Shown: positions 1 to 64,000 of the stretch, in pieces
Position numbering within the stretch: the stretch's first letter is position 1
Layout of the letters: each line of letters starts with the position of its first letter
Assembly (NCBI RefSeq): GCF_003261055.1
Contig: NZ_CP030073.1
Span: 3,224,001-3,288,000, forward strand
Origin: Streptomyces cadmiisoli
GTDB taxonomy: Bacteria; Actinomycetota; Actinomycetes; Streptomycetales; Streptomycetaceae
DNA length: 64,000 nt
Direction: 5' to 3'
Notes under the pieces: generated by a model
What the model was told of the DNA's origin: nothing
The model's input: only the letters and a program-made list of their open reading frames with translations
Databases searched by the model: none
Made by a program: the position numbers and the translations under genes

Positions 1-2712
1 CTGGGCAAGCGCTGCCAGGTCGGAGAGCAGGGTGTTGAGGGCATGGGCCACCTCGGCGACGTCGCCGCCGAGATCGCTCACGTCGGGTACCAGCCGTCGG
101 GTTTCCTCGAGCATCGGATCCAGCATGGTGGTTCGCTTCTTGATGCCGTCCGCCACTTTTCTAATCTGCTCGGGGACGTGCTCGGGCCAGGGCGCCTCAC
201 CCGCGTCGTCGCGCATTGCGCGTACAAGGCGCGGCAGGTCAATGGCCAGCGGCTTGCCGGTGCCCTGGCGGTAGGACGTCAAGCGGAGCAGTCGCCGCTG
301 AAGGAGGTTGCGATCCGCCTTCGGGTCAGCGCTGGTGAAGCGGTCCTGCAGTCCCCGTGTGTGGCGCCGTTGCTCGGGATCGGCCAGCTTCGACGGCCTG
401 GCGAAGAGCGCCTTGACCCGGCTGAGTGCGTCGCTCTTGTACGAGTCGGCGATCCCCAGTGACCTGCTGACGGACAGAAGGGCGTGGGCAAGGCGGCTCA
501 GTTCGGCGTCGTCACCTTGTGAGGGAAGGAGGGAAGCGGACACGCTGTCCGCCCATGCCTGGACTTTGATCATGCACAGGCTTTGCAGTGCGTCGCCCTG
601 CGGCACGTTCGCCCAGGACTCCTTCGCGTCCACCCAGGCGAGCGCACGAAGAACTCGGACGTCCTCCATGTTGCGGTGGTCAATCGAGATCAGCGCGGTC
701 TGCAGGGCACTTCCGTCCAGTGCGATCGAAGTCTTCGCATCAAAACTTGGCGCAAGTTCCGCCCCTCCCTTGGTCCAGTCTCCGCTGTCGCCTCCGTATC
801 CGTCTTCGAGTCCCAGATAGCCAATGACGGCGGTGTGCACGATATTCCTGAGATCGTTGCGGTGTCTCTGAAGAAGCTCGCCGGTCTTGTGCCATTCGTC
901 GACGGCCCGGACCAAAGGCGGCTTCGAAGCCGCTGGCGGCGGGGACGAAGGGGGCGGAGACGGCGAGCCCGCAGGGGGCTCTCCCGTTTCGTCCGAGGGC
1001 GGGATCGAACCCGGCCGCACCGTCTCATGCAGGTGGGTCTGCTGCTCGGTGATGAGGTCCGGCAGGGGCGGGATGGCGAATGCTTCATGAATCGTCGGGT
1101 GAAGGTTCTGCGGTCCGTGACCCGGCCCCCAGAAGCGGACCATCCGTACGCGGCGCTCGGAGAGTGCGGGGTCACCTGGCGTGCGCAGCCGGACCTGGTC
1201 CTCGACGTTGTCGAGGGTGTCCAGCGCACCGGTGTGGAAGTCGTTCTCGAATCCGGCGCTGGGAAAGCGGCCTTCGTCGAGTTCGGTCTGGTCGCGGTGC
1301 AGGACGGGGCGCAGGACGCGGGTCAGAACGTCGCGCGCGACAAAGGCATCACCCTTGGACTGACTGCGGATGGCCCGGTCGAGTGCCGTCCTGCTGAACG
1401 GAAACAGGCCGACGCCTGCAACCTCCCCGAATGCCTGGTGGCAGTTGTCCCGGACGGGGCATTGCAGACAATGGTTGAGCTCCGGGCGTTCGTCCGTGTG
1501 GTGCTTGTCGATCTCCTTGGAGCCGACGCGTACCGCGTTGAGGTACCGGGCGGCGAACCGTGCGGGGTCGAACGGGGCTGTTTTGTCCGCCGGAAGTTCG
1601 AGATCGAAGACCTTATAGGTCCGCGTGTACACCGTCTCTGGCATCTGGTTGACGAAGTAACCAGTAGTGACGGCCATGACGACACGCATCGGGCACAGGG
1701 CGAGCGTCTCGGTGGGCAGCAGGGTGATTGCGTCGATGAGGCCGCCCTGAATGCCTTGGAAGATCGAGAAGTCCTCGATCAGGAGGAGAAGTTCCAGTCC
1801 CTGCCTGTGCAGGTCGAGGCGTAGTTCGACGAGGAGTTGCTTGAGGTCGTCTCCCCCGATCCCGAAAACCTCACTGACTGCCGGTCCGAGTTGCTCGTTG
1901 AGCATCTTCGCTGCCAGGTCCCGCAGGGGAGCATCGCTGGCGAGTGCGCTGGCGACACTAGCGGCGTCGGCGCCGGCCTTGCTGACATCGTCGACCGAGA
2001 GGTCCAGGTCTGCTGCGGTGAAACCGAACGCGTCCTCCTTGTCCTCCGAGCCCTTGCCGGAGAGCTTTTCCCGGACCAGACGCGCGATGGGACCGTTGTC
2101 GGCGAGCAATCGTCTGCGAAAGACGGGGTCGCCCAGCAGTGCGGGCAGGCCCTCCGCGGAGGCAAGGAAGGCACGGAGATCGTTCTCCTCGGGTGTGCCC
2201 TCTTTGTCTGCTCCGCGGGTCTCGACCAGGACAGCCAACTCGTTGCGCAGTCGGAGTTGTGCGGTGGTTTCGTCCGAGGCAGCATCCGAAGCGGCAGCGA
2301 CCTTCGCGCGCAGCTCCGCGGCGCGTTCGCCGGTGGCGTGTTCCAGGATGAGTTCAAGGATCCCGCGCAGCGACATGCGGTGTTTGGGGACAAAGATCAG
2401 CCGGGTCGCGTCGTTGGGCTTCAGGTTGATGCGAAGCCAGCGGATCAGGTGCGACTTACCTGTGCCCGACTTCCCGAGGATGGGGATGATGGGCTGGTCC
2501 GCCGGCAGTTCCTCGACGGCGCGCCGCAGGTTGTGTTCGTCGACGATGGTGCCGCCGACAGCGCTGTCCACCCGATCGCGCAGGAGGATCGGGATCGAGG
2601 TGTGCGTGGCGAGGAAGACCCCGTTGGAGGTGCTCTCTGCCTCGACCGGAATGATGGCTGGGGCCTCACGGGCCTCCCAGCATGCAGCAGGAAGAGTGCC
2701 CCGCCAGGTCAT
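1..2712 (-). CDS. dpdH: DpdH-like P-loop ATPase of the Dpd restriction arm (partial, runs off the left edge)
   Basis: An uninterrupted reading frame runs from ATG at 2712 to base 1 (904 codons) with no stop, so the C-terminus lies outside the window. A Walker A motif GKSGTGKS is at about residues 80-87, an acidic Walker B-like segment (LLLLIED) at 308-314, and a probable metal site C415-x2-C418-x5-C424-H425 follows. A proline-rich linker sits near residue 590-620. The start ATG overlaps the stop of the upstream gene as ATGA, so it is translationally coupled to dpdG. In described dpd clusters the ATPase DpdH follows DpdG and belongs to the genes linked to restriction rather than base insertion; that assignment here rests on order plus the ATPase fold. 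No homology search was possible, so the family name is likely but not proven. Confidence 0.75.
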   Translation of the reverse strand, partial: MTWRGTLPAACWEAREAPAIIPVEAESTSNGVFLATHTSIPILLRDRVDSAVGGTIVDEHNLRRAVEELPADQPIIPILGKSGTGKSHLIRWLRINLKPNDATRLIFVPKHRMSLRGILELILEHATGERAAELRAKVAAASDAASDETTAQLRLRNELAVLVETRGADKEGTPEENDLRAFLASAEGLPALLGDPVFRRRLLADNGPIARLVREKLSGKGSEDKEDAFGFTAADLDLSVDDVSKAGADAASVASALASDAPLRDLAAKMLNEQLGPAVSEVFGIGGDDLKQLLVELRLDLHRQGLELLLLIEDFSIFQGIQGGLIDAITLLPTETLALCPMRVVMAVTTGYFVNQMPETVYTRTYKVFDLELPADKTAPFDPARFAARYLNAVRVGSKEIDKHHTDERPELNHCLQCPVRDNCHQAFGEVAGVGLFPFSRTALDRAIRSQSKGDAFVARDVLTRVLRPVLHRDQTELDEGRFPSAGFENDFHTGALDTLDNVEDQVRLRTPGDPALSERRVRMVRFWGPGHGPQNLHPTIHEAFAIPPLPDLITEQQTHLHETVRPGSIPPSDETGEPPAGSPSPPPSSPPPAASKPPLVRAVDEWHKTGELLQRHRNDLRNIVHTAVIGYLGLEDGYGGDSGDWTKGGAELAPSFDAKTSIALDGSALQTALISIDHRNMEDVRVLRALAWVDAKESWANVPQGDALQSLCMIKVQAWADSVSASLLPSQGDDAELSRLAHALLSVSRSLGIADSYKSDALSRVKALFARPSKLADPEQRRHTRGLQDRFTSADPKADRNLLQRRLLRLTSYRQGTGKPLAIDLPRLVRAMRDDAGEAPWPEHVPEQIRKVADGIKKRTTMLDPMLEETRRLVPDVSDLGGDVAEVAHALNTLLSDLAALAQ

Positions 2713-3632
2713 CGCTTTCCTCCTCGAACCAGGGTGACGTGCGTTTGGCGTTGGCTGTCGAATCGCGACAGCCGGATGCCGTCTGCGTCCGGCAGGGTGT
2801 CGAAGACCAGCCGACCGCGGTCCTGCAAGATGCGCAGTGCCTGGCCGACCGAACTGTCGGCGCAGTCTTGTGCGATGCCCGGGTCGGGGTCTCCGCCAGG
2901 GAGGTACGCCATGAGGGAGGCGCGGACGAGACCGCCGTGCAACACAGGCAGTTTGGCCGCCAACTGGCCCAGGAAGTCGCCGATGGGCATCTGTCCGGCA
3001 GGCAGTTCGTCCAAGACGTCGTTGATCGCCACGACGGGGAGGGGCACAAATCCTGATTTGGCCTGTATGAGCGAAGGCGCCGCAAGGCCAAGTACCTGTC
3101 CCCATCGGGAGCTGGGACCCCAGCGTGTGTCGTTGGTGATGGCCCAGGTGTCATTGTCCGGGTCCGGGAATTGCGCGTGCTGGAGGTCCTGAATGCCGCC
3201 GGTCCACGACAGGGGACGCCCGAGCGCGTCCTGCGCGAGGAACCACGACATCGCTCTCAGCAGATCACGTGCCCCGCCGGTGAGGCTCTCTCCCGGGCCG
3301 GTCTGCCACGGATCTCCGTCACGGTCCAGATCGAGGGCATGCTTTTGGAGTGCCCGGCGGAACGCCGCCGGCGACAGGGTGCCTCCCGTGGCAGCGACGG
3401 TGCCACTCACGGTGATCACGCCGGCTGTGTCGCTGCAGAGCATCCCGATCGCCCGGAAGGTGGACAGGGTGTCCGAGACACCTTCAGCGGAGGAGACTGC
3501 CTCGTTCAGGCCTGGCGGTCTGAACGCCTCGATCAATTCTTCCTCGGTCCAGGCCCGTCGGGACCCGGCGAGGAAGTTGATGATGGAGCGGCCCAGGGCC
3601 GGAAGGCTTCGCGGTGGGTTCAGGACAGCCAT
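2709..3632 (-). CDS. dpdG: DpdG-like protein
   Basis: A 307-residue soluble protein with no catalytic motif I can recognise. It is locked between the helicase gene (its ATG shares one base with the helicase stop) and the P-loop ATPase (ATGA overlap at 2709-2712), so the three must be made together. The N-terminal third is rich in short helical segments (SIINFLAGSRRAWTEEELIE) that look like a winged-helix-type or adaptor fold, but this is only an impression. In dpd clusters a DpdG of unknown biochemical role occupies exactly this slot between the RecQ-like helicase and DpdH. The call therefore comes mainly from position and length; function is unknown, presumably an adaptor of the restriction complex. 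Confidence 0.65.
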   Translation of the reverse strand: MAVLNPPRSLPALGRSIINFLAGSRRAWTEEELIEAFRPPGLNEAVSSAEGVSDTLSTFRAIGMLCSDTAGVITVSGTVAATGGTLSPAAFRRALQKHALDLDRDGDPWQTGPGESLTGGARDLLRAMSWFLAQDALGRPLSWTGGIQDLQHAQFPDPDNDTWAITNDTRWGPSSRWGQVLGLAAPSLIQAKSGFVPLPVVAINDVLDELPAGQMPIGDFLGQLAAKLPVLHGGLVRASLMAYLPGGDPDPGIAQDCADSSVGQALRILQDRGRLVFDTLPDADGIRLSRFDSQRQTHVTLVRGGKR

Positions 3633-6238
3633 CAGAGTCTCCTGAGGAAGTCGTCAATGGTCCAGTGAGGGCTGCGGATGCTCTTGATGAGGGCATCTGG
3701 ATAGGCCGGGTCGGGCATGTCTTCCGGGACGACTACGACGCGTAGCGGTCCGCTGGTGGGGGCGAGCCATGAGAGGGGCGGCGTCTGCCCGTGGTCCATC
3801 AGGATCAGACTCGGTACCGAGAGGCGCGCAGGTACCCCGCGGGTCCGCAGGGGGTCCACGGCAACCATGCCCTCGTCGGCGAACCGTGAGGCTGTACGGA
3901 TGGCCGGGAGGCCGAGCAGCGCGGCCGTGGCAACGATGCCGCGTACGCCGTTGGTGACGCATGACTGGATGAGGTTGCTCAGGGCAGTTCTGAGGCGTCC
4001 GCTGGGATAGGTGACCACAATGCTGCGGTGGCCGGCGGCCAGGTTCGCCAGGGCTGCGCTGGGGCTTCTGCCGAGGTCGGGCATGAGCGCTTCTGCGACG
4101 AGGGGACGCGCTGTGTGCAAGGCGGGCTGGTGCACGTGCTCCTCTGCAGGACATCCGGAACACGCGGGCGCCACGTTCTGGCTGGCCCGCATGGCGCCTA
4201 TGTCCGTGTAGGTGTACTCCTCGCTCAGTACACGTCCCCAGCATTCTCTTCTTGCCAGCAGGCGGGTGATGCGCGCCGTTGAGGCGGCTTCGGCATTCTT
4301 GATCTCTGCGCGGGTGCGCTGCAGGGCGGCCTCGAGGGTCTGCCGGTCCAGGTTGGCCACGTGCGGTCTGAGCCGTACCGGAACGTGGCTTACGAAGGCC
4401 GTCCACTCCTTGCTGAACCGTGCTTGCCAGGCCTGCTCGGGCTCACCGGCTATGCGTTCGACCACCGGGGGATCCAGCCTGTCGATGGTGATGAGGTTGG
4501 CGCGTTCCATGAGGACGAGCGTGTTGCGGTTCCACAGTTCGTTGGCGTCCGAGGGTTCGTCGCCGTGCCCGGGTACCACCGTGGTGTCCAGGACCAGGCC
4601 GTTGCCCGCCTGCTTCGGGGACAGGTTCTGATCCCGCATGGCTTCCCACCGGTTCCACGCCTTGACGTCCCCGATCACGGTCGCGTTTTCGACTCGCTGG
4701 CCTTCGGCCGCGTCAGGCTCGGCGGGAAGCCAGACCGACAGCGCCGCGTGGCCGTCGCGTCCCGCGCGGCCGACTTCCTGGTAGAAGCGGTCGACCGAGG
4801 CCGGGACGCAGGCATGCACCACGGTCCGGACGTCGCTCTGGTCTACCCCCAGACCGAAGGCGCTGGTGCCGACCACGATGTCGGTCGTGGTCGGTCCGTC
4901 GTCGCCGGACCATCCGCGCATGATGTCCAGACGTTCGGCAGAACCGAGGTCTCCGTGGAAGACGGCGGTGCGTACAAATCCGGCAGCCCGCAGGCGCTCA
5001 GCGATGATCTTGGCGGGCTCCTTCTTGGTGGTGTAGATGATCGCCGGCCGCGGAAGGTGGTGCATCGCTTCGATGAGGCGTTCCATCCGGACGTCGGGTG
5101 ACGTGGTGGTGCCCAGGAGGTAGCGCAGTTCGGAGCGTAGGAAGGTCGATCCGACGAACAGTGACTCGGCGCTGCCTGCGAAGAGTTGATCGTTGAGTTG
5201 GAGGCTGGGTGCGGACAGCGTCGCGGACAGGAGTGTGATGCGTGGCGGGGGGTGCCCGGCCCCGGTGGCGAGTTCTCGCAATTCACCTACGAGCGAGGCG
5301 ACGATCTGGAACTCGGGACGGAAGCTCAAGCCCCACAGGCGCACTAGGTGCGCCTCGTCGATGACGAGGCTGGTGAGTTGGCCGGATGTCGCGAGGGTGC
5401 GCAGCGTGGTGGTGAATCCTCGTACAAGGGCTTCGGGTGAGGTGAGAAGGATCCGCTGAGTTCCCTCGCGCAGGCGTTCCTTGATGGCTGCGCGTTCCTC
5501 GCTGACGCGGTCGCTGTGATAGGCCAGTTCGCGAGGGAGCACGGACGCCGGGAATCGTTTGTGCAGGTGGCGTTCCTGGTCGAGGGCCAGGGCGATGGTG
5601 GGCAGCACCACGATGGTGGTTCCGCGCTGCCGGAGCAGCCCAGGGGCCAGACCGACGAGGGATTTGCCCGTGCCGGTGGGCAGGACGACGTGCAGGGTGG
5701 AGGCTGGATCGGCAAGGGAGGCGGTCCGCACTGCGCTGGCTTGGCTGCGTGAGCGGTAGCGGTTGATGTCGGGAGCGATCGCGTGCAGGGCTGGATCGAC
5801 GGACACCGGGCTGTTCGGGCGAGCGCTGGTCTCCACCGTCGTGTTGTCGGCGAAGACGAACGGGCCGGGGCTTGCGCAGGCGAGGTCGATCCAGCGGGGG
5901 TCGCCGTGGAGCCAGTCAGGCGTCCAGGCGTCGCCGAGGCGCACGGTGTGCCGTGTGGCGCCGAACCGTTCGACACGCAGGTGCGCTCGCTCGAGCGCCT
6001 GCAGGTCGATTCCGCGTTCGGGGAGGTTGATCTCCAGTTCGTGGTGGCGCTGGCCCGTCACGCCGGCTTGATGGCGAAGCATCTGAGCCAGGAGAGCGGC
6101 GATGTCGCCGCTGAGGGCGGACCCGGCAAGGCCGGAGCGCCAGGCATCGGCGAACCGCCGGTGCGGGCCGGTGAGCTGTTCTGCCGATGCCTCCTTGCCC
6201 AGGATGATGCGCTGAACGATGTCGAGTTGAACGGTCAC
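3632..6238 (-). CDS. dpdF: DpdF-like RecQ/DEAD-family helicase
   Basis: 868 residues. Superfamily 2 helicase motifs are complete: motif I TGTGKS at 188-193, motif II DEAH at 294-297, motif III LLSATLS shortly after, and motif VI YQEVGRAGRDG typical of RecQ-like helicases. A cysteine cluster beginning with C of ECWGRVL and ending CSGCPAEEHVH resembles the RecQ zinc-binding region. The N-terminal 180 residues and the C-terminal 170 residues are extra to RecQ; the tail contains alternating hydrophobic strands and GIVATAALLGLP that recall a phosphoribosyltransferase-like fold, but I cannot confirm this. ATG overlaps the dpdE stop by 4 bp. Known dpd clusters carry this helicase beside the SNF2 protein; the likely role is ATP-driven processing of DNA lacking the 7-deazaguanine mark. 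Confidence 0.82.
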   Translation of the reverse strand: MTVQLDIVQRIILGKEASAEQLTGPHRRFADAWRSGLAGSALSGDIAALLAQMLRHQAGVTGQRHHELEINLPERGIDLQALERAHLRVERFGATRHTVRLGDAWTPDWLHGDPRWIDLACASPGPFVFADNTTVETSARPNSPVSVDPALHAIAPDINRYRSRSQASAVRTASLADPASTLHVVLPTGTGKSLVGLAPGLLRQRGTTIVVLPTIALALDQERHLHKRFPASVLPRELAYHSDRVSEERAAIKERLREGTQRILLTSPEALVRGFTTTLRTLATSGQLTSLVIDEAHLVRLWGLSFRPEFQIVASLVGELRELATGAGHPPPRITLLSATLSAPSLQLNDQLFAGSAESLFVGSTFLRSELRYLLGTTTSPDVRMERLIEAMHHLPRPAIIYTTKKEPAKIIAERLRAAGFVRTAVFHGDLGSAERLDIMRGWSGDDGPTTTDIVVGTSAFGLGVDQSDVRTVVHACVPASVDRFYQEVGRAGRDGHAALSVWLPAEPDAAEGQRVENATVIGDVKAWNRWEAMRDQNLSPKQAGNGLVLDTTVVPGHGDEPSDANELWNRNTLVLMERANLITIDRLDPPVVERIAGEPEQAWQARFSKEWTAFVSHVPVRLRPHVANLDRQTLEAALQRTRAEIKNAEAASTARITRLLARRECWGRVLSEEYTYTDIGAMRASQNVAPACSGCPAEEHVHQPALHTARPLVAEALMPDLGRSPSAALANLAAGHRSIVVTYPSGRLRTALSNLIQSCVTNGVRGIVATAALLGLPAIRTASRFADEGMVAVDPLRTRGVPARLSVPSLILMDHGQTPPLSWLAPTSGPLRVVVVPEDMPDPAYPDALIKSIRSPHWTIDDFLRRL

Positions 6239-9200
6239 GCGCTGCCGTCCTGCTCCAGGCTGCGGCCCGAGACCACGACCACACCGGTGCTGTCCAGGCG
6301 GAGCGAAGGCGTTTGGAGGGCCGTCAGCAACTCCTGGCCCGCCAGCGCTTCCGTTTCCACTTCTTCCTCCAGTTCAGCGCGCTCGTTTCCCTCCGAGCGC
6401 GCGGCCCGCAGTCGCAACTGCCGCAACCGGGTGGCTATGTCGGTCCCGGCGAGGTCCAGGGCCCGGGTGCGGGTCTCGTTTACGGCGTCGTCGCTGTGGG
6501 CCAGACGCTGAGCACTGTGCTCAGCAGCACGCCAGCGCGTCCCCCATTGGGCGGCCGGAATGAGTTCGTATGCGTGCGTGATGCGCTCTGAGTTGAGTGA
6601 GTAGTCGCCTCCCAACTGCCCGGGTACGGGCTTTGCATAGCGTGCCTGCAGGGCGTCGAGATGGCGCCCGTCGGTGATCGGTGTGCCGTTTACGTCGGTC
6701 CACACGGTCACGATGAGCGGCGGGAAGAGCGCGTCGGCGCGGCGTCGCAGGGACGGCAGGTCCACCAGGTCGCTGCTCCAGGCTGCAGCCAACTGGTCGA
6801 GTAGGTCGCTTTCCGGGCTGCCCTGCAGAGGTTGCGCTTCGACGGCGTAGTCGAAGCGGTAGGCGAGGCGCTCTGCGTAGGGCCAGGCGGGGACCCACCG
6901 CCACATGCCGAAGGCTCTGCCCCGGTCGTCGTTCCACAGGAAGTCGGACACGGCATCGATGAACTGATCGCCGTAGCGGTAGAGGCGGACGTCTTCGTGC
7001 TCGACGGCCACTTTGCGTACGAAGGTGCCGCGGTGTCCTGCGAGCGGCACAAAGTCACGCTGCAGTCTCGCAGCGGGTATCAGCGGGATCTGAACCTGTC
7101 CGGCTGTCTGCCGACTGACGGGTTCGTAGCCGCCGATCGCATGGGCGGGGTCGCCGGCCGGTGCGAACCGCAGGTTCCCCGCCCCCCGCCGCGCGGACAG
7201 CAGCGCATCTGTGACGTCGGCAAACGAGGCCGCCTCGCCCTCCGAGGCCATCATCCGGCCGTACACGGAGCGCTCGTCGGCAGGTGCTTCGATGCTGTCC
7301 AGGGCGTCCTGTTCCTGTACGCGCTTGACCTCGTCCTCAAGCATGGTGTGGACCATGCGGATGGCATCGGGTGCCGCCGCGGCACCGTGCTCGAACAGCA
7401 TGTCCCAGGCGGCGTCTGTGGCGGCGTCCACCATATGCTGCAGGCTGGCTACGGACTTGTCGAAGACGGCGAACCCTTCGCTGAGGATCCGCATCCACGC
7501 TGCGGCAAACGACTGCGTGTCGGTCGTCTCCGCCACCGAGTAGGAGCGCCAGGCACCGCCTTCGCGCTGCGCGTCCCACCGGTCACATCGGCCGATCCGC
7601 TGTTCGAGGCGGTTTGCCCCGGGCGGCAGGCCCACGTGAATGAGGAGATCGGCGAACTGGAGGTTTCGTCCTTCTTCCGCTGAGTGGTCAGCAACGAGGA
7701 CGGCTGCGGTCCGGCTCTGCTCAAAAGAACGGACTGCCTGCTCGGACACTGCGGGCGAGTCACTCGCGAGGTGCTGGTAGACCGCCCCGGGCAGCAACTC
7801 CTTGAATGCGCTGGCCAACTCCCCTGCCAACTGCGGTGTCGGGCAGAAGACGACCACCCGTTCACGTGCTTTGAACAGATAGGTCAGTGCATCAGCCAGC
7901 GGGCGTGCCACGTCGCGGCGACGGTCGACGAACTTCAGGTCGCTCTCGATGCGGTCGAGTGCTTCCTGCTCGCCCGGCGTGGCAGCCGCTCGGGACTGCG
8001 TCCACGCGCGCAGGGAGTCCGGGTCCAACGACAACGCCACGGCCGTTGCGAAGGCGGAGGCTGCCTCGCGGCGGGCCTCCTCGTCGAACTCGCACGCGGC
8101 AAGGGCCTCCTGGCGCCAGTTGTCCAAAAGGGAGGCAAGGCCGGCAAAAGAGGACGAGGGTAGAACCACCTGCTGGGGGCGCAGGCGCCCGGTGACTCGG
8201 TACGACTGGTGCAGCGCAGCGGTACGGCGGGTGCGCAGCATCCGGCGGTGGACCCGGTACACCTCGGAGACATAGGTGCGCAGCGCGCCGATCGCCACGG
8301 TCAGCACTTGCCGGTCCGGTCCTCCGACTGCCTGCCGGACCTCACTGATCAGGGCGGCGACTTCGGCGTCTTCAGGAAACGCGGCGCCGATCTCCGTGAG
8401 GCGCTTGTTCAGCAGGACGCCGGGAAAGTGGGGTTGGAGTCCGAGGAACAGCCGGCCCAGCGCGGAGCGTGCCTCCATGCGCTGGCGCAGGTCCTCGGCC
8501 GTCGTATCCCGGTACACGGCCGGGTCGAGGAGTTTGAGCATGGCCAGGAAGGCACGTTCGTTGTGCAGCGCTGGGGTCGCCGACAGCAGCAGCAGGCGCG
8601 GACTGGCTGTGGCAACCTCGGCAAGGCGCGCGTAGCGGCTGGACAGTTCGGGCTGCTCGCTGTGCGCCAGGCGGGCCAGATTGTGTGCCTCGTCGACCAC
8701 GACGAGATCAGCCGGTTCCCACGTGTCGGGTGCGTCGTCGCGGGAGTACACGATGCGGGCGCCCGGAAAGTCACCGGTGCGGAACTTGCCCGACAGTTCC
8801 CGGCGCCACTGCTCCAGGAGGAACGGCGGGAGAATCAGTTGCACGGTGAGGTCGGGCTGGTCCAGCAGGAGTTCCCGCATGACCAGGCCGGCCTCGATCG
8901 TCTTGCCGAGACCGACTTCATCGGCCAGGAGGTAGCGCTGCACCGGGTCCTGCAGCACGCGCCACACGGTCTCGACCTGGTGCTCGTACAACTCGATACC
9001 GCTCGAGAGGGCACCGCGCATGCCGTGGGCCGCCGAGCGCTGCGTGAGGGTGCTCTGCAGGAAGGGGCGCCGCATGTCGGCCAGCAGAGGCGATTCCAGC
9101 AGTCCGGCGCTGGCAAAGCCGACGGGGTCGGTCAGCGACTGGTCCCAGCGGACATACAGGTCTTTCTCGGGAAGGTATCCCTCCCAGTTGCGCGCCCGTA

Positions 9201-9687
9201 CGTGGATGTCCCGATGGGCTGAGGTGGCGATGACGCGCCCCGAGCGCCACGCGGTGCCCGTGGACCAGAACACCCGCGTCTCGGGTGCCAGCGCGAACCG
9301 TTTGAGCCCCTCCCTCGGGACGGTGTGGCGACGGCGCTCGCCTGGATGCTGTCCTGGGGTGTCGAAGTACTCGAGGATCAGGCCATCGCCGTTCTTGCCC
9401 ACGAGTTTCCCCGCCCCGAGCGTGTTGGCGCTGGACACCAGCAGATCACCCCGGCTCAGCGACGGGCCGCGGGAGGTGTCGCTGCTGCGTACCGGGCGGC
9501 TCGCCTTCGGCGTGCGGGGTCGGGCCGGCGCCGCCTTGCCCGGGCTGCCGTCGATGGTTCGCGATCCGCGGCATTGCGGGAACCGTGAACAGCCCCAGAA
9601 GCAGTTGCCTGCGTTGGCGCCCCGCGATGCGAATTGCATGACCATATTGGCGCCGCACCGGGGGCACGCGACAGCTTCGTCCGTCAT
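6235..9687 (-). CDS. dpdE: DpdE-like SNF2 helicase with N-terminal topoisomerase zinc ribbon
   Basis: 1150 residues from ATG 9687, chosen because AGGGGG lies 8 bp upstream and the protein then begins directly with a zinc ribbon; an in-frame ATG at 9900 would only add a low-complexity leader. Order: topoisomerase C4-type zinc finger with C8, C11, C33 and C39; a linker; a SNF2 motor with motif I DEVGLGKT (256-263), DEAH 332-335, motif III LLSATPALHNE, and motif VI QRIGRCDRWDAQ; then about 400 residues of helical C-terminal region. SNF2-type DpdE is a standard dpd component that is thought to scan or remodel DNA in the restriction arm. The stop overlaps the dpdF start. The zinc ribbon would give direct DNA contact. 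Confidence 0.82.
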   Translation of the reverse strand: MTDEAVACPRCGANMVMQFASRGANAGNCFWGCSRFPQCRGSRTIDGSPGKAAPARPRTPKASRPVRSSDTSRGPSLSRGDLLVSSANTLGAGKLVGKNGDGLILEYFDTPGQHPGERRRHTVPREGLKRFALAPETRVFWSTGTAWRSGRVIATSAHRDIHVRARNWEGYLPEKDLYVRWDQSLTDPVGFASAGLLESPLLADMRRPFLQSTLTQRSAAHGMRGALSSGIELYEHQVETVWRVLQDPVQRYLLADEVGLGKTIEAGLVMRELLLDQPDLTVQLILPPFLLEQWRRELSGKFRTGDFPGARIVYSRDDAPDTWEPADLVVVDEAHNLARLAHSEQPELSSRYARLAEVATASPRLLLLSATPALHNERAFLAMLKLLDPAVYRDTTAEDLRQRMEARSALGRLFLGLQPHFPGVLLNKRLTEIGAAFPEDAEVAALISEVRQAVGGPDRQVLTVAIGALRTYVSEVYRVHRRMLRTRRTAALHQSYRVTGRLRPQQVVLPSSSFAGLASLLDNWRQEALAACEFDEEARREAASAFATAVALSLDPDSLRAWTQSRAAATPGEQEALDRIESDLKFVDRRRDVARPLADALTYLFKARERVVVFCPTPQLAGELASAFKELLPGAVYQHLASDSPAVSEQAVRSFEQSRTAAVLVADHSAEEGRNLQFADLLIHVGLPPGANRLEQRIGRCDRWDAQREGGAWRSYSVAETTDTQSFAAAWMRILSEGFAVFDKSVASLQHMVDAATDAAWDMLFEHGAAAAPDAIRMVHTMLEDEVKRVQEQDALDSIEAPADERSVYGRMMASEGEAASFADVTDALLSARRGAGNLRFAPAGDPAHAIGGYEPVSRQTAGQVQIPLIPAARLQRDFVPLAGHRGTFVRKVAVEHEDVRLYRYGDQFIDAVSDFLWNDDRGRAFGMWRWVPAWPYAERLAYRFDYAVEAQPLQGSPESDLLDQLAAAWSSDLVDLPSLRRRADALFPPLIVTVWTDVNGTPITDGRHLDALQARYAKPVPGQLGGDYSLNSERITHAYELIPAAQWGTRWRAAEHSAQRLAHSDDAVNETRTRALDLAGTDIATRLRQLRLRAARSEGNERAELEEEVETEALAGQELLTALQTPSLRLDSTGVVVVSGRSLEQDGSA

Positions 9688-10025
9688 GCCGCACCCCCTT
9701 CTCGGCCAGTGGTGCACAGCAGCAGTGCCGGCAGGTGGGCTCGACCCCAGAGGCTCAAGGTGCTGCCTGCGGACCGCGACGGTAGGACCCTTGAGCACGG
9801 GTCGACTCCGCCGTGCAGCCTGCCGCCTGACGCGGCGCGCAGCGGCATGTGGCACCTCTGCATCACCAATCCCCCATGGAGAACCGCGCGCCGCCACCAC
9901 CTCAGATATTCCGCCATCACCTCAAAGCGGATGAATATGCCCTTCCCTCCCACGGGCATTGCGTTGCACCTGCACGCCGAACAGCTGGCGAACCGGACGA
10001 AATCCCCCACCCTCAGCCCCGACAT
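9684..10025 (-). CDS. Possible small hypothetical protein coupled to dpdE
   Basis: A 113-codon frame starts at ATG 10025 with GAAGGAAG 5 bp upstream and stops in an ATGA overlap with the dpdE start, the same coupling seen through the rest of this operon. It also sits downstream of a well-formed promoter at 10258-10286. Against it: no domain is recognisable, the third-position GC is only about 78 percent by eye, and the product is rich in R, C, L and W with no clear fold. It may be a true leader gene that sets dpdE translation, or chance. The N-terminal part has four cysteines within 20 residues. Confidence 0.35.
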   Translation of the reverse strand: MSGLRVGDFVRFASCSACRCNAMPVGGKGIFIRFEVMAEYLRWWRRAVLHGGLVMQRCHMPLRAASGGRLHGGVDPCSRVLPSRSAGSTLSLWGRAHLPALLLCTTGREGGAA

Positions 10026-10257
10026 CGCACTTCCTTCACAAGATGCTCACATCCAGCCGGCTGAAGCGTAAGCCGCACCACTGACAACGCCCCCGCCGGG
10101 TAGACCATCTTGGGCGATCGCGATGCGTCGACGCCGGGTCACCGCACCGAAGCCACAACCCGGGCCGCCTGCCACCACTCCATCCGGTGCCGCCCCACCG
10201 CCACCCTTCCACGCCGCCCCGCCGGGAATGAGATCACGATAAAGATGATCATTTAAT

Positions 10258-10286
10258 TTCATAACCCATACGGTTAGTCCGGTCAA
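10258..10286 (-). promoter_or_regulatory. Predicted promoter of the dpdE-dpdH operon
   Basis: Read on the minus strand: -35 TTGACC (10286-10281), a 17-bp spacer, and -10 TATGAA (10263-10258). This is close to the actinomycete primary-sigma consensus and lies in the most AT-rich part of the gap. Transcription would begin near 10250 and run into the small frame at 10025 and dpdE at 9687, giving a leader of about 220 or 560 bases. Confidence 0.5.
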
Positions 10287-10701
10287 TACCGAGCGCAAGC
10301 GATCAGCAACTGACGCTGCGGGAACACCGCGACGCTTGCGATGCCGTGACACCGCAGGGACTCCGAGCCGAGGAGGAGACCTGACCGGCCCCGTCCAGCG
10401 GGACCGGCAGAAGAAGGGGTAGCCCAACACCTGCCGTACGGATAGATACAAGCGAGGCAGGACGAGGCCTCATCCTGTCTGCAGCTACGTTCGAGTGACC
10501 CAACTGCCCGTCATCGAGTTGACGATCGCTACCAGATCTTGCTGCAGGTTCATCAACACCAGCGCCCAGGGCCTCGGTCCCGCCGGCAGCCCGGGCCGAC
10601 ACTCGCCAGGGTCAATCGGCATCTTCATCGGCTGGTGTACGACGGTGGAGAGCTGGCGGCAACACCGCAGGAGCAGTGGGCCGCTGCGGCCCAGAAAACG
10701 G

Positions 10702-10736
10702 ATTCGCCCGCCACCGGATACCGGTAGCGGGCGAAT
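10702..10736 (-). terminator. Hairpin terminator after the dpdA operon
   Basis: ATTCGCCCGC pairs with GCGGGCGAAT (10 bp), continues after one mismatch with ACCGG/CCGGT, and closes on the 3-base loop ATA. On the minus strand the stem is followed by CGTTTTC, and it lies about 50 bp past the stop of the last gene of the operon. Confidence 0.75.
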
Positions 10737-10782
10737 TGCCGTCCTTCGAGGTGCCCCGGAGTCGGGTACCGCGAACGTCAGG

Positions 10783-11886
10783 TCAGTTGTGTACCGCGCG
10801 GACAAGCAGGTCGGTCAGGAGGCGGATGTCGTTGGGGGTGTTCTGCAGGCCGTTCCAGCGGCGCTGTTCGCCGTCAGGGAAGCGCCACATGCCCGAGGTC
10901 CAGGCGGTGACCGGCATCAGGCCCAGAACAGCGTTGCGTACGGCGTCGCAGTCGACTTCTTCGGCTTGCATGCCGTCGGTGAGGCTGTCCATGACGAAGC
11001 CCATGGCCTGGATGCCGGCGCCGTGGGTGAGGCGGGACTGGCGGGGCGGGAGTCTCCAGGCGTCGCTGAAGGTGTCCTTGACCATGATCCAGAAGGAGCG
11101 CAAGTGCTGCACCATGCGGTCGACGTCGCCGGAACCGTCTTCGGGGTTGCGGTACTGGTAGAGGGCGCCCTCGAAGAGGCTGTGCTCCAGCATGCGCAGG
11201 ATGGCCGTGTCTTTGATGTTGCCGTCGGGTGACGTCGGACTGGCGATGCGGCCGTAGAAGGGGCCCTGGCCGTCGGTGTTGAGGCGGGTCATCAACTGGG
11301 CGGGCAGTCGCTTGCGGGCGTAGGCGGGCGGGAGATGGCCACTGGTTTCGGGCAGAAGTTCGTGGATGAGGCCCTTGGGCAGCGGCTTGGTGGAGTTGAC
11401 CAAGATGAACTGGGAACGCTGGTCGTCGTGGTTGTCGGCGATGAACCCGACGGCGGCGACGGGGAATTCGACGAGATCGGCGTCGCGGATGGCGGCGCTG
11501 CGCTGCTGGCCGTCGACGATCAGGGCGGGCTTGTCCTCGTCGGGAAGGGATTCGTCGACGGGGATGACCAGTTCGCCGGGGACGGAGTAGTCGACTCCGT
11601 CCTTGCGCCGTGCTCCGGTCTCGAAGCGGACGTTCTCGTCGAAGGCCAGGACGAGGGCGTTGGGGAGCATGGCGTTGTCGGACTCGAGGTAGCGGCGGAT
11701 GCCGCGGATGTGGCTGAGGACCTCGGGGCGCTGGTAGCCCTGGAGGTTGCTGTCGTCGTCGCGTCGGACGCGGGAGACGGCGGCGAAGCTGTGGAGTTTC
11801 TTGCCGTCAACGGCGAAACAGTAGATCTTTCTGTCACCCTGGCGCACTTCGAGCGCCGGGAGCCTGAGTTCGTAGCGGTCGGCCAT
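10783..11886 (-). CDS. dpdB: DGQQR-motif DpdB/DndB-like protein, copy 1
   Basis: 367 residues from ATG 11886, preferred over ATG 11901 because GGAGAGG stands 5 bp before it and nothing like a ribosome site precedes 11901. The signature motif DGQQR is at residues 125-129 inside a ParB/DndB-like region, with a second conserved stretch GYQRPE at 50-55. DGQHR/DGQQR proteins are the DpdB and DndB families; in Salmonella DpdB is an ATPase that works with the transglycosylase DpdA to put preQ0 into DNA. It is the last gene of the operon, 38 bp after dpdA. It is clearly paralogous to the protein at 13142-14275, with the same two motifs at nearly the same residue numbers and a similar C-terminal motif (LTHGAGIQAMG). 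Confidence 0.8.
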   Translation of the reverse strand: MADRYELRLPALEVRQGDRKIYCFAVDGKKLHSFAAVSRVRRDDDSNLQGYQRPEVLSHIRGIRRYLESDNAMLPNALVLAFDENVRFETGARRKDGVDYSVPGELVIPVDESLPDEDKPALIVDGQQRSAAIRDADLVEFPVAAVGFIADNHDDQRSQFILVNSTKPLPKGLIHELLPETSGHLPPAYARKRLPAQLMTRLNTDGQGPFYGRIASPTSPDGNIKDTAILRMLEHSLFEGALYQYRNPEDGSGDVDRMVQHLRSFWIMVKDTFSDAWRLPPRQSRLTHGAGIQAMGFVMDSLTDGMQAEEVDCDAVRNAVLGLMPVTAWTSGMWRFPDGEQRRWNGLQNTPNDIRLLTDLLVRAVHN

Positions 11887-11924
11887 TGCCTCTCCAGACA
11901 TATCAAAAAACGAAAAGTAGGGGG

Positions 11925-13145
11925 TTACCCGAAGGTGAGGGAGCGCATCTTGGCCTCGAGTACGGTCAGATTATGGAATCCGCGACGCTTGTTGCGTTCA
12001 CTTCCGCGGAATATGGCGATCTCGATGCCGTGCTTCTCGCACAGGGCACAGGGGCAGGCGCGCCAGGGCGCGTCGCTGAGGGTGCGCTCGTAGAGCGCGA
12101 GATAGCTCTTCTTCTTCGGGCCGAGTACGAGGGACTCGTACGCCTGGAGTGCGGTCAGGACGTCCTCAAGGGAGGTTTCCTCGCCGTCGAATTCCCGCAG
12201 GGCGCGCAGGCAGGCCCGTTCTGCGGTGATGGCCTCGGCCTGGGAGACGCTTCCCGAGAGGATGAGGCGTTTGAGGGCAGGGTTCCCGTCGACTTGGGGA
12301 ACGCGGATGGCGGTGTAGGCGTCGGTGGCGGTGTGGTAGTTGTTGCGGTCGTCCATGAAGGCCTGGCGGAAGACCGAGGTGCTGTCGAAACTGGTCACAC
12401 CGTGGCGGGCGAACTGCTCCATGCTGTCAACGCGGTTGATGCCGAGCAGGTGCAGTTCGGCGTCGTGATTGCGCACTTCATCAATGGCTCGCAGGCAGGC
12501 CAGGATCTCGTGAGACTTGAGAGGGACCATGCCTCCGAGAGCGATACGCCGGTATCCCATTTTCTGCAGTTGCGCGACGGAGTGGGCGTAACTATCCGGC
12601 CCCCATCCCTGGGCGGCGCCAACAGGTTCGAAGCAGGCGCCGTTCTTTTTGGCCGCGGCGAGAAAGTTCTCGGCAAGCTCCAGGGAGATCTGCTGGCGTT
12701 CCAGCCACGCCGGTTCTGGTTCTGTATCAGATTCTTGAGGGATGTAGCCGAAGATGATGTGGTCGATGCTGATGCCGGCGTCGAATCCGCAACGGCCGTA
12801 GAAATCGATGACTTCATCGACCTCGTACGGAGGACGTTCTTCGTCGATGTAGTTGAAGGCGCCACAGTCACCGATGGTGGAGCAGGTTTCGGGAAGGCGG
12901 AAGAAGTTCCGCACACCCAGGCGGTAAAGCCGCTCGCGTTGCGGAGTGGAGTATTTCCCTGCGCCCTTCATGGATCCGTCGACAACAGCCTTGCTGACAA
13001 GAATCCCGTCATACGGGATCGGCGTCACGGCCTGGTGGGCGTAGACGTCGTCGCGCTGACGGACTCGGTAAGGCGAGTACTCGTCGTTGACGAAGTCATA
13101 GGTGGGGCTCACCAGGTCCTGGCTGTCAGGGAAATAGAATTTCAC
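11925..13145 (-). CDS. dpdA: DpdA, TGT-like 7-deazaguanine DNA transglycosylase
   Basis: 406 residues, GTG start overlapping the upstream stop as GTGA. It is a tRNA-guanine transglycosylase paralogue: a candidate general-base/substrate Asp lies in SIDHII (D128), the candidate nucleophile Asp in SFDSTS (D254), the GGMVPLK segment at 204-210 matches the TGT substrate loop, and a C-terminal zinc site C364-x-C366-x2-C369 with H391 is present. DpdA exchanges guanine in DNA for preQ0; the base is made by the divergent que genes. It is shorter and more divergent than a tRNA TGT and lies between two DpdB paralogues, which together exclude a housekeeping tRNA role. This is the defining gene of the island. 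Confidence 0.9.
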   Translation of the reverse strand: MKFYFPDSQDLVSPTYDFVNDEYSPYRVRQRDDVYAHQAVTPIPYDGILVSKAVVDGSMKGAGKYSTPQRERLYRLGVRNFFRLPETCSTIGDCGAFNYIDEERPPYEVDEVIDFYGRCGFDAGISIDHIIFGYIPQESDTEPEPAWLERQQISLELAENFLAAAKKNGACFEPVGAAQGWGPDSYAHSVAQLQKMGYRRIALGGMVPLKSHEILACLRAIDEVRNHDAELHLLGINRVDSMEQFARHGVTSFDSTSVFRQAFMDDRNNYHTATDAYTAIRVPQVDGNPALKRLILSGSVSQAEAITAERACLRALREFDGEETSLEDVLTALQAYESLVLGPKKKSYLALYERTLSDAPWRACPCALCEKHGIEIAIFRGSERNKRRGFHNLTVLEAKMRSLTFG

Positions 13146-14275
13146 GCGGCTTTTGCCTTTTCCTGCACATAGATACGGAGGAGGTAGTTCGACAGGGTGC
13201 TGATGTGGCGCGGATTGTTCTGGAGTTCGTTCCAGGGGATGTTCAGGTCTGGCCAGCGCCCCTTGGTCCAGTAGCAGTGCGGGGCGATCAGCGCGAGTTC
13301 GTCGCGTGCCTGCTGCAGTGCGTGGGGGGAGGCGGGGTCTATGGCCATCATCACGCGGTCCATCAGGCGTCCCATGGAGCGGATGCCGACGCCGTGCATG
13401 AGGCGGCTACGGGTGGGCGGCAGGCCCCAAGCGTCAGGGAAAGTGTCGCGTACCGCAGTCCAGTAGGTGATGAGGATCTGGCGGATGGTAGCGGTGTCCA
13501 CGGTGTTGTTGGAGAGGTTCTTGTAGGGGAAGAAGGCTCCCGATGGGGAGTTGAGGGCCTCCTGGATGGCCGTGGTGAGACTGTTGTCGGTGACGACAGC
13601 GTCGGCTTTTTGCTCAGCGGTGGTGGAGGGGCGGCGCACCAGTCCGCAAAAAGGTGAGTCCTTGTCGTGGTTAAGCGCTTCGACCAGGACCGCGGGGAGT
13701 TTACGGGCGGATAGCTTGGTGGGCAGAGCGGTGCCGACCTCGGGGAGGAGCTCGGTGACCAGGTTGGTCGGCAGGGGGGAGACCGTGTTCACCCGCAGGA
13801 ACTGGTCCCGCTGGGTTTCAAGGTCCTCAGCGACGAAGCCGGCGATGGTGACGGCCAGGCGGGTGTTGCGGGTGCGAGCCAGAGCGAGGCTGCGCTGCTG
13901 GCCGTCGACAATCCAGGCAGGCCGGGGGGCGTCGGGGGAATCTGGCAGCGTGATCTCCAACGTGCCAGAGGTGCACAGGCCGTCACTGCTGCTGGGGCCG
14001 GGGCTCGATTTGAAGCGCACACTGGCGGGCAGAGCCATGATCAGACCGTTGGGGAAGAGGACCTCGTCGCTGTCGAGGTATTCCAGGATCTGCCGTACGT
14101 GCTGCTTCTTCTCCGGGCGCTGGTAGCCGATGAGCTTACCGGCCTCGTCGCGGGAGATCCGGGCGACATCGGCGACCTGATGGACCTCTTCTGCCGCCAA
14201 CGTGAACACGTACAGCGGGATCGTGGGGTGCTGCTCGATCCGCAGGGCTCGGCGTTTCAGCACGGTGGAAGTCAT
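13142..14275 (-). CDS. dpdB: DGQQR-motif DpdB/DndB-like protein, copy 2
   Basis: 377 residues from ATG 14275, whose A is shared with the stop of the gene before it. DGQQR is at residues 124-128 and GYQRPE at 50-55, the same spacing as the copy at 10783-11886; the C-terminal motif LMHGVGIRSMG also matches. By family this is the ATPase/ParB-like partner of DpdA. The direct upstream position and GTGA coupling to dpdA make this copy the more likely orthologue of the single DpdB of other clusters, with the other copy a duplicate that may pair with it or act as a regulator, as DndB does in phosphorothioate systems. Sequence divergence between the copies is large, so the duplication is old. Confidence 0.8.
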   Translation of the reverse strand: MTSTVLKRRALRIEQHPTIPLYVFTLAAEEVHQVADVARISRDEAGKLIGYQRPEKKQHVRQILEYLDSDEVLFPNGLIMALPASVRFKSSPGPSSSDGLCTSGTLEITLPDSPDAPRPAWIVDGQQRSLALARTRNTRLAVTIAGFVAEDLETQRDQFLRVNTVSPLPTNLVTELLPEVGTALPTKLSARKLPAVLVEALNHDKDSPFCGLVRRPSTTAEQKADAVVTDNSLTTAIQEALNSPSGAFFPYKNLSNNTVDTATIRQILITYWTAVRDTFPDAWGLPPTRSRLMHGVGIRSMGRLMDRVMMAIDPASPHALQQARDELALIAPHCYWTKGRWPDLNIPWNELQNNPRHISTLSNYLLRIYVQEKAKAA

Positions 14276-15168
14276 CAGCGGCCAATCGTTGATTCGTACA
14301 GGCCTGCGAAGCGCTTTTGTTCGCAGGCCATCCCCTTGTCTCGAAACAGACGCAGCAGGCGGGTACGAGAGGCGTCGGGATAGGTGCTCTTCATCTCTTC
14401 AATGAAGGCGATGACGATCTTGTCCGTAACCGGTGTGCGGTCGTAGCGCTCAGGCCGGGCAGTCTGGGCGACCCAGTCGTCCCAGCGCAGTTGGGCGGAG
14501 GGGTCGGTGAGGCGTCCAGGTGTGCAGTGCTCGAGCCAGGAGGCGGCCATGCGCACGTTGAGACTGGTCAGGGTGCCGCCCAGGGCCTGGCGCAGGCCGG
14601 CGTTGGCGGGCACGCGCCGTATGCCCTCGATGTCGGTGGCGCCACCGATCAGGACGACATCGGTGGCGGTATCAGCGAGGGCCAGCAGATCGTGGTGCAT
14701 GGCCTGGGCATAGGGCGAAGACAGCACAACGAGGGCGCGTCCGGCGGCGCCAGCGACCTGGGGCAGGTCGCAGGTGCCATCCAAGCGCTGCAGATGATCC
14801 CACCACTGGGAGCTCTGGGCGCTGGCGGAAGCCACGGAATCTACGTGCCGGGTCACGAAAGTCGCGGCGTAAGAGGGGGCGGGGCTGGACACTGGACGCA
14901 GGCCCAGGCCTGCCGAGGCTGCATACAGGCGGGGGGTGAAGCCTGCTTGGGATGCAGCGTGGGTGAGCGCGAGGGCGCGTTTCCACTGGTCTCCCCGGTA
15001 CAGATGCTCCAGCGCCGTATGCCTGCTCGCTGTGGTGCGCAGTCGGTGCGCCCACTCCTCGGCCCGCTGGGGCAGGTCGGCAGCCACCAGGCTGCGGGCC
15101 TGCAGGTCTGCCGCGGGAGGGGACGCTTTCCGGTCCGTGCAGGTGACCACGATCGGCAACTCGTTCAC
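14275..15168 (-). CDS. Unrecognised protein heading the dpdA operon (DpdC candidate)
   Basis: 297 residues with a GTG start (15168-15166). I do not recognise it firmly. The N-terminus reads LPIVVTCTDRKASPP, like the first strand and Cys/Lys loop of YaaA/DUF328- or DUF6884-type proteins, and the middle has ALVVLSSPYAQAM and VVLIGGATDIEG, a Rossmann-like alternation that could belong to the same fold. The last 60 residues are basic and helical. It is the first gene of the operon and coupled to dpdB copy 2. In Salmonella three proteins, DpdA, DpdB and DpdC, are sufficient for the amido-7-deazaguanine mark, with DpdC hydrating inserted preQ0; by elimination this gene is the best candidate here, but that is inference from position only. 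Confidence 0.5.
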   Translation of the reverse strand: MNELPIVVTCTDRKASPPAADLQARSLVAADLPQRAEEWAHRLRTTASRHTALEHLYRGDQWKRALALTHAASQAGFTPRLYAASAGLGLRPVSSPAPSYAATFVTRHVDSVASASAQSSQWWDHLQRLDGTCDLPQVAGAAGRALVVLSSPYAQAMHHDLLALADTATDVVLIGGATDIEGIRRVPANAGLRQALGGTLTSLNVRMAASWLEHCTPGRLTDPSAQLRWDDWVAQTARPERYDRTPVTDKIVIAFIEEMKSTYPDASRTRLLRLFRDKGMACEQKRFAGLYESTIGR

Positions 15169-15292
15169 TGCGGCTAGACCCCTGAGTTCCGGTAACTCGT
15201 TTGTTGTTGTGATTACTGTAGCCGCTAGTTAGAGGGGTAGGCTGCGTCTGCCTCGACTGAGGCAACTGGACTTCGGATAAGGGAGTGACAGC
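15169..15292. promoter_or_regulatory. Divergent promoter region between the dpdA and queC operons
   Basis: 124 bp separate the two start codons. It contains a perfect hairpin/operator TGCCTC-GACT-GAGGCA at 15249-15264, just upstream of queC, and an AT-richer segment with TTGTTG and, 16 bp on, TAGTTA (around 15204-15231) that may be the queC promoter. The 9-mer GGTAACTCG at 15191 recurs at 18841. No preQ1 riboswitch consensus could be recognised. Confidence 0.45.
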
Positions 15293-15988
15293 ATGGACCG
15301 TCCCGCGATCGTGTTGCTGAGCGGCGGCCTGGACTCGACCACGGTGCTGGCCATCGCCAAGGACCAGGGGTTCACTCCCTATGCGCTCAGCTTCCGCTAT
15401 GGCCAGCGGCACAGCATCGAACTGGAAGCTGCCAAGCGCGTTGCCGAGGTCCAGGGGGTGGCCCGGCACGTCATCGCCGACATCGATCTGCGGGTCTTCG
15501 GTGGCTCTGCCCTGACCGCCGACATCGAGGTTCCCAAGCACGAGTCGCTGGATGACCTCGAGGACGGCGGGGTGCCGATCACCTACGTGCCGGCCCGCAA
15601 CACGATCTTCCTGTCGTTCGCACTGGCTTTCGCCGAGACCGTAGGCGCCAGCGACATCTTCACGGGAGTCACCGCCGTGGACTACAGCGGCTACCCCGAC
15701 TGCCGCCCCGAGTACATGGACGCCTTTGCCACCATGGCGAACCTGGCGACCCGGGCCGGCGTGGAGGGCACCTCCCGGATGACGCTGCACTCCCCCCTGA
15801 TCGCCATGTCGAAGGCCGACATCGTGCGCGAAGGCCTGCGTCTGGGCGTGGACTACTCCCTCACGTCCTCCTGCTACGACCCCGATGACCAGGGCCAGGC
15901 CTGCGGCAAGTGCGACACGTGCCTGCTGCGCCTGAAGGGCTTCGCCGAAGCCGGCGTCACCGACCCTGTCCGGTACCAGAGCGCCTGA
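15293..15988 (+). CDS. queC: QueC, 7-cyano-7-deazaguanine (preQ0) synthase
   Basis: 231 residues. It converts 7-carboxy-7-deazaguanine to preQ0 using ATP and ammonia. The PP-loop SGGLDS is at residues 10-15, and the C-terminal zinc site is C194, C204, C207 and C210, both standard for QueC. ATG is preceded by AAGGGAG. First gene of the plus-strand operon, 3 bp before queE. Its presence next to dpdA argues that the base is destined for DNA; streptomycetes can also make preQ0-derived nucleoside antibiotics, but no such genes are near. Confidence 0.95.
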
Positions 15989-15990
15989 AC

Positions 15991-16626
15991 ATGACCTATC
16001 TGATCAAAGAGATCTTCTACACCCTGCAGGGAGAGGGCAGCCACGCAGGGCGCCCGGCGGTCTTCTGCCGTTTTTCCCGCTGCAACCTGTGGACCGGCCG
16101 GGAGGCAGATCGCTCCCGCGCCATCTGCCAGTTCTGCGACACCGACTTCGTCGGCACCGACGGGGAAGGAGGCGGCCGGTTCGGCACTGCGGAGGATCTC
16201 GCCGATGCCGTCGAGGCCGCCTGGCCCAGCACCGACCGTGCCCACCGGTTCGTGGTGTGTACCGGCGGCGAGCCCCTGCTGCAGTTGGACGAGGGCGCCA
16301 TCGCCGCCCTGCACGGCCGTGGCTTCGAAGTAGCGGTGGAAACCAATGGCACCCGGCCGGCTCCCCGCAGTATCGACTGGCTGTGCGTCAGCCCCAAGAT
16401 CGGCTCCGACCTGGTCCTGACCAGCGGGGATGAACTGAAGCTGGTCTACCCCCAGGCCGGCGGCGACCCGGCTCAGTTCGAGGGGCTCGACTTCGAGCAC
16501 TTTCGGCTGCAGCCGCTGGATGACGCCCATCGTGAGGACCACACCCGCGCTGCTGTCGAGTACTGCATGAAGAACCCGCGCTGGACACTCTCTCTCCAGA
16601 CGCACAAGTATCTGGGAATTCAGTAA
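15991..16626 (+). CDS. queE: QueE, 7-carboxy-7-deazaguanine synthase
   Basis: 211 residues from ATG 15991, two bases after the queC stop; an in-frame ATG at 15910 lies inside queC and is not used. It is a radical SAM enzyme that rearranges carboxytetrahydropterin to CDG. The [4Fe-4S] cysteines show the QueE-specific long spacing C31-x14-C46-x2-C49 rather than the usual CX3CX2C, and the N-terminus IFYTLQGEG is the family signature. Stop shares a base with the queD start. Confidence 0.94.
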
Positions 16627-16982
16627 TGGAAATCTTTCGCGAGTTCACCTTCGAAGCAGCCCACCGTCTGCCGCGCGTGCCCGAGGGCCACAAGTGCGCC
16701 CGACTGCACGGCCACTCCTACAAGGTCACCGTGCACGTGGAGGCACCCGTCGATCCAAAGGCGGGCTGGGTGATGGACTTCGGCGACATCAAGCAGGCTT
16801 TTAAGCCGATTGATGCACAACTCGACCATTACTACCTGAACGACATCGAAGGTCTGGAAAACCCCACCAGCGAGAACCTGGCCCGCTGGATCTGGGACCG
16901 GATGGCCGCAGAACTCCCTGCTCTGTCGGCAATCACCGTGCGCGAGACCTGCACCTCCGGTTGCACCTACCGAGGCGAGTAG
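16626..16982 (+). CDS. queD: QueD, 6-carboxytetrahydropterin synthase
   Basis: 118 residues. It makes 6-carboxy-5,6,7,8-tetrahydropterin from dihydroneopterin triphosphate. Zinc ligands H13, H28 and H30 (HGH) and the catalytic C24 are in place, and the length is normal for the family. Start overlaps the queE stop by one base (TAATG), so it is coupled. Confidence 0.94.
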
Positions 16983-16986
16983 CAGG

Positions 16987-17760
16987 ATGCACGACATTCA
17001 AAACGAGGTCGACCACCGCGGCGTAGCCATCGACGAAGTAGGGATCAGCGGCCTGCGCTACCCCGTCACGTTCGATGACGGCCACACGCGCCAGCACGGT
17101 ATCGCCGACATCAGCGTCACCGTTGGCCTGCAGGCCGACCGGCGCGGCACCCACATGAGCCGCATGATCGCCCTGGTACACGAGGAGGTGGCCACCCTCG
17201 CCCCGCAAGAGTTGCCCATCGCCCTCAAACGAGGGCTCGCTCTGCTCGAAGCCCCCACCTTGGCCATCGCACTGTCCCTGCCCGTCGCCACGGCCGTGAC
17301 CGCACCCGCAAGTCAGCGGCAGTCGTGGCAAACCCACGACGTCACCATCACCGGCCGCATCACCGCCGACACCTGCACCGTCGCGACCACAGTGACCACC
17401 GACGTCACCAGTCTGTGCCCGTGTTCGAAGGCCATCTCCGACTACGGGGCCCACAACCAGCGCAGCGAAGTCACCCTCACGGTCACTGGGACCGCCGACG
17501 CGCCCTACCCCCTGGAGATCCACGAAATCGTCGATCTGCTGCGCAGTTCCGGTTCTGCCCCCGTCTTGCCCCTCATCAAGCGGCCCGACGAACGCGTCGT
17601 CACCATGCAGGCTTACGACCATCCCGTTTTTGTCGAAGACATCATTCGCGATATAAGCCTGGTATGCCGTGAAAAGGGCCTAAAGCATGCGATCAGGGCG
17701 AAGAATCTGGAAAGCATTCATAGCCACGACGCCATTGCCAGCCTGACCTTCTCTGGCTGA
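16987..17760 (+). CDS. folE2: FolE2, type IB GTP cyclohydrolase
   Basis: 257 residues. It opens the pathway by converting GTP to dihydroneopterin triphosphate. The FolE2 signature LCPCSKAIS has C144 and C146; the protein is unrelated in sequence to the zinc-dependent FolE1 used for folate. ATG lies 4 bp after queD. An extra cyclohydrolase inside the island makes preQ0 supply independent of the housekeeping folate enzyme. A strong terminator follows at 17783-17809. Confidence 0.93.
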   Translation: MHDIQNEVDHRGVAIDEVGISGLRYPVTFDDGHTRQHGIADISVTVGLQADRRGTHMSRMIALVHEEVATLAPQELPIALKRGLALLEAPTLAIALSLPVATAVTAPASQRQSWQTHDVTITGRITADTCTVATTVTTDVTSLCPCSKAISDYGAHNQRSEVTLTVTGTADAPYPLEIHEIVDLLRSSGSAPVLPLIKRPDERVVTMQAYDHPVFVEDIIRDISLVCREKGLKHAIRAKNLESIHSHDAIASLTFSG

Positions 17761-17782
17761 ACCCACGCACACGCCCCAGGAC

Positions 17783-17809
17783 GGGAAGGGGGGTGCCATC
17801 CCCCTTCCC
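17783..17809 (+). terminator. Terminator after folE2
   Basis: Perfect 10-bp inverted repeat GGGAAGGGGG / CCCCCTTCCC with the 7-base loop GTGCCAT, starting 22 bp past the folE2 stop. No T-run follows, as is common in actinomycetes. Confidence 0.8.
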
Positions 17810-18156
17810 GCGCCGCGCCTGCGGCGGCCAGACGCATCGTTCCACCCGAGCCCGCGGGAGGCGCCCACTGGCGGCTATGCACGCGCCCCGCAACCCGTAC
17901 AGCGGGCCAGCACCCGCGACGCTGTCCGCCGCGCCCGCCATCGAGTGACCCGCTCGACTCCCTCAGCGTGGTTTCGCCGGCTACCCGACGCGGATCTTGC
18001 ACACCCCGGAACCAGGCATTTATCCCAGCCTCACAGCACGGACCGGGGCCTTAAGAATGTCAGTGCCGTGTGCTGTGCTGTCTGCACATTCGCCCCACCG
18101 CCCGTTCCCGGCTGGAGCCGAGCGCACCACCCCACTACCGAGACAGAAAGTAGATC
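17810..18156. other. Leader region before the VUT transporter gene
   Basis: About 350 bp without a supportable gene. It is GC-rich and carries no clear promoter; a CGGCTGGAGCCG inverted repeat at about 18109-18120 lies 37 bp before the GTG start of the transporter. I looked for a preQ1-type riboswitch and could not recognise one. Confidence 0.4.
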
Positions 18157-18672
18157 GTGAAGTCTCCCGCTCCTGCCGGTATTGCCACACTCATCGCTTA
18201 CATCGCCACTATTCCGGCCGCCAACTTGGCCGTCACCCATTTCGGCGCGATACCCGTCGGCCTCGGCTACGTGGCGCCTGCCGGTGTCTACCTCGTCGGC
18301 CTGGCGCTTGTCTTGCGCGACCTTGCACGGGAGGCGGTCGGCCGAGGCGCCATCCTCGCCGCCATAGCCGTCGGCACCGTTCTCTCCTACCTTCTCGCTG
18401 ACCCCAGCCTCGCCACCGCGTCAGCGATCGCCTTCGCCGTCGCTGAAACCATGGACTTCGTCGTCTACGAACCCCTGCGCAAGCGAGGACTACTGGTCGC
18501 AATACTGGCCTCGAACGCCGTCGGACTTCTGGCCGACAGCCTCTTGTTCCTCCACCTTGCCTTCGGCTCCTTCAATTTCCTGCCTGGACAAATCCTCGGC
18601 AAAGCGTGGATGACCTTCGCAGCCGTCGCAGTCCTGGCGCTACTGCGCCGCCGCTCACGCGCTATCGCCTGA
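18157..18672 (+). CDS. VUT/YhhQ-family queuosine-precursor transporter
   Basis: 171 residues, GTG start, weak ribosome site AGAAAG. The protein is almost wholly hydrophobic with five to six membrane segments and ends in a short basic tail (LRRRSRAIA). The pattern of a conserved arginine-rich short loop after RDLAREAVG and a later NAVGLLADSLLFLHLAFG matches the VUT (YhhQ/COG1738) family that imports preQ0/preQ1. Linked to preQ0 synthesis and dpdA, its role is salvage of the base for DNA modification, an alternative supply to the que operon. Separated from folE2 by a terminator, so it is expressed on its own. Confidence 0.8.
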   Translation: MKSPAPAGIATLIAYIATIPAANLAVTHFGAIPVGLGYVAPAGVYLVGLALVLRDLAREAVGRGAILAAIAVGTVLSYLLADPSLATASAIAFAVAETMDFVVYEPLRKRGLLVAILASNAVGLLADSLLFLHLAFGSFNFLPGQILGKAWMTFAAVAVLALLRRRSRAIA

Positions 18673-19454
18673 CCTTCCCAAGCTGTCCTCCACGCACGGC
18701 AGGAAACCTCACCGCAATCGCCTTCGCTCAGGCCCTGTGGGAGAAGGGAGTTCCCGGCGTTTGCGTCGTCACAGAGGCCGTGTCGTTGCAGGTGAGGGTC
18801 AGCAACTTCGGCGGAAGTGCGGCGAGTTGACCTACTTCTCGGTAACTCGCTACCGTCTCAGTAGAATTGAGGGGGCACACCCCAGCACACACTCCTCCAC
18901 CCCACCAGCGCCGATGGAAAGCCCATTGGTGGTGCAGGGTTGGAGACCGGGCCTGTTGAGCGGCTGGCCGCAAGGGCTCAAATCTCGCTCAGGCTTTCGA
19001 ACTCATGCAACGTCCGAGCAGTGCCTCTCCGTAATTTCATGACTACCTGATCGCCACGGGGGCGATCCACCGAGACCAGGTGGTTCCATGAGTGACACGG
19101 GCGTTCCGAGAACTGCGCCGACCCTTGTCCGTCTGAACTTCGCGAGGGTGGTCACGGCCACCGCCCCGGCAGCCGCTGACGATTCGAATCCCGACGTTCC
19201 GGTCATGGAGACCGCTGTGGTGAAGACGTCCTTCCCCCTTCGATGCACCGTGGAGGAACCCGCCGTCACTCACAACCAGCTCGCCCTCGGTGCCGCCGAC
19301 TAGCCCGGCACCGTATCGGTGTCCGCGCCGTCGAGTGTCATCTGGTCCGTCACCGTCGGCCGAGGTGATCCCACCTCGGAGGACGCCCCCCACAACCAGT
19401 TCGGCAGCCCGTGAGTCTCATCCCCTGACGGCCTGACGGGGAGTGGAGGCGCCG
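18673..19454. other. Spacer between the Dpd island and the downstream region
   Basis: About 780 bp. TTGACC at 18827-18832 and TACCGT at 18851-18856, 18 bp apart, form a possible plus-strand promoter; between them lies GGTAACTCG, which also occurs in the queC/dpd intergenic region. One weak small frame (19088-19303) is listed separately. Nothing else is supportable. Confidence 0.4.
19088..19303 (+). CDS. Weak small ORF of unknown function
   Basis: 71 codons, ATG preceded by AGGTGG at 4 bp. Third-position GC is about 76 percent by eye, between coding and non-coding levels. No motif is visible. It follows the possible promoter at 18827-18856 by about 230 bp. It could be a short peptide gene or chance. 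Confidence 0.22.
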   Translation: MSDTGVPRTAPTLVRLNFARVVTATAPAAADDSNPDVPVMETAVVKTSFPLRCTVEEPAVTHNQLALGAAD

Positions 19455-20237
19455 GTGGATGAGCCTGAGGCCTTGCTGCGCCGTGGGGCGGATGCCAGCA
19501 GGTCGCCGCTTGGATGGAGGGCGCCGGCCGTTCTCGGCGCCGTCGTGCTGTGGATGACCTTCGGGCCGTTTGGGTCGTTTTGGGGTTATTTTCTTGGTTG
19601 GGTGGGGGTGCTGGCGGCTGCCGCTGGGGTCTCTCGCCTGGCTCACCGGCGGGGTTGGGCCAGCCGGCGCCCCTCCCCCGGCCGCCTCCTGCGTGCCCTC
19701 CCGACGCTCCGGCCCGAATCGCCGCTGCTCGATCCTCGTTGGGCCAGAGCCCGGCTCGCCGCCGTGGGCTTTCTCGTGTGCGCCGCCATTGCGGGGGTCA
19801 TGGGATGGAGTGCCGCTCAGGAGTACCGGACACTGGCGGAGCTCCGGGATCAGGGGCACAGGACCGACGCGACCGTAGTGGGGATCACCAGTCGGTCGGA
19901 GGAAGGCCGGGCGACCGCCGTGACGGTGCGTTTCGGGACGGCGGCCGGATCCGTGCGCGCGGATGTCGACGTCTCGCTCAGTTCGGCGATCGGTTCGGAG
20001 CCGGGAGCCCGGATACCCGTGTCGTACAACCCGGCCGACCCCACCGAGGTCGTCCACGTCGACTACCTCGACGGACGCGACGCCGACGGAGTTCGGCAGG
20101 GTTCCATCGTCATCGGGTTGCTCGCGGCGGGCCTGCTGGCGGGGGCCGCTCGGGAGGCGGTTCGGGCCCAGCGGCAAACGGCTGCGGCTTCGGGTTCGGC
20201 CGGCAAGGGGCCGGGTTCCCTGCACGCCGGCGACTGA
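19455..20237 (+). CDS. DUF3592-like membrane protein
   Basis: 260 residues from GTG 19455, chosen because GGAGG stands 5 bp before it (a GTG four codons earlier has none). Two hydrophobic segments near residues 25-60, one at 100-115 and one near 220-235 flank an extracytoplasmic-type domain with the DUF3592 pattern: a strand YRTLAELRDQGHRTDATVVGI, then VTVRFGTAAG and IPVSYNPADPTEVVHVDY. Such proteins are common in streptomycetes and of unknown role. It stands alone, outside both accessory regions. Confidence 0.7.
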   Translation: MDEPEALLRRGADASRSPLGWRAPAVLGAVVLWMTFGPFGSFWGYFLGWVGVLAAAAGVSRLAHRRGWASRRPSPGRLLRALPTLRPESPLLDPRWARARLAAVGFLVCAAIAGVMGWSAAQEYRTLAELRDQGHRTDATVVGITSRSEEGRATAVTVRFGTAAGSVRADVDVSLSSAIGSEPGARIPVSYNPADPTEVVHVDYLDGRDADGVRQGSIVIGLLAAGLLAGAAREAVRAQRQTAAASGSAGKGPGSLHAGD

Positions 20238-20446
20238 CCGGGCAGACGCAACTCGTGATCACGTTTCGCCTCGGTGCGCTCGGCCACGGTTTGGCCCCCG
20301 CGCGGCCCGCCGTCCCGGAATCGGCGGGCCGACGCCTCAACAGGCGCTGTCGCGGGGTAACCGGAATGTATGCCTCCGGCGGCGAAAACGGAAGACCCCG
20401 GTCGTAGGAGGGCTCTCGCCCGGCTCCGTGGTCGCGGGTTCCGCCC

Positions 20447-21502
20447 TCACCCGCCCCCCGACCCCCAGTCCGTCCCCTCCACCTCCGCCGCCACCACATC
20501 CCCCGCCAGGCGGAAGACCAACGAGCCGAACAGGAACCCCGCTCCGATCGCGCCCAGGACGATGTGGTCGCCTCGGCGGGCCCGGCCCTCGTGGGCCAGG
20601 CGCCACAGGGCCGTCAGGGGGGAGGCCGCGGCCGTGTTGCCGAGGGTGTCGGCGGTGACGGGGACGCGTTCGGGGTCCGCGCCGGCCATCCGGCCGATCT
20701 GCCTCACCAGCTTGGCGTTCGCCTGGTGGACGGCGAATCCGCTGACCTCGTCCACGGTGACGCCGGCCGTCGAGAGCGCCTCGCCGAGGGACTTCGGGAC
20801 GCGGGTCATCGCCTCGCGGAGCACCACGTTGCCGTCCATGAAGATGTACGGCGACCGGGGTGTGTCCGTCGTCGACGTGGGGACCTCCTGGTGCAGGCGC
20901 CAGTGGTTCGGCAGGCGTACGGCGTCCGAGAAGACGTTGCCCAGGTCGTAGCTGAGCAGCCCGTCGGGGCCGTCCGACTTGCGCAGGACCACCGCGCCCG
21001 CCGCGTCGCCGAAGAAGATCCTGGTGACGCGGTCGTCGGGGTCGGTGATCCCGGAGCCGCGCTCGGCGCAGACGACCAGGGCGGTCTCCAGGCCCGGCTC
21101 CTGGAGGAGGCAGGCGGCGGTGTAGATGCCGTAGGCGGCGGAGGCGCAGGCGTGCTGGGTGAGGTCGATGATCCGCGGGGTCTCGATGCCCAGGCGCTCG
21201 GCCAGGCTCACTCCCAGCGAGGGCATGATCCAGTCCGGGGTGGTGCAGGCGACGAGCAGGACGTCGACCTCGCGGGGCCGGACGCCGTCCGCCGCGAGGG
21301 CCTTCTCGGCGGCCTCGGCGGCGAGGTCCAGCACGCTTTCGTGCGGCTCGAGGAAACGGCGTTCGCGGATCCCCGTCTTCTTCTCTATCCACTCCGGCGT
21401 GGTGTCCAGCGTCTCGCAGAGCTCGGCGTTGGTGACCACCCTGTCGGGCAGTGCCAGGGCGACGCTGCTGGGGCTGACGGGTGCGAGTTCCCACCTGGGC
21501 AT
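20447..21502 (-). CDS. FabH-like ketosynthase III, copy 1
   Basis: 351 residues, ATG 21502 with GGAGGAGG 6 bp upstream. The KSIII catalytic set is complete: C119 in LTQHACASAAYG, His in FAVHQAN and Asn in LGNTAAASPL. No ACP, KS-beta or PKS gene is in the window, so a fatty-acid or polyketide priming role is unlikely. In the benzoxazole pathways (A33853, nataxazole) a KSIII-like enzyme joins CoA-activated 3-hydroxyanthranilate units, and an AMP ligase and amidohydrolase of the same kind occur in this cluster, so an ester/amide-forming acyltransferase role is the favoured inference. Last gene of a minus-strand run with two NATs, the amidohydrolase and a SnoaL-like protein; 43 bp separate it from the first NAT. 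Confidence 0.82.
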   Translation of the reverse strand: MPRWELAPVSPSSVALALPDRVVTNAELCETLDTTPEWIEKKTGIRERRFLEPHESVLDLAAEAAEKALAADGVRPREVDVLLVACTTPDWIMPSLGVSLAERLGIETPRIIDLTQHACASAAYGIYTAACLLQEPGLETALVVCAERGSGITDPDDRVTRIFFGDAAGAVVLRKSDGPDGLLSYDLGNVFSDAVRLPNHWRLHQEVPTSTTDTPRSPYIFMDGNVVLREAMTRVPKSLGEALSTAGVTVDEVSGFAVHQANAKLVRQIGRMAGADPERVPVTADTLGNTAAASPLTALWRLAHEGRARRGDHIVLGAIGAGFLFGSLVFRLAGDVVAAEVEGTDWGSGGG

Positions 21503-21545
21503 GACGGCCTCCTCCTCGGTTCGGGGCTCGGGGGTGGGGCGGCGC

Positions 21546-22358
21546 TCAGTTCTCCTCGAACGCCATGCGTACCGAGTCCCGGAGATAGATGCTCGGGGCG
21601 GGCCGTTTCTCCAGCGTGATCCCGAACCACTTCTCGTACGCCGCCAGCACCGCGGCGTCGCCGGCGAGTTTCTCGGTCGTCCGGTCGCCTCCCCTGGTGA
21701 CGGTCAGCACGTCGTCCTTGAGGACGACCCAGCCGTCGTCCAGGGGCAGCGAGCAGAACATGTTCTGCAGGAGCATCGAGTCGGGGCTGGTCCGGTACCA
21801 GTAGATGACCTGGTCGAAGTCGGACAGGGCGGTCGGATCGTCGTGGACGCGGTACTGCGGTTTCCCGTCGCGCAGGATGTCGTGGGCGCGGTCGTCCACC
21901 TTCCGGACCGAGAAGACGCCGTGCGGGTCGTCCTGCGCCTCGGGCGAGTCGAGCAGGATCGGATAGCGGCTGCCCTTGCCGAACCCGACGTCGACGAGCC
22001 AGCGCGCGCCGTCGATCTCCGCCATGACCAGCAGGTGGTTGTACGGGTCGCGCAGCCGGCCGTCGATCCACACGCGCCCGTGGCGGACGTGCACGGTGAA
22101 GCCGAGGGCCTGGAGCAGGAAGTAGAAGGAGGAGTTGGTCTCGCCGCAGGCGCCGCCCCGGCGCTGGTGCACGATCTTGTCGACGATCCGCTCGTCCTTG
22201 TAGTGGATCTCCCTGCCGAGGTGGTAGTCGAGGCTTTCGAAAGGCACCGACATCACGTGCCGCTCGTGCAGATGCCGCAGTGCGGCGAGGTCGGGCCGGT
22301 CCGGGCGGTCCGCCGAGATGCGCTTCAGATAGGCGGCCGTCGTCGCTTCGTCCAGCAT
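21546..22358 (-). CDS. Arylamine N-acetyltransferase-type amide synthase, copy 1
   Basis: 270 residues with the NAT triad C71, H108, D123 in the motifs RRGGACGE, NHLL and DVGFG. NAT enzymes transfer acyl groups from CoA to arylamines; in clusters, relatives such as RifF close amide bonds on aminophenol-type starters. With anthranilate-like aromatic amines predicted here, an acyl transfer to the ring amine is the likely job. Adjacent to a second NAT (28 bp). Confidence 0.85.
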   Translation of the reverse strand: MLDEATTAAYLKRISADRPDRPDLAALRHLHERHVMSVPFESLDYHLGREIHYKDERIVDKIVHQRRGGACGETNSSFYFLLQALGFTVHVRHGRVWIDGRLRDPYNHLLVMAEIDGARWLVDVGFGKGSRYPILLDSPEAQDDPHGVFSVRKVDDRAHDILRDGKPQYRVHDDPTALSDFDQVIYWYRTSPDSMLLQNMFCSLPLDDGWVVLKDDVLTVTRGGDRTTEKLAGDAAVLAAYEKWFGITLEKRPAPSIYLRDSVRMAFEEN

Positions 22359-22386
22359 GCCGTTTCCCCTGGTGGTGTGGGTCGGA

Positions 22387-23196
22387 TCAGGTGTCGAACG
22401 AGAAACGGAGCGAGTTGTTCAGGTGCGGGCTCGGTACCGGACGCTCCTCCAGCCTGATCCCGAACCACTTGTCGTACGCCGCCAGGACCGCGGCGTCGTC
22501 GGCGAGCTTCTCGGTGCGCCGCTCGTCCCCGGTGGTGACGGTCAGCACGTCGTCGCGCAGGCTGACCCAGCCGTTCTCCAGGGGCAGCGAGCAGACCAGG
22601 TTCTGGAGGAACGGGGAGTCGGGGCTGGTGCGGTACCACCACATCGTCTGCCGGAAGTCGATCAGTTCGACGGGTTCCTCGTGGAGGACGTACTGCGGTG
22701 TCCCGTTGCGCAGCACTTCGACGGACCGCCGGTCCAGGCGCCGGACGTGGAACTCGCCGTGCGGGTCGGGCTGGGCGTCCTCGGTGCCGAGGCGCAGCGG
22801 CTGCCGGCTGCTCTTGCCGAACCCGATGTCGGCGATCCACCGCTGCCCGTCGACGGCCACCGTCATCAGGATGTGGTGGTACGGCGGTGTCGTGACGCCG
22901 TCCCCGATGTGCACCCGGCCCTGGTGCAGGGTCACGTCGTAGCCCAGTGACCGGAGCAGGAACCAGAACGCGGTGTTGATCTCACCGCACAGTCCGCCGC
23001 GGTGCTCGTGGACGACCTTGTCCACAGCCCGTTCGTCCATGCAGATCTCGGCGCCGCGGTGGTAGTCGAGGTTGTCGAAGGGCACCGACAGCACATGCCG
23101 TTCGTGCAGGTGACGCAGGGTCTCGGCGTCCAGGCGCCTGGGGTGCCGCGCCGAGATGCGGTCCAGGTAGGCGGCGACGGTCTTCTTGTCCAGCAC
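22387..23196 (-). CDS. Arylamine N-acetyltransferase-type amide synthase, copy 2
   Basis: 269 residues, GTG start. Triad C70 (HRGGLCGE), H108 (YHHI) and D123 (DIGFG) intact. About half the residues are shared with copy 1 by eye (for example HLHERHV.SVPF and the C-terminal AAVLAAYDKWFGI.LE.RP), so the two are tandem duplicates that have diverged, presumably for two different acyl donors or amines. Only 6 bp separate it from the amidohydrolase gene. Confidence 0.85.
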   Translation of the reverse strand: MLDKKTVAAYLDRISARHPRRLDAETLRHLHERHVLSVPFDNLDYHRGAEICMDERAVDKVVHEHRGGLCGEINTAFWFLLRSLGYDVTLHQGRVHIGDGVTTPPYHHILMTVAVDGQRWIADIGFGKSSRQPLRLGTEDAQPDPHGEFHVRRLDRRSVEVLRNGTPQYVLHEEPVELIDFRQTMWWYRTSPDSPFLQNLVCSLPLENGWVSLRDDVLTVTTGDERRTEKLADDAAVLAAYDKWFGIRLEERPVPSPHLNNSLRFSFDT

Positions 23197-23202
23197 GGCG
23201 TC

Positions 23203-24201
23203 TCACACGTCCTTTCCGGTGAAGCGCGGGAAGAGTGCCTCGGCGTTGCCGTGGTCGAGCCGCGCCCGGTCCTCGGCGCCGAACCCGCCGTACCGCACCA
23301 CCTGGTGACCGGTGTCGAGGGTGTACGACTCCGGCATGAGCGGGAAGTCCGAGCCGACCAGGATCCGGGTGGCCGGCGCGAAGGACCGCAGGGCGGCGAG
23401 CGCGTGCGGGTCGCCGGTCATGGCGATGTCGACGTAGAGCCGCCGCAGCGATCCGACGGGGTCGGCGGGGAGCCGCTCGGCCAGGGGCGGGCTGATCAGT
23501 CCGCCGCAGGCGAGCCGGCCGGCGTAGAAGGGGACGCCGCCCCCGCCGTGCGGCAGGATCACCGGCAGTTCGGGGAACCTCTCCAGCGTCTGGTTGTAGA
23601 GGAGTTGGCTGGCCACCCGGACCGTCTCGAAGGGGAACTCGTAGAGCGAGGCGGGCAGGCCGAGGCCGGGCTGGTCGGTGGCCGGGGGGAGGGTCGGGTG
23701 CACGAACAGCGGGCTGCGCCGGCGGGCCGCGGCGGCGAAGAGCGGGTCCATCGCCCGGTCCCCCACGTACAGCCCGGCGTAGTTGCTGACGAGCCCCACG
23801 CCGTCCAGGCCGAGAGTGTCGGCCGCGTACTCGAATTCCTGGAGTACGAGGTCCATATGGGGAAAGGGCAGGGTGGCGAAGGCGCCGAAGCGGCCGGGGT
23901 GCGCGGCGGCCAGTTCGGCGAGGTATTCGTTCACCCGGCGGGCGAATTCCGCGGCCGGCTTCGCCTCCAGGGTGGCCGGCACACCCGGCCACACGCTCAC
24001 CACCGCGCCGCGAATGCCATGGCGGTCCATCATGTCGAGGCTTTTGCGCGCGTTCCAGGTCGGCCTTTCGATCCCGGGCAGAATGGTCGCTACGCCCAGG
24101 TTCTCCAGTTCACCGAGATAGAAGTCCGGCAGGATGTGGTGATGTACGTCGATGGCCCGCGACCACGGCTTCGACGCGGGCGCCGCTGTGCTTTCCGGCA
24201 T
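23203..24201 (-). CDS. Amidohydrolase family 2 (ACMSD-like) enzyme
   Basis: 332 residues. Metal-binding HxH in IDVHHHILP near the N-terminus, a later His in LPHGGGGVPF and an Asp in ILVGSDFPLMPES are the amidohydrolase-2 ligands. Relatives decarboxylate ACMS or salicylate-type acids; in nataxazole and A33853 biosynthesis an amidohydrolase of this superfamily (NatAM, BomN) closes the benzoxazole ring by dehydrating an ester/amide of 3-hydroxyanthranilate. The presence of KSIII, AMP ligase and 3-hydroxyanthranilate-type genes makes the ring-forming role plausible, with decarboxylation the alternative. Confidence 0.83.
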   Translation of the reverse strand: MPESTAAPASKPWSRAIDVHHHILPDFYLGELENLGVATILPGIERPTWNARKSLDMMDRHGIRGAVVSVWPGVPATLEAKPAAEFARRVNEYLAELAAAHPGRFGAFATLPFPHMDLVLQEFEYAADTLGLDGVGLVSNYAGLYVGDRAMDPLFAAAARRRSPLFVHPTLPPATDQPGLGLPASLYEFPFETVRVASQLLYNQTLERFPELPVILPHGGGGVPFYAGRLACGGLISPPLAERLPADPVGSLRRLYVDIAMTGDPHALAALRSFAPATRILVGSDFPLMPESYTLDTGHQVVRYGGFGAEDRARLDHGNAEALFPRFTGKDV

Positions 24202-24219
24202 GGGTCGCCGTCCCGGTGC

Positions 24220-24636
24220 TCAGGCCCGGCTCGTGCCGGGCGGATTGCTGATCAGGCAGCGCCAGACGCCGTCGGAGCCGCGCCGCAGGATGTCCGCGGC
24301 GGTGCCTTCCAGACGCAGGTGCTTGCCGTCCGGACCGGTTCCCTCGTGCACGTAGTCGCAGATCATGAGGGCCGTGTCGCCGGCCGTGTAGATGTGGCGG
24401 ACCGACAGCTTGACGGGCAGGCGCTCGGGCAGTGTCTCCGCCGCCGCCTTCCACATCTGCTCACCGCTCTGGGCATGGCCGGGTGAGAGCACACGGACGG
24501 CCTGCGGGTCGAAGAGCTGCCGGATGCCTTCGATGCTGCCCGAGTTGAATGCCTGCTCGAAGGCGGCGGGAAGCTCCGCGGGATCGGTCGGAAGGGCGAT
24601 CTGCTCGCCTGTGGGATTCACCATGGGGAACAGCAC
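24220..24636 (-). CDS. SnoaL/NTF2-like protein
   Basis: 138 residues from GTG 24636 (ATG at 24624 is an equally possible start; neither has a clear ribosome site). Small alpha+beta NTF2-like fold: helix FEQAFNSGSIEGIRQLFDP, then strands ending WRCLISNP, as in DUF4440/SnoaL-like proteins. Such proteins act as cyclases, isomerases or hydroxylases in antibiotic pathways, but no catalytic residues can be assigned. First gene of the 20.4-24.6 kb minus-strand operon; divergent from the WrbA-like gene with 200 bp between. Confidence 0.65.
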   Translation of the reverse strand: MLFPMVNPTGEQIALPTDPAELPAAFEQAFNSGSIEGIRQLFDPQAVRVLSPGHAQSGEQMWKAAAETLPERLPVKLSVRHIYTAGDTALMICDYVHEGTGPDGKHLRLEGTAADILRRGSDGVWRCLISNPPGTSRA

Positions 24637-24836
24637 AGGGCACCGCCGCGGTGGCGCTCAACCGGGGTCCGGCCAGTTTGTCAGGTCGCGGACGGCGGGG
24701 AATCCGGCGGGAATTCGGTGACCTGACGAACTGTGCGGGGCGCTCCTGGGCAGCTCCTTCGCGTGGCGGTGAGGATGTCGCTTCGTGTCCCGGGGACGAC
24801 GTTTTCCCGGCAACGACGAATGGCGAGGAGTGTTCC

Positions 24837-25517
24837 ATGGTCAAAGTGGCCATCATCTTCCATTCCCGGAGCGGAAACATCTTCCGGCTGGCGTCGGCGG
24901 CGGCCGCGGCGGCGGAGAAGGCGGGCGCGGAGCCGAAGCTGCTGAAGGTTCCCGAGCTGCCCGACCCGATGGTGCTGGACAAGGAGGCCTACGCCGAACT
25001 GGGCGAGGCCACCCGCGACATCCCGGTCGCGACGCTGGAGGACCTCGTCGAGGCGGACGCGATCATGATCGGCACGCCGGTCCACTTCGGTCTGCCGGCG
25101 CCGCAGCTCCTGCACTTCTTCGACCGGTCCGGGCCGGTCGCGATCCCGGGAAAGCTGGCGAACAAGGTCGCGACGGTGTTCGCCTCCGGCTCGGCCGCGC
25201 ACGCCGGGCAGCAGGCGACGATCATGGCCGTGCACAACGTGCTGTGCCACTGGGGCTGCCTGATCGTGCCGAACGGTTCGAGCGTGGAGGTCCTGGCGTC
25301 CGAGCACAACGGTTCGCCGTACGGCACGTGCAGCATCTCCCGGCACGCGCCCGACAATGTGCACGAGGACAACCTGCGGGCGATCGAGTACCAGACCCTG
25401 CGCCTGGTGGAGGTCGCCACCGCCTACGGGATCGGGCTCGGGCAGACCGAATCCGCCATCGAGTACGTCGACATGGGCTTCCTGATGAAGAAGTTCCCCC
25501 GTCTGTCCGTGGACTGA
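24837..25517 (+). CDS. WrbA-like NAD(P)H:quinone oxidoreductase (flavodoxin fold)
   Basis: 226 residues, ATG with GAGGAG 6 bp upstream. FMN-binding loop SRSGNIFRLA near residues 9-18, then GTPVHFG and FASGSAAHAGQQ, the flavodoxin-like/WrbA pattern. Such enzymes do two-electron reduction of quinones. In an aminophenol pathway it could keep o-quinone or quinone-imine intermediates reduced, or protect the producer. Divergent from the SnoaL-like gene. Confidence 0.85.
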   Translation: MVKVAIIFHSRSGNIFRLASAAAAAAEKAGAEPKLLKVPELPDPMVLDKEAYAELGEATRDIPVATLEDLVEADAIMIGTPVHFGLPAPQLLHFFDRSGPVAIPGKLANKVATVFASGSAAHAGQQATIMAVHNVLCHWGCLIVPNGSSVEVLASEHNGSPYGTCSISRHAPDNVHEDNLRAIEYQTLRLVEVATAYGIGLGQTESAIEYVDMGFLMKKFPRLSVD

Positions 25518-25679
25518 GCGGCACGGCAACTCCCGCACCCGCGGCGCCCCACCGGGCCCGCGGGTGCGTCGCGTGCGGCGGATGTGTCCCGTACCCGGCG
25601 CCTCCCGTGACCGGAGTCGCGTCGTGCGCCCGCGGGTGCGCAACCCCGGCTCTCAACCAGCGTTCCGCGCAATGGTACG

Positions 25680-25724
25680 TTGTTCTAGAGGCAGATCAGC
25701 GTACGAATGCCCGATCGATGTCCG
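25680..25724 (+). promoter_or_regulatory. Promoter with candidate TetR operator, copy 1
   Basis: -35 TTGTTC at 25680-25685, 16-bp spacer, -10 TACGAA at 25702-25707. A 25-bp segment 25700-25724 with core TGCCCGATCGA matches 28673-28697 at 20 of 25 positions. The GTG start follows at 25753. Both copies precede NmrA-like genes, and the TetR gene lies divergently beside the second one. Confidence 0.5.
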
Positions 25725-25752
25725 GCAGGAAGTCGGCTTGCAGGAGGAACTC

Positions 25753-26457
25753 GTGAAACTGGTCATGTTCGGCGCGAACGGCCCGACCGGACGGCTGGCC
25801 ACCGAGCAGGCGCTCGCCGAGGGCCATTCCGTCACCGCCGTGACCCGCCGGCCCGACGCGTTCCCGCTGAGCGGCGCCGGGCTGACCGTGGTCGGGGCGG
25901 ACATCCTGGACCCCGACGCGGTGGACCGTGCGGTGGCCGGTCACGACGCGGTCCTGTCGACCGTCGGTGTGCCGTACACCAAGGAGCCGGTGACGGTGTA
26001 CTCGGCGGGCACCGCGAACGTCGTCAAGGCGATGCAGACGCACGGCATCCGCCGCCTGGTCTGCGTCAGTTCGATCGGGGTGAACTACGAGGACGCCCCG
26101 GGCGAGGCCTTCATCTTCCGGAAGGTGATCGTGCCGGTGCTGCTCAAGATGGGCCGCCCTCTCTACGAGGACGCGGCGCGGATGGAGGACGTGGTGCGCG
26201 GCAGCGGACTGGACTGGACGATCATCCGCCCGGCCGGTCTCTTCGACGCGACCACCACGACCGACTACATCGTCAGCGAGCCCCGCCACCCGGGCTGGTT
26301 CACCTCGCGCAAGGACCTGGCGGACGCGCTGGTGCGCGAGGGCGTCGACGACCGCAATCCCGGTTCCGTCGTCGAGGTCATCACCACCCAGGGCGTGCCC
26401 AGCTACTTCCAGGTGTTCATGAAGGAAGCGCTGCACATCGGCGGCAGCAAGAAGTAG
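25753..26457 (+). CDS. NmrA-like NAD(P)-binding protein, copy 1
   Basis: 234 residues from GTG 25753 with GGAGGA 6 bp upstream. N-terminal dinucleotide motif GANGPTGR, an extended SDR (NmrA/YwnB) family without a clear YxxxK triad; the segment SSIGVNYEDAPG is where that triad would be. It may be an atypical reductase/isomerase or a redox sensor. A second member at 28777-29448 is paralogous and has a similar promoter, so both belong to one regulon, most simply that of the neighbouring TetR. Confidence 0.8.
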   Translation: MKLVMFGANGPTGRLATEQALAEGHSVTAVTRRPDAFPLSGAGLTVVGADILDPDAVDRAVAGHDAVLSTVGVPYTKEPVTVYSAGTANVVKAMQTHGIRRLVCVSSIGVNYEDAPGEAFIFRKVIVPVLLKMGRPLYEDAARMEDVVRGSGLDWTIIRPAGLFDATTTTDYIVSEPRHPGWFTSRKDLADALVREGVDDRNPGSVVEVITTQGVPSYFQVFMKEALHIGGSKK

Positions 26458-26474
26458 CCGCGGACCGCGCGGCA

Positions 26475-26510
26475 GCGGCCCGGACCCGTCGGCGGACGGG
26501 TCCGGGCCGC
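26475..26510. terminator. Bidirectional terminator between convergent genes
   Basis: Perfect 16-bp inverted repeat starting GCGGCCCGGACCCGTC at 26475-26490 and closing at 26495-26510 around a 4-base GGCG loop. It lies between the ends of the NmrA-like gene and the KSIII gene. Confidence 0.88.
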
Positions 26511-26540
26511 CGCCGTGTCGGGCGGGCCGGCCGGTGGCGG

Positions 26541-27545
26541 TCAGCCGGCCCGCAGCAGGGTCAGCCCCATGGACATGCCGCCGCCGAACGCCGCCAGCAG
26601 CACCAGGTCACCGTCGGCCACCGTGCCCGAACGGGCCAGCTGGTCCAGGGTGATGGGGACGGAGGCCGCGCCGGTGTTGCCGTAGCGCGTCACCGTGGTG
26701 GCCATCCGTTCCGAGGGGATGCCCAGGCGCCGGGACATGGTCTCCAGGAGCCGTCCGTTCGCCTGGTGCGGGACGAAGTGCACCGTCCGGTCGCGCCGCA
26801 CCCCGTTGTCCGCGAGGAACTGCTCGATGCCGGGGACGACCCGGGTCTCCACGAACTCGGTCACGCCCCGGCCGTCCATGGCGAAGTACTGCCTGCCCTC
26901 GCGCAGCGTCTCCTGGGTCGCGGGCATCCGGCTGCCTCCGCCGGGTACGCCGATGAGGTCGCGGGCGGTGCCGAAGCTGGCCAGCCGGGTGGAGAGCAGC
27001 CGCTGCCGGCCGCCCGGGCCGAGCACGACGGCCCCGGCGCCGTCCCCGAACAGCACCGTCGTGCGGCGGTCGGTGGGCGAGAGGATGCGCGAGTACACGT
27101 CGGCGCCGATGACCAGGGCGTACTCGGCCGAGGTGCCGGCGAGCATCCGGTCGGCGATGGACAGCGCGAAGGCGAAGCCGCTGCACACCGAGTTCACGTC
27201 GAAGGCGGCGGTGCCGTGGCCGGCGCCCAGTTCGTCGGCGACGACACAGGCCGTCGCGGGCTGCGGGGAGTCCGGGGTGGAGGTCGCCACGACGATGAGG
27301 CCGAGGTCGGCGGCGCCGATGCCGGCCTGTTCGAGTGCGGCCCGGGCGGCGGCCACGGCGAGGTCCGAGGTGGCCTCCTCGGGCTTGGCCCAACGCCGTT
27401 CACGGATCGCCGTCTTGCGCAGGATGGCCTCCTCGGAGACCCCGACCAGGCTGCTCATGTCCTTGTTGTCGATGACGCGACTGGGTACGTAGGCCCCCGT
27501 ACCGAGCACGCCCCGTGCACCCTGGGCGGCACCGCATGTGATCAT
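26541..27545 (-). CDS. FabH-like ketosynthase III, copy 2
   Basis: 334 residues from ATG 27545 (GGAG 7 bp upstream; the ATG 12 codons earlier has none). All three catalytic residues are present: C121 in DVNSVCSGFAF, His in VPHQANGR and Asn in RYGNTGAAS, close to canonical FabH. It is more FabH-like than the copy at 20447-21502, and a monocistronic unit. As no ACP gene is present it may use CoA substrates, either as a second acyl-transfer enzyme of the aromatic assembly or to make a short acyl chain. Confidence 0.85.
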   Translation of the reverse strand: MITCGAAQGARGVLGTGAYVPSRVIDNKDMSSLVGVSEEAILRKTAIRERRWAKPEEATSDLAVAAARAALEQAGIGAADLGLIVVATSTPDSPQPATACVVADELGAGHGTAAFDVNSVCSGFAFALSIADRMLAGTSAEYALVIGADVYSRILSPTDRRTTVLFGDGAGAVVLGPGGRQRLLSTRLASFGTARDLIGVPGGGSRMPATQETLREGRQYFAMDGRGVTEFVETRVVPGIEQFLADNGVRRDRTVHFVPHQANGRLLETMSRRLGIPSERMATTVTRYGNTGAASVPITLDQLARSGTVADGDLVLLAAFGGGMSMGLTLLRAG

Positions 27546-27880
27546 GGTCTGCTCCAATGTCGTCCTGACAGGTACGGGCACACGCCGGCGTCGGCCGCGA
27601 CAGGGAACAGGGCCAGTGGCAGGCCCCTCCGTCCGTGTGCCGTGCGCCCCGCCGCTCCCGGCGGCTCCGCCCGAGTGCCGGTCCGGCGCCGTGCGGGGAA
27701 CGGCGTGCCGGGGCCCGCGCAGCCGCGTGGAATCAGAACAGTTCGCGCACGTCCCGAGGTCCAGCCGGTGCTCGCGGATCTGTCAGATGAGCCCGCGCGG
27801 AGGGATCGACTCCGGCCAATTCGGTGGCCGGAGCGGGGGACGTACGAGGAAGGAGGGGGACGTGGACGGCGCGCCGGGCG
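27546..27880. other. Gap between KSIII copy 2 and the TetR gene
   Basis: 335 bp with no supportable gene. It carries the hairpin at 27810-27833 that would terminate the TetR transcript, and the promoter of the KSIII gene must be near 27570-27600 but shows no strong consensus. Confidence 0.4.
27810..27833 (-). terminator. Hairpin terminator after the TetR gene
   Basis: Perfect 9-bp inverted repeat CTCCGGCCA / TGGCCGGAG with a 6-base loop, 48 bp past the TetR stop on the minus strand. Confidence 0.65.
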
Positions 27881-28594
27881 TCAGGCTCCGGGCGCGAGCT
27901 GGGCGTCCAGGCCGTCGAGGAGGTACTTCAGGCCCAGTCGGAAGTTCTGCTCCCAGTCGTCGTCGAGCATGTACTCGTACGTGCTGAGGGTGGGGTACCG
28001 GTCCTTCTGCAGGGTCAACCGCTCCTGCGCGGCGGTCCGTTCGTCGCTCGTCCAGCGCAGGCTCGACTGGCTCGCGGTGGAACCCTGGACGTGGTTGTAC
28101 AGTACCCAGCAGGCGGCCTGGACCTGCCGCCCCTCGAATCCGGCCCGCGCCAGCGTCGCCTGGAGGAACTCCAGCCATGCGAGGAAGTTCGGTCCGATCG
28201 AGGGCCGTTGCCGCAGGGGCAGCGCCGCGGACCACGGGTGCCGCAGCAGCATGTCCCGGCATCCGGAGAGGAGTGCCACCACATTCTCCTGCCAGCTGCC
28301 GGTCCCCGGGTCGGGGAGCGGGGCCTCGGCGAAGATGGCGTCGATCGCCAGGTCGATGACGTCGTCCTTGGTGTCGATGTGCCAGTACAGCGTCGTGGCA
28401 CCCGCGCCGAGTCGCTCCGCGAGACGGCGCATGGTCAGCCGCTCCATGCCCTCCTCGTCGAGCAGGGCGACGGCCGCCTCGGTGATGCGCTCCCTGGACA
28501 GCGGCGGCTCGTTGCGCGGTGTCGGCGGCTGCCGCAGCCAGACGCTCTGTGCGGCACCGGAGCTCGCGCGACCGCGGCTCCGTGGCTTGCTCAC
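27881..28594 (-). CDS. TetR-family transcriptional regulator
   Basis: 237 residues from GTG 28594 (GGTGAG 4 bp upstream; ATG 28624 is an alternative adding ten residues). The helix-turn-helix is in LSRERITEAAVALLDEEG through RLTMRRLAERLGAGATTLYWHI, about residues 33-75, followed by a TetR C-terminal (TetR_C) type ligand domain. It is divergent from an NmrA-like gene whose promoter shares a 20/25 sequence with another NmrA-like promoter, so it most likely represses both and itself, with a pathway compound as ligand. Confidence 0.88.
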   Translation of the reverse strand: MSKPRSRGRASSGAAQSVWLRQPPTPRNEPPLSRERITEAAVALLDEEGMERLTMRRLAERLGAGATTLYWHIDTKDDVIDLAIDAIFAEAPLPDPGTGSWQENVVALLSGCRDMLLRHPWSAALPLRQRPSIGPNFLAWLEFLQATLARAGFEGRQVQAACWVLYNHVQGSTASQSSLRWTSDERTAAQERLTLQKDRYPTLSTYEYMLDDDWEQNFRLGLKYLLDGLDAQLAPGA

Positions 28595-28651
28595 GATCTC
28601 ACCCACCACCCTTTCCCGGCTCATCGTAATGGCGAGCCTCAGGGTAGTACA

Positions 28652-28697
28652 TTGATCGGCGCTCCCGACCGACGTACCGGTGCCCGATCGACGTTCG
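28652..28697 (+). promoter_or_regulatory. Promoter with candidate TetR operator, copy 2
   Basis: -35 TTGATC at 28652-28657, 17-bp spacer, -10 TACCGG at 28675-28680, overlapping the 25-bp shared segment 28673-28697. It lies between the divergent TetR and NmrA-like genes, where one operator could control both directions. Confidence 0.5.
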
Positions 28698-28776
28698 AGA
28701 CCAGGTACGCCGCCGTGCGTCCCCCACCGCACCCGCAGGCCTGGCCGTGCTACGACCGCACGCAAGGAGGGCACGC

Positions 28777-29448
28777 ATGAAACTGGTCGTGTTCGGCGCC
28801 CACAGCCCGACCGGTCACCTGGTCACCGCCACCGCGGTGGCCGCGGGCCACACCGTCACCGCGATCACGGGGCGGCCCGCCGAGTTCCCCTTCTCCGACC
28901 GCGGGGTGCAGGTCGCCGACGCGGACCTGATGGACGCCGACGCGGTGGACTGGGTGATGTGGGGGCACGACGCCGTCGTCTCGGTGATCGGCGCGCCGCC
29001 CTCCAGAAGGCCGGTCACCGTGCACTCGCAGGGCGTCTACAACATCGTGAAGGCGATGGTGAACCACGGTCTGCGGCGGCTGGTGTGCGCGAGTTCCGCC
29101 GGCCTCGACGCGGTGGACCAGCCCCGGCGGGGCCGGCTGCGCCGCCGGGCGTTCCTGCCGGGCAGGCGCGCGGTGCACGAGGACGTGCTGCGGATGGAGA
29201 ACGTGGTGCGCGAGTCCGGGCTCGACTGGACCCTGGTGCGGCCGGGCAGGCTGGTGAGCCGCGGCGACGTCACGGACTACCGTCTCGCCACGCACGCGGC
29301 GCCGCGCCGCTTCACCTCCCGGGCCGATCTCGCGCACGCCCTGGTCCGCGAGGCCACCGGCCGCGGCCGGGTGCGGGAGACCGTGTACGTCACCACCGGG
29401 CACCTCGCGGCCACCTTCCGCTCCGCGCCGCGGAATTGCGATACGTAA
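28777..29448 (+). CDS. NmrA-like NAD(P)-binding protein, copy 2
   Basis: 223 residues, ATG with AAGGAGGG 7 bp upstream. N-terminal GAHSPTGHLV matches GANGPTGRLA of copy 1, and the middle (VHEDVLRMENVVRESGLDWTLVRPG) repeats copy 1 closely, so the two genes are paralogues. Role as for copy 1; no active-site tyrosine/lysine pair is clear. Confidence 0.8.
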   Translation: MKLVVFGAHSPTGHLVTATAVAAGHTVTAITGRPAEFPFSDRGVQVADADLMDADAVDWVMWGHDAVVSVIGAPPSRRPVTVHSQGVYNIVKAMVNHGLRRLVCASSAGLDAVDQPRRGRLRRRAFLPGRRAVHEDVLRMENVVRESGLDWTLVRPGRLVSRGDVTDYRLATHAAPRRFTSRADLAHALVREATGRGRVRETVYVTTGHLAATFRSAPRNCDT

Positions 29449-29935
29449 TACTCGCACGGATGCGTCCGCTCATGCCGAGCGCGAATGAACAGTGGATTTC
29501 GGCGAACGGTGTGTGCACGGCGGACGGAACGCGCGGTGGAATCGCCGAGCGCCGGGATCGAGGGTGACACTGACAGTCGGTCACTTCGGCCGCCCGGGAC
29601 AACGGGTCGCGCGCGGCCCGGCCGACACGTTCTCCCTCCTCAGCCCCGTAGGTGACAGATGTAGATCCGGTCAGTGGTGGACAGGTCTATACGTCGATAA
29701 AGTTGTGCCCGATTTGGTCGAATATCGCGGCATCGGGCGTTGCGGCCGCGGCACATGAGGCGCTGACCGACCCCCGCGGGAGGGGTACGGCTGCCGCACG
29801 CCCGCGAACAGTCATGGGAAAGGCGCCGTTCGCCCTGTGTGCACATGAGCGATGAGGGGTGCGCCGGCGCGTTCACCCAACCGTCCGCGGGCCGCTTCTC
29901 CGGTCCGGCGCGAGCATCTACTCGGGGGTCATTTC
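29449..29935. other. AT-richer non-coding stretch before the transposase-like gene
   Basis: 487 bp with no supportable gene. Local AT content is higher than in any neighbour (for example around 29690-29740), which fits a regulatory region of a separately controlled and possibly foreign gene. Confidence 0.45.
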
Positions 29936-31189
29936 GTGAATGCATCCTGGTTGCCGCTGATCGATTTCGAGAAGGGAAGCCAGAAAGCGGGTCGATTATT
30001 CACTGAAACAGATCCGTCTGATGATTTACTGCGGCAAATGTCGAGGTCCTTGTTCGCCTCGCTGCCACGCGCCGACCAGCGGAAGAAGGGCGTCGAGTAC
30101 GTCAGGGGCCTGTTGGAGGCGCCGGGCCGCAAGTCGATAAGGAACATCGCGAATCTGATAGGCGGCCGGGCGACCGATCAGAGCCTGCACCACTTCATCA
30201 GTGAGTCGACCTGGGACTGGACGCCGGTGCGCCAGGCGCTCGCCCGTTATCTGGTGCCCCGTCTGCCGGCGGAGGCCTGGGTGGTGCACAGCACGGTGAT
30301 CCGCAAGGCGGGGCAGCACTCCGTGGGAGTGGACCGCCGGTTCGTGCCCGCCGAGGGACGTGTCCTCAACGCCCAGCAGGCCGTCGGCGTCTGGGCCGCC
30401 TGCGGCGGCCGCAGCAGCCCGGTGGACTGGGGCCTTCATCTGCCCCAGGCGTGGATCGACGACCGCTCGCTGCGCAGCCGGGCCTCGATCCCGGACAGCG
30501 CCGGGGCCGAGACGCTGTCGGACCGGGCCGCGAAACTCTGCGTGGACATGGTGTCGGAGTGGGCGATGCCGGTACGGCCGGTGGTGCTCGACGCCTGCTC
30601 CCTCAACGCGGCCATGCTCTTCGACCGCCTGGGCCGCGTGGGCATCCCCCTGCTGGCCAGGATCGACCCCTCGCTCCCGCTGATCGTCAACGACGCCGCC
30701 CTGACCGGGCACCGGGGTTCGGCGAGCATGCCGGCCTGCGAGGTGGTCCGGGCGGCCAACGGCAGCCGGCAGCCGGTGCGGTGGCGGCTGCCGGGCCACG
30801 GGGGCGGTGCGCGCTCGGGGCTGCTGGCGAGCGTGACCGTGAAGCTCCCCTCGGGGCGGACCGGAAGGCTGCGGGCCGGGCACGGCCGGCGGCTGACGCT
30901 CGTCGGTCTGGCCGAGAGCCGCCGGCCGGACGGGACCCAGCTGTGGCTGACCGATCTGGCGGACCGCCAACCGGCCGTGGTGCTCCCGCTGTTCACCCTG
31001 CTGGACCGGGTCGAGCACGACTACTTCGAGGTGGCCAAGAGCGTCGGCGTCGAGGACTACGTGGGCCGCTCGTTCGACGGCTGGCACCGGCACATGACCC
31101 TCGCCTCGGCCGCGCACGCCGTCGCCGTGCTGTCCTGCGCCCGGCGGCCGGCCGGCCGGCGGGCGGGCGGAGCGGCACACGGCACCTGA
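29936..31189 (+). CDS. IS701-type transposase-like protein with lost catalytic motif
   Basis: 417 residues from GTG 29936 (GGGGG 7 bp before). The length and order match IS701 transposases, but the first catalytic block, normally DDTGF.KKG, reads HSTVIRKAG, so the acidic residues are gone; flanking landmarks GQHSVGVDRRF and PVDWGLHLPQAWIDD are kept, as is an Asp in VVLDACSLN. No terminal inverted repeats or target duplications are visible. Codons 21 and 31 are TTA, and the N-terminal coding is AT-rich. Intact, promoter-bearing but catalytically dead transposase-like genes of this type recur in Streptomyces clusters and may act as DNA-binding proteins. Here it precedes the aromatic-precursor operon. 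Confidence 0.72.
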   Translation: MNASWLPLIDFEKGSQKAGRLFTETDPSDDLLRQMSRSLFASLPRADQRKKGVEYVRGLLEAPGRKSIRNIANLIGGRATDQSLHHFISESTWDWTPVRQALARYLVPRLPAEAWVVHSTVIRKAGQHSVGVDRRFVPAEGRVLNAQQAVGVWAACGGRSSPVDWGLHLPQAWIDDRSLRSRASIPDSAGAETLSDRAAKLCVDMVSEWAMPVRPVVLDACSLNAAMLFDRLGRVGIPLLARIDPSLPLIVNDAALTGHRGSASMPACEVVRAANGSRQPVRWRLPGHGGGARSGLLASVTVKLPSGRTGRLRAGHGRRLTLVGLAESRRPDGTQLWLTDLADRQPAVVLPLFTLLDRVEHDYFEVAKSVGVEDYVGRSFDGWHRHMTLASAAHAVAVLSCARRPAGRRAGGAAHGT

Positions 31190-31497
31190 CGAAGTCCGCC
31201 ACGGCGTGTTGTCGCGCCCCGGCCCCGACCACAGGATCGGTGTGTCGGCCGGCCCGCTCACCACGGCAACCCCCACGCCGCTGGAGCGGGCCGGTGCGGC
31301 GGGCGGCCGGGGCGGCTCGTCCGCCGGCCGCCGTGGCGGCCCGCCTCGCCCGCCCGTGCGGGCTCGTGCGCCGCTCACCTCCGCGTCCTTCGGACCCCGG
31401 GCCCCCGGCCGGCGACCCGCCGCGTGCCGGGGCCCGGGTGCCGCCCGGCGACCGCGGGACGTACCCACGGACCGTCCATCCGCAACGGGAGACTTCA
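31190..31497. other. Gap before the DAHP synthase gene
   Basis: 308 bp, very GC-rich, with no gene. It should contain the promoter of the 31.5-34.8 kb operon, but I cannot pick a convincing -35/-10 pair. Confidence 0.35.
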
Positions 31498-32670
31498 GTG
31501 GACAACCCTGTGCTCGACATCGGATCGAAACCGGCCCGGCAGCAGCCGAGGTGGGACGACACGGAGACGGCCCGTCGGGTACGGCGGCACCTGCTGGCCT
31601 CGCCGGGACTGGTGGCCCCCGAGGAGGTGCGCACCCTGCGCTCGGCGCTCGCCGAGGTGGCCGCCGGACGGGCCCTCGTGGTGCAGGCGGGCGACTGCGC
31701 CGAGGACCCCGCCGAGTGCACCGCGGGCCATATCGCCCGCAAGGCGGGCCTGCTCGACGCGCTCGCGGCCGAGCTGCGGGCCGGCACGGGCCGGCCGGTG
31801 CTCCGGGTGGGCCGGATGGCGGGGCAGTTCGGCAAGCCGCGCTCCAAACCGACCGAGTGGGTCGGCGACGTCGAACTGCCCGTCTACCGCGGCCACCTGG
31901 TCAACGGCCCCGAGCCGGACGCCCGCAGCAGGCGGCCGGACCCGCTGCGCATGCTGTCCTGCTACCGCGCCTCCGCTGCGGTACTGCGAAATCTGGACCG
32001 GTACCGCACGCAGGGACGGCCGGGGACCGGAGCGCGGGTGTGGACGAGTCACGAGGCGCTGGTGCTGGACTACGAGGTCCCGCTGGTGCGCCGGGACCCG
32101 GCCGGGGCGCTGTTCCTCACCTCCACCCACTGGCCGTGGATCGGTGACCGCACCCGCCAGCCGGACGGCGCCCATGTCGCGCTGCTCGCCGCGGTCGCCA
32201 ACCCGGTGGCCTGCAAGGTGGGACCCGGTATGACGGTGGAGGAACTGCTCGCGCTGTGCGAGCGCCTGGACCCCGCCCGCGAGCCCGGCCGGCTCACCCT
32301 GATCGGCCGGATGGGCGCGGAGTCGGTGGCCCACCGGCTGCCGCCGCTCGTGGCGGCCGTGCGGGCGGCGGGGCACCCCGTCGTCTGGCTGTGCGACCCG
32401 ATGCACGGCAACACGGTGACCGCGCCGGACGGGCGCAAGACGCGCTATCTGGACTGGATCGTGCGCGAGGTGCGGGACTTCCGCGGCGCGGTGCGCGCGG
32501 CCGGCGGCGTCGCCGGCGGCCTGCACCTGGAGGCCACCCCGGACCGGGTGGCCGAGTGCGCGGCGCACCCGTCCGACACCGACCGGGACCGCGAGCCCTA
32601 CACCAGCCTGTGCGATCCGCGGCTCGGCCCGGACCAGGCGGTGGCCGTGGTCTCGGCCTGGGGCGCGTAG
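31498..32670 (+). CDS. Class II DAHP synthase (PhzC-like)
   Basis: 390 residues from GTG 31498 with GGGAGA 6 bp upstream. It condenses erythrose-4-phosphate and phosphoenolpyruvate to feed the shikimate pathway. Plant-type (class II) motifs are visible: VVQAGDCAE, RVGRMAGQFGKPRS, YRGHLVN, LTSTHWPWIGD and CDPMHGNT. About 70 residues shorter than housekeeping class II enzymes, like PhzC of secondary metabolism, which usually escape feedback control. It heads an operon with EntA-like, PhzD-like and a damaged phzE gene. Confidence 0.92.
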   Translation: MDNPVLDIGSKPARQQPRWDDTETARRVRRHLLASPGLVAPEEVRTLRSALAEVAAGRALVVQAGDCAEDPAECTAGHIARKAGLLDALAAELRAGTGRPVLRVGRMAGQFGKPRSKPTEWVGDVELPVYRGHLVNGPEPDARSRRPDPLRMLSCYRASAAVLRNLDRYRTQGRPGTGARVWTSHEALVLDYEVPLVRRDPAGALFLTSTHWPWIGDRTRQPDGAHVALLAAVANPVACKVGPGMTVEELLALCERLDPAREPGRLTLIGRMGAESVAHRLPPLVAAVRAAGHPVVWLCDPMHGNTVTAPDGRKTRYLDWIVREVRDFRGAVRAAGGVAGGLHLEATPDRVAECAAHPSDTDRDREPYTSLCDPRLGPDQAVAVVSAWGA

Positions 32671-32722
32671 GCCCGTCGCGCACGACCGAACCCATTCGAC
32701 CCCGTACGGAGGAGGACCCCAC

Positions 32723-33493
32723 ATGGACGGGAAGATCGCCCTGGTCACCGGAGCGGCCGGCGGGATCGGCGCCGCGGTGGCCCGCTCGCTCGGCGAGCGG
32801 GGCGTCGTGGTCGTCGCGGTCGACCGCGACGCCGACGGGCTGCGGCGGACGGTGCAGAAACTGGCCGCGGACGGGGTGACGGCGCGGGCGTTCCCGGCCG
32901 ACATCACCGACCGAGCCGCGGTCGACGCGCTCGTCGACTCGGCCGAACGGCGGCTCGGCCCCCTGGACTTCCTGGTCAACGCGGCCGGTGTGCTGCACCT
33001 GGGCGAGGCCCGGCACCTGAGCGACCAGGACTGGGACGCCACTTTCGCGGTCAACGCCACGGGCGTGTTCGTGATGTCGCGCGCGGTCGTCAACCGGATG
33101 GTGCCGCGCCGCGGCGGCGCCGTCGTCACCGTCGCGTCGAACGCGGCCGGCACCGCGCGCACCGGGATGGCCGCGTACGCCGCGTCCAAGGCGGCGGCCA
33201 CCATGTTCACCCGGTGTCTGGGGCTGGAGGTGGCCCGGCACGGCATCCGCTGCAATCTGGTGGCGCCCGGCTCCACCGACACCCCGATGCTCAGCTCGAT
33301 GTGGCGGGACCGCAGCGGCCGGCAGACCACGATCGCCGGGCGGCCGGAGGAGTACCGGGTCGGCATCCCGCTCGGCAGGCTGGCCCGGCCCGCGGACGTC
33401 GCCGACGCCGTGACCTTCCTGCTGTCCGACCGGGCCGCGCACATCACCCTGCACAGCCTCACCGTGGACGGCGGCGCCGCCCTCGGCGTATAG
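32723..33493 (+). CDS. 2,3-dihydro-2,3-dihydroxybenzoate dehydrogenase-like SDR
   Basis: 256 residues, ATG after GGAGGAGG. Classic [11 protein letters not shown] cofactor loop at 8-15, NAAG, catalytic Ser in VASNAAG and YAASK. The nearest family is EntA/DhbA; the same fold oxidises trans-2,3-dihydro-3-hydroxyanthranilate to 3-hydroxyanthranilate in benzoxazole and calcimycin-type clusters. Product depends on what PhzD-like enzyme supplies: 3-hydroxyanthranilate or 2,3-dihydroxybenzoate. Confidence 0.85.
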
Positions 33494-33526
33494 CCCCGCG
33501 CGACCGGACGAGGCGGAGAGAAGACC

Positions 33527-34150
33527 ATGACCGGGATACCCCTCATCGAACCGTACGAGCTGCCGAGCGCGCGTGAACTGCCCGATCCCGTCCCGAGCTG
33601 GCGGGCCGACCCGGGGCGCGCGGTCCTCCTGGTGCACGACATGCAGTACTACTTCCTGCGGGCGCTGCCGGGCCCGCTGCGCGCACAGCTGCTGGGCAAC
33701 ACCGCGCGGCTGCGCGAACGCTGCGCCGCACTCGGGATCCCGGTCGCCTACACGGCGCAGCCGGGCGCCATGGACGATGTGCAGCGGGGGCTGCTCAAGG
33801 ACTTCTGGGGGCCCGGTATGCGGGGCCTGCCCGGCGACCGCGAGATCACCGCGGAACTGGCGCCCGGCGGCGGCGACTGGCTGTTCACCAAGTGGCGCTA
33901 CAGCGCGTTCTTCCGCTCCGGTCTGCTGGAGCGGATGCGGGCGGACGGGCGCGACCAGCTCATCCTGTGCGGGGTGTACGCGCACGTCGGTGTGCTGATG
34001 ACCGCGGTCGACGCGTTCAGCAACGACATCGAGACGTTCCTGGTGGCCGACGCGGTGGCCGACTTCTCCGCCGACCGCCATCGGCAGGCACTCGACTACG
34101 CGGCGCGCTGCTGCGCCGTCGTCTCCACGGTCGAGGAGGTCGTCGCGTGA
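33527..34150 (+). CDS. PhzD-like isochorismatase
   Basis: 207 residues. The N-terminus [17 protein letters not shown] and [12 protein letters not shown] match PhzD/isochorismatase, with the catalytic Asp in HDMQ, Lys in TKWRYSAF, and the C-terminal GVYAHVGVL replacing the Cys of cysteine hydrolases, as in PhzD. It removes pyruvate from 2-amino-2-desoxyisochorismate (giving dihydro-3-hydroxyanthranilate) or from isochorismate. Stop overlaps the start of the broken phzE by GTGA. Confidence 0.9.
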
Positions 34151-34814
34151 CGTCCGTTCTGCTGGACACGGTGCCGGCGCCGCGGCCCGCGCCGTTCGCG
34201 CTGCCGCACCGGGCCACCGCGGACGGCGGCCGCCGGCGCCGGCCGGCACCCGGGTGCTGGTGGTCGACGCCGAGGACACCTTCACCGCGATGCTCCACCA
34301 CCGACCGCGCTCCCTGGGGCTCGCCGTGACGGTGCGCCGGTTCGGCGAACCCTGCCCGCTCGACGACCACGACCTCGTGGTGCCCGGTCCCGGCCCGGGG
34401 GATCCGCGGGACACCGGGCATCCGAAGGCCGCGCGGCTGCGCGCGCCCGCCGACACGCTGCCGGCCGGGCACCGGCCCTTCCCCGCCGTGTGCTTCAGCC
34501 ACCAGGTGCTGCGCGACCGGCTGGGGTTCGAGCTGGTCCGCCGGAAGGCGCCCGACCAGGGGACGCGGCGGGAGATCGACCTGTTCGGGGCGCGCGAGAG
34601 CGTCGGCTTCCACAACCCGTTCGCCGCCCGGTCCCGCGAGGACAAGGTGGAGTGCGAGGGCGTGGGCACGGTGGAGGTGAGCCGGGACCGGGACACCGTG
34701 GAGGTGCACGCGCCGCGCGGGCCGCGGTTCGCGTCCGTGCAGTTCCACGCCGAGTCGGTGCTCACCCGGGACGGGGGGTGCATCATCGCCGGACTGCTCG
34801 CCGACCTCGTATGA
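34147..34814 (+). pseudogene. phzE: phzE remnant: chorismate-binding domain deleted and frameshifted
   Basis: The natural GTG start overlaps the phzD stop, with GAGGAGG 7 bp upstream, and the first residues include RPAPFALPHRATADGG, the N-terminus of PhzE (2-amino-2-desoxyisochorismate synthase). The next recognisable block, VLVVDAEDTFTAM, is already the C-terminal glutamine amidotransferase domain in another frame (from 34254), with Cys in AVCFSHQVL and QFHAES intact. About 400 residues of the chorismate-binding domain are missing, and the frame from 34147 ends at 34329. A single-base indel near 34220-34250, in a GC run, would explain the shift and could be a sequencing error, but the deletion cannot. 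As read, it makes no functional synthase. Confidence 0.82.
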
Positions 34815-34830
34815 GCGGACACCCCGAAGC

Positions 34831-34864
34831 GGCTGCACGAAGGGTCCTGGCCCTTCGTACAGCC
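34831..34864. terminator. Terminator between convergent operons
   Basis: GGCTG and ACGAAGGG pair with CCCTTCGT and CAGCC (one mismatch) around the loop TCCTGG, followed by GCCTTTTC. It serves the DAHP-phzD operon from the left and can act on the monooxygenase gene from the right. Confidence 0.85.
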
Positions 34865-34944
34865 GCCTTTTCGCGTGGTGCGGGGTGGCCGCCCGCCGTC
34901 TCAGCGGCCGGCGCCGACAGCGCGTGCCCGCAGCCGGCCGCCGC

Positions 34945-36132
34945 TCATCGGCGGGCTCCGGTGGCGGACCCCTGGGGCTCGTGCAGCCAGGCCACGTGGT
35001 CGTGCAGGGGGGTGCCGGACAGGGCCGACAGCATCTCGTTGCGTGCCTTCGCCGCGGCGCCGGCCGGGTGCCACAGGCGGGTGCTCGCCCGGGCCGCGCG
35101 GGTGATCCGGGCGGTACGGTCGCGGCGTTCGGCGTTGTACGTCTCGAACCGGTCGGCGATCGTGTCCGTCCCGTCGTCCAGCAGGTCGCCCAGCGTCACC
35201 GCGTCCTCCAGGGCCTGGCAGGCGCCCTGGGCCGCGTAGTGCAGCATCGGGTGCGCCGCGTCGCCGAGCAGGGTCACCCGGCCGTCGGTCCAGCGCTCCA
35301 CCGGGTCCCGGTCGACCAGCACCCACGACTTCCACTCCTCGCCGAGCGCCAGCAGCCGCCGCGCGGTCCCGCCGAGGGCGGCGAACGCGGACAGCACCCG
35401 CTCGCGGTCCACGGGGACGCCGGCCAACGCCTCGGTGGCGCCGTTCTCCACGCTCGGCGCGAGGTTGAGGTACCGGCCGCCGCCGATCGCGTAGTGCACG
35501 AAGTGGCGGCCCGGACCCGCCCACCAGGTCACCGCGTTCCACCGCAGGTCCTCGGGGACCCGCTCCATCGGGACGACCGTGCGGAACACGGTGATGCCCG
35601 AGACCCGCGGCTCGCCGTCGCCGACGAGCTGCCGGCGGATCGCCGAGTGGATGCCGTCGGCACCGATCACCGCGTCACCGGTGACCGGTTCGCGGTCGTC
35701 CAGCAGGACCGTGGCGCCGGATCCGTCCTGGCGGTAGCCGGTGGCGCGGCAGCCGGAGCGCAGCTCGACCGCGGGCGAGCGGCGGCAGGCGTCCAGCAGC
35801 AGCCGGTGCAGCTCGGCCCGGTGGACCACCACGTACGGGTTGCCGAAGCGGCGCCGGTAGGTGCCGGTGAGCGGCAGGCTCGCCACGTGCTCACCGCTCA
35901 CGCCGTCCATGAACCGCAGTTCGCCGATGTGCACGGCCAGGGCGCGCACGGCGTCGCCGAGGCCCAGCCGGTCCAGGGCGTGCAGACCGTTCGGCGCGAG
36001 CTGGATGCCCGCGCCGAGCTCGGCGAACTCGGCGGCCCGTTCCAGTACGACCGCCCGGTGTCCGCGCCGGGCCACGGCGACGGCCGTCGCCAGCCCGCCG
36101 ATGCCGCCCCCGACGACGATCAACTTCGCCAT
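34945..36132 (-). CDS. FAD-dependent aromatic monooxygenase (salicylate/3-hydroxybenzoate hydroxylase-like)
   Basis: 395 residues. FAD site GGGIGG at residues 8-13, the DG motif in AVIGADGIHSAIRR, and GDAAHPMLHYAAQGACQALEDA, all group A flavoprotein hydroxylase signatures. The family hydroxylates, or oxidatively decarboxylates, salicylate-type acids; a hydroxylated or decarboxylated anthranilate is the probable product. Nine bp downstream of the AMP ligase, so the two share a transcript and perhaps a substrate. Confidence 0.88.
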   Translation of the reverse strand: MAKLIVVGGGIGGLATAVAVARRGHRAVVLERAAEFAELGAGIQLAPNGLHALDRLGLGDAVRALAVHIGELRFMDGVSGEHVASLPLTGTYRRRFGNPYVVVHRAELHRLLLDACRRSPAVELRSGCRATGYRQDGSGATVLLDDREPVTGDAVIGADGIHSAIRRQLVGDGEPRVSGITVFRTVVPMERVPEDLRWNAVTWWAGPGRHFVHYAIGGGRYLNLAPSVENGATEALAGVPVDRERVLSAFAALGGTARRLLALGEEWKSWVLVDRDPVERWTDGRVTLLGDAAHPMLHYAAQGACQALEDAVTLGDLLDDGTDTIADRFETYNAERRDRTARITRAARASTRLWHPAGAAAKARNEMLSALSGTPLHDHVAWLHEPQGSATGARR

Positions 36133-36141
36133 CGCCGCCCC

Positions 36142-37710
36142 CTACTCGCCCCGGCCGGCGGCCAGCAGTTCGGCCAGCCTGAGCCGTTTGATCTTCGTGG
36201 TGGCGGTCTGCGGCAGGTCCGACAGCCGCCACTGCACCGGTTCGGCCATCGCGGGCAGCCCGGCCGCCGCGCGGCGCCACGCCTCCCGGTCGAGGGGACC
36301 GCCGTCCTTGGTGCACACCACGGGGACGGCCCTGCCGTCCGGGCCGGAGATGATGATCACCTCGGCGAGTTCGTCCAGCCGCGCGAAGAGGGTGTCCTCC
36401 GCGGCCAGTGTGCTGCCGAACCCGGGGATCAGGTCGACCTCGCGGTCGAGCAGGTGCAGGCACCCCCAGCGGGACTTGAAGCCGACGTCGCCCATCCGCC
36501 ACCAGCCGTCGTCCAGCTGCCGGGCGTACCGGTCGTCCTCGCCCAGGTAGGTGGTGATCCGTCCGTCGCTGCGCACCTCGATGTGACCGGGGTTCTCCGG
36601 CGAGGGCGGCCGTCCGTCGCGGCTGACCACCCGCACCCCGGTCATGCCGGGGAAGGGCATGCCGACGCAGCGGCCGTCGGCGTCGGGGGCGTGCCGTCGC
36701 GTGAAGGCGCGCACCACCGTGGGGCCCACCTCGCTCTGCCCGTAGAGCTGCCCGAACAGCGCTCCCCTGCGGCGGGAGGCACGCAGCAGCCGGTGCACCG
36801 TGCGCGGGTGGATCGCGTCGAAGGTGCTGCTGAACAGCTTGACGTGAGCCAGCGGTCCGCGCGGGTCGTCGGCCAGTTCCTCCCAGCGTATGAAGGAGTT
36901 GGGGTGCGCCTCCAGGATGCCGGGGCGGACCCGGGCGAAGAGGTCGGCGGCCCGCACCGGGTCGTCGTCGGCGAGCACGACGATCGGGAAGCCGTTCAGC
37001 AGCGAGATCGCCAGCGCGGTGAACAGCCGTGAGTGCACGAAGGACACATGCATGGCCACGGTCTCCCGCCCGCGTACGACCGGCGCGATCGCCAGTCGCT
37101 GCGGGCGGTAGCGGGCCTGGAGGGTGCGCCCGGTGTGCACGGCCAGCTTGGGGACGCCGGTGGTCCCGGAGGTGTGGGTGATCAGCGCCGGGTGATCGGG
37201 GGGCATGGTCACCGGCGGTACCCGGCGGACACCCGCGAAGTCCCCCAGTTCGACCGCTCGGGCGTGCGTGCCGGAGGCGAGCAGCACGCTCTCGGCGAGG
37301 TCGAAGACCGCGGCGGGCAGCGCCGTGTCCAGCTTGGCCCGGTCGGTGACCAGGTGCGGCCGGTCGGCGCGCCGCACCAGTTCGGTGACCGTCTCGCCGT
37401 CGAGCTGGGGCGAGAGCAGCACCGGCACCGCTCCGATCCGGCTGATCGCGCAGGCCAGCAGGGGGATGTCGAAGCTGTCCGACTTGTGGACCACGACGCG
37501 CTCACCGGGCCGGATCCGCGCCGCCCGGAGCCGCGAGGCCAGGTCCGCGACCAGGTCCGCCAGTTCCGCGACGGTCGCCCGGCGGCCGAGGTCCGGCGCG
37601 AGGTCCAGGTCGTGGTCGAGGATGAGCACGTTCGCCGGATGCCGGGACGCCGCGCGCTCGAAGAGCGTCCCCAGCCGGATTCCACGGTTTCCTGTGCGCT
37701 GAAGCAGCAT
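36142..37710 (-). CDS. Acyl-AMP/CoA ligase for an aromatic acid
   Basis: 522 residues of the ANL superfamily: P-loop ITHTSGTTGVPK, LYGQSEVG, WWRMGDVG, and the catalytic Lys in PQTATTKIKRLR. Free-standing, with no carrier protein encoded nearby, so it likely makes a CoA thioester or acyl-adenylate. In the A33853 and nataxazole pathways a ligase of this kind (BomJ, NatL2) activates 3-hydroxyanthranilate for the KSIII-like enzyme. Followed by the monooxygenase gene. Confidence 0.88.
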   Translation of the reverse strand: MLLQRTGNRGIRLGTLFERAASRHPANVLILDHDLDLAPDLGRRATVAELADLVADLASRLRAARIRPGERVVVHKSDSFDIPLLACAISRIGAVPVLLSPQLDGETVTELVRRADRPHLVTDRAKLDTALPAAVFDLAESVLLASGTHARAVELGDFAGVRRVPPVTMPPDHPALITHTSGTTGVPKLAVHTGRTLQARYRPQRLAIAPVVRGRETVAMHVSFVHSRLFTALAISLLNGFPIVVLADDDPVRAADLFARVRPGILEAHPNSFIRWEELADDPRGPLAHVKLFSSTFDAIHPRTVHRLLRASRRRGALFGQLYGQSEVGPTVVRAFTRRHAPDADGRCVGMPFPGMTGVRVVSRDGRPPSPENPGHIEVRSDGRITTYLGEDDRYARQLDDGWWRMGDVGFKSRWGCLHLLDREVDLIPGFGSTLAAEDTLFARLDELAEVIIISGPDGRAVPVVCTKDGGPLDREAWRRAAAGLPAMAEPVQWRLSDLPQTATTKIKRLRLAELLAAGRGE

Positions 37711-37791
37711 CTGTCCGCCTTCCGCCGGTTGCTGCGGAGAATCAGGGATCGGGTCGGGAGGTGGTGCGAGCGGTGCGCGGGGAGCGGGGGG

Positions 37792-38334
37792 TCAGGCCTG
37801 CTCGACGATCCGCTTGACGCGCCGCACGGTCGCCGCGAGGTCGTCGGCGAGCTTGGCCGTCCAGTCGCCGAAGAAGCGCCGTTTCTCGGCCGCGTCCATG
37901 TCGGCGGTGATGCCGCGGATGCCTTCGGTGGGCCTGCCCATCCAGAAGCCGTGCACCAGGACGCAGCCCCGGCCGGCGGCCTCGATCTCGAACGACCAGA
38001 CGCTCTCCTGCCGTTGCCCCGAGCTGTCCCGGATCGCCCAGCGGAAGCAGCGGCCCGGCTCGGCCTCGACGACCTCGGAGTCGGTGGTCCACGCGCCGCG
38101 TACGACGGGCGCCCAGGCGACGACGTCGGCGGGCCGCTGGTTCTCGCCCCGGAAGACCGCGCCGACGGTGCCGGGGGTGCCGGACACCCACCGGCCGCCC
38201 GTGCACTCGACGCTCCACTCCCCGCTGCGCGTCAGGTCGCTGACCGCGGCGTACACCCGGTCCGGGGGCGCCGCGACCTGCGTGCGGGCGCTGACCTGGA
38301 ACAGGGCTGGGTTCTCGAGTTCGGTGTCCGTCAT
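37792..38334 (-). CDS. SRPBCC (polyketide cyclase/START-like) protein
   Basis: 180 residues from ATG 38334 (the frame also opens at 38358). Typical SRPBCC strand pattern with FQVSARTQVAAPPDRVYAAVSDLTRSGEWS at the N-terminus and a long C-terminal helix. Such proteins act as cyclases, aromatases or hydrophobic-ligand binders; no polyketide is predicted here, so a binding or ring-closing role on the aromatic intermediate is possible. 81 bp precede the AMP ligase start. Confidence 0.8.
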   Translation of the reverse strand: MTDTELENPALFQVSARTQVAAPPDRVYAAVSDLTRSGEWSVECTGGRWVSGTPGTVGAVFRGENQRPADVVAWAPVVRGAWTTDSEVVEAEPGRCFRWAIRDSSGQRQESVWSFEIEAAGRGCVLVHGFWMGRPTEGIRGITADMDAAEKRRFFGDWTAKLADDLAATVRRVKRIVEQA

Positions 38335-38802
38335 GGCCGGAAGCCTCGCGAGTGGCACGGAACCGGGTCAACGAGCGCCGCCCGGGTCCGTCAAGTCGCC
38401 GGGCGGCGACGCGTTCGAGCGCCGCGGGGTGTCAACGGGCCCGGTGCCGGGGTGTCATCGGCCCTGTGCCGGGCTGTGTTCAACCCTTTGCCGGGCTGTG
38501 ATCGGTTCCGTGCCCGGCTGTGATCGCCCCTGTGGCGAGCGCCGTTCGCGCGGGGCCGCTTCGTCGCGGGCGGGCATGGCGGCGGCCCACTACCGCCCTG
38601 CGCGCGCGAGCCGCGCCGTTTCGACCGGATCACGGGGCGCCTCATGAGCCCCCTGCGCGCGCGAGAGCCGCGCGTGCCGGCGGGCCGCAGCGTCAGGACG
38701 ACCGCCGGGCTGCCGGGATCCGGCCGGACGGCGGATCCTCGCGGCCGGGCACCGGCCGACAAGCGGTCCTTCACAGCCGGGATCCCGCCGGACGGCGGTC
38801 CC
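38335..38802. repeat. Repeat-rich intergenic region
   Basis: 468 bp with no gene and three sets of direct repeats. Five tandem units of 22-24 bp start at 38429, 38452, 38476, 38498 and 38520, each beginning GTGTC or GTG(A/T)TC and ending near GCCGGGCT. A pair of about 22 bp (CCCTGCGCGCGCGAG...CCGCGC) lies at 38595-38616 and 38651-38674. A pair of about 30 bp beginning GGGATCC with core GCCGGACGGCGG lies at 38715-38744 and 38779-38808. The region separates the SRPBCC-ligase operon from the end of the sugar operon. Confidence 0.7.
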
Positions 38803-40194
38803 TCACAGGCGGGCGGCGCCCGAGTTGACGCAGGCCAGCAGGGTGCGGGCCTGGATGTTCAGGTAGTGGCCGTGCGCGGCCAGGGAGTTGAGCTGTCCGA
38901 CCGTCGCCCAGGTGTATCCGCGCGGTGGTGCGATCGGCGCGGTGTCCTCGTCGGCCTCGACGAACAGGTACCGCACGCACGCGTCCAGGAACCGCCCGCC
39001 CTCCTCGGAGTGCACGGCCGAGTACGTGACGGCGCCGTCCCGCTCGGCCCGCAGTGCCGCCTCCAGGAAGCGCGGCCGGTCCGCGGCCGGTACCGCCTCC
39101 CAGTCGCGCGGCGCGCACTGCACGGTCGGCGCCAGTTCGACCCGGTTGAGGTAGCCGGCCTCCACGCGCGCGTGCACGAGCAGATGGGCGACGCCGCCCA
39201 GGCGCCGGAACAGGAAGGCCGCCACGCCGGTGCCGCACGGCTCGATCAGTGGCTGGGACCAGCCGCCGACCTCCCGGTTCCCGGCCTCCACGGCGACCCC
39301 GGTGACCTGGAAGAACCGGCCGTCGGGGCGCCGTATGGCGTCCGCGTCGCGGGTCCAGCCCTCGACCTCGGCGAGCGGCATCAGCCGGACGTCGACGTCG
39401 TGCCGGGCGCGCTCGGACGTGAACCAGGAGAGCAGTTCCAGGTCGGAGTGGCGGGCGCCCGGCTCGGCCGCCGGCAGCGGCAGACAGCCCAGGACGGTAC
39501 GGGCGTCCATGTTGACCACGTTGTCCAGCCGGAGCAGTTCGCCGAGCTGGCCCAGGGTGAGCCAGCAGTAGTCGGCGGCGGGCGGCACCTCGGCGTCGGC
39601 GGCCTCGACCAGCATGTTCCGGTTGGCCTTGCGGTAGAACCAGGCGCCGTGCTCCGACTGGAGCGAGTCGGCCAGCACCCACTCGGGCGCCGCGTCCGTG
39701 AAGTGCTCCAGGTAGCGCACGGACGAACCGGCGTGCACCCGCTGGTAGTTGCTGCGGGTGGCCTGCACGGTCGGCGACAGCTGGAGCAGGTTGGGGTTGC
39801 CGGGTTCCATCTTGGCCTGCATCAGGAAGTGCAGTACGCCGTCGAACTCCTTGGCGAGGATGCCGAGGATGCCCACCTCGGGCTGGTGGATGACGGGCTG
39901 CTGCCAGTTGCCGATCGGCCCCTCGTCGACCCGGGCGGACAGCCCTCGCACCGCGAAGAAGCGGCCGCTGCGGTGCACGAGGTCGCCGGTGCCGGGCGCG
40001 AAGGACCAGTGGTCCAGCTCGTCCAGGGGCACCCGCCGCACGGTGAACCGGTGGGCGCGGGCCCGCTCGGCGAGCCATCCCGGGACGTCCTCGGTGCGCA
40101 GTCGGTGGCCCTCGCCGGTCGCGGCGGCGGAGCGGGCCAGCCGTGCGGGCAGGTCCTGTGCGGTCCTCGGGCGCAGCAGGGCGACGGTGCTCAT
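38803..40194 (-). CDS. NDP-hexose 2,3-dehydratase
   Basis: 463 residues built as two similar halves, each with a WxQP block (GNWQQPVIHQPEVGI and GGWSQPLIEPCGTGV) and a Lys/Arg-rich nucleotide site, the layout of EvaA/DnmT-type 2,3-dehydratases. It removes the C-2 hydroxyl of TDP-4-keto-6-deoxyglucose to give a 3,4-diketo sugar. Start overlaps the ketoreductase stop by ATGA. No partner 3-ketoreductase is present; the DegT aminotransferase at 57489 can take the product at C-3. Confidence 0.92.
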   Translation of the reverse strand: MSTVALLRPRTAQDLPARLARSAAATGEGHRLRTEDVPGWLAERARAHRFTVRRVPLDELDHWSFAPGTGDLVHRSGRFFAVRGLSARVDEGPIGNWQQPVIHQPEVGILGILAKEFDGVLHFLMQAKMEPGNPNLLQLSPTVQATRSNYQRVHAGSSVRYLEHFTDAAPEWVLADSLQSEHGAWFYRKANRNMLVEAADAEVPPAADYCWLTLGQLGELLRLDNVVNMDARTVLGCLPLPAAEPGARHSDLELLSWFTSERARHDVDVRLMPLAEVEGWTRDADAIRRPDGRFFQVTGVAVEAGNREVGGWSQPLIEPCGTGVAAFLFRRLGGVAHLLVHARVEAGYLNRVELAPTVQCAPRDWEAVPAADRPRFLEAALRAERDGAVTYSAVHSEEGGRFLDACVRYLFVEADEDTAPIAPPRGYTWATVGQLNSLAAHGHYLNIQARTLLACVNSGAARL

Positions 40195-41282
40195 GCCGGC
40201 CCGCCTCCCGGTTTCCCGTCATCGGCCGCACGTCCACCGGCCCCGGCTCCCCCACCGGCCCCCGCTCCCCCACCCGTTGCGGCGGCTTCGGCGGCGAGAT
40301 GGTCCACGGTGCGGCGCAGCGCCTCGGTCAGCGGGGTGTCCGGCGTCCAGCCGGTGACGGACCGGAAGGCGGACGCGTCGATCGTGATGCTCGCGAAGTC
40401 CCCTGCCTCCGCCTGCTCGGGCGGCGGCACCGAGACCACCGGTACGGGCGGACGGCCGGTGCGCTCGGCGGCGAGCGCGGCGACCTGCTCGAAGACCGGT
40501 CCCAGGGGCCGGCCCTCACCGGTGCCGAGCAGCCAGTGGCGGCCGGCCAGCGCCTCGGCGTGGTCCAGGCCGGCCACGACGGCGCGGGCCAGGTCGTCGA
40601 TGTAGAGCAGGTCGCGGCGGACGGTTCCGTCGTGCCACATCGTCAGCGGCTGTCCCGCCAGGGCGCGGCGGGCCATCGCCGAGACGACGCCCCGGTCGCG
40701 GGCCGCGGGACCGGCGCCCGGCCCGAACACGGTGGGCAGGCGCAGCGACGTCCCGCACAGCGCGCCGCGGGCGGCGGCGTCGAGCAGCAGCCGTTCGGCG
40801 GCCAGCTTCTGACGGTCGTACGGGCCCTTGGGGCGGTCCGGTTCGGTGCCGTCGAGGACCGGTTTGCCCGTCGGGCCGACCTGGGAGGCGGCACCCGTGA
40901 AGACGACCCTGGGGCGTGGTCCGGCCGGGCGGGCGGCGAGCGTGTCGACCAGGTCGCGCACGATGCCCACGTTGACCCGCTCGGCGGCCGTGTCGCCGTC
41001 CTCGATCCGCCAGGTGGCCGTGGCCGAGCTGTACAGCGTCGCCAGGACCACCGCGTCGGCGCCGGCCACCGCGGCGGCGAGCTCACCCGGCTCGGTGAGG
41101 TCGGCGGCCCGTATCTCGATGTCGGCGCGGGCGGCGGGCGGCGCGGTCGCCCGGCGCCGGGAGACCGCCCGGATCCGCACGGGCCGGTCGGCGAGTTCGC
41201 GCAGCACGGCCGAGCCCACGAAACCGGTGGCGCCGAGCAGCGCGATCGTGGGAGTGCCGGCGCGGTCGGGTGTCAGGGCCAC
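40191..41282 (-). CDS. NDP-hexose 4-ketoreductase (extended SDR)
   Basis: 363 residues. Rossmann motif GATGFVGS at residues 17-24, a catalytic YDRQK (Y-x3-K) and a sugar-binding RRDLLYIDDLARA. Reduces the 4-keto group in the last step of dideoxysugar synthesis (DnmV/EvaE type). The C-terminal 30 residues are a Gly/Ala low-complexity tail (GGGAGAGGGAGAGG) of no visible function. Overlaps the upstream 3,5-epimerase gene by 10 bp. Confidence 0.87.
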   Translation of the reverse strand: MALTPDRAGTPTIALLGATGFVGSAVLRELADRPVRIRAVSRRRATAPPAARADIEIRAADLTEPGELAAAVAGADAVVLATLYSSATATWRIEDGDTAAERVNVGIVRDLVDTLAARPAGPRPRVVFTGAASQVGPTGKPVLDGTEPDRPKGPYDRQKLAAERLLLDAAARGALCGTSLRLPTVFGPGAGPAARDRGVVSAMARRALAGQPLTMWHDGTVRRDLLYIDDLARAVVAGLDHAEALAGRHWLLGTGEGRPLGPVFEQVAALAAERTGRPPVPVVSVPPPEQAEAGDFASITIDASAFRSVTGWTPDTPLTEALRRTVDHLAAEAAATGGGAGAGGGAGAGGRAADDGKPGGGPA

Positions 41283-41884
41283 AGCGCGGCCTCCACTTCA
41301 CGGCAGGTGTCGTAGTCGGGCAGCAGGCCCTTGTCGCGGGCCTCGGCGAGCGTCGGCGCGGCGCCGTCCCGCGGGGACTGCCGCAGGTCGCCGCCCTCGG
41401 GCAGCGGAAGTCCGAGCGCCGGGTCCAGCGGGGAGACGGCCAGCTCGGCCTCCGGGACGTAGCCCTCCGACATCACGTACACGACGATCGAGTCGTCCTG
41501 CCGGGACAGGAAGGCGTGGCCCACGCCGACCGGGATGTACAGCGCCCGGCAGTCGCCGCCACTGAGCTCGGTCGTCTGATGGCGGCCGAAGGTGGGGGAC
41601 CCCACTCTGAGGTCGACGAGGAAGTCCAGGACCCGTCCGTACGGGCAGTAGACGTACTTGGCCCGGCCGGGCGGGGCGGCGGTGTAGTGGATGCCGCGGA
41701 GCACCCCGCGGGCGGAGACGTTGTGGCTGATGTCCCTCACGGGGAACAGGGGGCGGCCCACGGCCTGGGTGAACGCGCTCTCCTGGAACGGCGACGCGAA
41801 GCACCCCCGGTCGTCCCCGAAGACCTGGGGCGTGAATTCCCGGACGCCCTCGATGGCCGGTGTGCGTACCCGCATGGCGGTCAT
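41273..41884 (-). CDS. rfbC: dTDP-4-keto-6-deoxyhexose 3,5-epimerase
   Basis: 203 residues of the RmlC cupin family. RGVLRGIHY holds the catalytic His, with the conserved DLRVGSPTFG and Tyr/Asp residues further on. It inverts C-5 (and/or C-3), giving an L-sugar. Start overlaps the rfbA stop by ATGA, so the sugar genes are coupled in the order rfbA, epimerase, ketoreductase, 2,3-dehydratase. Confidence 0.92.
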   Translation of the reverse strand: MTAMRVRTPAIEGVREFTPQVFGDDRGCFASPFQESAFTQAVGRPLFPVRDISHNVSARGVLRGIHYTAAPPGRAKYVYCPYGRVLDFLVDLRVGSPTFGRHQTTELSGGDCRALYIPVGVGHAFLSRQDDSIVVYVMSEGYVPEAELAVSPLDPALGLPLPEGGDLRQSPRDGAAPTLAEARDKGLLPDYDTCREVEAALWP

Positions 41885-42762
41885 TCGCCCTTCTCCTCGG
41901 CGGTGGTGATCTCCAGCAGGTACCGGCCGTACGGCGAGTGGGACAGGGCCAGGCCGAGCCGGTGGCAGGTGTCGGCGTCGATGTAGCCCATGCGCCAGGC
42001 GATCTCCTCGATGCAGCCGATGCGCACCCCCTGTCTGCGGGAGAGGATCTGCACGTACTGTCCCGCCTCGGTGAGGGCGTCGTGGGTGCCGGTGTCGAGC
42101 CAGACGAAGCCCCGGCCCAGCTGGACGAACTCGGCCTTCCCGCGTTCCAGGTAGGTGCGGTTGACGTCGGTGATCTCCAGCTCGCCGCGTTCGGAGGGCC
42201 GCAGCCCACGGGCGATGCCGACCACGTCGTTGTCGTAGAAGTACAGGCCGGTGACGGCCAGGTTGGAGCGCGGCGCGGCGGGCTTCTCCGCCAGGCGCAG
42301 CAGGCGGCCGACGGCGTCCACCTCGCCCACGCCGTACCGCTCGGGGTCGCCCACCGGGTAGCCGAACAGGACGCAGCCGTCGATGTCGCGGGCGCTGGAT
42401 CGCAGGATCTCGCCGAAGCCGGGCCCGTGGAACAGGTTGTCGCCCAGGACGAGCGCGACCGCGTCGTCGCCGATGTGCTCGGCACCGACGAGGAAGGCGT
42501 CGGCGATGCCCCGGGGCTTGTCCTGTTCGGCGTAGCTCAGGCGCAGTCCGAGCCGCGAGCCGTCGCCGAGCAGCCGCTGGAAGCCGGGGACGTCCTGCGG
42601 GGCCGCGATGATCTGGATCTCGGTGATGCCGGCCAGCATCAGCACGGACAGCGGGTAGTAGATCATCGGCTTGTCGTAGACCGGCAGCATCTGCTTGGAG
42701 ACGCCCAGCGTGATCGGGTAGAGACGGGTCCCGTGGCCGCCGGCGAGGATGATCCCCTTCAT
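41881..42762 (-). CDS. rfbA: Glucose-1-phosphate thymidylyltransferase
   Basis: 293 residues with LAGGHGTRLYPIT, KQMLPVYDKPMIYYP, VLGDNLFHG and EKP..P, the RmlA signatures. It makes TDP-glucose, the first step of the deoxysugar branch. The start codon overlaps the isonitrile synthase stop, so sugar supply and isonitrile formation are transcribed together. Confidence 0.95.
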   Translation of the reverse strand: MKGIILAGGHGTRLYPITLGVSKQMLPVYDKPMIYYPLSVLMLAGITEIQIIAAPQDVPGFQRLLGDGSRLGLRLSYAEQDKPRGIADAFLVGAEHIGDDAVALVLGDNLFHGPGFGEILRSSARDIDGCVLFGYPVGDPERYGVGEVDAVGRLLRLAEKPAAPRSNLAVTGLYFYDNDVVGIARGLRPSERGELEITDVNRTYLERGKAEFVQLGRGFVWLDTGTHDALTEAGQYVQILSRRQGVRIGCIEEIAWRMGYIDADTCHRLGLALSHSPYGRYLLEITTAEEKGE

Positions 42763-43745
42763 CCTCCGGTCCCCTGCGTGGCGGGGTCGGCGGGCAGCAC
42801 CTCGTAGTGGCTGGGCCGGCCGTCCTCGTGCACCAGGTGGCCCAGGCCTTCGGCCTCGCGGCGGTGCAGCAGCTGCCAGCCGCCGTCGGGGTGGCGCAGC
42901 GCCACCGAGTGCCACGGCGTGGTCCACACGTCCGCGGTGCCGACGAACCGGATGCCGAACTTGCCCTCGCCGCGGTTCTGCGGATGGATCGAGAGGCGGA
43001 CGTTCTCGGGATGGTGCTCGGCGATCAGCTCGCCCCAGGCGCGGCTGCGGACGATCACCTCGTAGGCGCGCCGGCGGCAGTCGCGCTGGAGCGCCGAGCG
43101 GGAGCCGTCCCACTCCGCCGCGTCCTCCATGAGGAACTTGGTGATGCCGCGATACATCCGCAGGGTGGACTCGTCGCTGCGCACCTCCTCGCGCAGCTGC
43201 TCGATCGACGGGCCGAGCGTCTCGGCGGCGACCTTGCGCTTCTCGTCGTACGACAGGTCGGGCCCGTAGACGTCCTTGAGGTCGAAGGTGTCGAGGTGGG
43301 CGGAGAGGCCCTCGGCGGCGATCATGCGGCGCAGTTCGTGGCCGTAGGCGTCGATGTGCTCGTCGGGGACGCCGATGACGTCGCCGAAGATGTGTCCGTC
43401 GGAGCAGATCAGGATCTTCGCGCCGGGGGCGTGGACCTTGGCGATCTCCGCGCACAGAGAGCCCAGGAAGCGCAGCGCGAGCCGCTCCCCGTGGTCCGGA
43501 AGATGGCCTAAGACCTTGTCCGGGTTGGGCGATTTGCAGGGGAAGCCCGGCAGGCTGAATATCACCGGTTCTTCACGTCGGACGAACTCGGCCATCTGCC
43601 GCAACTGCTCGGGGAAGTCCTCGGGGGTGTCGAGGTGCGGGTCCGTCTCGGCGGCCCGGCGGTGCGGGAGCAGCAGTTCGAGGATCTCGCGGCTGACGCG
43701 CTCGGCGGAGGAGGGGGAGGTGACGGTGGTGGACATCTGGGACAT
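42759..43745 (-). CDS. Isonitrile synthase (PvcA/IsnA/DIT1 family)
   Basis: 328 residues from ATG 43745. The family signature GFPCKSPNPDKVLG is at about residues 67-80, followed by LPDHGE, LICSDGHIFGD, DLSYDEKRK and a C-terminal SIHPQNRGEGKFGIR. These enzymes convert the amino group of tyrosine or tryptophan to an isonitrile using ribulose-5-phosphate. No PvcB/IsnB Fe/2-oxoglutarate oxygenase is in the window, so the decarboxylating step must be done by another enzyme (perhaps a P450) or lie to the right. Codon 79 is TTA, pointing to bldA control. First gene of the sugar operon. Confidence 0.92.
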   Translation of the reverse strand: MSQMSTTVTSPSSAERVSREILELLLPHRRAAETDPHLDTPEDFPEQLRQMAEFVRREEPVIFSLPGFPCKSPNPDKVLGHLPDHGERLALRFLGSLCAEIAKVHAPGAKILICSDGHIFGDVIGVPDEHIDAYGHELRRMIAAEGLSAHLDTFDLKDVYGPDLSYDEKRKVAAETLGPSIEQLREEVRSDESTLRMYRGITKFLMEDAAEWDGSRSALQRDCRRRAYEVIVRSRAWGELIAEHHPENVRLSIHPQNRGEGKFGIRFVGTADVWTTPWHSVALRHPDGGWQLLHRREAEGLGHLVHEDGRPSHYEVLPADPATQGTGG

Positions 43746-43848
43746 GGGTGATCGACTCGCTTTCCTCATGGAACGGATGCGGACATGCCGCCGGGTGACC
43801 GCCCGACGGTGGGCGGCCGGGGGTCGGGCCGGCCGGGGTCTCGTGCGC

Positions 43849-45144
43849 TCAGTGGCGCACGGGGCAGCCGGTGGCCGGCGCGGTCGCCGACGGGCCGTAG
43901 GAGACGGGCAGTTCGTCGACACCGCGCGCGAGGACGGCGCGGACCCAGTCGAGTTCCTGGTCCTCGACGGCGAGCCGCAGTCCGGGCAGTCCGGTGAGCA
44001 GCGCGCGTAGAGCGATCTGGAGTTCGATACGGGCGAGTGCGGCACCCGGGCAGAAGTGGATGCCGTGACCGAAGGCGAGGTGCGGGTTGGGCGTGCGGTC
44101 CAGGTCGAGGGTGTCGGCGTCGGGGAACCGCTCCGGGTCGCGGTTGGCGGCGCTCAGCGACACGATGACCGAGTCGCCGGCCGGTACACGGGTGCCGAGC
44201 AGCTCCGCGTCCTCGGCGAAGAACCGCCAGGTGGTGAGTTCGAAGGCGCTGTCGTAGCGCAGGAGTTCCTCCACCGCGCGGGCCAGCAGCGCCGGGTCGT
44301 GCCCCTCGCCCTCCGTCACGGCCTCCTGGAGCCGGCGCAGTTGGGCGGGGTGGCGCAGCAGGGCCACGAGGGCGGTGGTGATCTGGTTGGTCACCGGCTC
44401 CTGCCCGGCGACCAGTAGCTGGAAGACGATGGAGTCCTGCTCCTCCTTGCTGATCTCCCCCGCGTCACGGGCCACGACGAGCTTGGTGAGCAGGTCGTCG
44501 CCGGGGTCGCGGCGCTTGTCCTCGGTGACCTCGGCTATGTAGCCCTGGAGTCCGCGCAGCCGTCCTTCGTAGACCGGCCGCAGCGGGTCGGCCGGGCCGA
44601 CGGGCTGCACGACCTTGCCCCAGTCGCGGTCGAACCGGGCCGCCAGGGCGGGCGGCAGGCCGATCACCTCGGCCAGCACCCGGAACGGGAAGTGCGCCGC
44701 GAAGGCGGCGACGACGTCGATCTCACCGGTCTCGGCACCGCCGTCGAGGGCGGTGGCGAGCAGTTCCGCGGCAATCTCCTCGAAGCGGGGCCGCATCCGC
44801 TCGACGTGGCGGGGCGAGAACGCCTCGGTGACCATCTTGCGCATCACGGTGTGCTTCGGCGGGTCCTGGTGCAGCAGGTGGACCTGGAGCTGCGAGTGCT
44901 GGGGCTCCGGCATGATGGCGGCGCGTTCCCGCCAGGCGCTGTTGCCGAGGTCGTGGTTCTTGCCGAGCCGGTCGTCGTTCAGGGCGCTGTGCGCGGCGTC
45001 GTACCCGGTGACCAGCCATGCGTCGACCCCGCTGGGGAAATTGACCCGGTGGACGGGGCCTTCCTCGCGAAGCTTCCGGTACAGCGGGTACGGGTCGGTC
45101 TTGTACTCCTTGCCGTAGAGGGGCAATGGTTCGGAATTCGGCAT
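43849..45144 (-). CDS. Cytochrome P450, copy 1 (altered I-helix)
   Basis: 431 residues from ATG 45144. Heme loop FGHGIHFCPG with the Cys ligand, a normal bacterial CYP layout. The oxygen-activating I-helix motif, usually AG(x)(D/E)T, reads AGQEP, with Pro in place of the Thr, so proton delivery must differ; P450s with changes here often catalyse coupling or radical chemistry instead of plain hydroxylation. 103 bp before the isonitrile synthase on the same strand, so possibly acting on the isonitrile intermediate. Confidence 0.9.
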   Translation of the reverse strand: MPNSEPLPLYGKEYKTDPYPLYRKLREEGPVHRVNFPSGVDAWLVTGYDAAHSALNDDRLGKNHDLGNSAWRERAAIMPEPQHSQLQVHLLHQDPPKHTVMRKMVTEAFSPRHVERMRPRFEEIAAELLATALDGGAETGEIDVVAAFAAHFPFRVLAEVIGLPPALAARFDRDWGKVVQPVGPADPLRPVYEGRLRGLQGYIAEVTEDKRRDPGDDLLTKLVVARDAGEISKEEQDSIVFQLLVAGQEPVTNQITTALVALLRHPAQLRRLQEAVTEGEGHDPALLARAVEELLRYDSAFELTTWRFFAEDAELLGTRVPAGDSVIVSLSAANRDPERFPDADTLDLDRTPNPHLAFGHGIHFCPGAALARIELQIALRALLTGLPGLRLAVEDQELDWVRAVLARGVDELPVSYGPSATAPATGCPVRH

Positions 45145-45365
45145 GGCCTTACGCTTCCTTCGTTCCTGGCGGAGAGGCGGGAATGGATGGTTTCCGCGTT
45201 GTTTCGACGGAATCACAACATGCCGACCCGCGGCCGTTCGTTCCATCCGCGGAATCCCGGCCGGCTGAACGCACGCATACGGCGCGGGAATTCGGGCACG
45301 GCGCTGGATTCGTCCGCCGAACAACTCGCGGAAACCGGCGGTTCACTCGATTCTGCGTATGCGGT

Positions 45366-45644
45366 TCAGAGCCTGGGCGCGAGAATCTCACCCGTGTTCA
45401 CGTCGCGTACCGTGATCGCCTCCATGGGGCAGATCTCGGCGGCGTCGACCACCCGGGCGTCCGGCTCGGTCAGTTCCGCCACCGCACGGGCCCGTCCGGC
45501 GTCCAGGCGCAGCCGGCCGTGCGCGGTCGCCAGGCACAGCCCGGAGCCGGCGCAGGCGAGCCGGTCGACCTCGAGACGCCACTGGCCCCGGTCCGGTGCC
45601 GGGGTCCCGCTCGTCGCGGCGGGGCGGGACGGCACCGGGGTCAC
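45366..45644 (-). CDS. [3Fe-4S]-type ferredoxin
   Basis: 92 residues from GTG 45644, which overlaps the P450 copy 2 stop (GTGA). Cluster ligands lie in LACAGSGLCLAT and the C-terminal EICPMEAI, the three-cysteine pattern of Streptomyces P450 ferredoxins. It delivers electrons to the adjacent P450 and probably to P450 copy 1. Confidence 0.9.
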   Translation of the reverse strand: MTPVPSRPAATSGTPAPDRGQWRLEVDRLACAGSGLCLATAHGRLRLDAGRARAVAELTEPDARVVDAAEICPMEAITVRDVNTGEILAPRL

Positions 45645-46855
45645 CACTCCACCAGAAGGGATTCGGGGGCCCGTGCGATGAGTCCGGGCTTCCACGGGAC
45701 GTCGTCCACCGCGCCCGCGAGCCGCAGGCCGGGGAAGCGGTCCAGCAGTCCGCCGATCGCCGCCTTGAGTTCGGCGCGGGCGAGGGCGGCCCCGAGGCAG
45801 TAGTGGATGCCGTGGCCGAATCCGAGGTGCGGGTTGCGCTCCCGGTCGAAGCGGATGGCCTCCGGGTCGTCGAAGACGCGTTCGTCGCGGTCGCCCGCGG
45901 CCCGCTGGAAGATGACGGTCTCGCCTTTTCGGATCAGTACGCCGCCGACCTCGACGTCCTCGGAGGCGCGGCGCGGGAAACTGCCCGTCGAGCGGAGCGG
46001 AATGACGCGCAGCATCTCCTCGATGGCCGGGTCGAGCAGGGCGCGGTCGGCGAGGAGACGCGCGTAGAGGTCGCGCTGGGCGAGCAGCAGGAACGACACG
46101 TTGGAGATCATGCTGAGCGATGTCTCGTGGCCGGCCATGAGGATGCCGATCCCGGTGCGGACGGCCTCCACCTCGGTCATGTGGCCGGCGTCCAGCGCCT
46201 CGATGAGGACCGAGATCAGGTCGTCGGAGGGGCTGGCGCGGCGGAGGGAGATCAGTTTGCGCAGGAACTGCTCCAGGCCGTCCCGGGCGGCGTTCACCTC
46301 TTCCCTGGTGTGGGCGGAGGTGGCGACGAACACATCGGAGTACCGGCGGAACTCCGCCCGCTCCTCGTAGGGGACGCCGAACAGCTCCACGATCATGCGG
46401 ACCGGAAGCGGAACCGCCAGCCGCTGCACGAGATCGCCGGGCGGGCCGGCCGCCTCCATCGCGTCGAGTTCGGTGGTGACCAGTTCCCGCATGCGGTCGG
46501 TGAGGTCGGAGACGATGCGCGGCCGGAACGCGTGCGCGACGATCTTGCGCATCTTCCCGTGGTCCGGCGGGTCCATGCTCAGCAGGTTCCCCGGGCGCAG
46601 CGGCAGCGGCGTCACCCGCGCGGTGTCGGGTTCGGTCGCGGCGCGGGAGCTGAACCGGGGGTCGGCGAGGAACTCCTTGATCTCGTGGTAGCCGGTGATC
46701 AGCCAGGCCTCACCGCCGTAGGGCATGGTCACCCGGGACACCGGTGCCGTCCGGCACAGCTCCATGTAACGGGGATTCAGATCCAGCCGGACCACGGGAC
46801 CGAAAGGGTATTGCTCGGGCCGGGCAGTGTCGTGGGCCGCATCCGTGACGGTCAC
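45641..46855 (-). CDS. Cytochrome P450, copy 2
   Basis: 404 residues, GTG start with AAGGGGG upstream. I-helix LMAGHETSLS and heme loop FGHGIHYCLG are canonical. Paired with the ferredoxin. Substrate not predictable; hydroxylation or coupling of the aromatic core is likely. Confidence 0.93.
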   Translation of the reverse strand: MTVTDAAHDTARPEQYPFGPVVRLDLNPRYMELCRTAPVSRVTMPYGGEAWLITGYHEIKEFLADPRFSSRAATEPDTARVTPLPLRPGNLLSMDPPDHGKMRKIVAHAFRPRIVSDLTDRMRELVTTELDAMEAAGPPGDLVQRLAVPLPVRMIVELFGVPYEERAEFRRYSDVFVATSAHTREEVNAARDGLEQFLRKLISLRRASPSDDLISVLIEALDAGHMTEVEAVRTGIGILMAGHETSLSMISNVSFLLLAQRDLYARLLADRALLDPAIEEMLRVIPLRSTGSFPRRASEDVEVGGVLIRKGETVIFQRAAGDRDERVFDDPEAIRFDRERNPHLGFGHGIHYCLGAALARAELKAAIGGLLDRFPGLRLAGAVDDVPWKPGLIARAPESLLVEW

Positions 46856-47208
46856 GGTTTCCCCCTTCTGTGAAATCGTCCGCCGCCTACGGAAAATGTG
46901 ATCCGGGACACTCGGGTCGAGGTATCTCGACGCGTCACCCGCGCGCGGGTCCGCGGAATTCCGCCGGCAAGGGCGATGAGGTCGAACGAAAAGCGATTCA
47001 GCAGGTCTGGCCGGTCGTCGGTCAGCGGCACCGCGACCGCGTCGTACCCAGCCTGTCGCTCGGGGATCGTCTCACAGAAACCAGGGGCCGGAAGGCGTTC
47101 GAAATCGAGGCTCGCATTCCGCATGAGCGCCGGTATTCAACATTCAACGAAAAGCGGCGGGCGGCGCCCGGTCGGGCGTCACCCGCCGCGGCGGCGTGGG
47201 CGGTTGTG
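46856..47208. other. Gap between P450 copy 2 and the ABC permease
   Basis: 353 bp. It holds the ABC-operon terminator at 47154-47189. A 90-codon frame (46852-47124) ends in a GTGA overlap with the P450 start but has mixed coding bias and no homology I can see; I do not call it. Confidence 0.4.
47154..47189 (-). terminator. Rho-independent terminator after the ABC transporter operon
   Basis: GCGGCGGG pairs with CCCGCCGC, with an inner stem GCCC/GGGC; on the minus strand the stem is followed by TTTTCGTT, about 20 bp past the permease stop. Confidence 0.82.
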
Positions 47209-48066
47209 TCACCTGCGGGCGTACAGCCGCATCGTGACCGGGCCGAAGACGAACAGCAGCAGCGCCGCCCAGCCCAGGACCCAGGCGATCTCCGACGCCG
47301 GCCGGTCGCCGGCCATCAGGGAGCGCACCGCCTCGCACAGATGGGAGACCGGGCTGTTGTTCACGAACGCCTGCAACCAGCCGGGCATGGTCCGCGGGTC
47401 GACGAAGACATTGCTCAGGAAGGACAGCGGGAAGATCACCATCATCGACACCCCCATCACCGACTTCTCGGTGCGCAGCAGCAGACCGAACATGGTCCAC
47501 ACCCAGGAGAAGGCGAAGCTGAACACCAGCAGCAGGGCCACCCCCGCCAGTACCCCGAGGACACCGCCGTCCGGCCGGAAGCCGAGGATCAGACCCACCG
47601 TCAGGATCACCACGGAGGCGACGGTGTAGCGGAGCATGTCGCCCAGCAGGTAGCCGACCATCGGGGCGGGCCGCCAGATCGGCAGGGTCTTGAAGCGGTC
47701 GAACACGCCCTTGGCGATGTCCACGTTGATGGAGATGCCCGTGTACATCGTCGTCATGATGATCGACATCACCAGGATGCCGGGCAGCAGGAACTGGATG
47801 TACTCCTCGGTGGAACCGGCCAGGGCCCCGCCGAAGAGATACGTGAACATCAGCACGAACATGATCGGCATCGCGGTCACGTCGAACAGCTGCTCCGGCA
47901 GATGCTTGATCTTCAGCATCGCCCGCCAGCCGAAGGCGGTGGAGGCGGCGGCCGCGCCGGCCCTCGGCCGCGCTCCGGCCGGGGCGACCAGCAGTTCGGC
48001 CAGGGACTCGGAGGAGACCCGGACGGGCCCGTCGGCACGGTCGTCGGTCTTGGTCGCGGTGGTCAT
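47209..48066 (-). CDS. ABC-2 type drug efflux permease (DrrB-like)
   Basis: 285 residues with six predicted membrane segments after a 50-residue cytosolic leader, and the ABC-2 region [21 protein letters not shown]. Pairs with the ATPase gene through an ATGA overlap. Exporter and likely self-resistance determinant. Confidence 0.92.
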
Positions 48067-49067
48067 GCGATGGCCTCCTGAACGGTACGGCCGCTGCCGG
48101 GGGCGTCGTCGGTCAGGGCGAGGAAGACTTCGTCGAGGCTCGGCTGCCCCAGGGAGAAGGTGTCGACGGAGATGCCGGCCCGGGCCAGTTCCGCCAGGGC
48201 GCGCGAGGCCCGCTCCGCCGCACCGGAACCGTCGGTCCCGGTCAGCCGGGCGGTGAGGGCGACCGGGTCGGGTTCGAGCGTCACGGGCGCGTCGTCCAGG
48301 GCCAGGCGCAGCAGCTTCTCGGCTTCGGGGCGTTGCGCCGCGTCGCGCAGCCGCAGATGCACCGAACCGGCGCCCACGGAGGCCTTGAGCTCCCCCTTGG
48401 TGCCCTCGGCGATCACCCGGCCGCTGTCGATCACCGCGATCCGCCCGGCCAGTTGATCGGCCTCGTCCAGGTACTGGGTGGTGAGCAGCACCGTGGTGCC
48501 CTGGGCGACGATCGCCCGCACGATCTCCCACACGTGGTTGCGGCTGCGCGGGTCGAGGCCCGTGGTGGGCTCGTCGAGGAAGAGCAGATCGGGGGTGTTG
48601 AGGATGGACGCCGCGATGTCGAGCCGGCGCCGCATGCCGCCGGAGTACGTCTTCACCTGCCGGTCGGCCGCCTCGGTCAGGACGAAGGCCTCCAGCATCT
48701 GCGCGGCCCGCACCCGGGCACCGGACCTGCCGTGGCCGAGCAGCCGGCCGAGCAGGATCAGGTTCTCCGCGCCGGTCAGGTCCTCGTCCAGCGAGGCGTA
48801 CTGGCCGGTGAGGGAGACGCGGGAGCGGACCTCGTCCGCGTCCCGGACGACGTCCCGGCCGAACACCCGGGCCCGGCCGCCGTCGGGACGCAGCAGGGTC
48901 GCGAGCATCTTCACGAAGGTGGTCTTGCCCGCCCCGTTGGGTCCGAGGACGCCGTAGACCATGCCCTGGGGGATGACGAGATCGATGCCGTCGACGGCCC
49001 TCTTGTCCCCGTAGGTCTTCACCAGCCCCTCGGTCTCGATGGCAGGTGCCGAACTGTGCGCGGTCAT
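48063..49067 (-). CDS. ABC transporter ATPase (DrrA-like)
   Basis: 334 residues: Walker [10 protein letters not shown], signature [10 protein letters not shown], Walker [13 protein letters not shown], and the C-terminal extension with [19 protein letters not shown] typical of DrrA daunorubicin-type exporters. Together with the permease it exports the cluster product. Confidence 0.95.
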
Positions 49068-49154
49068 GGCGTCATCCCCCGTCGGGTCCTGGCTGTCGGG
49101 TCTTTCGTACGGCGCGGTCCGCCGTGGATCCTGTCGGTGCGAGCGCGCGGGTGG

Positions 49155-49451
49155 TCAGCCACGCGGGCCTCCCGGGGCCGTGTCGACGGCCGGTGAGGCC
49201 GGTGCCGGGCGGCCGCGCAGCCGCGCGACGGCGAGCAGCCCGCCGATGCCCGGGACGGCGGCGCGCCACCGGGCGCCGGAACCGGCCGCGGCCGGGGCCA
49301 TGCACGCGGCCCCGATGGTGACGAGGTACGCCGTGCCGTGCAGGGGCCCGACGAGCGAGGTGATCACCCGCAGGTGCACGGTGAACAGGTTCAGGAAGAG
49401 CAGAGCGAGGGAGGCCGCCTCGACAGCGGCGGCGATCCGCAGCGTACGCAC
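49155..49451 (-). CDS. DUF3817-like small membrane protein
   Basis: 98 residues, GTG start. Three hydrophobic segments and the motif GPLHGTAYL are typical of DUF3817. Divergent from the PadR gene across the PadR operator, so it is likely repressed by it. Function unknown. Confidence 0.65.
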   Translation of the reverse strand: MRTLRIAAAVEAASLALLFLNLFTVHLRVITSLVGPLHGTAYLVTIGAACMAPAAAGSGARWRAAVPGIGGLLAVARLRGRPAPASPAVDTAPGGPRG

Positions 49452-49525
49452 CGGGTCACGCTCCCGCGACGGAGCCGGTTGACAGCGCCTTGATCACTGG
49501 TGGGCCCTTTCGCCCTCGGCAATAT

Positions 49526-49574
49526 GTTGGCTGCCAATAGATAGCACACCAATACCCTCATTGTGTAGGCTGCC
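49526..49574. promoter_or_regulatory. Candidate PadR operator, copy 1
   Basis: The block GTTGGCTGCCAA, TAGCACAC and GTAGGCTGCC spans 49526-49574, immediately before the PadR start. The same block order recurs at 54950-55002 with a 4-bp longer centre. It is in the divergent DUF3817/PadR gap, where PadR autoregulation is usual. Confidence 0.62.
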
Positions 49575-49579
49575 GACTC

Positions 49580-49921
49580 ATGAGACAGGATGCGGTGCGC
49601 GGTCACCTGGACGGACTGCTGCTGGCCGTGCTCGAACCGGGCCCCCTGCACGGCTACGCGATCATCACGGCGGTGCAGCAGCGCAGCGGGGGCGCGCTCG
49701 AACTGCGCACGGGCACGATCTATCCCGCGCTCAACCGGCTGGAGCGGGTCGGCCTGCTGCGCAGCAGCTGGGAGTCCGCCGGTGAGCGCCGCAAGCGCTG
49801 CTACGAACTCACCGAAGCGGGACGGCGGACGCTGGCCCGCGAACGCACGGCGTGGCAGGAGTTCACCACCGCCATCGGCTCGGTCCTCAATCCCGTCTCG
49901 CCGCCCGGAGTGGTCACATGA
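49580..49921 (+). CDS. PadR-family transcriptional regulator
   Basis: 113 residues. Winged-helix DNA-binding region LHGYAIITAVQQRSGG, LRTGTIYPALNRLERVGLL, and RCYELTEAGRR, the PadR core; length fits the short PadR group. Regulates by ligand-relieved repression; here of its own operon, the DUF3817 gene and the membrane gene at 54411, from the shared operator. ATGA coupling to the next gene. Confidence 0.92.
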   Translation: MRQDAVRGHLDGLLLAVLEPGPLHGYAIITAVQQRSGGALELRTGTIYPALNRLERVGLLRSSWESAGERRKRCYELTEAGRRTLARERTAWQEFTTAIGSVLNPVSPPGVVT

Positions 49922-50607
49922 GCGCCGTCACCCCGCAGACCGATCCCATCGACGACTACGTCTCCGCCCTGGCCGCCGCCCTGCACGGCCCGGAGCGGAC
50001 CAAGGCGCGCATGGTGGCCGAGGTGCGCGAGGGCCTCACGGACGCGGTGTCGGAACGCACCCGCGCGGGACTGACCTACCAGCACGCGGCCGACGAGGCG
50101 GTGCAGGAGTTCGGCAGCGCGGACGAGCTGGTGGGCAGCTGGCAGCGTGAGCTGACCATCGCCCAAGCCCGGCACACCGCGCGGGCCGTCGCGCTCACCA
50201 TCCCCTTCGTGATCGCCTGCTGGTTCCTGGTCCGGCAGGCCGGCACCGACCAGACCTGGCAACTGCCGCGCACGGCCCAGCTGCTGGCGGTCAACCTCGC
50301 CGGTGTGTCGGCCGTCGCCGCACTGCTCTCCGCCGCCACGCTGGCGGCCACCGGCACGCTCGCCCGCTGGCTGCCCACGCCTGACCGGCTGCCGCTGACC
50401 GTCGCCTGGGCGGCCACCGTCGCCAGCCTGTCCATGGCCGTCGCCACCCTGGCGCTCGCCATCGCCGCCGCCCTGGGCACCAACTGGCTGCTGCTCGCGT
50501 TCGCCGGGGCCCTCGCCGCCACCTCGCACGCGCTGGTGGCGGGTTCGGCACGGTCCTGCCGGCACTGTGCGCGCCTGACGGTCACGGACGGCCGCGGCGA
50601 CGGCTGA
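49918..50607 (+). CDS. PadR-partner membrane protein (permease-prefix/HAAS domain)
   Basis: 229 residues. N-terminal soluble domain IDDYVSALAAALHGPERTKARMVAEVREGL is the permease-prefix/HAAS type, followed by four hydrophobic segments between about residues 85 and 210. Such genes follow PadR genes and act as partners or sensors. Start overlaps the PadR stop. Confidence 0.8.
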   Translation: MSAVTPQTDPIDDYVSALAAALHGPERTKARMVAEVREGLTDAVSERTRAGLTYQHAADEAVQEFGSADELVGSWQRELTIAQARHTARAVALTIPFVIACWFLVRQAGTDQTWQLPRTAQLLAVNLAGVSAVAALLSAATLAATGTLARWLPTPDRLPLTVAWAATVASLSMAVATLALAIAAALGTNWLLLAFAGALAATSHALVAGSARSCRHCARLTVTDGRGDG

Positions 50608-50647
50608 CGGCACCGTCCGCGACGCGCCGCCCCCGCGAACAGCGCGG

Positions 50648-50687
50648 CCGCCGCCGCACCGGGACATCGCACCCGGCGCGACGGCGG
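50648..50687. terminator. Terminator between convergent genes
   Basis: 16-bp inverted repeat beginning CCGCCGCCGCACCGGG and closing at 50672-50687 with two mismatches, both G-U compatible, around an 8-base loop. Lies between the HAAS protein gene and the antiporter. Confidence 0.72.
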
Positions 50688-50702
50688 CACCCTCGGCACG
50701 CG

Positions 50703-52022
50703 TCATCCGTACGCCTTCTCGCGGAGCGCCTCCTCCGGGGTCTCCTCGATCCGCTTCATGGCCATCGTGAGGATCGGCGGAGCCATCAGCGAGGTGACGA
50801 CCGCGATCAGGACGATGATGGTGTACGTCTCGGTGGTCAGCACCCCGAGCCGCAGTCCCGCCATCGCGATGACGACCTCGACGACGCCCCGGGCGTTCAT
50901 CCCCGCCCCCAGCGCCAGCCCCTCCCACCGGGACAGCCGGCTGAGCCGGGCGCCGGCGTAGGCACCGGCGAACTTGCCCAGCACGGCCACGAAGAGCAGC
51001 AGGAACGCCGCGCCCAGCACCTCGGGATCGGCCAGCCCCGTCAGATCCATCCGCAGTCCCGCGGCGGCGAAGAAGACGGGCGCGAACACCCTCAGCACCA
51101 CCGTGCGCAGCGCGGCCAGCCGGCCCGGTGCGAGCTGTCCGGTGGAGCTGATGACGATGCCGCACACAAAGGCACCGAACATGGGCTCCTGCTTCAGCGC
51201 GTGCGCCGCTGCGGCGGACAGCAGCAGCATCACGACCACCGCGGCGACCGTGGATCCCGGATCGGACGACCGTGCCGTCCTGCGCAGCACCGCCCCGACG
51301 GCCGCGCGGCCCACGGTGGCGGCCAGTACCAGGAAGACCAGCAACGAGGCGAACGCCAGGCCCGCGTGACCGAGCGTCAGGCCGGTGGTGGCCAGCGCCG
51401 TCACCATCGACAGCAGGAACCACGCCACGGTGTCGTCGATCGTTCCCGCCGTCATGATGAGCTGCCCCATGTTGCGGTTGAGCAGTCCCATGTCGGACAG
51501 GGTCTTGGCGATGACGGGCAGCGCGCTGACGCACATCGCCACCCCGAGGAACAACGCGAACACCCCGCGGTCCACGTCCGCCGGCAGCAGCTTGTCCGGC
51601 AGCAGGTAGGCGACGCCGATGCCCATGGCCAGCGGTACGAGGAGTCCGCCCAGGCTCACCTGGAGGGCCGTCCGGCCCTCCCGGCGGATCAGTCCGAGGT
51701 GGAGCTGGGTCCCGGTGACGCCGACCAGGAGCAGCAGACCGATCTGGCTGAACGCGTCCAGGAGGTGGAACTGGTCCGCTTCCTTGGGGAACAGCCAGTC
51801 GGTCAGCGCCGGGGCCGCCCACTCCAGGAGCGAGGGCCCCAGCAGGACGCCGACCATCAACTCGCCCACCACGGCGGGCATCCCCCATCGCCCGGCCAGC
51901 CGGCCGAGCAGCAGCGCGAGCGCGAGCAGCACACCGACCTGGAGCAGGAGCAGCAGCAGCGGGTGCGCGCCGAGGGGCGCCACGGGTGCCGCCAGGACGG
52001 ACGGCGCCGCCCCGTACGGCAT
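50703..52022 (-). CDS. CPA2-family cation/proton antiporter
   Basis: 439 residues from ATG 52022, sharing one base with the methyltransferase stop. About twelve membrane segments; motifs VGELMVGVLLGP, MCVSALPVIAKTL and GTIDDTVAWFLL are typical of KefB/NapA-type antiporters. In antibiotic clusters these give self-protection or export (as in several Na+/H+-antiporter linked aminoglycoside and anthracycline clusters). Coupled to the methyltransferase. Confidence 0.88.
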   Translation of the reverse strand: MPYGAAPSVLAAPVAPLGAHPLLLLLLQVGVLLALALLLGRLAGRWGMPAVVGELMVGVLLGPSLLEWAAPALTDWLFPKEADQFHLLDAFSQIGLLLLVGVTGTQLHLGLIRREGRTALQVSLGGLLVPLAMGIGVAYLLPDKLLPADVDRGVFALFLGVAMCVSALPVIAKTLSDMGLLNRNMGQLIMTAGTIDDTVAWFLLSMVTALATTGLTLGHAGLAFASLLVFLVLAATVGRAAVGAVLRRTARSSDPGSTVAAVVVMLLLSAAAAHALKQEPMFGAFVCGIVISSTGQLAPGRLAALRTVVLRVFAPVFFAAAGLRMDLTGLADPEVLGAAFLLLFVAVLGKFAGAYAGARLSRLSRWEGLALGAGMNARGVVEVVIAMAGLRLGVLTTETYTIIVLIAVVTSLMAPPILTMAMKRIEETPEEALREKAYG

Positions 52023-52936
52023 CACCGGCCCTCGGCGGGCGCCTGGTACAGAGCCTGCCAGTACCAGGTGAAGGGCGCGGCCCACTCGTCCGCGACGCAG
52101 CTCCAGCTCTCGTGCGGGCGGTAGGCCACCACGAACTTGCGGGCCTGCTCGCGCACCGCGCGGTTGTCGTGGACGTCGATGACGTCGGTCAGCAGTCCCG
52201 CGTCCAGGGCGCGGGCGATGGCGGCCTCACCACGGGCGTGGTCGTCGAGGCTCTTGTCCATGTATTTGCCGACGGGGTTGTTGGTGTAGAAGTTCCGGCC
52301 GCGCTCGGCAATGAGCGAGAGGTAGTACCGGACGGTCTTGACGTCCATTTCAGCGAGGGAGTCGATGTTGATGCAGAGATCGAATTCCGCGTCGCCCAGG
52401 GATGCCTCGATCTCATCGATGGGAATGAACGTGATCTTCTTGAACTCCTCGTCCGGGAGCACCGCCCGCAGGTATTTGCGGGAAAGCGCCATCGTGGTCG
52501 GGAGATCGATGATCGTGTAGGCGGCGATGTCCTTGTTCGACATCAGCGTGTGACAGGTCCGGCCGTATCCGGCGCCGATCTCCAGAACGCGTCCGCCGTC
52601 GAGATCGACGTTCTTCTCGATGAACTCCAGATCGCTGACGGCCCGCAGGTAGTCCAGGTCGACGGACTCCCCGTCGTACGTGACCGCGTACGGCCGGCCG
52701 AGGTCGCGCCCGCTGATGCGGCGCAGCCGGTCCCAGTTGTCCGCGCTGAGCTGTCCGGCCAGGTTGTAGATGAGCGTCTTCAGATACCGGACGCCGTTCG
52801 TGCGCACATCGAAGTAGGTCAGCCGGTAGTTGACCTGGCTCGTCTTGAAATCGGCGAGGTCACCGATCAGTTCCTCATTGACCTCGTTTTCCCCGATGTA
52901 TTTCCAGAGCTCGTTCACCTGCGGCTTGAAACCCAT
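52022..52936 (-). CDS. Putative sugar O-methyltransferase
   Basis: 304 residues. SAM-binding motif I VLEIGAGYGRTCHTL in the middle, then TIIDLPTTMAL, of the putative sugar O-methyltransferase group seen in antibiotic clusters; the long N-terminal helical segment (WKYIGENEVNEELI) also fits. It probably methylates a hydroxyl of the amino-deoxyhexose. The gene stands just before the antiporter and after a terminator, so with its own promoter in 52937-53010. Confidence 0.82.
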   Translation of the reverse strand: MGFKPQVNELWKYIGENEVNEELIGDLADFKTSQVNYRLTYFDVRTNGVRYLKTLIYNLAGQLSADNWDRLRRISGRDLGRPYAVTYDGESVDLDYLRAVSDLEFIEKNVDLDGGRVLEIGAGYGRTCHTLMSNKDIAAYTIIDLPTTMALSRKYLRAVLPDEEFKKITFIPIDEIEASLGDAEFDLCINIDSLAEMDVKTVRYYLSLIAERGRNFYTNNPVGKYMDKSLDDHARGEAAIARALDAGLLTDVIDVHDNRAVREQARKFVVAYRPHESWSCVADEWAAPFTWYWQALYQAPAEGR

Positions 52937-53010
52937 TGAATACCTTCCCCGAGTTGCGTCCGACTCGTTGGAGAATATGGCTCGGGAATCAGCGGTGACA
53001 AGATTGAACG

Positions 53011-53048
53011 GAGCGCCCGGACGGTTTTCGGTAACCGTCCGGGCGCTC
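53011..53048 (-). terminator. Terminator after the BBE oxidase gene
   Basis: Perfect 16-bp inverted repeat GAGCGCCCGGACGGTT / AACCGTCCGGGCGCTC with a 6-base loop TTCGGT, 12 bp past the oxidase stop. Confidence 0.9.
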
Positions 53049-53059
53049 TCCTTCGTAAA

Positions 53060-54355
53060 TCAGCTCCGGCCGCGCGGGCCCACGGTGAATCCCGGGCTGA
53101 CACCCACCGCCGCCGTACCGAACGGCTCCAGCGCCCAGCCGGGGTTGGCCTGGTCGTGGGCGGCGGCGGGGTGGGTGACGGAGACGCAGGGGTCGACCGG
53201 GGCCACGGCGGCGACCAGGTACCGGGCGTCGCGTCCCTGCACGGTGTCCGGGACGGTGGCCGGACGGGCGAGGGCGCCGCCGAGGTGACGGATGTTCACG
53301 ATCACCATGGTGGGTCCGTCCAGCCGCGCCAGGTTCTCCAGGGCCGTCGTGTCGAGGGCGTCGACCAGCAGGTTCTCACCGATGTACGGGCCGGGGTTGT
53401 CGGGTTCGGCGTGCACCCGCTCGTACTCGGCGAACGGCATCGGCGCCAGGGTGTCCTCGATCGGCGGGGCGACCCTGCGCAGCGGGGCCACCAGCCGGTC
53501 GGCCTCCTCCCGCGAGCCGCGCAGGGCGACCGCGACCCGGGCGATGCGCCGGCCGCGCAGCATGGGCGGCAGGTAGTCGAGGTCGGGGAACGACATCACC
53601 CGGAGCGTGGAGGTGAGTTCCTCGGGCAGGTCGGCGGTCCACTCCTGGAAGGCGTGCAGCACCGCCGGGTCGCCCTTGCTGCCCGTCGCGCCGATGTCGA
53701 AGGTGAGGCCGCCGCCCTGCAGCGGCCCCTCGGACAGCAGGCCGACCGTCATCCCGGTGACGACCTCCCCCCGCATCGGTCCGCTGCCGCGCAGATGGGC
53801 GAACCACTCGGCGTCGCGCGGGCCGACCTCCCGCTCCTCGCCCTCGTCGGTGACGACGGTGAAGGAGCGGACCAGATCGCTGGCCCAGCCGTCGGAGCGG
53901 GCCAGCAGGCTGATGCCGCCGCCCAGGGTGTAGCCGACGGCGCCGACGCAGCCCAGGCTGCCGCTGGGCGGGACCAGCCCGTGCGGTGCGGCGGCCGCCA
54001 GGACGTCGTTCCAGGTGGCGCCGCCGCCGACGCGGGCGGTGCGGGCCACGGGGTCGATCAGGACGCCGTTCATCCGGCGCAGCGTCACGACGACGCCCTC
54101 GTTCGCGGCGAAGCGCATGCCGTGACCGGTGTTGTGCACGGTGACCGGAACGCCGTGCTCACCGGCCAGGCGCAGCACGGTCCGCACGTCGGCGGCGTCC
54201 CGCGCACCCACCACCAGGTCCGGCTGGTGCCGCAGCCCGAGCTGGAAGCTGGCCAGTTCCTCGGTGAATCCGCTGTCGTCGGGCAGCAGCACCGGTCCCG
54301 CGACGGAATCGGCCAGGACTCCGGCGAGGGCGGAGGCTTCGTTCTCGATCGTCAT
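53060..54355 (-). CDS. FAD-linked oxidase of the BBE/PCMH family
   Basis: 431 residues from ATG 54355 (AAGGA upstream). N-terminal PCMH FAD domain with VTVHNTGHGM, whose His is the likely 8-alpha-histidyl flavin link, and LGGGISLLAR. The Cys of bicovalent BBE enzymes is not at its usual place in the block before LGGG, so a single link is likely. BBE-type oxidases perform C-C or C-O bond-forming oxidations and alcohol or sugar oxidation; either aromatic or sugar oxidation is possible here. Confidence 0.88.
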   Translation of the reverse strand: MTIENEASALAGVLADSVAGPVLLPDDSGFTEELASFQLGLRHQPDLVVGARDAADVRTVLRLAGEHGVPVTVHNTGHGMRFAANEGVVVTLRRMNGVLIDPVARTARVGGGATWNDVLAAAAPHGLVPPSGSLGCVGAVGYTLGGGISLLARSDGWASDLVRSFTVVTDEGEEREVGPRDAEWFAHLRGSGPMRGEVVTGMTVGLLSEGPLQGGGLTFDIGATGSKGDPAVLHAFQEWTADLPEELTSTLRVMSFPDLDYLPPMLRGRRIARVAVALRGSREEADRLVAPLRRVAPPIEDTLAPMPFAEYERVHAEPDNPGPYIGENLLVDALDTTALENLARLDGPTMVIVNIRHLGGALARPATVPDTVQGRDARYLVAAVAPVDPCVSVTHPAAAHDQANPGWALEPFGTAAVGVSPGFTVGPRGRS

Positions 54356-54410
54356 GTCTGTCCTTGTCCTCGACTGCGCGCGAAAGGGCGGTTCTGCGGG
54401 CGTACGGCGG

Positions 54411-54917
54411 TCAGGCACCGGTGGTGGAGCCGGGCCGGACGATCATCAGGACCACGACGACGGCCCAGAGCAGGTTGAAGATGCCGGTGACCATGGCCAG
54501 CCGGGCCGCGGCCGAGCGCGTGGCCTCCGCGGTGGCCGTGCCGACGGCCGTGCCGGTGCCCGCGGTGACGCCGGCGGGCTGGGCGAGCAGCCGCTCCTGG
54601 CCGGGCAGGATCGCCGCCAGCAGCAGGGCCGCGGCGATCGCGGTGAGGACGATCGAGACGATCAGCCAGGCGTCGCCCAGCACCCCCATCTGGGCGCCGG
54701 TGGCGATACCGAAGACCGGGACGGCGACGCCGACGACGGTGTACCCCCGGCAGATCCGGTGCAGCAGCGCGGCGGTGGCGGGGGTGCGCTCCTCGCCGCT
54801 CTGGTCCTCCCCGGTCTGCGGCTTGACGAAGCGGGGGAACATCGAGGCCGCGACCGTGATCGGCCCGATCGCCACGATCGCCGCCAGCACATGCACCGAG
54901 AGCAGCAGTTTGGTCAC
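54411..54917 (-). CDS. DUF2269-like membrane protein under the PadR operator
   Basis: 168 residues from GTG 54917; an upstream ATG at 54977 falls inside the operator. Four hydrophobic segments (KLLLSVHVLAAIVAIGP at the start, then three more) with conserved H and GP residues near the N-terminus, as in DUF2269-like proteins. 33 bp downstream of a copy of the PadR operator, so in the PadR regulon with the DUF3817 gene. Function unknown, perhaps membrane stress or resistance. Confidence 0.65.
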   Translation of the reverse strand: MTKLLLSVHVLAAIVAIGPITVAASMFPRFVKPQTGEDQSGEERTPATAALLHRICRGYTVVGVAVPVFGIATGAQMGVLGDAWLIVSIVLTAIAAALLLAAILPGQERLLAQPAGVTAGTGTAVGTATAEATRSAAARLAMVTGIFNLLWAVVVVLMIVRPGSTTGA

Positions 54918-54949
54918 CGGGGAGTCCCTTCTGGATTGCCTGCCAATAC

Positions 54950-55002
54950 GTTGGCTACCAACCAATTGGTAGCACACGAGAACCCGCCCTGAGTAGGCTG
55001 CC
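54950..55002. promoter_or_regulatory. Candidate PadR operator, copy 2
   Basis: Same ordered blocks as at 49526-49574, plus a perfect inverted repeat GCTACCAA-CCAA-TTGGTAGC at about 54954-54973. It precedes the DUF2269-like membrane gene and lies just past the rfbB stop. Confidence 0.65.
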
Positions 55003-55005
55003 TAC

Positions 55006-56019
55006 CTATTTCCGGCCTGCCGCGGCGCCGAGCGGCCGGGCCGCGTCTCCCTCGCCGCCCGCGACGAGCGGCTCCCACCAGGCCGTTCGGGTCCGGTACC
55101 AGTCGACGGTCGAGGCCAGACCGCGGTCGAAGGGGACGGTGGGGGCGTAGCCGAGGGCGCGCAGCTTCCGGTCGCTGAGCGCGTACCGGAGGTCGTGGCC
55201 CTTGCGGTCGGGCACGTGCTCGACCATCGCCCAGTCGCGGCCGACCGCGCGGAGCAGCCGCGTCGTCAGCTCACGGTTGGTCAGCTCGGCGGTGCCCGCG
55301 ATGTGGTAGCACTCCCCCGGCGCGCCCCGCTCGGCCACCACCTGGATGCCGCGGCAGTGGTCCTCGACGTGGATCCAGTCCCGCACGTTGTTCCCCTCCC
55401 CGTACAGCGGGACCGTGCGGCCGCGCAGCAGATTGGTGATGAACAGCGGGATGACCTTCTCCGGGTACTGGAAGGGCCCGTAGTTGTTGCCGCAGCGGGT
55501 GACCGAGACGGGCAGCCCGTGGGTGCGCGCGTAGGCGAGGGCGATCAGGTCGCCGCCCGCCTTGGACGCCGCGTAGGGCGAGTTGGGGGACACCGGCGCG
55601 TCCTCGCTCCAGGCGCCCGTGGCGATGCTCCCGTAGACCTCGTCCGTCGAGACGTGCACGACCCTCGGGGTGGCCGCGTCGAGGCAGGCCCGCATCAGGG
55701 TCTGCGTGCCGAGGACGTTGGTGCGGACGAAATCACCGGAGTCCTCGATCGAACGGTCCACATGGGTCTCCGCCGCGAAATTCACCACCAGGTCGTGCCC
55801 CGGCACCACACGCGAGAGCAGCTCCGCGTCACAGAGGTCGCCCCGGACGAATTCGATACGGTCGGCGACGGATTCGAGATTTGCGGGATTCCCGGCGTAA
55901 GTGAGCTTGTCCAGCACGGTGATCCGTGGCGTCCGCCCCGTTGTCTTCGGGCCGGACACGAGCATGCGTACGTAACCGGAGCCGATGAACCCGGCTCCGC
56001 CGGTCACGAGTATTTGCAT
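55006..56019 (-). CDS. rfbB: dTDP-glucose 4,6-dehydratase
   Basis: 337 residues from ATG 56019 with GGAGGTG 7 bp upstream. Rossmann GGAGFIGSGYV, catalytic STDEVYG (T-D-E) and YAASK, RDWIHVEDHC; the RmlB set is complete. Makes TDP-4-keto-6-deoxyglucose, shared first intermediate of the sugar branch. Divergent from the glycosyltransferase gene. Confidence 0.96.
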   Translation of the reverse strand: MQILVTGGAGFIGSGYVRMLVSGPKTTGRTPRITVLDKLTYAGNPANLESVADRIEFVRGDLCDAELLSRVVPGHDLVVNFAAETHVDRSIEDSGDFVRTNVLGTQTLMRACLDAATPRVVHVSTDEVYGSIATGAWSEDAPVSPNSPYAASKAGGDLIALAYARTHGLPVSVTRCGNNYGPFQYPEKVIPLFITNLLRGRTVPLYGEGNNVRDWIHVEDHCRGIQVVAERGAPGECYHIAGTAELTNRELTTRLLRAVGRDWAMVEHVPDRKGHDLRYALSDRKLRALGYAPTVPFDRGLASTVDWYRTRTAWWEPLVAGGEGDAARPLGAAAGRK

Positions 56020-56169
56020 GGAACACACCTCCGGAAACCATGCTTTCCTCCGGCGTCCCGTTCGGCCAGATCACGGCGGCCTGAACAGGCCACGAACGGT
56101 CCGGGGCAGGCGAGTTGTGGGTTAGCGTTCCGCCCACAGCAACAATCGGCCGAGAAGAGAGGCAGAGCC

Positions 56170-57498
56170 TTGGCGAATGTTCTCGTGGCGACGGCGCCGG
56201 CCGAGGGCCATGTCAATGTCATCATGCATCTGGTGAAAGAGCTGGTACGCCGCGGAAACACCGTGACCTGGTACACGGGCAAGGTTTTCCGGGACCGCGT
56301 CGAAAGGACCGGGGCGGCATTCTCACCGATCGTCTCCGGATTCGACTACGGCGGAATGACGCACGACGAGGCGTTTCCGCACCATGCGGGGCTCACCGGC
56401 GTCAGGGGAATGGTCGCGGTGTTCCGTGACGTGTTCCTCGGCACCGCGCCCGACCAGTTGCGGGACCTCTCGGCCCTCGCCGACGAACTGAAGCCGGACG
56501 TGATCGTCACGGACGAGACCACGTACGCGGGCGGGTTCCTGAGCGAGCTGAAGGGGATTCCGCTGGTCTGGACGGCCACGTCGATCTACACGCTCGGCAG
56601 CCGGGACACCGCGCCCTTCGGCATGGGCCTGAAGCCCAGCTCCTCCTTCCTCGGGCGGCTGCGCAACCGGACGCTGAAGTGGACCGCGGACCACGTCCTC
56701 ATGCGTGAACTGCGCCGCGTCGCGGACCGGACGCGGGCCGAGGTGGGCCTGGCGCCGATCGCCGCCGGCGCGTTCGAGAACATCGTCCGGATGCCGTCGC
56801 TGTACCTGCTGGGGACGGTGCCGTCCTTCGAGTACCCGCGCAGCGACCTGCTGCCGCAGACCCGGTTCGTGGGCCCCATCACGGGAACGGCCTCCGACGA
56901 GTTCGAGGCGCCGCACTGGTGGGACGACCTGCGGGCGCACGACACCGTGGTGCACCTCACGCAGGGCACCGTCGCCAACGAGCCGGAGCGGCTGCTGCGG
57001 CCGGCGATCCGCGCGCTGTCCGCCCTCGACGCGCTGGTCGTCGTGACGACCGGGGTGCCGCCGGAGCAGCTCGACCTGGGTCCGCTGCCGGACAACGTCC
57101 GGGTGGAGCGCTTCGTCCCGTACCACCACCTGCTCCCGCACGCCGACCTGCTCGTCACCAACGGCGGATACGGCGGTGTGACCGCGGCGTTGAGCAACGG
57201 TGTCCCGCTGGTCGTGGCCTCGGCCACCGAGGACAAGAACGAGGTCGGCGCGCACGTCGGCTGGTCGGGGGCAGGCGTCCACCTCAAGAGCGGCGACGAC
57301 CTGGAGCGCCGGCTGGGCGAGGCGGTGCGGCGCGTGCTGAGCGAGCCGTCCTTCCGCGCGCGGGCGGAGCGGTTCGGCGCGGAGTACCGGGCGCTGAACG
57401 GGCCGCGCCGCGCCGCCGAGCTCATCGAGGAGCTGGCGGGCGGCGCCGGCCCCCGGGCGGGCGGCCCGGAGCGGGAACGGTCCCCGCGTCACGCGTAG
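56170..57498 (+). CDS. Macrolide-type (UGT/GT1) glycosyltransferase
   Basis: 442 residues with a TTG start at 56170: GAGAGG is 8 bp before it and only this start gives the conserved first strand ANVLVATAPAEGHVN. C-terminal nucleotide-sugar site VPYHHLLPHADLLVTNGGYGGVTAAL and GVPLVV. It should attach the TDP-aminodeoxyhexose to the aromatic core. It is the only glycosyltransferase and the only plus-strand gene of this section; it overlaps the aminotransferase gene by 10 bp in the convergent sense. Confidence 0.9.
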   Translation: MANVLVATAPAEGHVNVIMHLVKELVRRGNTVTWYTGKVFRDRVERTGAAFSPIVSGFDYGGMTHDEAFPHHAGLTGVRGMVAVFRDVFLGTAPDQLRDLSALADELKPDVIVTDETTYAGGFLSELKGIPLVWTATSIYTLGSRDTAPFGMGLKPSSSFLGRLRNRTLKWTADHVLMRELRRVADRTRAEVGLAPIAAGAFENIVRMPSLYLLGTVPSFEYPRSDLLPQTRFVGPITGTASDEFEAPHWWDDLRAHDTVVHLTQGTVANEPERLLRPAIRALSALDALVVVTTGVPPEQLDLGPLPDNVRVERFVPYHHLLPHADLLVTNGGYGGVTAALSNGVPLVVASATEDKNEVGAHVGWSGAGVHLKSGDDLERRLGEAVRRVLSEPSFRARAERFGAEYRALNGPRRAAELIEELAGGAGPRAGGPERERSPRHA

Positions 57499-58658
57499 CG
57501 CACCGCGGCGGCGATCACGTCGCAGATGCGGTCCACATCGTCCGGAGTCACCGACAGCCCGGTCGGCAGGGCGAGCACACGCTCCGTCAGCGTCTCGGTC
57601 ACCGAGAGGTCGACGGGCGTGTGCACGGTCTCCCGCCGGTAGGGCGGCATGGTGTGGCAGCCCGGCGAGAAGTACTTCTTGGTGCGCACGTTCTCCGCGT
57701 CGAGGACGGCCATGAGCCGGTCCCGGTCCAGGCCCGCCGCCTCGGGGTCCACCCGTACGACGACGTACTGGTGGTTGTGCGTCTGGCCCTGCGGCGCCGC
57801 CATCAGGGACACCCCGGGCACGTCGGCCAGGCCCGTCCGGTAGCGCGTGTACAGGGCGCGGTAGACCTTCAGCATGTCGTCCAGGTGCTCGACGGAGGCG
57901 ATGCCCATCGCCGCGGACGACTCGTTCATCTTCGCGTTGGTGCCCGGGCCGACGACGTCCATCGTCTCGTCGAAGCCGAAGTTGTGCATCGACCGCACGC
58001 GCGCGTGCACCTCGGCCGAGTCCGTGGCGACGAGCCCGCCCTCGAAGCAGTTCAGGATCTTCGTCGCGTGGAAGCTGAACACCTCCGCGGCGCCGGCCGG
58101 GGCCGGCCGCAGGGGCAGGCACCCGAACGCCTGGGCGGAGTCGAAGACGAGCGGCACGCCCGCCTCCCTGGCCACGTCGTCGAGTCCGGCCGTGTCGCAG
58201 AGGTTGCCCCAGATGTGGACGCCAAGGATGCCGCCGGTGCGCGGCGAGACGGCCTTGGCGACAGAGCGCGGATCGAGGGTGCCCGTCTCGGGATCGACGT
58301 CGGCGAAGACCGGGGTGAGGCCGATCCAGTCCATCGCGTGGGCACTCGCCACGAAGGTGAACGACGGCATGATCACCTCACCGGTGACCCCGCACGCCTT
58401 CACGGCGACCTGCAGCGCGGTGGTGGCGTTGTTCGTGGCGGTGTTGTGCGCGCGCAGGGTCCGCTCGGCCGCGAGCGCCTCGAACCGCCGCACCAGCGGC
58501 CCGAGGTTGCTCAGCCAGCGGCGGTCGATGGCCTCGCCCACCAGTTCCAGGTAGCGGTCCTTGGCGGGGACGTTCGGGGTCCCGACCCTGATGTCCTCGG
58601 CGAAACCCGGCGTACCCCCGTAGTACGCCAGGTCGCTCCGGGTCCGTTTGGTCCTCAC
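57489..58658 (-). CDS. DegT/DnrJ-type PLP aminotransferase (sugar)
   Basis: 389 residues, GTG start coupled to the flavin reductase stop. PLP Lys in SFHATKILNCFEGG, with NNATTALQVA and MPSFTFVASAHA, the DegT/DnrJ/EryC1 sugar aminotransferase pattern. With the 2,3-dehydratase present it most likely aminates C-3 of the 2,6-dideoxy-3,4-diketo sugar. Some family members are dehydratases, but the Lys makes amination likely. Confidence 0.9.
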   Translation of the reverse strand: MRTKRTRSDLAYYGGTPGFAEDIRVGTPNVPAKDRYLELVGEAIDRRWLSNLGPLVRRFEALAAERTLRAHNTATNNATTALQVAVKACGVTGEVIMPSFTFVASAHAMDWIGLTPVFADVDPETGTLDPRSVAKAVSPRTGGILGVHIWGNLCDTAGLDDVAREAGVPLVFDSAQAFGCLPLRPAPAGAAEVFSFHATKILNCFEGGLVATDSAEVHARVRSMHNFGFDETMDVVGPGTNAKMNESSAAMGIASVEHLDDMLKVYRALYTRYRTGLADVPGVSLMAAPQGQTHNHQYVVVRVDPEAAGLDRDRLMAVLDAENVRTKKYFSPGCHTMPPYRRETVHTPVDLSVTETLTERVLALPTGLSVTPDDVDRICDVIAAAVRYA

Positions 58659-59173
58659 GACGCCGCCGGCCAGACGGCGTAGCCGCGCAGCCCGTACATC
58701 AGTGGTCGCGGGGCCGGCCAGGTCAGCGACCGCTCGACCTCGCCGAAGACCACGGTGTGGTCACCGACGGAGTCGGCCCGCACCACCCGGCAGTCGGCCA
58801 CCGCGTGCGCCACGTCCGGCAGATGCGGTCCCCCGCAGCCGGGCGGGTCCTCCCACTTCACACGGTCGAACCGGTCGGAGGCGCCCGACGCGAACAGCTC
58901 CGCCGCCGGGCGCCCGGCCTCGCCCAGCAGGTTGACCGAGAAACGGTCCTGGTCCAGTACGGCGCCCAGCGTCGGGCTCCCGTTCCGTAAGCAGATCAGC
59001 AGGGTCGGCGGCCGCAAGGTGACACTGCTCAGCGACGAACACGTCATGCCCCACGGCCGCCGGGCCGCGTCGAACGCCGTGACCACCGAGACGCCGGTGG
59101 GAAATCCGGCCATCAGCTCGCGAAATTCCCCCGGTGCGAGAGTGGCCGCCGAAGGGGTGTTGGGTGCGATCAT
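58655..59173 (-). CDS. Flavin reductase (halogenase partner)
   Basis: 172 residues: FPTGVSVVTAFD, GMTCSSLSSVTLRPPTLLICL, FSVNLL and a C-terminal GD-HTVVFGEVE, typical of the flavin reductase-like/HpaC family. It supplies FADH2 to the halogenase 45 bp upstream. Codon 62 is TTA, so the pair may be bldA-limited. Confidence 0.93.
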   Translation of the reverse strand: MIAPNTPSAATLAPGEFRELMAGFPTGVSVVTAFDAARRPWGMTCSSLSSVTLRPPTLLICLRNGSPTLGAVLDQDRFSVNLLGEAGRPAAELFASGASDRFDRVKWEDPPGCGGPHLPDVAHAVADCRVVRADSVGDHTVVFGEVERSLTWPAPRPLMYGLRGYAVWPAAS

Positions 59174-59218
59174 CCCGGCATCACCAGGTTTCCTTCCGTA
59201 GCATGGCCGCTTCTGACG

Positions 59219-60793
<1,575 letters not shown>

Positions 60794-60806
60794 TTACCGA
60801 CAGGTC

Positions 60807-61670
60807 TCAAGAACGGGGCAGGCCGCGCAGTGAATCGGGCAGACGGTCGAGATTGACCATGTTGCACCAGGTGCTCGCGGGCTCGGTCATTCCATGGAGG
60901 GCGCCGTATTCCTCGCCCGCCTTGGTCAGCAGGAAATGCAGATCGCTCGCCAGTCCGACGAAGCTGAACCCGTCGTCGATGCGGTCGCGGACGGAGGCGG
61001 AGTCCCGGCACAGGGTGCCGTAGGGGACGCCGTGCTCGCGGCAGGCCTCGGTCACGGTGCGCACGGCCTCCTGGAACGCCGGCTCCGGGCTCCAGAACTT
61101 GGCCGGCAGGCCCAGTGACAGATGCAGGTCGTTGGGGCCGATGAAGACCAGGTCGATGCCCTCGACGGCGAGGATCTCCTTGATGTTCGCCACGCCCTGC
61201 GCCGTCTCGATCTGGACGCCGACGAGGATCTCGTCGTTGGCCTGCGCGATGTAGTCCGGCGCGTTCACACCGAAGCCCACGTGCGGGAGCATGCCGCCGC
61301 CGCCGCGCTCGCCGTGCGGCGGGAACCGGGCGAAGCGCACCGCGTCGGCCGCTTCCTCGGCGGAGTTCACCATGGGCACGATCACGCCCTGGGCGCCCGC
61401 GTCCAGCGCGTGCTTGATGTGGTCGACGGTGCCCGCGGCGACCCGGGCGACCGGAGTGACCTCACCGGCGCTCAGATCGGAGATCGCGCCGAAGATGTTG
61501 CTCGCGGTCGCGTGGTCGACCGGGGTGTGCTCGAAGTCCACCAGCATCCAGCGGAAGGCGCCCTGCGCGACGAGCAGCCTGGTCGCCGGAACACTGTGCA
61601 ACTGGAGCCAGGTACCGACCGCCGGACTTCCCTGCCGAATCAGTTCGAGCGTCTTATTGGTGCGCAGCAT
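60807..61670 (-). CDS. HpcH/HpaI-type class II aldolase
   Basis: 287 residues from ATG 61670. Metal/substrate blocks VDFEHTPVD, IETAQGV and GPNDLHLSLG match HpcH/HpaI aldolases that cleave or form 4-hydroxy-2-oxo acids. In this setting it could split a side chain from a 2-oxo acid made by the neighbouring dehydrogenase, or add a C-C bond to pyruvate. No known pathway assignment. Confidence 0.88.
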   Translation of the reverse strand: MLRTNKTLELIRQGSPAVGTWLQLHSVPATRLLVAQGAFRWMLVDFEHTPVDHATASNIFGAISDLSAGEVTPVARVAAGTVDHIKHALDAGAQGVIVPMVNSAEEAADAVRFARFPPHGERGGGGMLPHVGFGVNAPDYIAQANDEILVGVQIETAQGVANIKEILAVEGIDLVFIGPNDLHLSLGLPAKFWSPEPAFQEAVRTVTEACREHGVPYGTLCRDSASVRDRIDDGFSFVGLASDLHFLLTKAGEEYGALHGMTEPASTWCNMVNLDRLPDSLRGLPRS

Positions 61671-62838
61671 CAGCCTGTGTCCTCTTCCGGTTGTCCACGT
61701 GCAGTCCGTGGGCGACAAGAAATTCCTCGATCCGCTCGGTGACGGTGGCGAAGATCGCCTGAATCGTCTCCCGGTCGGCTCGTTCCGTCTTCAGCAGTTC
61801 GGCGAACAGAATCGCCGCACCCGAGTTGGAAACCCATTCCGGGACGATGGTCACGCCCTGCCGGATCCAGTGCGCCTTCACCTCGTGCGTGGAAAAGGCG
61901 TTATTGGCTCCGCAGACCACGACCTGGCCAAAGTCGCGGACGAACTCCCGCATGACGGAGTCGGTCACCGCGTAGCGGGTGGCGCACGGGGTGAGCACCT
62001 CGGGCCCGGTGACCGCGACGAACTCCGTGAGGAGGTCCTCGTCCGACTGGCCGGCACCGCGCGGCACCCATTTCCAGCCCCTTTGCGGGTCCTGCCGCAC
62101 CAGTTCGCCGAAGGCGGCCCGGTCGGTCCCCTCGGCCCGGCGGCGCAGCAGCTCCGCCACGTCGATGCCGTCGTGGTCGACGAGGTAGCCGTCCTTCTCG
62201 CAGATGCCGGTGACGAGGCCGATGCCGCGGGAGGTGAGCGAGTCCGCGGTGTTGGAGCCGACGCTGCCGAATCCCTGGATCGCCACCCGGGGCCGCCCGC
62301 CGGCGGACAGCCGGATCGACTCCGCGACCGAGTGGCCGGTGGCGGCGTCGTCCACGGTGGCGTGGTCGTTCCACGTCCGGGACAGCCGCTGCGGCATGGC
62401 CGGCGCCTGCGAGGGGATGCCCGCGTGCCGGGCCAGCGTCGCGGCCATCGCGGTGAACGCCGTGGGCAGCGCGAGGTCCTCGCGGGCTATGCGCTCGATG
62501 ACCTCCCTGCTGGTGTACAGGTCGGCGCCGGTGCTCCACTCGCGGGCGATGACGTCCCGGTGCGCGATCATGAACCGGCGCAGGACGCCCTCGGCCTCCG
62601 GCGAGGCGGGGTCGAAGCGGATGCCGCCCTTGCCGCCGCCGAACCGTGGGCGCTGGAGGGTGTTCTTCAGCGTCATGGTGGCGGCGAGGTCGGCCACCTC
62701 GGACAGCGTGACGCGCGGGTGCATGAAGAGGCCACCGCCCGAGACACCGCCGATCAGGCTGTCGATGACCAGCCATCCCTCTGCTTCGGTCAGGTCGTCC
62801 CGCCAGTGGAAAACCTTGGCGAATTGGGTCGTGCTCAC
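61654..62838 (-). CDS. Glu/Leu/Phe-type amino acid dehydrogenase
   Basis: 394 residues, GTG 62838. Catalytic GGGKGGIRFDP and a Rossmann GFGSVG later, the Glu/Leu/Phe/Val dehydrogenase superfamily. It may oxidise tryptophan or chlorotryptophan to the indole-pyruvate, as does the family member ScyB in scytonemin synthesis, or another amino acid. Overlaps the aldolase by 17 bp, suggesting that they work in sequence. Confidence 0.85.
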   Translation of the reverse strand: MSTTQFAKVFHWRDDLTEAEGWLVIDSLIGGVSGGGLFMHPRVTLSEVADLAATMTLKNTLQRPRFGGGKGGIRFDPASPEAEGVLRRFMIAHRDVIAREWSTGADLYTSREVIERIAREDLALPTAFTAMAATLARHAGIPSQAPAMPQRLSRTWNDHATVDDAATGHSVAESIRLSAGGRPRVAIQGFGSVGSNTADSLTSRGIGLVTGICEKDGYLVDHDGIDVAELLRRRAEGTDRAAFGELVRQDPQRGWKWVPRGAGQSDEDLLTEFVAVTGPEVLTPCATRYAVTDSVMREFVRDFGQVVVCGANNAFSTHEVKAHWIRQGVTIVPEWVSNSGAAILFAELLKTERADRETIQAIFATVTERIEEFLVAHGLHVDNRKRTQADAAHQ

Positions 62839-62845
62839 GACGTGT

Positions 62846-64000
62846 TCACCCTCCGATCGGCCGCAGCGGCTGAGCCGCCGCGGTGCCGCGGCGGTCACGT
62901 GAGTAGATGTCGAGGGCTTCCCGGTAGCTGGAGCTGGCGAAGTTGACCAGCGTGGGAAGCGGGGTGGCGCCGGCCGCGGGACGCGGTCCGGTGCCGTTCA
63001 ACTCGTCGTAGTTGGCCAGCGACAGGGCCGAGGCGGCCTCGTGCTCCGGCACGCGCTCGCGCTGGAACTCGGCGAGGGCGGTGCCCTGTTCGTCCGGCCA
63101 CTTCTCCAGGACCCGGGTGAGGGCGGCGCAGTCCTCCAGGCCGAGGTTGACGCCCTGTCCGAGGAAGGGCGCGACGGTGTGCGCCGCGTCGCCGAGCAGC
63201 ACCACCGAGTCGGCGTGCACGACCGGCGCGCAGTTCACCACCGAGATCGGAGTGACCGGCACCCGTGCCGGGTCCGGTTCGACGGGGCGGTGGATCGCGG
63301 CCGCGTCGGGGAAGCCGCGCCGCAGGAAGTCCCGCAGCGCCTCCTCGGTGGCGAGGCCGGCGAAGGTGAGAGCGCCCTCGCGGGGCAGGACGAGCGTGCA
63401 GCGCAGGGAGCCGTCCCGGTTCGGCAGCCCGACCATGAAGAAGCCGTCCCGGGGCCAGACATGGATCGCCCTCGGGGACATGCGCTCGTCCCCCGGCTCC
63501 GGCCGCAGCGTGATCTCCCGGTACTCGACACCGGTCTGCCGCTGCCGGCACCGCGTCAGGCCCTGCTCGGCGAGCCGCTCGCGGACCACGGAGTGGGTGC
63601 CGTCGGCGCCCACGAGCAGGTCGTACCCGACCTCGACCGGCCGGCCCCGCCGGTCGGTGAAGGTGGCCCGGCGGGCGGCGAAGTCCACGCCGGTGCACTC
63701 GGTCTCGAAGGTGAACCGCACGCCGGGGCCCGCACTGCGCATCAGCAGTACGTTCAGGTCGTTGCGGTCGATCGACAGGTTCTCCCAGTCGGCGCGGCCG
63801 TAGCCGGCGGCGGCGATCCGGCCGTCCGGCTCATGGCGCACCCGGCTGTCCATCGGCACCACCAGCTCCGCCAGCGCCGCACGGTCGCAGTGGCCGTCCA
63901 GCGCCTCGGTGCCGCGGGGTGAAAGGGACAGATTGATCGTGCGGCCGTCGTAGCGCAGGCCGCTCTCGACGTAGTGGGGGCGCTTCTCGTGGACCTCGAC
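62846..64000 (-). CDS. Kynurenine 3-monooxygenase-like flavoprotein (partial, runs off the right edge)
   Basis: The frame is open to base 64000, so the N-terminus with the FAD glycine motif is missing; 384 residues are seen. VEVHEKRPHY, GRTINLSLSPRG and VPMDSRV near the visible start, and PFLGQGVNLGLEDC near the end, match kynurenine 3-monooxygenase in place of the salicylate or PHBH types. It would 3-hydroxylate (chloro)kynurenine, on the way to 3-hydroxyanthranilate. The gene at 34945 is a distinct group A monooxygenase. 7 bp before the dehydrogenase. Confidence 0.82.
   Translation of the reverse strand, partial: VEVHEKRPHYVESGLRYDGRTINLSLSPRGTEALDGHCDRAALAELVVPMDSRVRHEPDGRIAAAGYGRADWENLSIDRNDLNVLLMRSAGPGVRFTFETECTGVDFAARRATFTDRRGRPVEVGYDLLVGADGTHSVVRERLAEQGLTRCRQRQTGVEYREITLRPEPGDERMSPRAIHVWPRDGFFMVGLPNRDGSLRCTLVLPREGALTFAGLATEEALRDFLRRGFPDAAAIHRPVEPDPARVPVTPISVVNCAPVVHADSVVLLGDAAHTVAPFLGQGVNLGLEDCAALTRVLEKWPDEQGTALAEFQRERVPEHEAASALSLANYDELNGTGPRPAAGATPLPTLVNFASSSYREALDIYSRDRRGTAAAQPLRPIGG

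Follow-up and report, generated by a model that had tools for sequence, protein, structure and literature searches.

The region extending from position 20447 of the window (the whole 64,000-nucleotide stretch analyzed, positions 3224001-3288000 in a genome of 10.24 Mb) past the window edge to a point near 76.05 kb, counted in window coordinates, is a composite of neighboring pathways of known kinds and represents the diazaquinomycin-akashin locus of Streptomyces sp. F001 in a second Streptomyces species. With a probability that we put at roughly 0.83, gene content and synteny divide it into three parts, namely a diazaquinomycin (daq) cluster, a separate isonitrile/aminodeoxysugar cluster and a candidate akashin operon, with a FAD oxidase, an N-methyltransferase and AsnB outside firm assignment. 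For the akashin operon we propose, more tentatively, a three-enzyme route from chlorotryptophan to the indigo core.

Extent and composition of the locus

All 48 genes tested, from 20447 to about 12 kb beyond the right edge, lie within one 80-kb stretch of F001 contig QZWF01000007 in the same order. Protein identity, printed for 46 of them, is 80-96% in 44 cases and 76% and 79% in the other two. Both diazaquinomycins and akashin A are products of F001 (PMC6509518). An earlier note on this DNA had correctly recognized a halogenase, an isonitrile synthase and aminodeoxysugar genes, as well as the continuation of the cluster past the right edge. The halogenase is of the tryptophan type, and the aminodeoxysugar genes encode RmlA, RmlB, RmlC, a 4-ketoreductase-like protein, the NDP-hexose 2,3-dehydratase, a DesI-like aminotransferase and a glycosyltransferase. 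Its view that PKS and NRPS genes are lacking also holds: no multidomain version of either was seen among the genes scanned from 20447 to the right edge, the signals being single-domain cross-matches of KASIII (a) to the chalcone-synthase N-terminal domain (35 bits, over the cut-off) and of the acyl-CoA ligase to an NRPS adenylation domain (89 bits, below the cut-off). The gene models are open reading frames picked by GC-frame, with small ones left out, and start positions are therefore approximate (Table 1).

Table 1. Predicted genes of the locus within the window, with the matches on which their naming rests
Feature	Coordinates	Strand	Evidence
KASIII (a)	20447..21502	-	PRK09352 259 bits, over cut-off 249; F001 88%
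NAT-type N-acyltransferase (a), one of daqS/daqT	21546..22358	-	PF00797 184 bits; F001 91%
NAT-type N-acyltransferase (b)	22387..23196	-	PF00797 191 bits; F001 85%
Amidohydrolase	23203..24201	-	PF04909 105 bits; F001 86%
SnoaL-like protein	24220..24636	-	PF14534/PF12680; F001 87%
WrbA-like flavoprotein	24837..25517	+	NF002999 127 bits, below cut-off 141; F001 91%
NAD(P)-binding reductase 1	25747..26457	+	PF13460 151 bits; F001 90%
KASIII (b)	26541..27581	-	TIGR00747 fabH 304 bits, over cut-off 292; F001 88%
TetR-family regulator	27881..28774	-	PF00440, PF02909; F001 85%
NAD(P)-binding reductase 2	28747..29448	+	PF13460 118 bits; F001 82%
IS701-family transposase, same place in F001	29852..31189	+	NF033540 292 bits, over cut-off; F001 85%
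Class II DAHP synthase, start approximate	31483..32670	+	PF01474 420 bits; F001 82%
DhbA-like dehydrogenase (probably to 3-hydroxyanthranilate)	32723..33493	+	TIGR04316 346 bits, over cut-off 300; F001 88%
Isochorismatase, PhzD-like by place in set	33527..34150	+	NF008517 hydrolase 45 bits, below cut-off; F001 85%
Truncated phzE, first ~30 codons out of frame with remaining GATase domain	34147..34814	+	PF00117 on 34254-34814; F001 frame comparison
FAD monooxygenase, 3-hydroxybenzoate-6-hydroxylase-like	34945..36132	-	NF006021 445 bits (cut-off 459, narrowly missed); F001 85%
Acyl-CoA ligase / adenylate-forming enzyme	36142..37710	-	NF004837 128 bits, below cut-off; F001 91%
SRPBCC (polyketide cyclase-like)	37792..38358	-	PF10604 47 bits; F001 76%
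NDP-hexose 2,3-dehydratase	38803..40194	-	PF03559 509 bits; 77% in G032, G058
NDP-hexose 4-ketoreductase-like, probable from context	40191..41282	-	epimerase/dehydratase families, below cut-offs; 77% in G032, G058
RmlC-type epimerase	41273..41884	-	TIGR01221 117 bits, below cut-off 156; 69% G032, 75% G058
RmlA, glucose-1-phosphate thymidylyltransferase	41881..42762	-	TIGR01207 423 bits, over cut-off; 86% in G032, G058
Isonitrile synthase (PvcA/DIT1 family), start approximate	42759..43706	-	PF05141 256 bits; 73-78% in L038-L042
Cytochrome P450 (a), isonitrile synthase partner, start approximate	43849..45120	-	P450 families; beside PvcA e.g. in L037-L043
Cytochrome P450 (b)	45641..46855	-	P450 families; 81-82% in G032, G058
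ABC-2 transporter permease	47209..48063	-	PF01061 104 bits; 62-68% in G032/G058
DrrA-type ABC ATPase	48063..49067	-	TIGR01188 361 bits, over cut-off; 72-78% in G032/G058
Permease-prefix-domain protein	49852..50607	+	NF038403 43 bits, over cut-off; part of the isonitrile set
CPA2 antiporter-like	50703..52085	-	TIGR00932 121 bits, below cut-off; detected in G032 but not in G058
NanM-type sugar O-methyltransferase	52022..52936	-	TIGR04371 149 bits, over cut-off; detected in G032 but not in G058
FAD-linked oxidase like BagK/FevA1	53060..54418	-	NF041226 332 bits, below cut-off 800; PF01565; not found in G032/G058
DUF2269-like membrane protein	54411..54977	-	PF10027 20 bits, below cut-off; 63% G032, 59% G058
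RmlB, dTDP-glucose 4,6-dehydratase	55006..56028	-	TIGR01181 402 bits, over cut-off 365
Glycosyltransferase, start approximate	56200..57498	+	PF06722 73 bits, over cut-off; TIGR01426 MGT 170 bits, below cut-off 260; not found in G032/G058
DesI-like dTDP-4-keto-6-deoxyglucose 4-aminotransferase	57489..58658	-	PF01041 310 bits; TIGR04427 464 bits, below cut-off 650
Flavin reductase for halogenase	58655..59173	-	NF045630 95 bits, below cut-off 230; not found in G032/G058
Tryptophan (5-)halogenase	59219..60769	-	PF04820 (Trp_halogenase) 464 bits; PDB 8fov 833 bits
Class II pyruvate aldolase of the HpaI family, candidate retro-aldolase	60807..61670	-	TIGR02311 166 bits, below cut-off 369; residues kept
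ELFV-family amino-acid dehydrogenase, proposed chlorotryptophan dehydrogenase	61654..62838	-	PF00208/PF02812, over cut-offs; residues
FAD monooxygenase resembling KMO/VioC, putative indole C3 hydroxylase	62846..64000 (to 64084 outside window)	-	NF053548 VioC 104 bits, below cut-off; KMO best in PDB

The diazaquinomycin cluster

The segment 20447-38358 is a diazaquinomycin cluster, with a predicted function that rests on synteny with F001 and on protein families. One block holds two NATs, two KASIII enzymes, a set leading from chorismate to 3-hydroxyanthranilate, an acyl-CoA ligase and an amidohydrolase. PMC11213898 equates two F001 NATs with daqS/daqT of MIBiG BGC0001850, and PMC8706298 and PMC9946207 report, respectively, a 23.5 kb F001 daq cluster expressed in S. 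coelicolor and its location on contig NZ_QZWF01000007. In F001, the interval that begins with the gene preceding SRPBCC and closes with KASIII (a) measures 23.6 kb. The F001 cluster, identified with BGC0001850 by the citation in PMC11213898 and compared here through the F001 contig, has the same genes at 76-91% protein identity, sharing the two NATs, the two KASIII enzymes, the 3-hydroxyanthranilate set and even the same internal IS701 gene. By this synteny, the genes that had been taken for a benzoxazole-type assembly are a diazaquinomycin module, and the left half of a supposedly unfamiliar cluster matches a characterized one, with losses in the window strain. In this module chorismate would be converted via 3-hydroxyanthranilate to a diaminohydroquinone, with the two NATs loading beta-ketoacyl units supplied by the KASIII enzymes.

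As for the losses, the window phzE lacks about 395 residues that the open phzE frame of F001 encodes, and the junction is out of frame; F001 phzE keeps the aminase (anthranilate-synthase) domain, whereas the window version is without it, and the window daq cluster contains no complete ADIC synthase (PhzE). Further, a stretch of ~1.2 kb with a zinc-binding dehydrogenase gene and one of ~3.3 kb with most of a FAD/NAD(P)-binding protein gene are found in F001 but have no counterpart at their places in the window. Hence, diazaquinomycin may not be made in the window strain, even as two other two-domain PhzE-like proteins encoded elsewhere in the genome (53-55% identity) could stand in for the truncated protein.

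The isonitrile/aminodeoxysugar cluster

Two further genomes, G032 (its contig being that of S. aurantiacus L040) and G058, hold 19 and 17 of the 48 tested genes, respectively, and these constitute the isonitrile set (G058 without the CPA2 and NanM genes). Both share with the present locus PvcA, P450a, P450b, FMO2, GT2, RmlA/B/C and DegT2, along with the 4-ketoreductase, 2,3-dehydratase, MFS, ABC pair and HTH regulator. Within the 60 kb read in G032 and the 80 kb read in G058, no daq or halogenase-operon genes were found at the threshold used, and neither were AsnB and the second ABC ATPase. The occurrence of the isonitrile synthase, both P450s and the aminodeoxysugar genes apart from the daq genes and the halogenase operon marks them as a separate cluster; parts of the same set are also carried by four 21-kb loci (L038, L039, L041 and L042).

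This distribution bears on the earlier note's proposal of a joint pathway, whereby hydroxyanthranilate, tryptophan and isonitrile would be combined into a single chlorinated, glycosylated product. Although the contiguity of all the genes in two species might mean that their co-inheritance has a reason, the isonitrile set stands without the others in both of the further genomes read (2/2, over 60 and 80 kb), F001 yields two separate compound classes, and its daq block expressed alone gave diazaquinomycins (PMC8706298). We hence regard such a hybrid pathway as extremely improbable: a tryptophan-derived product that is chlorinated and glycosylated is likely, but not one uniting all the genes.

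The DIT1_PvcA domain spans the full length of the isonitrile synthase (PF05141, profile 3-266 of 273), which scores 258 bits against the NCBIfam PvcA model, below its 600-bit cut-off. This enzyme would make an amino-acid isonitrile, which P450a and P450b may oxidize or couple, and to the product of which GT2 may add an aminodeoxysugar. Hazimycin-type actinobacterial isonitrile chalkophore clusters were reportedly described by Matsuda in 2024. Putative hazimycin clusters such as the loci L053, L069 and L076 display the gene set ABC-MFS-AsnB-P450a-PvcA; the proteins of the present locus are 86-90% (AsnB), 77-80% (MFS) and 86-89% (ABC) identical to those of these three, but here 28 kb separate AsnB from PvcA. 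The FAD-linked oxidase has relatives of 30-32% identity in four other isonitrile loci (L049, L056, L057 and L083). The window RmlB is 64-65% identical to the RmlB adjoining RmlA in G032 and G058, and RmlA and RmlB could serve both sugars.

The candidate akashin operon

Subtraction of the daq and isonitrile sets leaves the operon 57489-64084, which, with the divergent glycosyltransferase, fits the biosynthesis of akashin A. Akashin A is a glycosylated 5,5'-dichloroindigo. Its sugar, established by synthesis as a gluco-configured 4-amino-6-deoxy one (PMC11552416), is the expected product of a DesI-type aminotransferase. The locus has genes to make and transfer 4-amino-4,6-dideoxyglucose: RmlA and RmlB score over their cut-offs, and the DesI-like aminotransferase and glycosyltransferase over the Pfam ones. 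Against the NCBIfam models for DesI, MGT, the flavin reductase, HpaI and VioC, all scores are below the cut-offs. In G032 and G058 the DesI-like aminotransferase was not found beyond 30-31% matches to another aminotransferase. RmlA, RmlB and DesI would make dTDP-4-amino-4,6-dideoxyglucose, and the glycosyltransferase probably attaches the aminodeoxysugar to dichloroindigo.

Among PDB structures, the halogenase best matches the Trp 5-halogenase 8fov, followed by a 6-halogenase (814 bits), with the 5-halogenase 2wet reaching only 679 bits; position 5 over 6 is thus an uncertain choice by best score, whereby the product would be 5-chlorotryptophan. No further Trp halogenase match at E <= 1e-30 was obtained in the window genome. 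F001 has a second one on another contig, 65% identical, from which its akashin might arise, with the present operon making another chlorotryptophan-derived glycoside; this appears very unlikely, as the 4-aminotransferase and glycosyltransferase adjoin the halogenase in the contig-7 operon, and the single F001 monooxygenase match at E <= 1e-50 is likewise on contig 7.

A candidate akashin locus has already been proposed for F001, with indigo formed by P450s in analogy with CYP102G4 (PMC9946207). That region (QZWF01000007.1.region003) has halogenase, deoxysugar and glycosyltransferase genes beside daq, with operon genes 85-90% identical to those of the window, and is the one that approaches, without reaching, a near-complete known match for the halogenase part. 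Whereas the proposal includes the P450s, we split these off with the isonitrile cluster, leaving 56200-64084 and a proposed P450-free route to indigo. The locus not only provides a second genome with the diazaquinomycin-akashin pair but also separates gene sets pooled in the F001 proposal. The published route, in which two P450s oxidize chloroindole, can point to the two P450 genes present, but we consider it unlikely: both have 77-82% homologues in isonitrile clusters without a halogenase operon nearby, there is no tryptophanase match to provide indole in either the window genome or F001 (the E. coli control scored over the cut-off), and the dehydrogenase, monooxygenase and aldolase of the operon are left without a task.

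A possible three-enzyme route to indigo

Based on gene co-occurrence, conserved residues and the lack of a tryptophanase match in either genome, we tentatively posit, at close to but not quite even odds, that a dehydrogenase, a C3-hydroxylase and a retro-aldolase turn (5-chloro)tryptophan into 3H-indol-3-one and pyruvate without tryptophanase or P450. The ELFV enzyme would oxidize 5-chlorotryptophan to 5-chloroindole-3-pyruvate, and the KMO-like monooxygenase would hydroxylate C3 of the latter to a 3-hydroxyindolenine, which, bearing a pyruvyl arm, would therefore be a 4-hydroxy-2-oxo acid. The HpaI-type aldolase might then cleave off pyruvate, leaving 5-chloro-3H-indol-3-one, two molecules of which have the exact composition of 5,5'-dichloroindigo. 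If correct, this would explain the formation of a natural chlorinated indigo from chlorotryptophan in strains without a recognizable tryptophanase, and substituted indigos could be produced enzymatically in a redox-balanced way.

In glutamate dehydrogenase the GxxKGG lysine holds the gamma-carboxylate. It is replaced by Gly in the window ELFV protein, which to that extent departs from glutamate dehydrogenase; at this position 30 of 43 homologues have Gly and 1 has Ser, with 12 lacking a pattern match. The aldolase, aligned to 2v5j, keeps the metal ligands and catalytic residues, which we take to be D45, E47, H48, R76, D90, E155 and D181 (P0080 numbering); these are found in at least 95% of the best 40 of 120 homologues listed. 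The monooxygenase belongs to the same FAD monooxygenase family as kynurenine 3-monooxygenase (KMO) and VioC and keeps the KMO residues that presumably hold the carboxylate end of the substrate. In a midpoint-rooted tree, the window monooxygenase and the 13 that share contigs with the aldolase form a clade separate from 24 KMO-like sequences (support 100/99).

It is well established that some monooxygenases form indigo from indole, and the enzyme could instead make indoxyl from free chloroindole, with the dehydrogenase and aldolase serving something else. Such a route would draw its chloroindole from another lyase, which might be encoded outside the locus, e.g. a PLP enzyme or an indole-glycerol-phosphate lyase of the TrpA type. 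We consider this route unlikely: the monooxygenase keeps the residues with which KMO presumably holds a carboxylate that free indole lacks, and it is on the same contigs as the aldolase in 13 cases.

The proposed dehydrogenase-hydroxylase-aldolase route gains from gene co-occurrence. Homologues of the three enzymes were found on contigs of identical length in 14 pairs (of which the window accounts for one), 13 pairs and 6 triples, against chance expectations, from shifted lengths, of 0.03, 0.11 and 0.12, respectively. If the route holds, it would supply a marker gene pair for finding further indigoid pathways. The trio co-occurs on contigs in Streptomyces and Saccharothrix, among others, and monooxygenase and aldolase homologues share contigs also in Kribbella and Amycolatopsis; this sharing across genera raises the possibility of an unrecognized family of pathways to indigoids or indolones.

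The locus and its counterpart in Streptomyces sp. F001

Genes were picked by GC-frame and named with NCBIfam and Pfam profiles. From position 20447 rightwards these recovered the enzymes listed in an earlier note on this DNA, namely a halogenase, an isonitrile synthase, deoxysugar genes and a set leading from chorismate to 3-hydroxyanthranilate; the locus also runs past the right edge of the window, as that note had held, and reaches roughly 76.05 kb (window coordinates). The window is G000:C1:3224001-3288000 of a host genome of 10.24 Mb. In a homologue search the isonitrile synthase was 88% identical to that of Streptomyces sp. F001, and all 48 tested proteins are present inside 80 kb of the F001 contig QZWF01000007 (presence threshold here and for the genomes G032 and G058 below: identity at least 45%, coverage at least 60%). 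Identities are given for 46 of the 48, with 44 at 80-96%, the SRPBCC protein at 76% and CPA2 at 79%, and gene order is conserved. F001 produces both diazaquinomycins and akashin A, and strain GW48/1497 is the original akashin source (PMC6509518); GW48/1497 made a diazaquinomycin as well (PMC8706298). The parts of the joint halogenase, isonitrile, benzoxazole-type and aminodeoxysugar pathway previously proposed are real, but they do not form a novel single pathway: instead, the diazaquinomycin-akashin locus of F001 here gains a second member, into which an independent isonitrile/aminodeoxysugar cluster is interleaved.

Features of the locus and related genes elsewhere (window coordinates unless a contig is named)
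Feature	Position	Strand	Remarks
Dpd-type 7-deazaguanine DNA modification system	1-18672		DpdH, DpdF, DpdE, two DpdB, DpdA, DpdC, QueC-like protein, radical SAM protein, FolE2, vitamin-transporter-like protein
Diazaquinomycin (daq) cluster	20447-38358
IS701-family transposase	29852-31189
phzE	34147-34814
FAD oxidase	53060-54418
Divergent glycosyltransferase (GT1)	56200-57498
Operon left after subtraction of daq and isonitrile genes	57489-64084	minus	genes overlap or lie 7 to 45 bases apart; divergent glycosyltransferase beside it
DesI-like 4-aminotransferase	57489-58658
HpaI-type aldolase	60807-61670
ELFV-family dehydrogenase	61654-62838
Monooxygenase like kynurenine 3-monooxygenase (KMO)	62846-64084
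Aminotransferase of the isonitrile set	64149-65300
AsnB, MFS transporter, second ABC ATPase	71852-76052		loci L007-L008
Region with the second isonitrile synthase of the window genome	G000:C1:7553040-7555527		loci L002, L004
Second tryptophan halogenase of F001	G196:C2:880487-882010		on another contig

The diazaquinomycin half

The left half of the locus is a daq cluster, as indicated by its synteny with F001, by two NATs and by the size of the F001 block. In a survey of NATs (PMC11213898), two F001 NATs are identified as the diazaquinomycin cluster genes daqS and daqT, with a diaminohydroquinone and beta-ketoacyl-CoA as substrates. The F001 cluster was cloned as 23.5 kb and diazaquinomycins were obtained in S. 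coelicolor (PMC8706298); in our coordinates the corresponding stretch of F001, running from the ORF that precedes SRPBCC as far as KASIII(a), measures 23.6 kb. A phenazine type was rejected: the first plasmid match has DAHP synthase, isochorismatase and anthranilate-synthase genes in common with a phenazine cluster, but neither PhzF nor PhzG was among the families matched in a general scan of the locus genes. A paulomycin type was considered and then set aside. The benzoxazole type (nataxazole, A33853, caboxamycin), which 3-hydroxyanthranilate genes, an amidohydrolase and KASIII bring to mind, was dropped since the whole block matches the F001 daq contig.

This half departs from F001 in three places. 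From the window phzE about 395 residues are missing (40-435 of an open 630-residue frame in F001), and the part past the deletion is no longer in the frame of the gene's start; the approximately 1.2 kb gone constitute the entire chorismate-binding domain, which F001 keeps. The other two are stretches found in F001 with no counterpart at the window place, one of about 1.2 kb between the SRPBCC and 2,3-dehydratase genes, with a zinc-binding dehydrogenase gene, and a second one next to phzE, of about 3.3 kb, that holds most of a FAD/NAD(P)-binding protein gene. Judging by the damage to phzE, the locus may be partly decaying in the window strain. Two other loci of its genome code for two-domain PhzE-like proteins in one frame (55% and 53% identity), which might stand in for phzE, and at a third the PhzE-like halves lie in different frames (50% and 43%). 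The IS701-family transposase within the daq module has an 85% identical counterpart at that position in F001 and is, therefore, not a recent insertion.

The isonitrile/aminodeoxysugar set stands apart

In two other streptomycete genomes, compared over regions of 60 kb (G032) and 80 kb (G058), we found the isonitrile synthase, both P450s, a monooxygenase (FMO2), a glycosyltransferase (GT2), RmlA/B/C and an aminotransferase, along with a 4-ketoreductase, a 2,3-dehydratase, an MFS transporter, an ABC pair and a regulator. Altogether 19 of the 48 window genes are present in G032 and 17 in G058, which is also devoid of CPA2 and NanM. No daq gene rose above the threshold in these regions; the same holds there for GT1, DesI, the flavin reductase, the halogenase, the aldolase, the ELFV dehydrogenase and the KMO-like monooxygenase, as well as for the FAD oxidase, the N-methyltransferase, AsnB and the second ABC ATPase. 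Sub-threshold matches to related genes include that of DesI to the other aminotransferase (30-31%) and that of DhbA in G032 (33%). As the set occurs in both regions free of daq and halogenase-operon genes, the isonitrile cluster is independent of these. A rhabduscin-type isonitrile glycoside, considered on account of the DesI gene, was rejected as that gene was not found in these isonitrile-only clusters.

AsnB, the MFS transporter and the second ABC ATPase are closest to another class of isonitrile synthase loci (e.g., L053, L069 and L076), which we take to be hazimycin-type. This locus type is widespread, and since the three are nearer to it than to the glycosylated one, two cluster types seem to be combined as a mosaic in the isonitrile part. 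As a point against the indigo route proposed below, the FAD oxidase could contribute to the last oxidation or, given its relatives at 30-32% identity in four isonitrile loci, act in isonitrile chemistry. The second isonitrile synthase of the window genome (41% identity) adjoins a frame of 656 codons that gives weak matches to Trp_halogenase.

The halogenase operon and a proposed route to indigo

Akashin A, as its synthesis from 5-chloroanthranilic acid and galactose shows (PMC11552416), is a dichloroindigo bearing a gluco-configured 4-amino-6-deoxy sugar on nitrogen. The operon fits such a product and is a candidate for akashin formation. The tryptophan halogenase of the operon, the sole match at E <= 1e-30 in the window genome, finds its best solved-structure match in a 5-halogenase (833 bits), followed by a 6-halogenase (814), with a second 5-halogenase lower down (679); position 5 is thus the likely but not the certain site of halogenation. 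The DesI-like 4-aminotransferase falls below the NCBIfam curated cut-off with a clear Pfam family; a glycosyltransferase belongs to the operon set, and RmlA and RmlB lie nearby. The second halogenase of F001 is 65% identical.

Among the literature searched for akashin or for a dehydrogenase-aldolase indigo route, akashin genes are proposed only in PMC9946207, which puts forward the F001 region upstream of daq for akashin and suggests that the two P450s form the indigo. Both P450s are part of the isonitrile set of G032 and G058, which argues against that step. The P450 route also leaves the dehydrogenase, monooxygenase and aldolase of the operon without a task. Another route is the interesting remainder once the joint pathway falls away. 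We propose, from family chemistry, that the ELFV enzyme would convert 5-chlorotryptophan to its 2-oxo acid and that the KMO-like enzyme would hydroxylate C3, giving HO-C3-CH2-CO-COOH. As a 4-hydroxy-2-oxo acid, this product belongs to the kind of substrate that HpaI aldolases act on, and its cleavage would yield pyruvate and 5-chloro-3H-indol-3-one (C8H4ClNO), two of which equal dichloroindigo (C16H8Cl2N2O2) in composition. Tryptophanase had no match at E <= 0.001 in the window genome or F001 (four of 14 control genomes matched, one over the cut-off, taken to be E. coli), leaving free indole without an obvious source. Alternatively, the three enzymes may make another indole product.

The residues are consistent with the proposed indigo route. 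The ELFV enzyme keeps K78, K90 and D126 (P0003 numbering; conserved in 95% or more of the top 22 among 43 homologues) and has Gly at the position of the glutamate dehydrogenase lysine, which holds the gamma-carboxylate. The monooxygenase, whose nearest solved structure is KMO, keeps Arg85, Tyr99, Asn362 and Glu365 (conserved in 90% or more of the top 30 among 34 homologues), which align with the KMO residues holding the amino-acid end of the substrate. In a tree, 13 aldolase-contig monooxygenases and 24 KMO-like sequences (22 of them sampled from the class and two from the genus) are separated by a branch supported at 100/99. In the aldolase, the catalytic set of HpaI is conserved.

We compared the homologue lists (dehydrogenase 43, monooxygenase 34, aldolase best 120 of 213) by length of the longest contig. 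The dehydrogenase and monooxygenase have 14 lengths in common, one being the window's own, the monooxygenase and aldolase 13, and all three six, against chance expectations from shifted lengths of 0.03 (dehydrogenase/monooxygenase), 0.11 (monooxygenase/aldolase) and 0.12 (dehydrogenase/aldolase); missing pairs mean little, as the lists hold one representative per 90% cluster and, for the aldolase, only the 120 top-ranking of its 213 matches. All three thus appear to share a contig in sources including S. tubercidicus, S. roseifaciens and Saccharothrix obliqua, and the monooxygenase and aldolase in Kribbella deserti and an Amycolatopsis. Adjacency itself is seen in the window and F001 only, and the genomes sampled hold no further close match: among genomes of the genus (392), the class (394) and the family (394), in samples that may overlap, monooxygenases of at least 80% identity occur only in these two, and other matches, 33-40% identical, occur in two genomes of the genus sample and 20 of the class sample. 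The dehydrogenase has a match in 196 of 391 order genomes, none beyond 42% among the matches listed except in the window genome. On plasmids it had no match at 1e-30, and the monooxygenase had three (32-37%).

The left border

The Dpd-type system borders the cluster, and its region is lower in G+C (63-69%) than the remaining window (67-76%).
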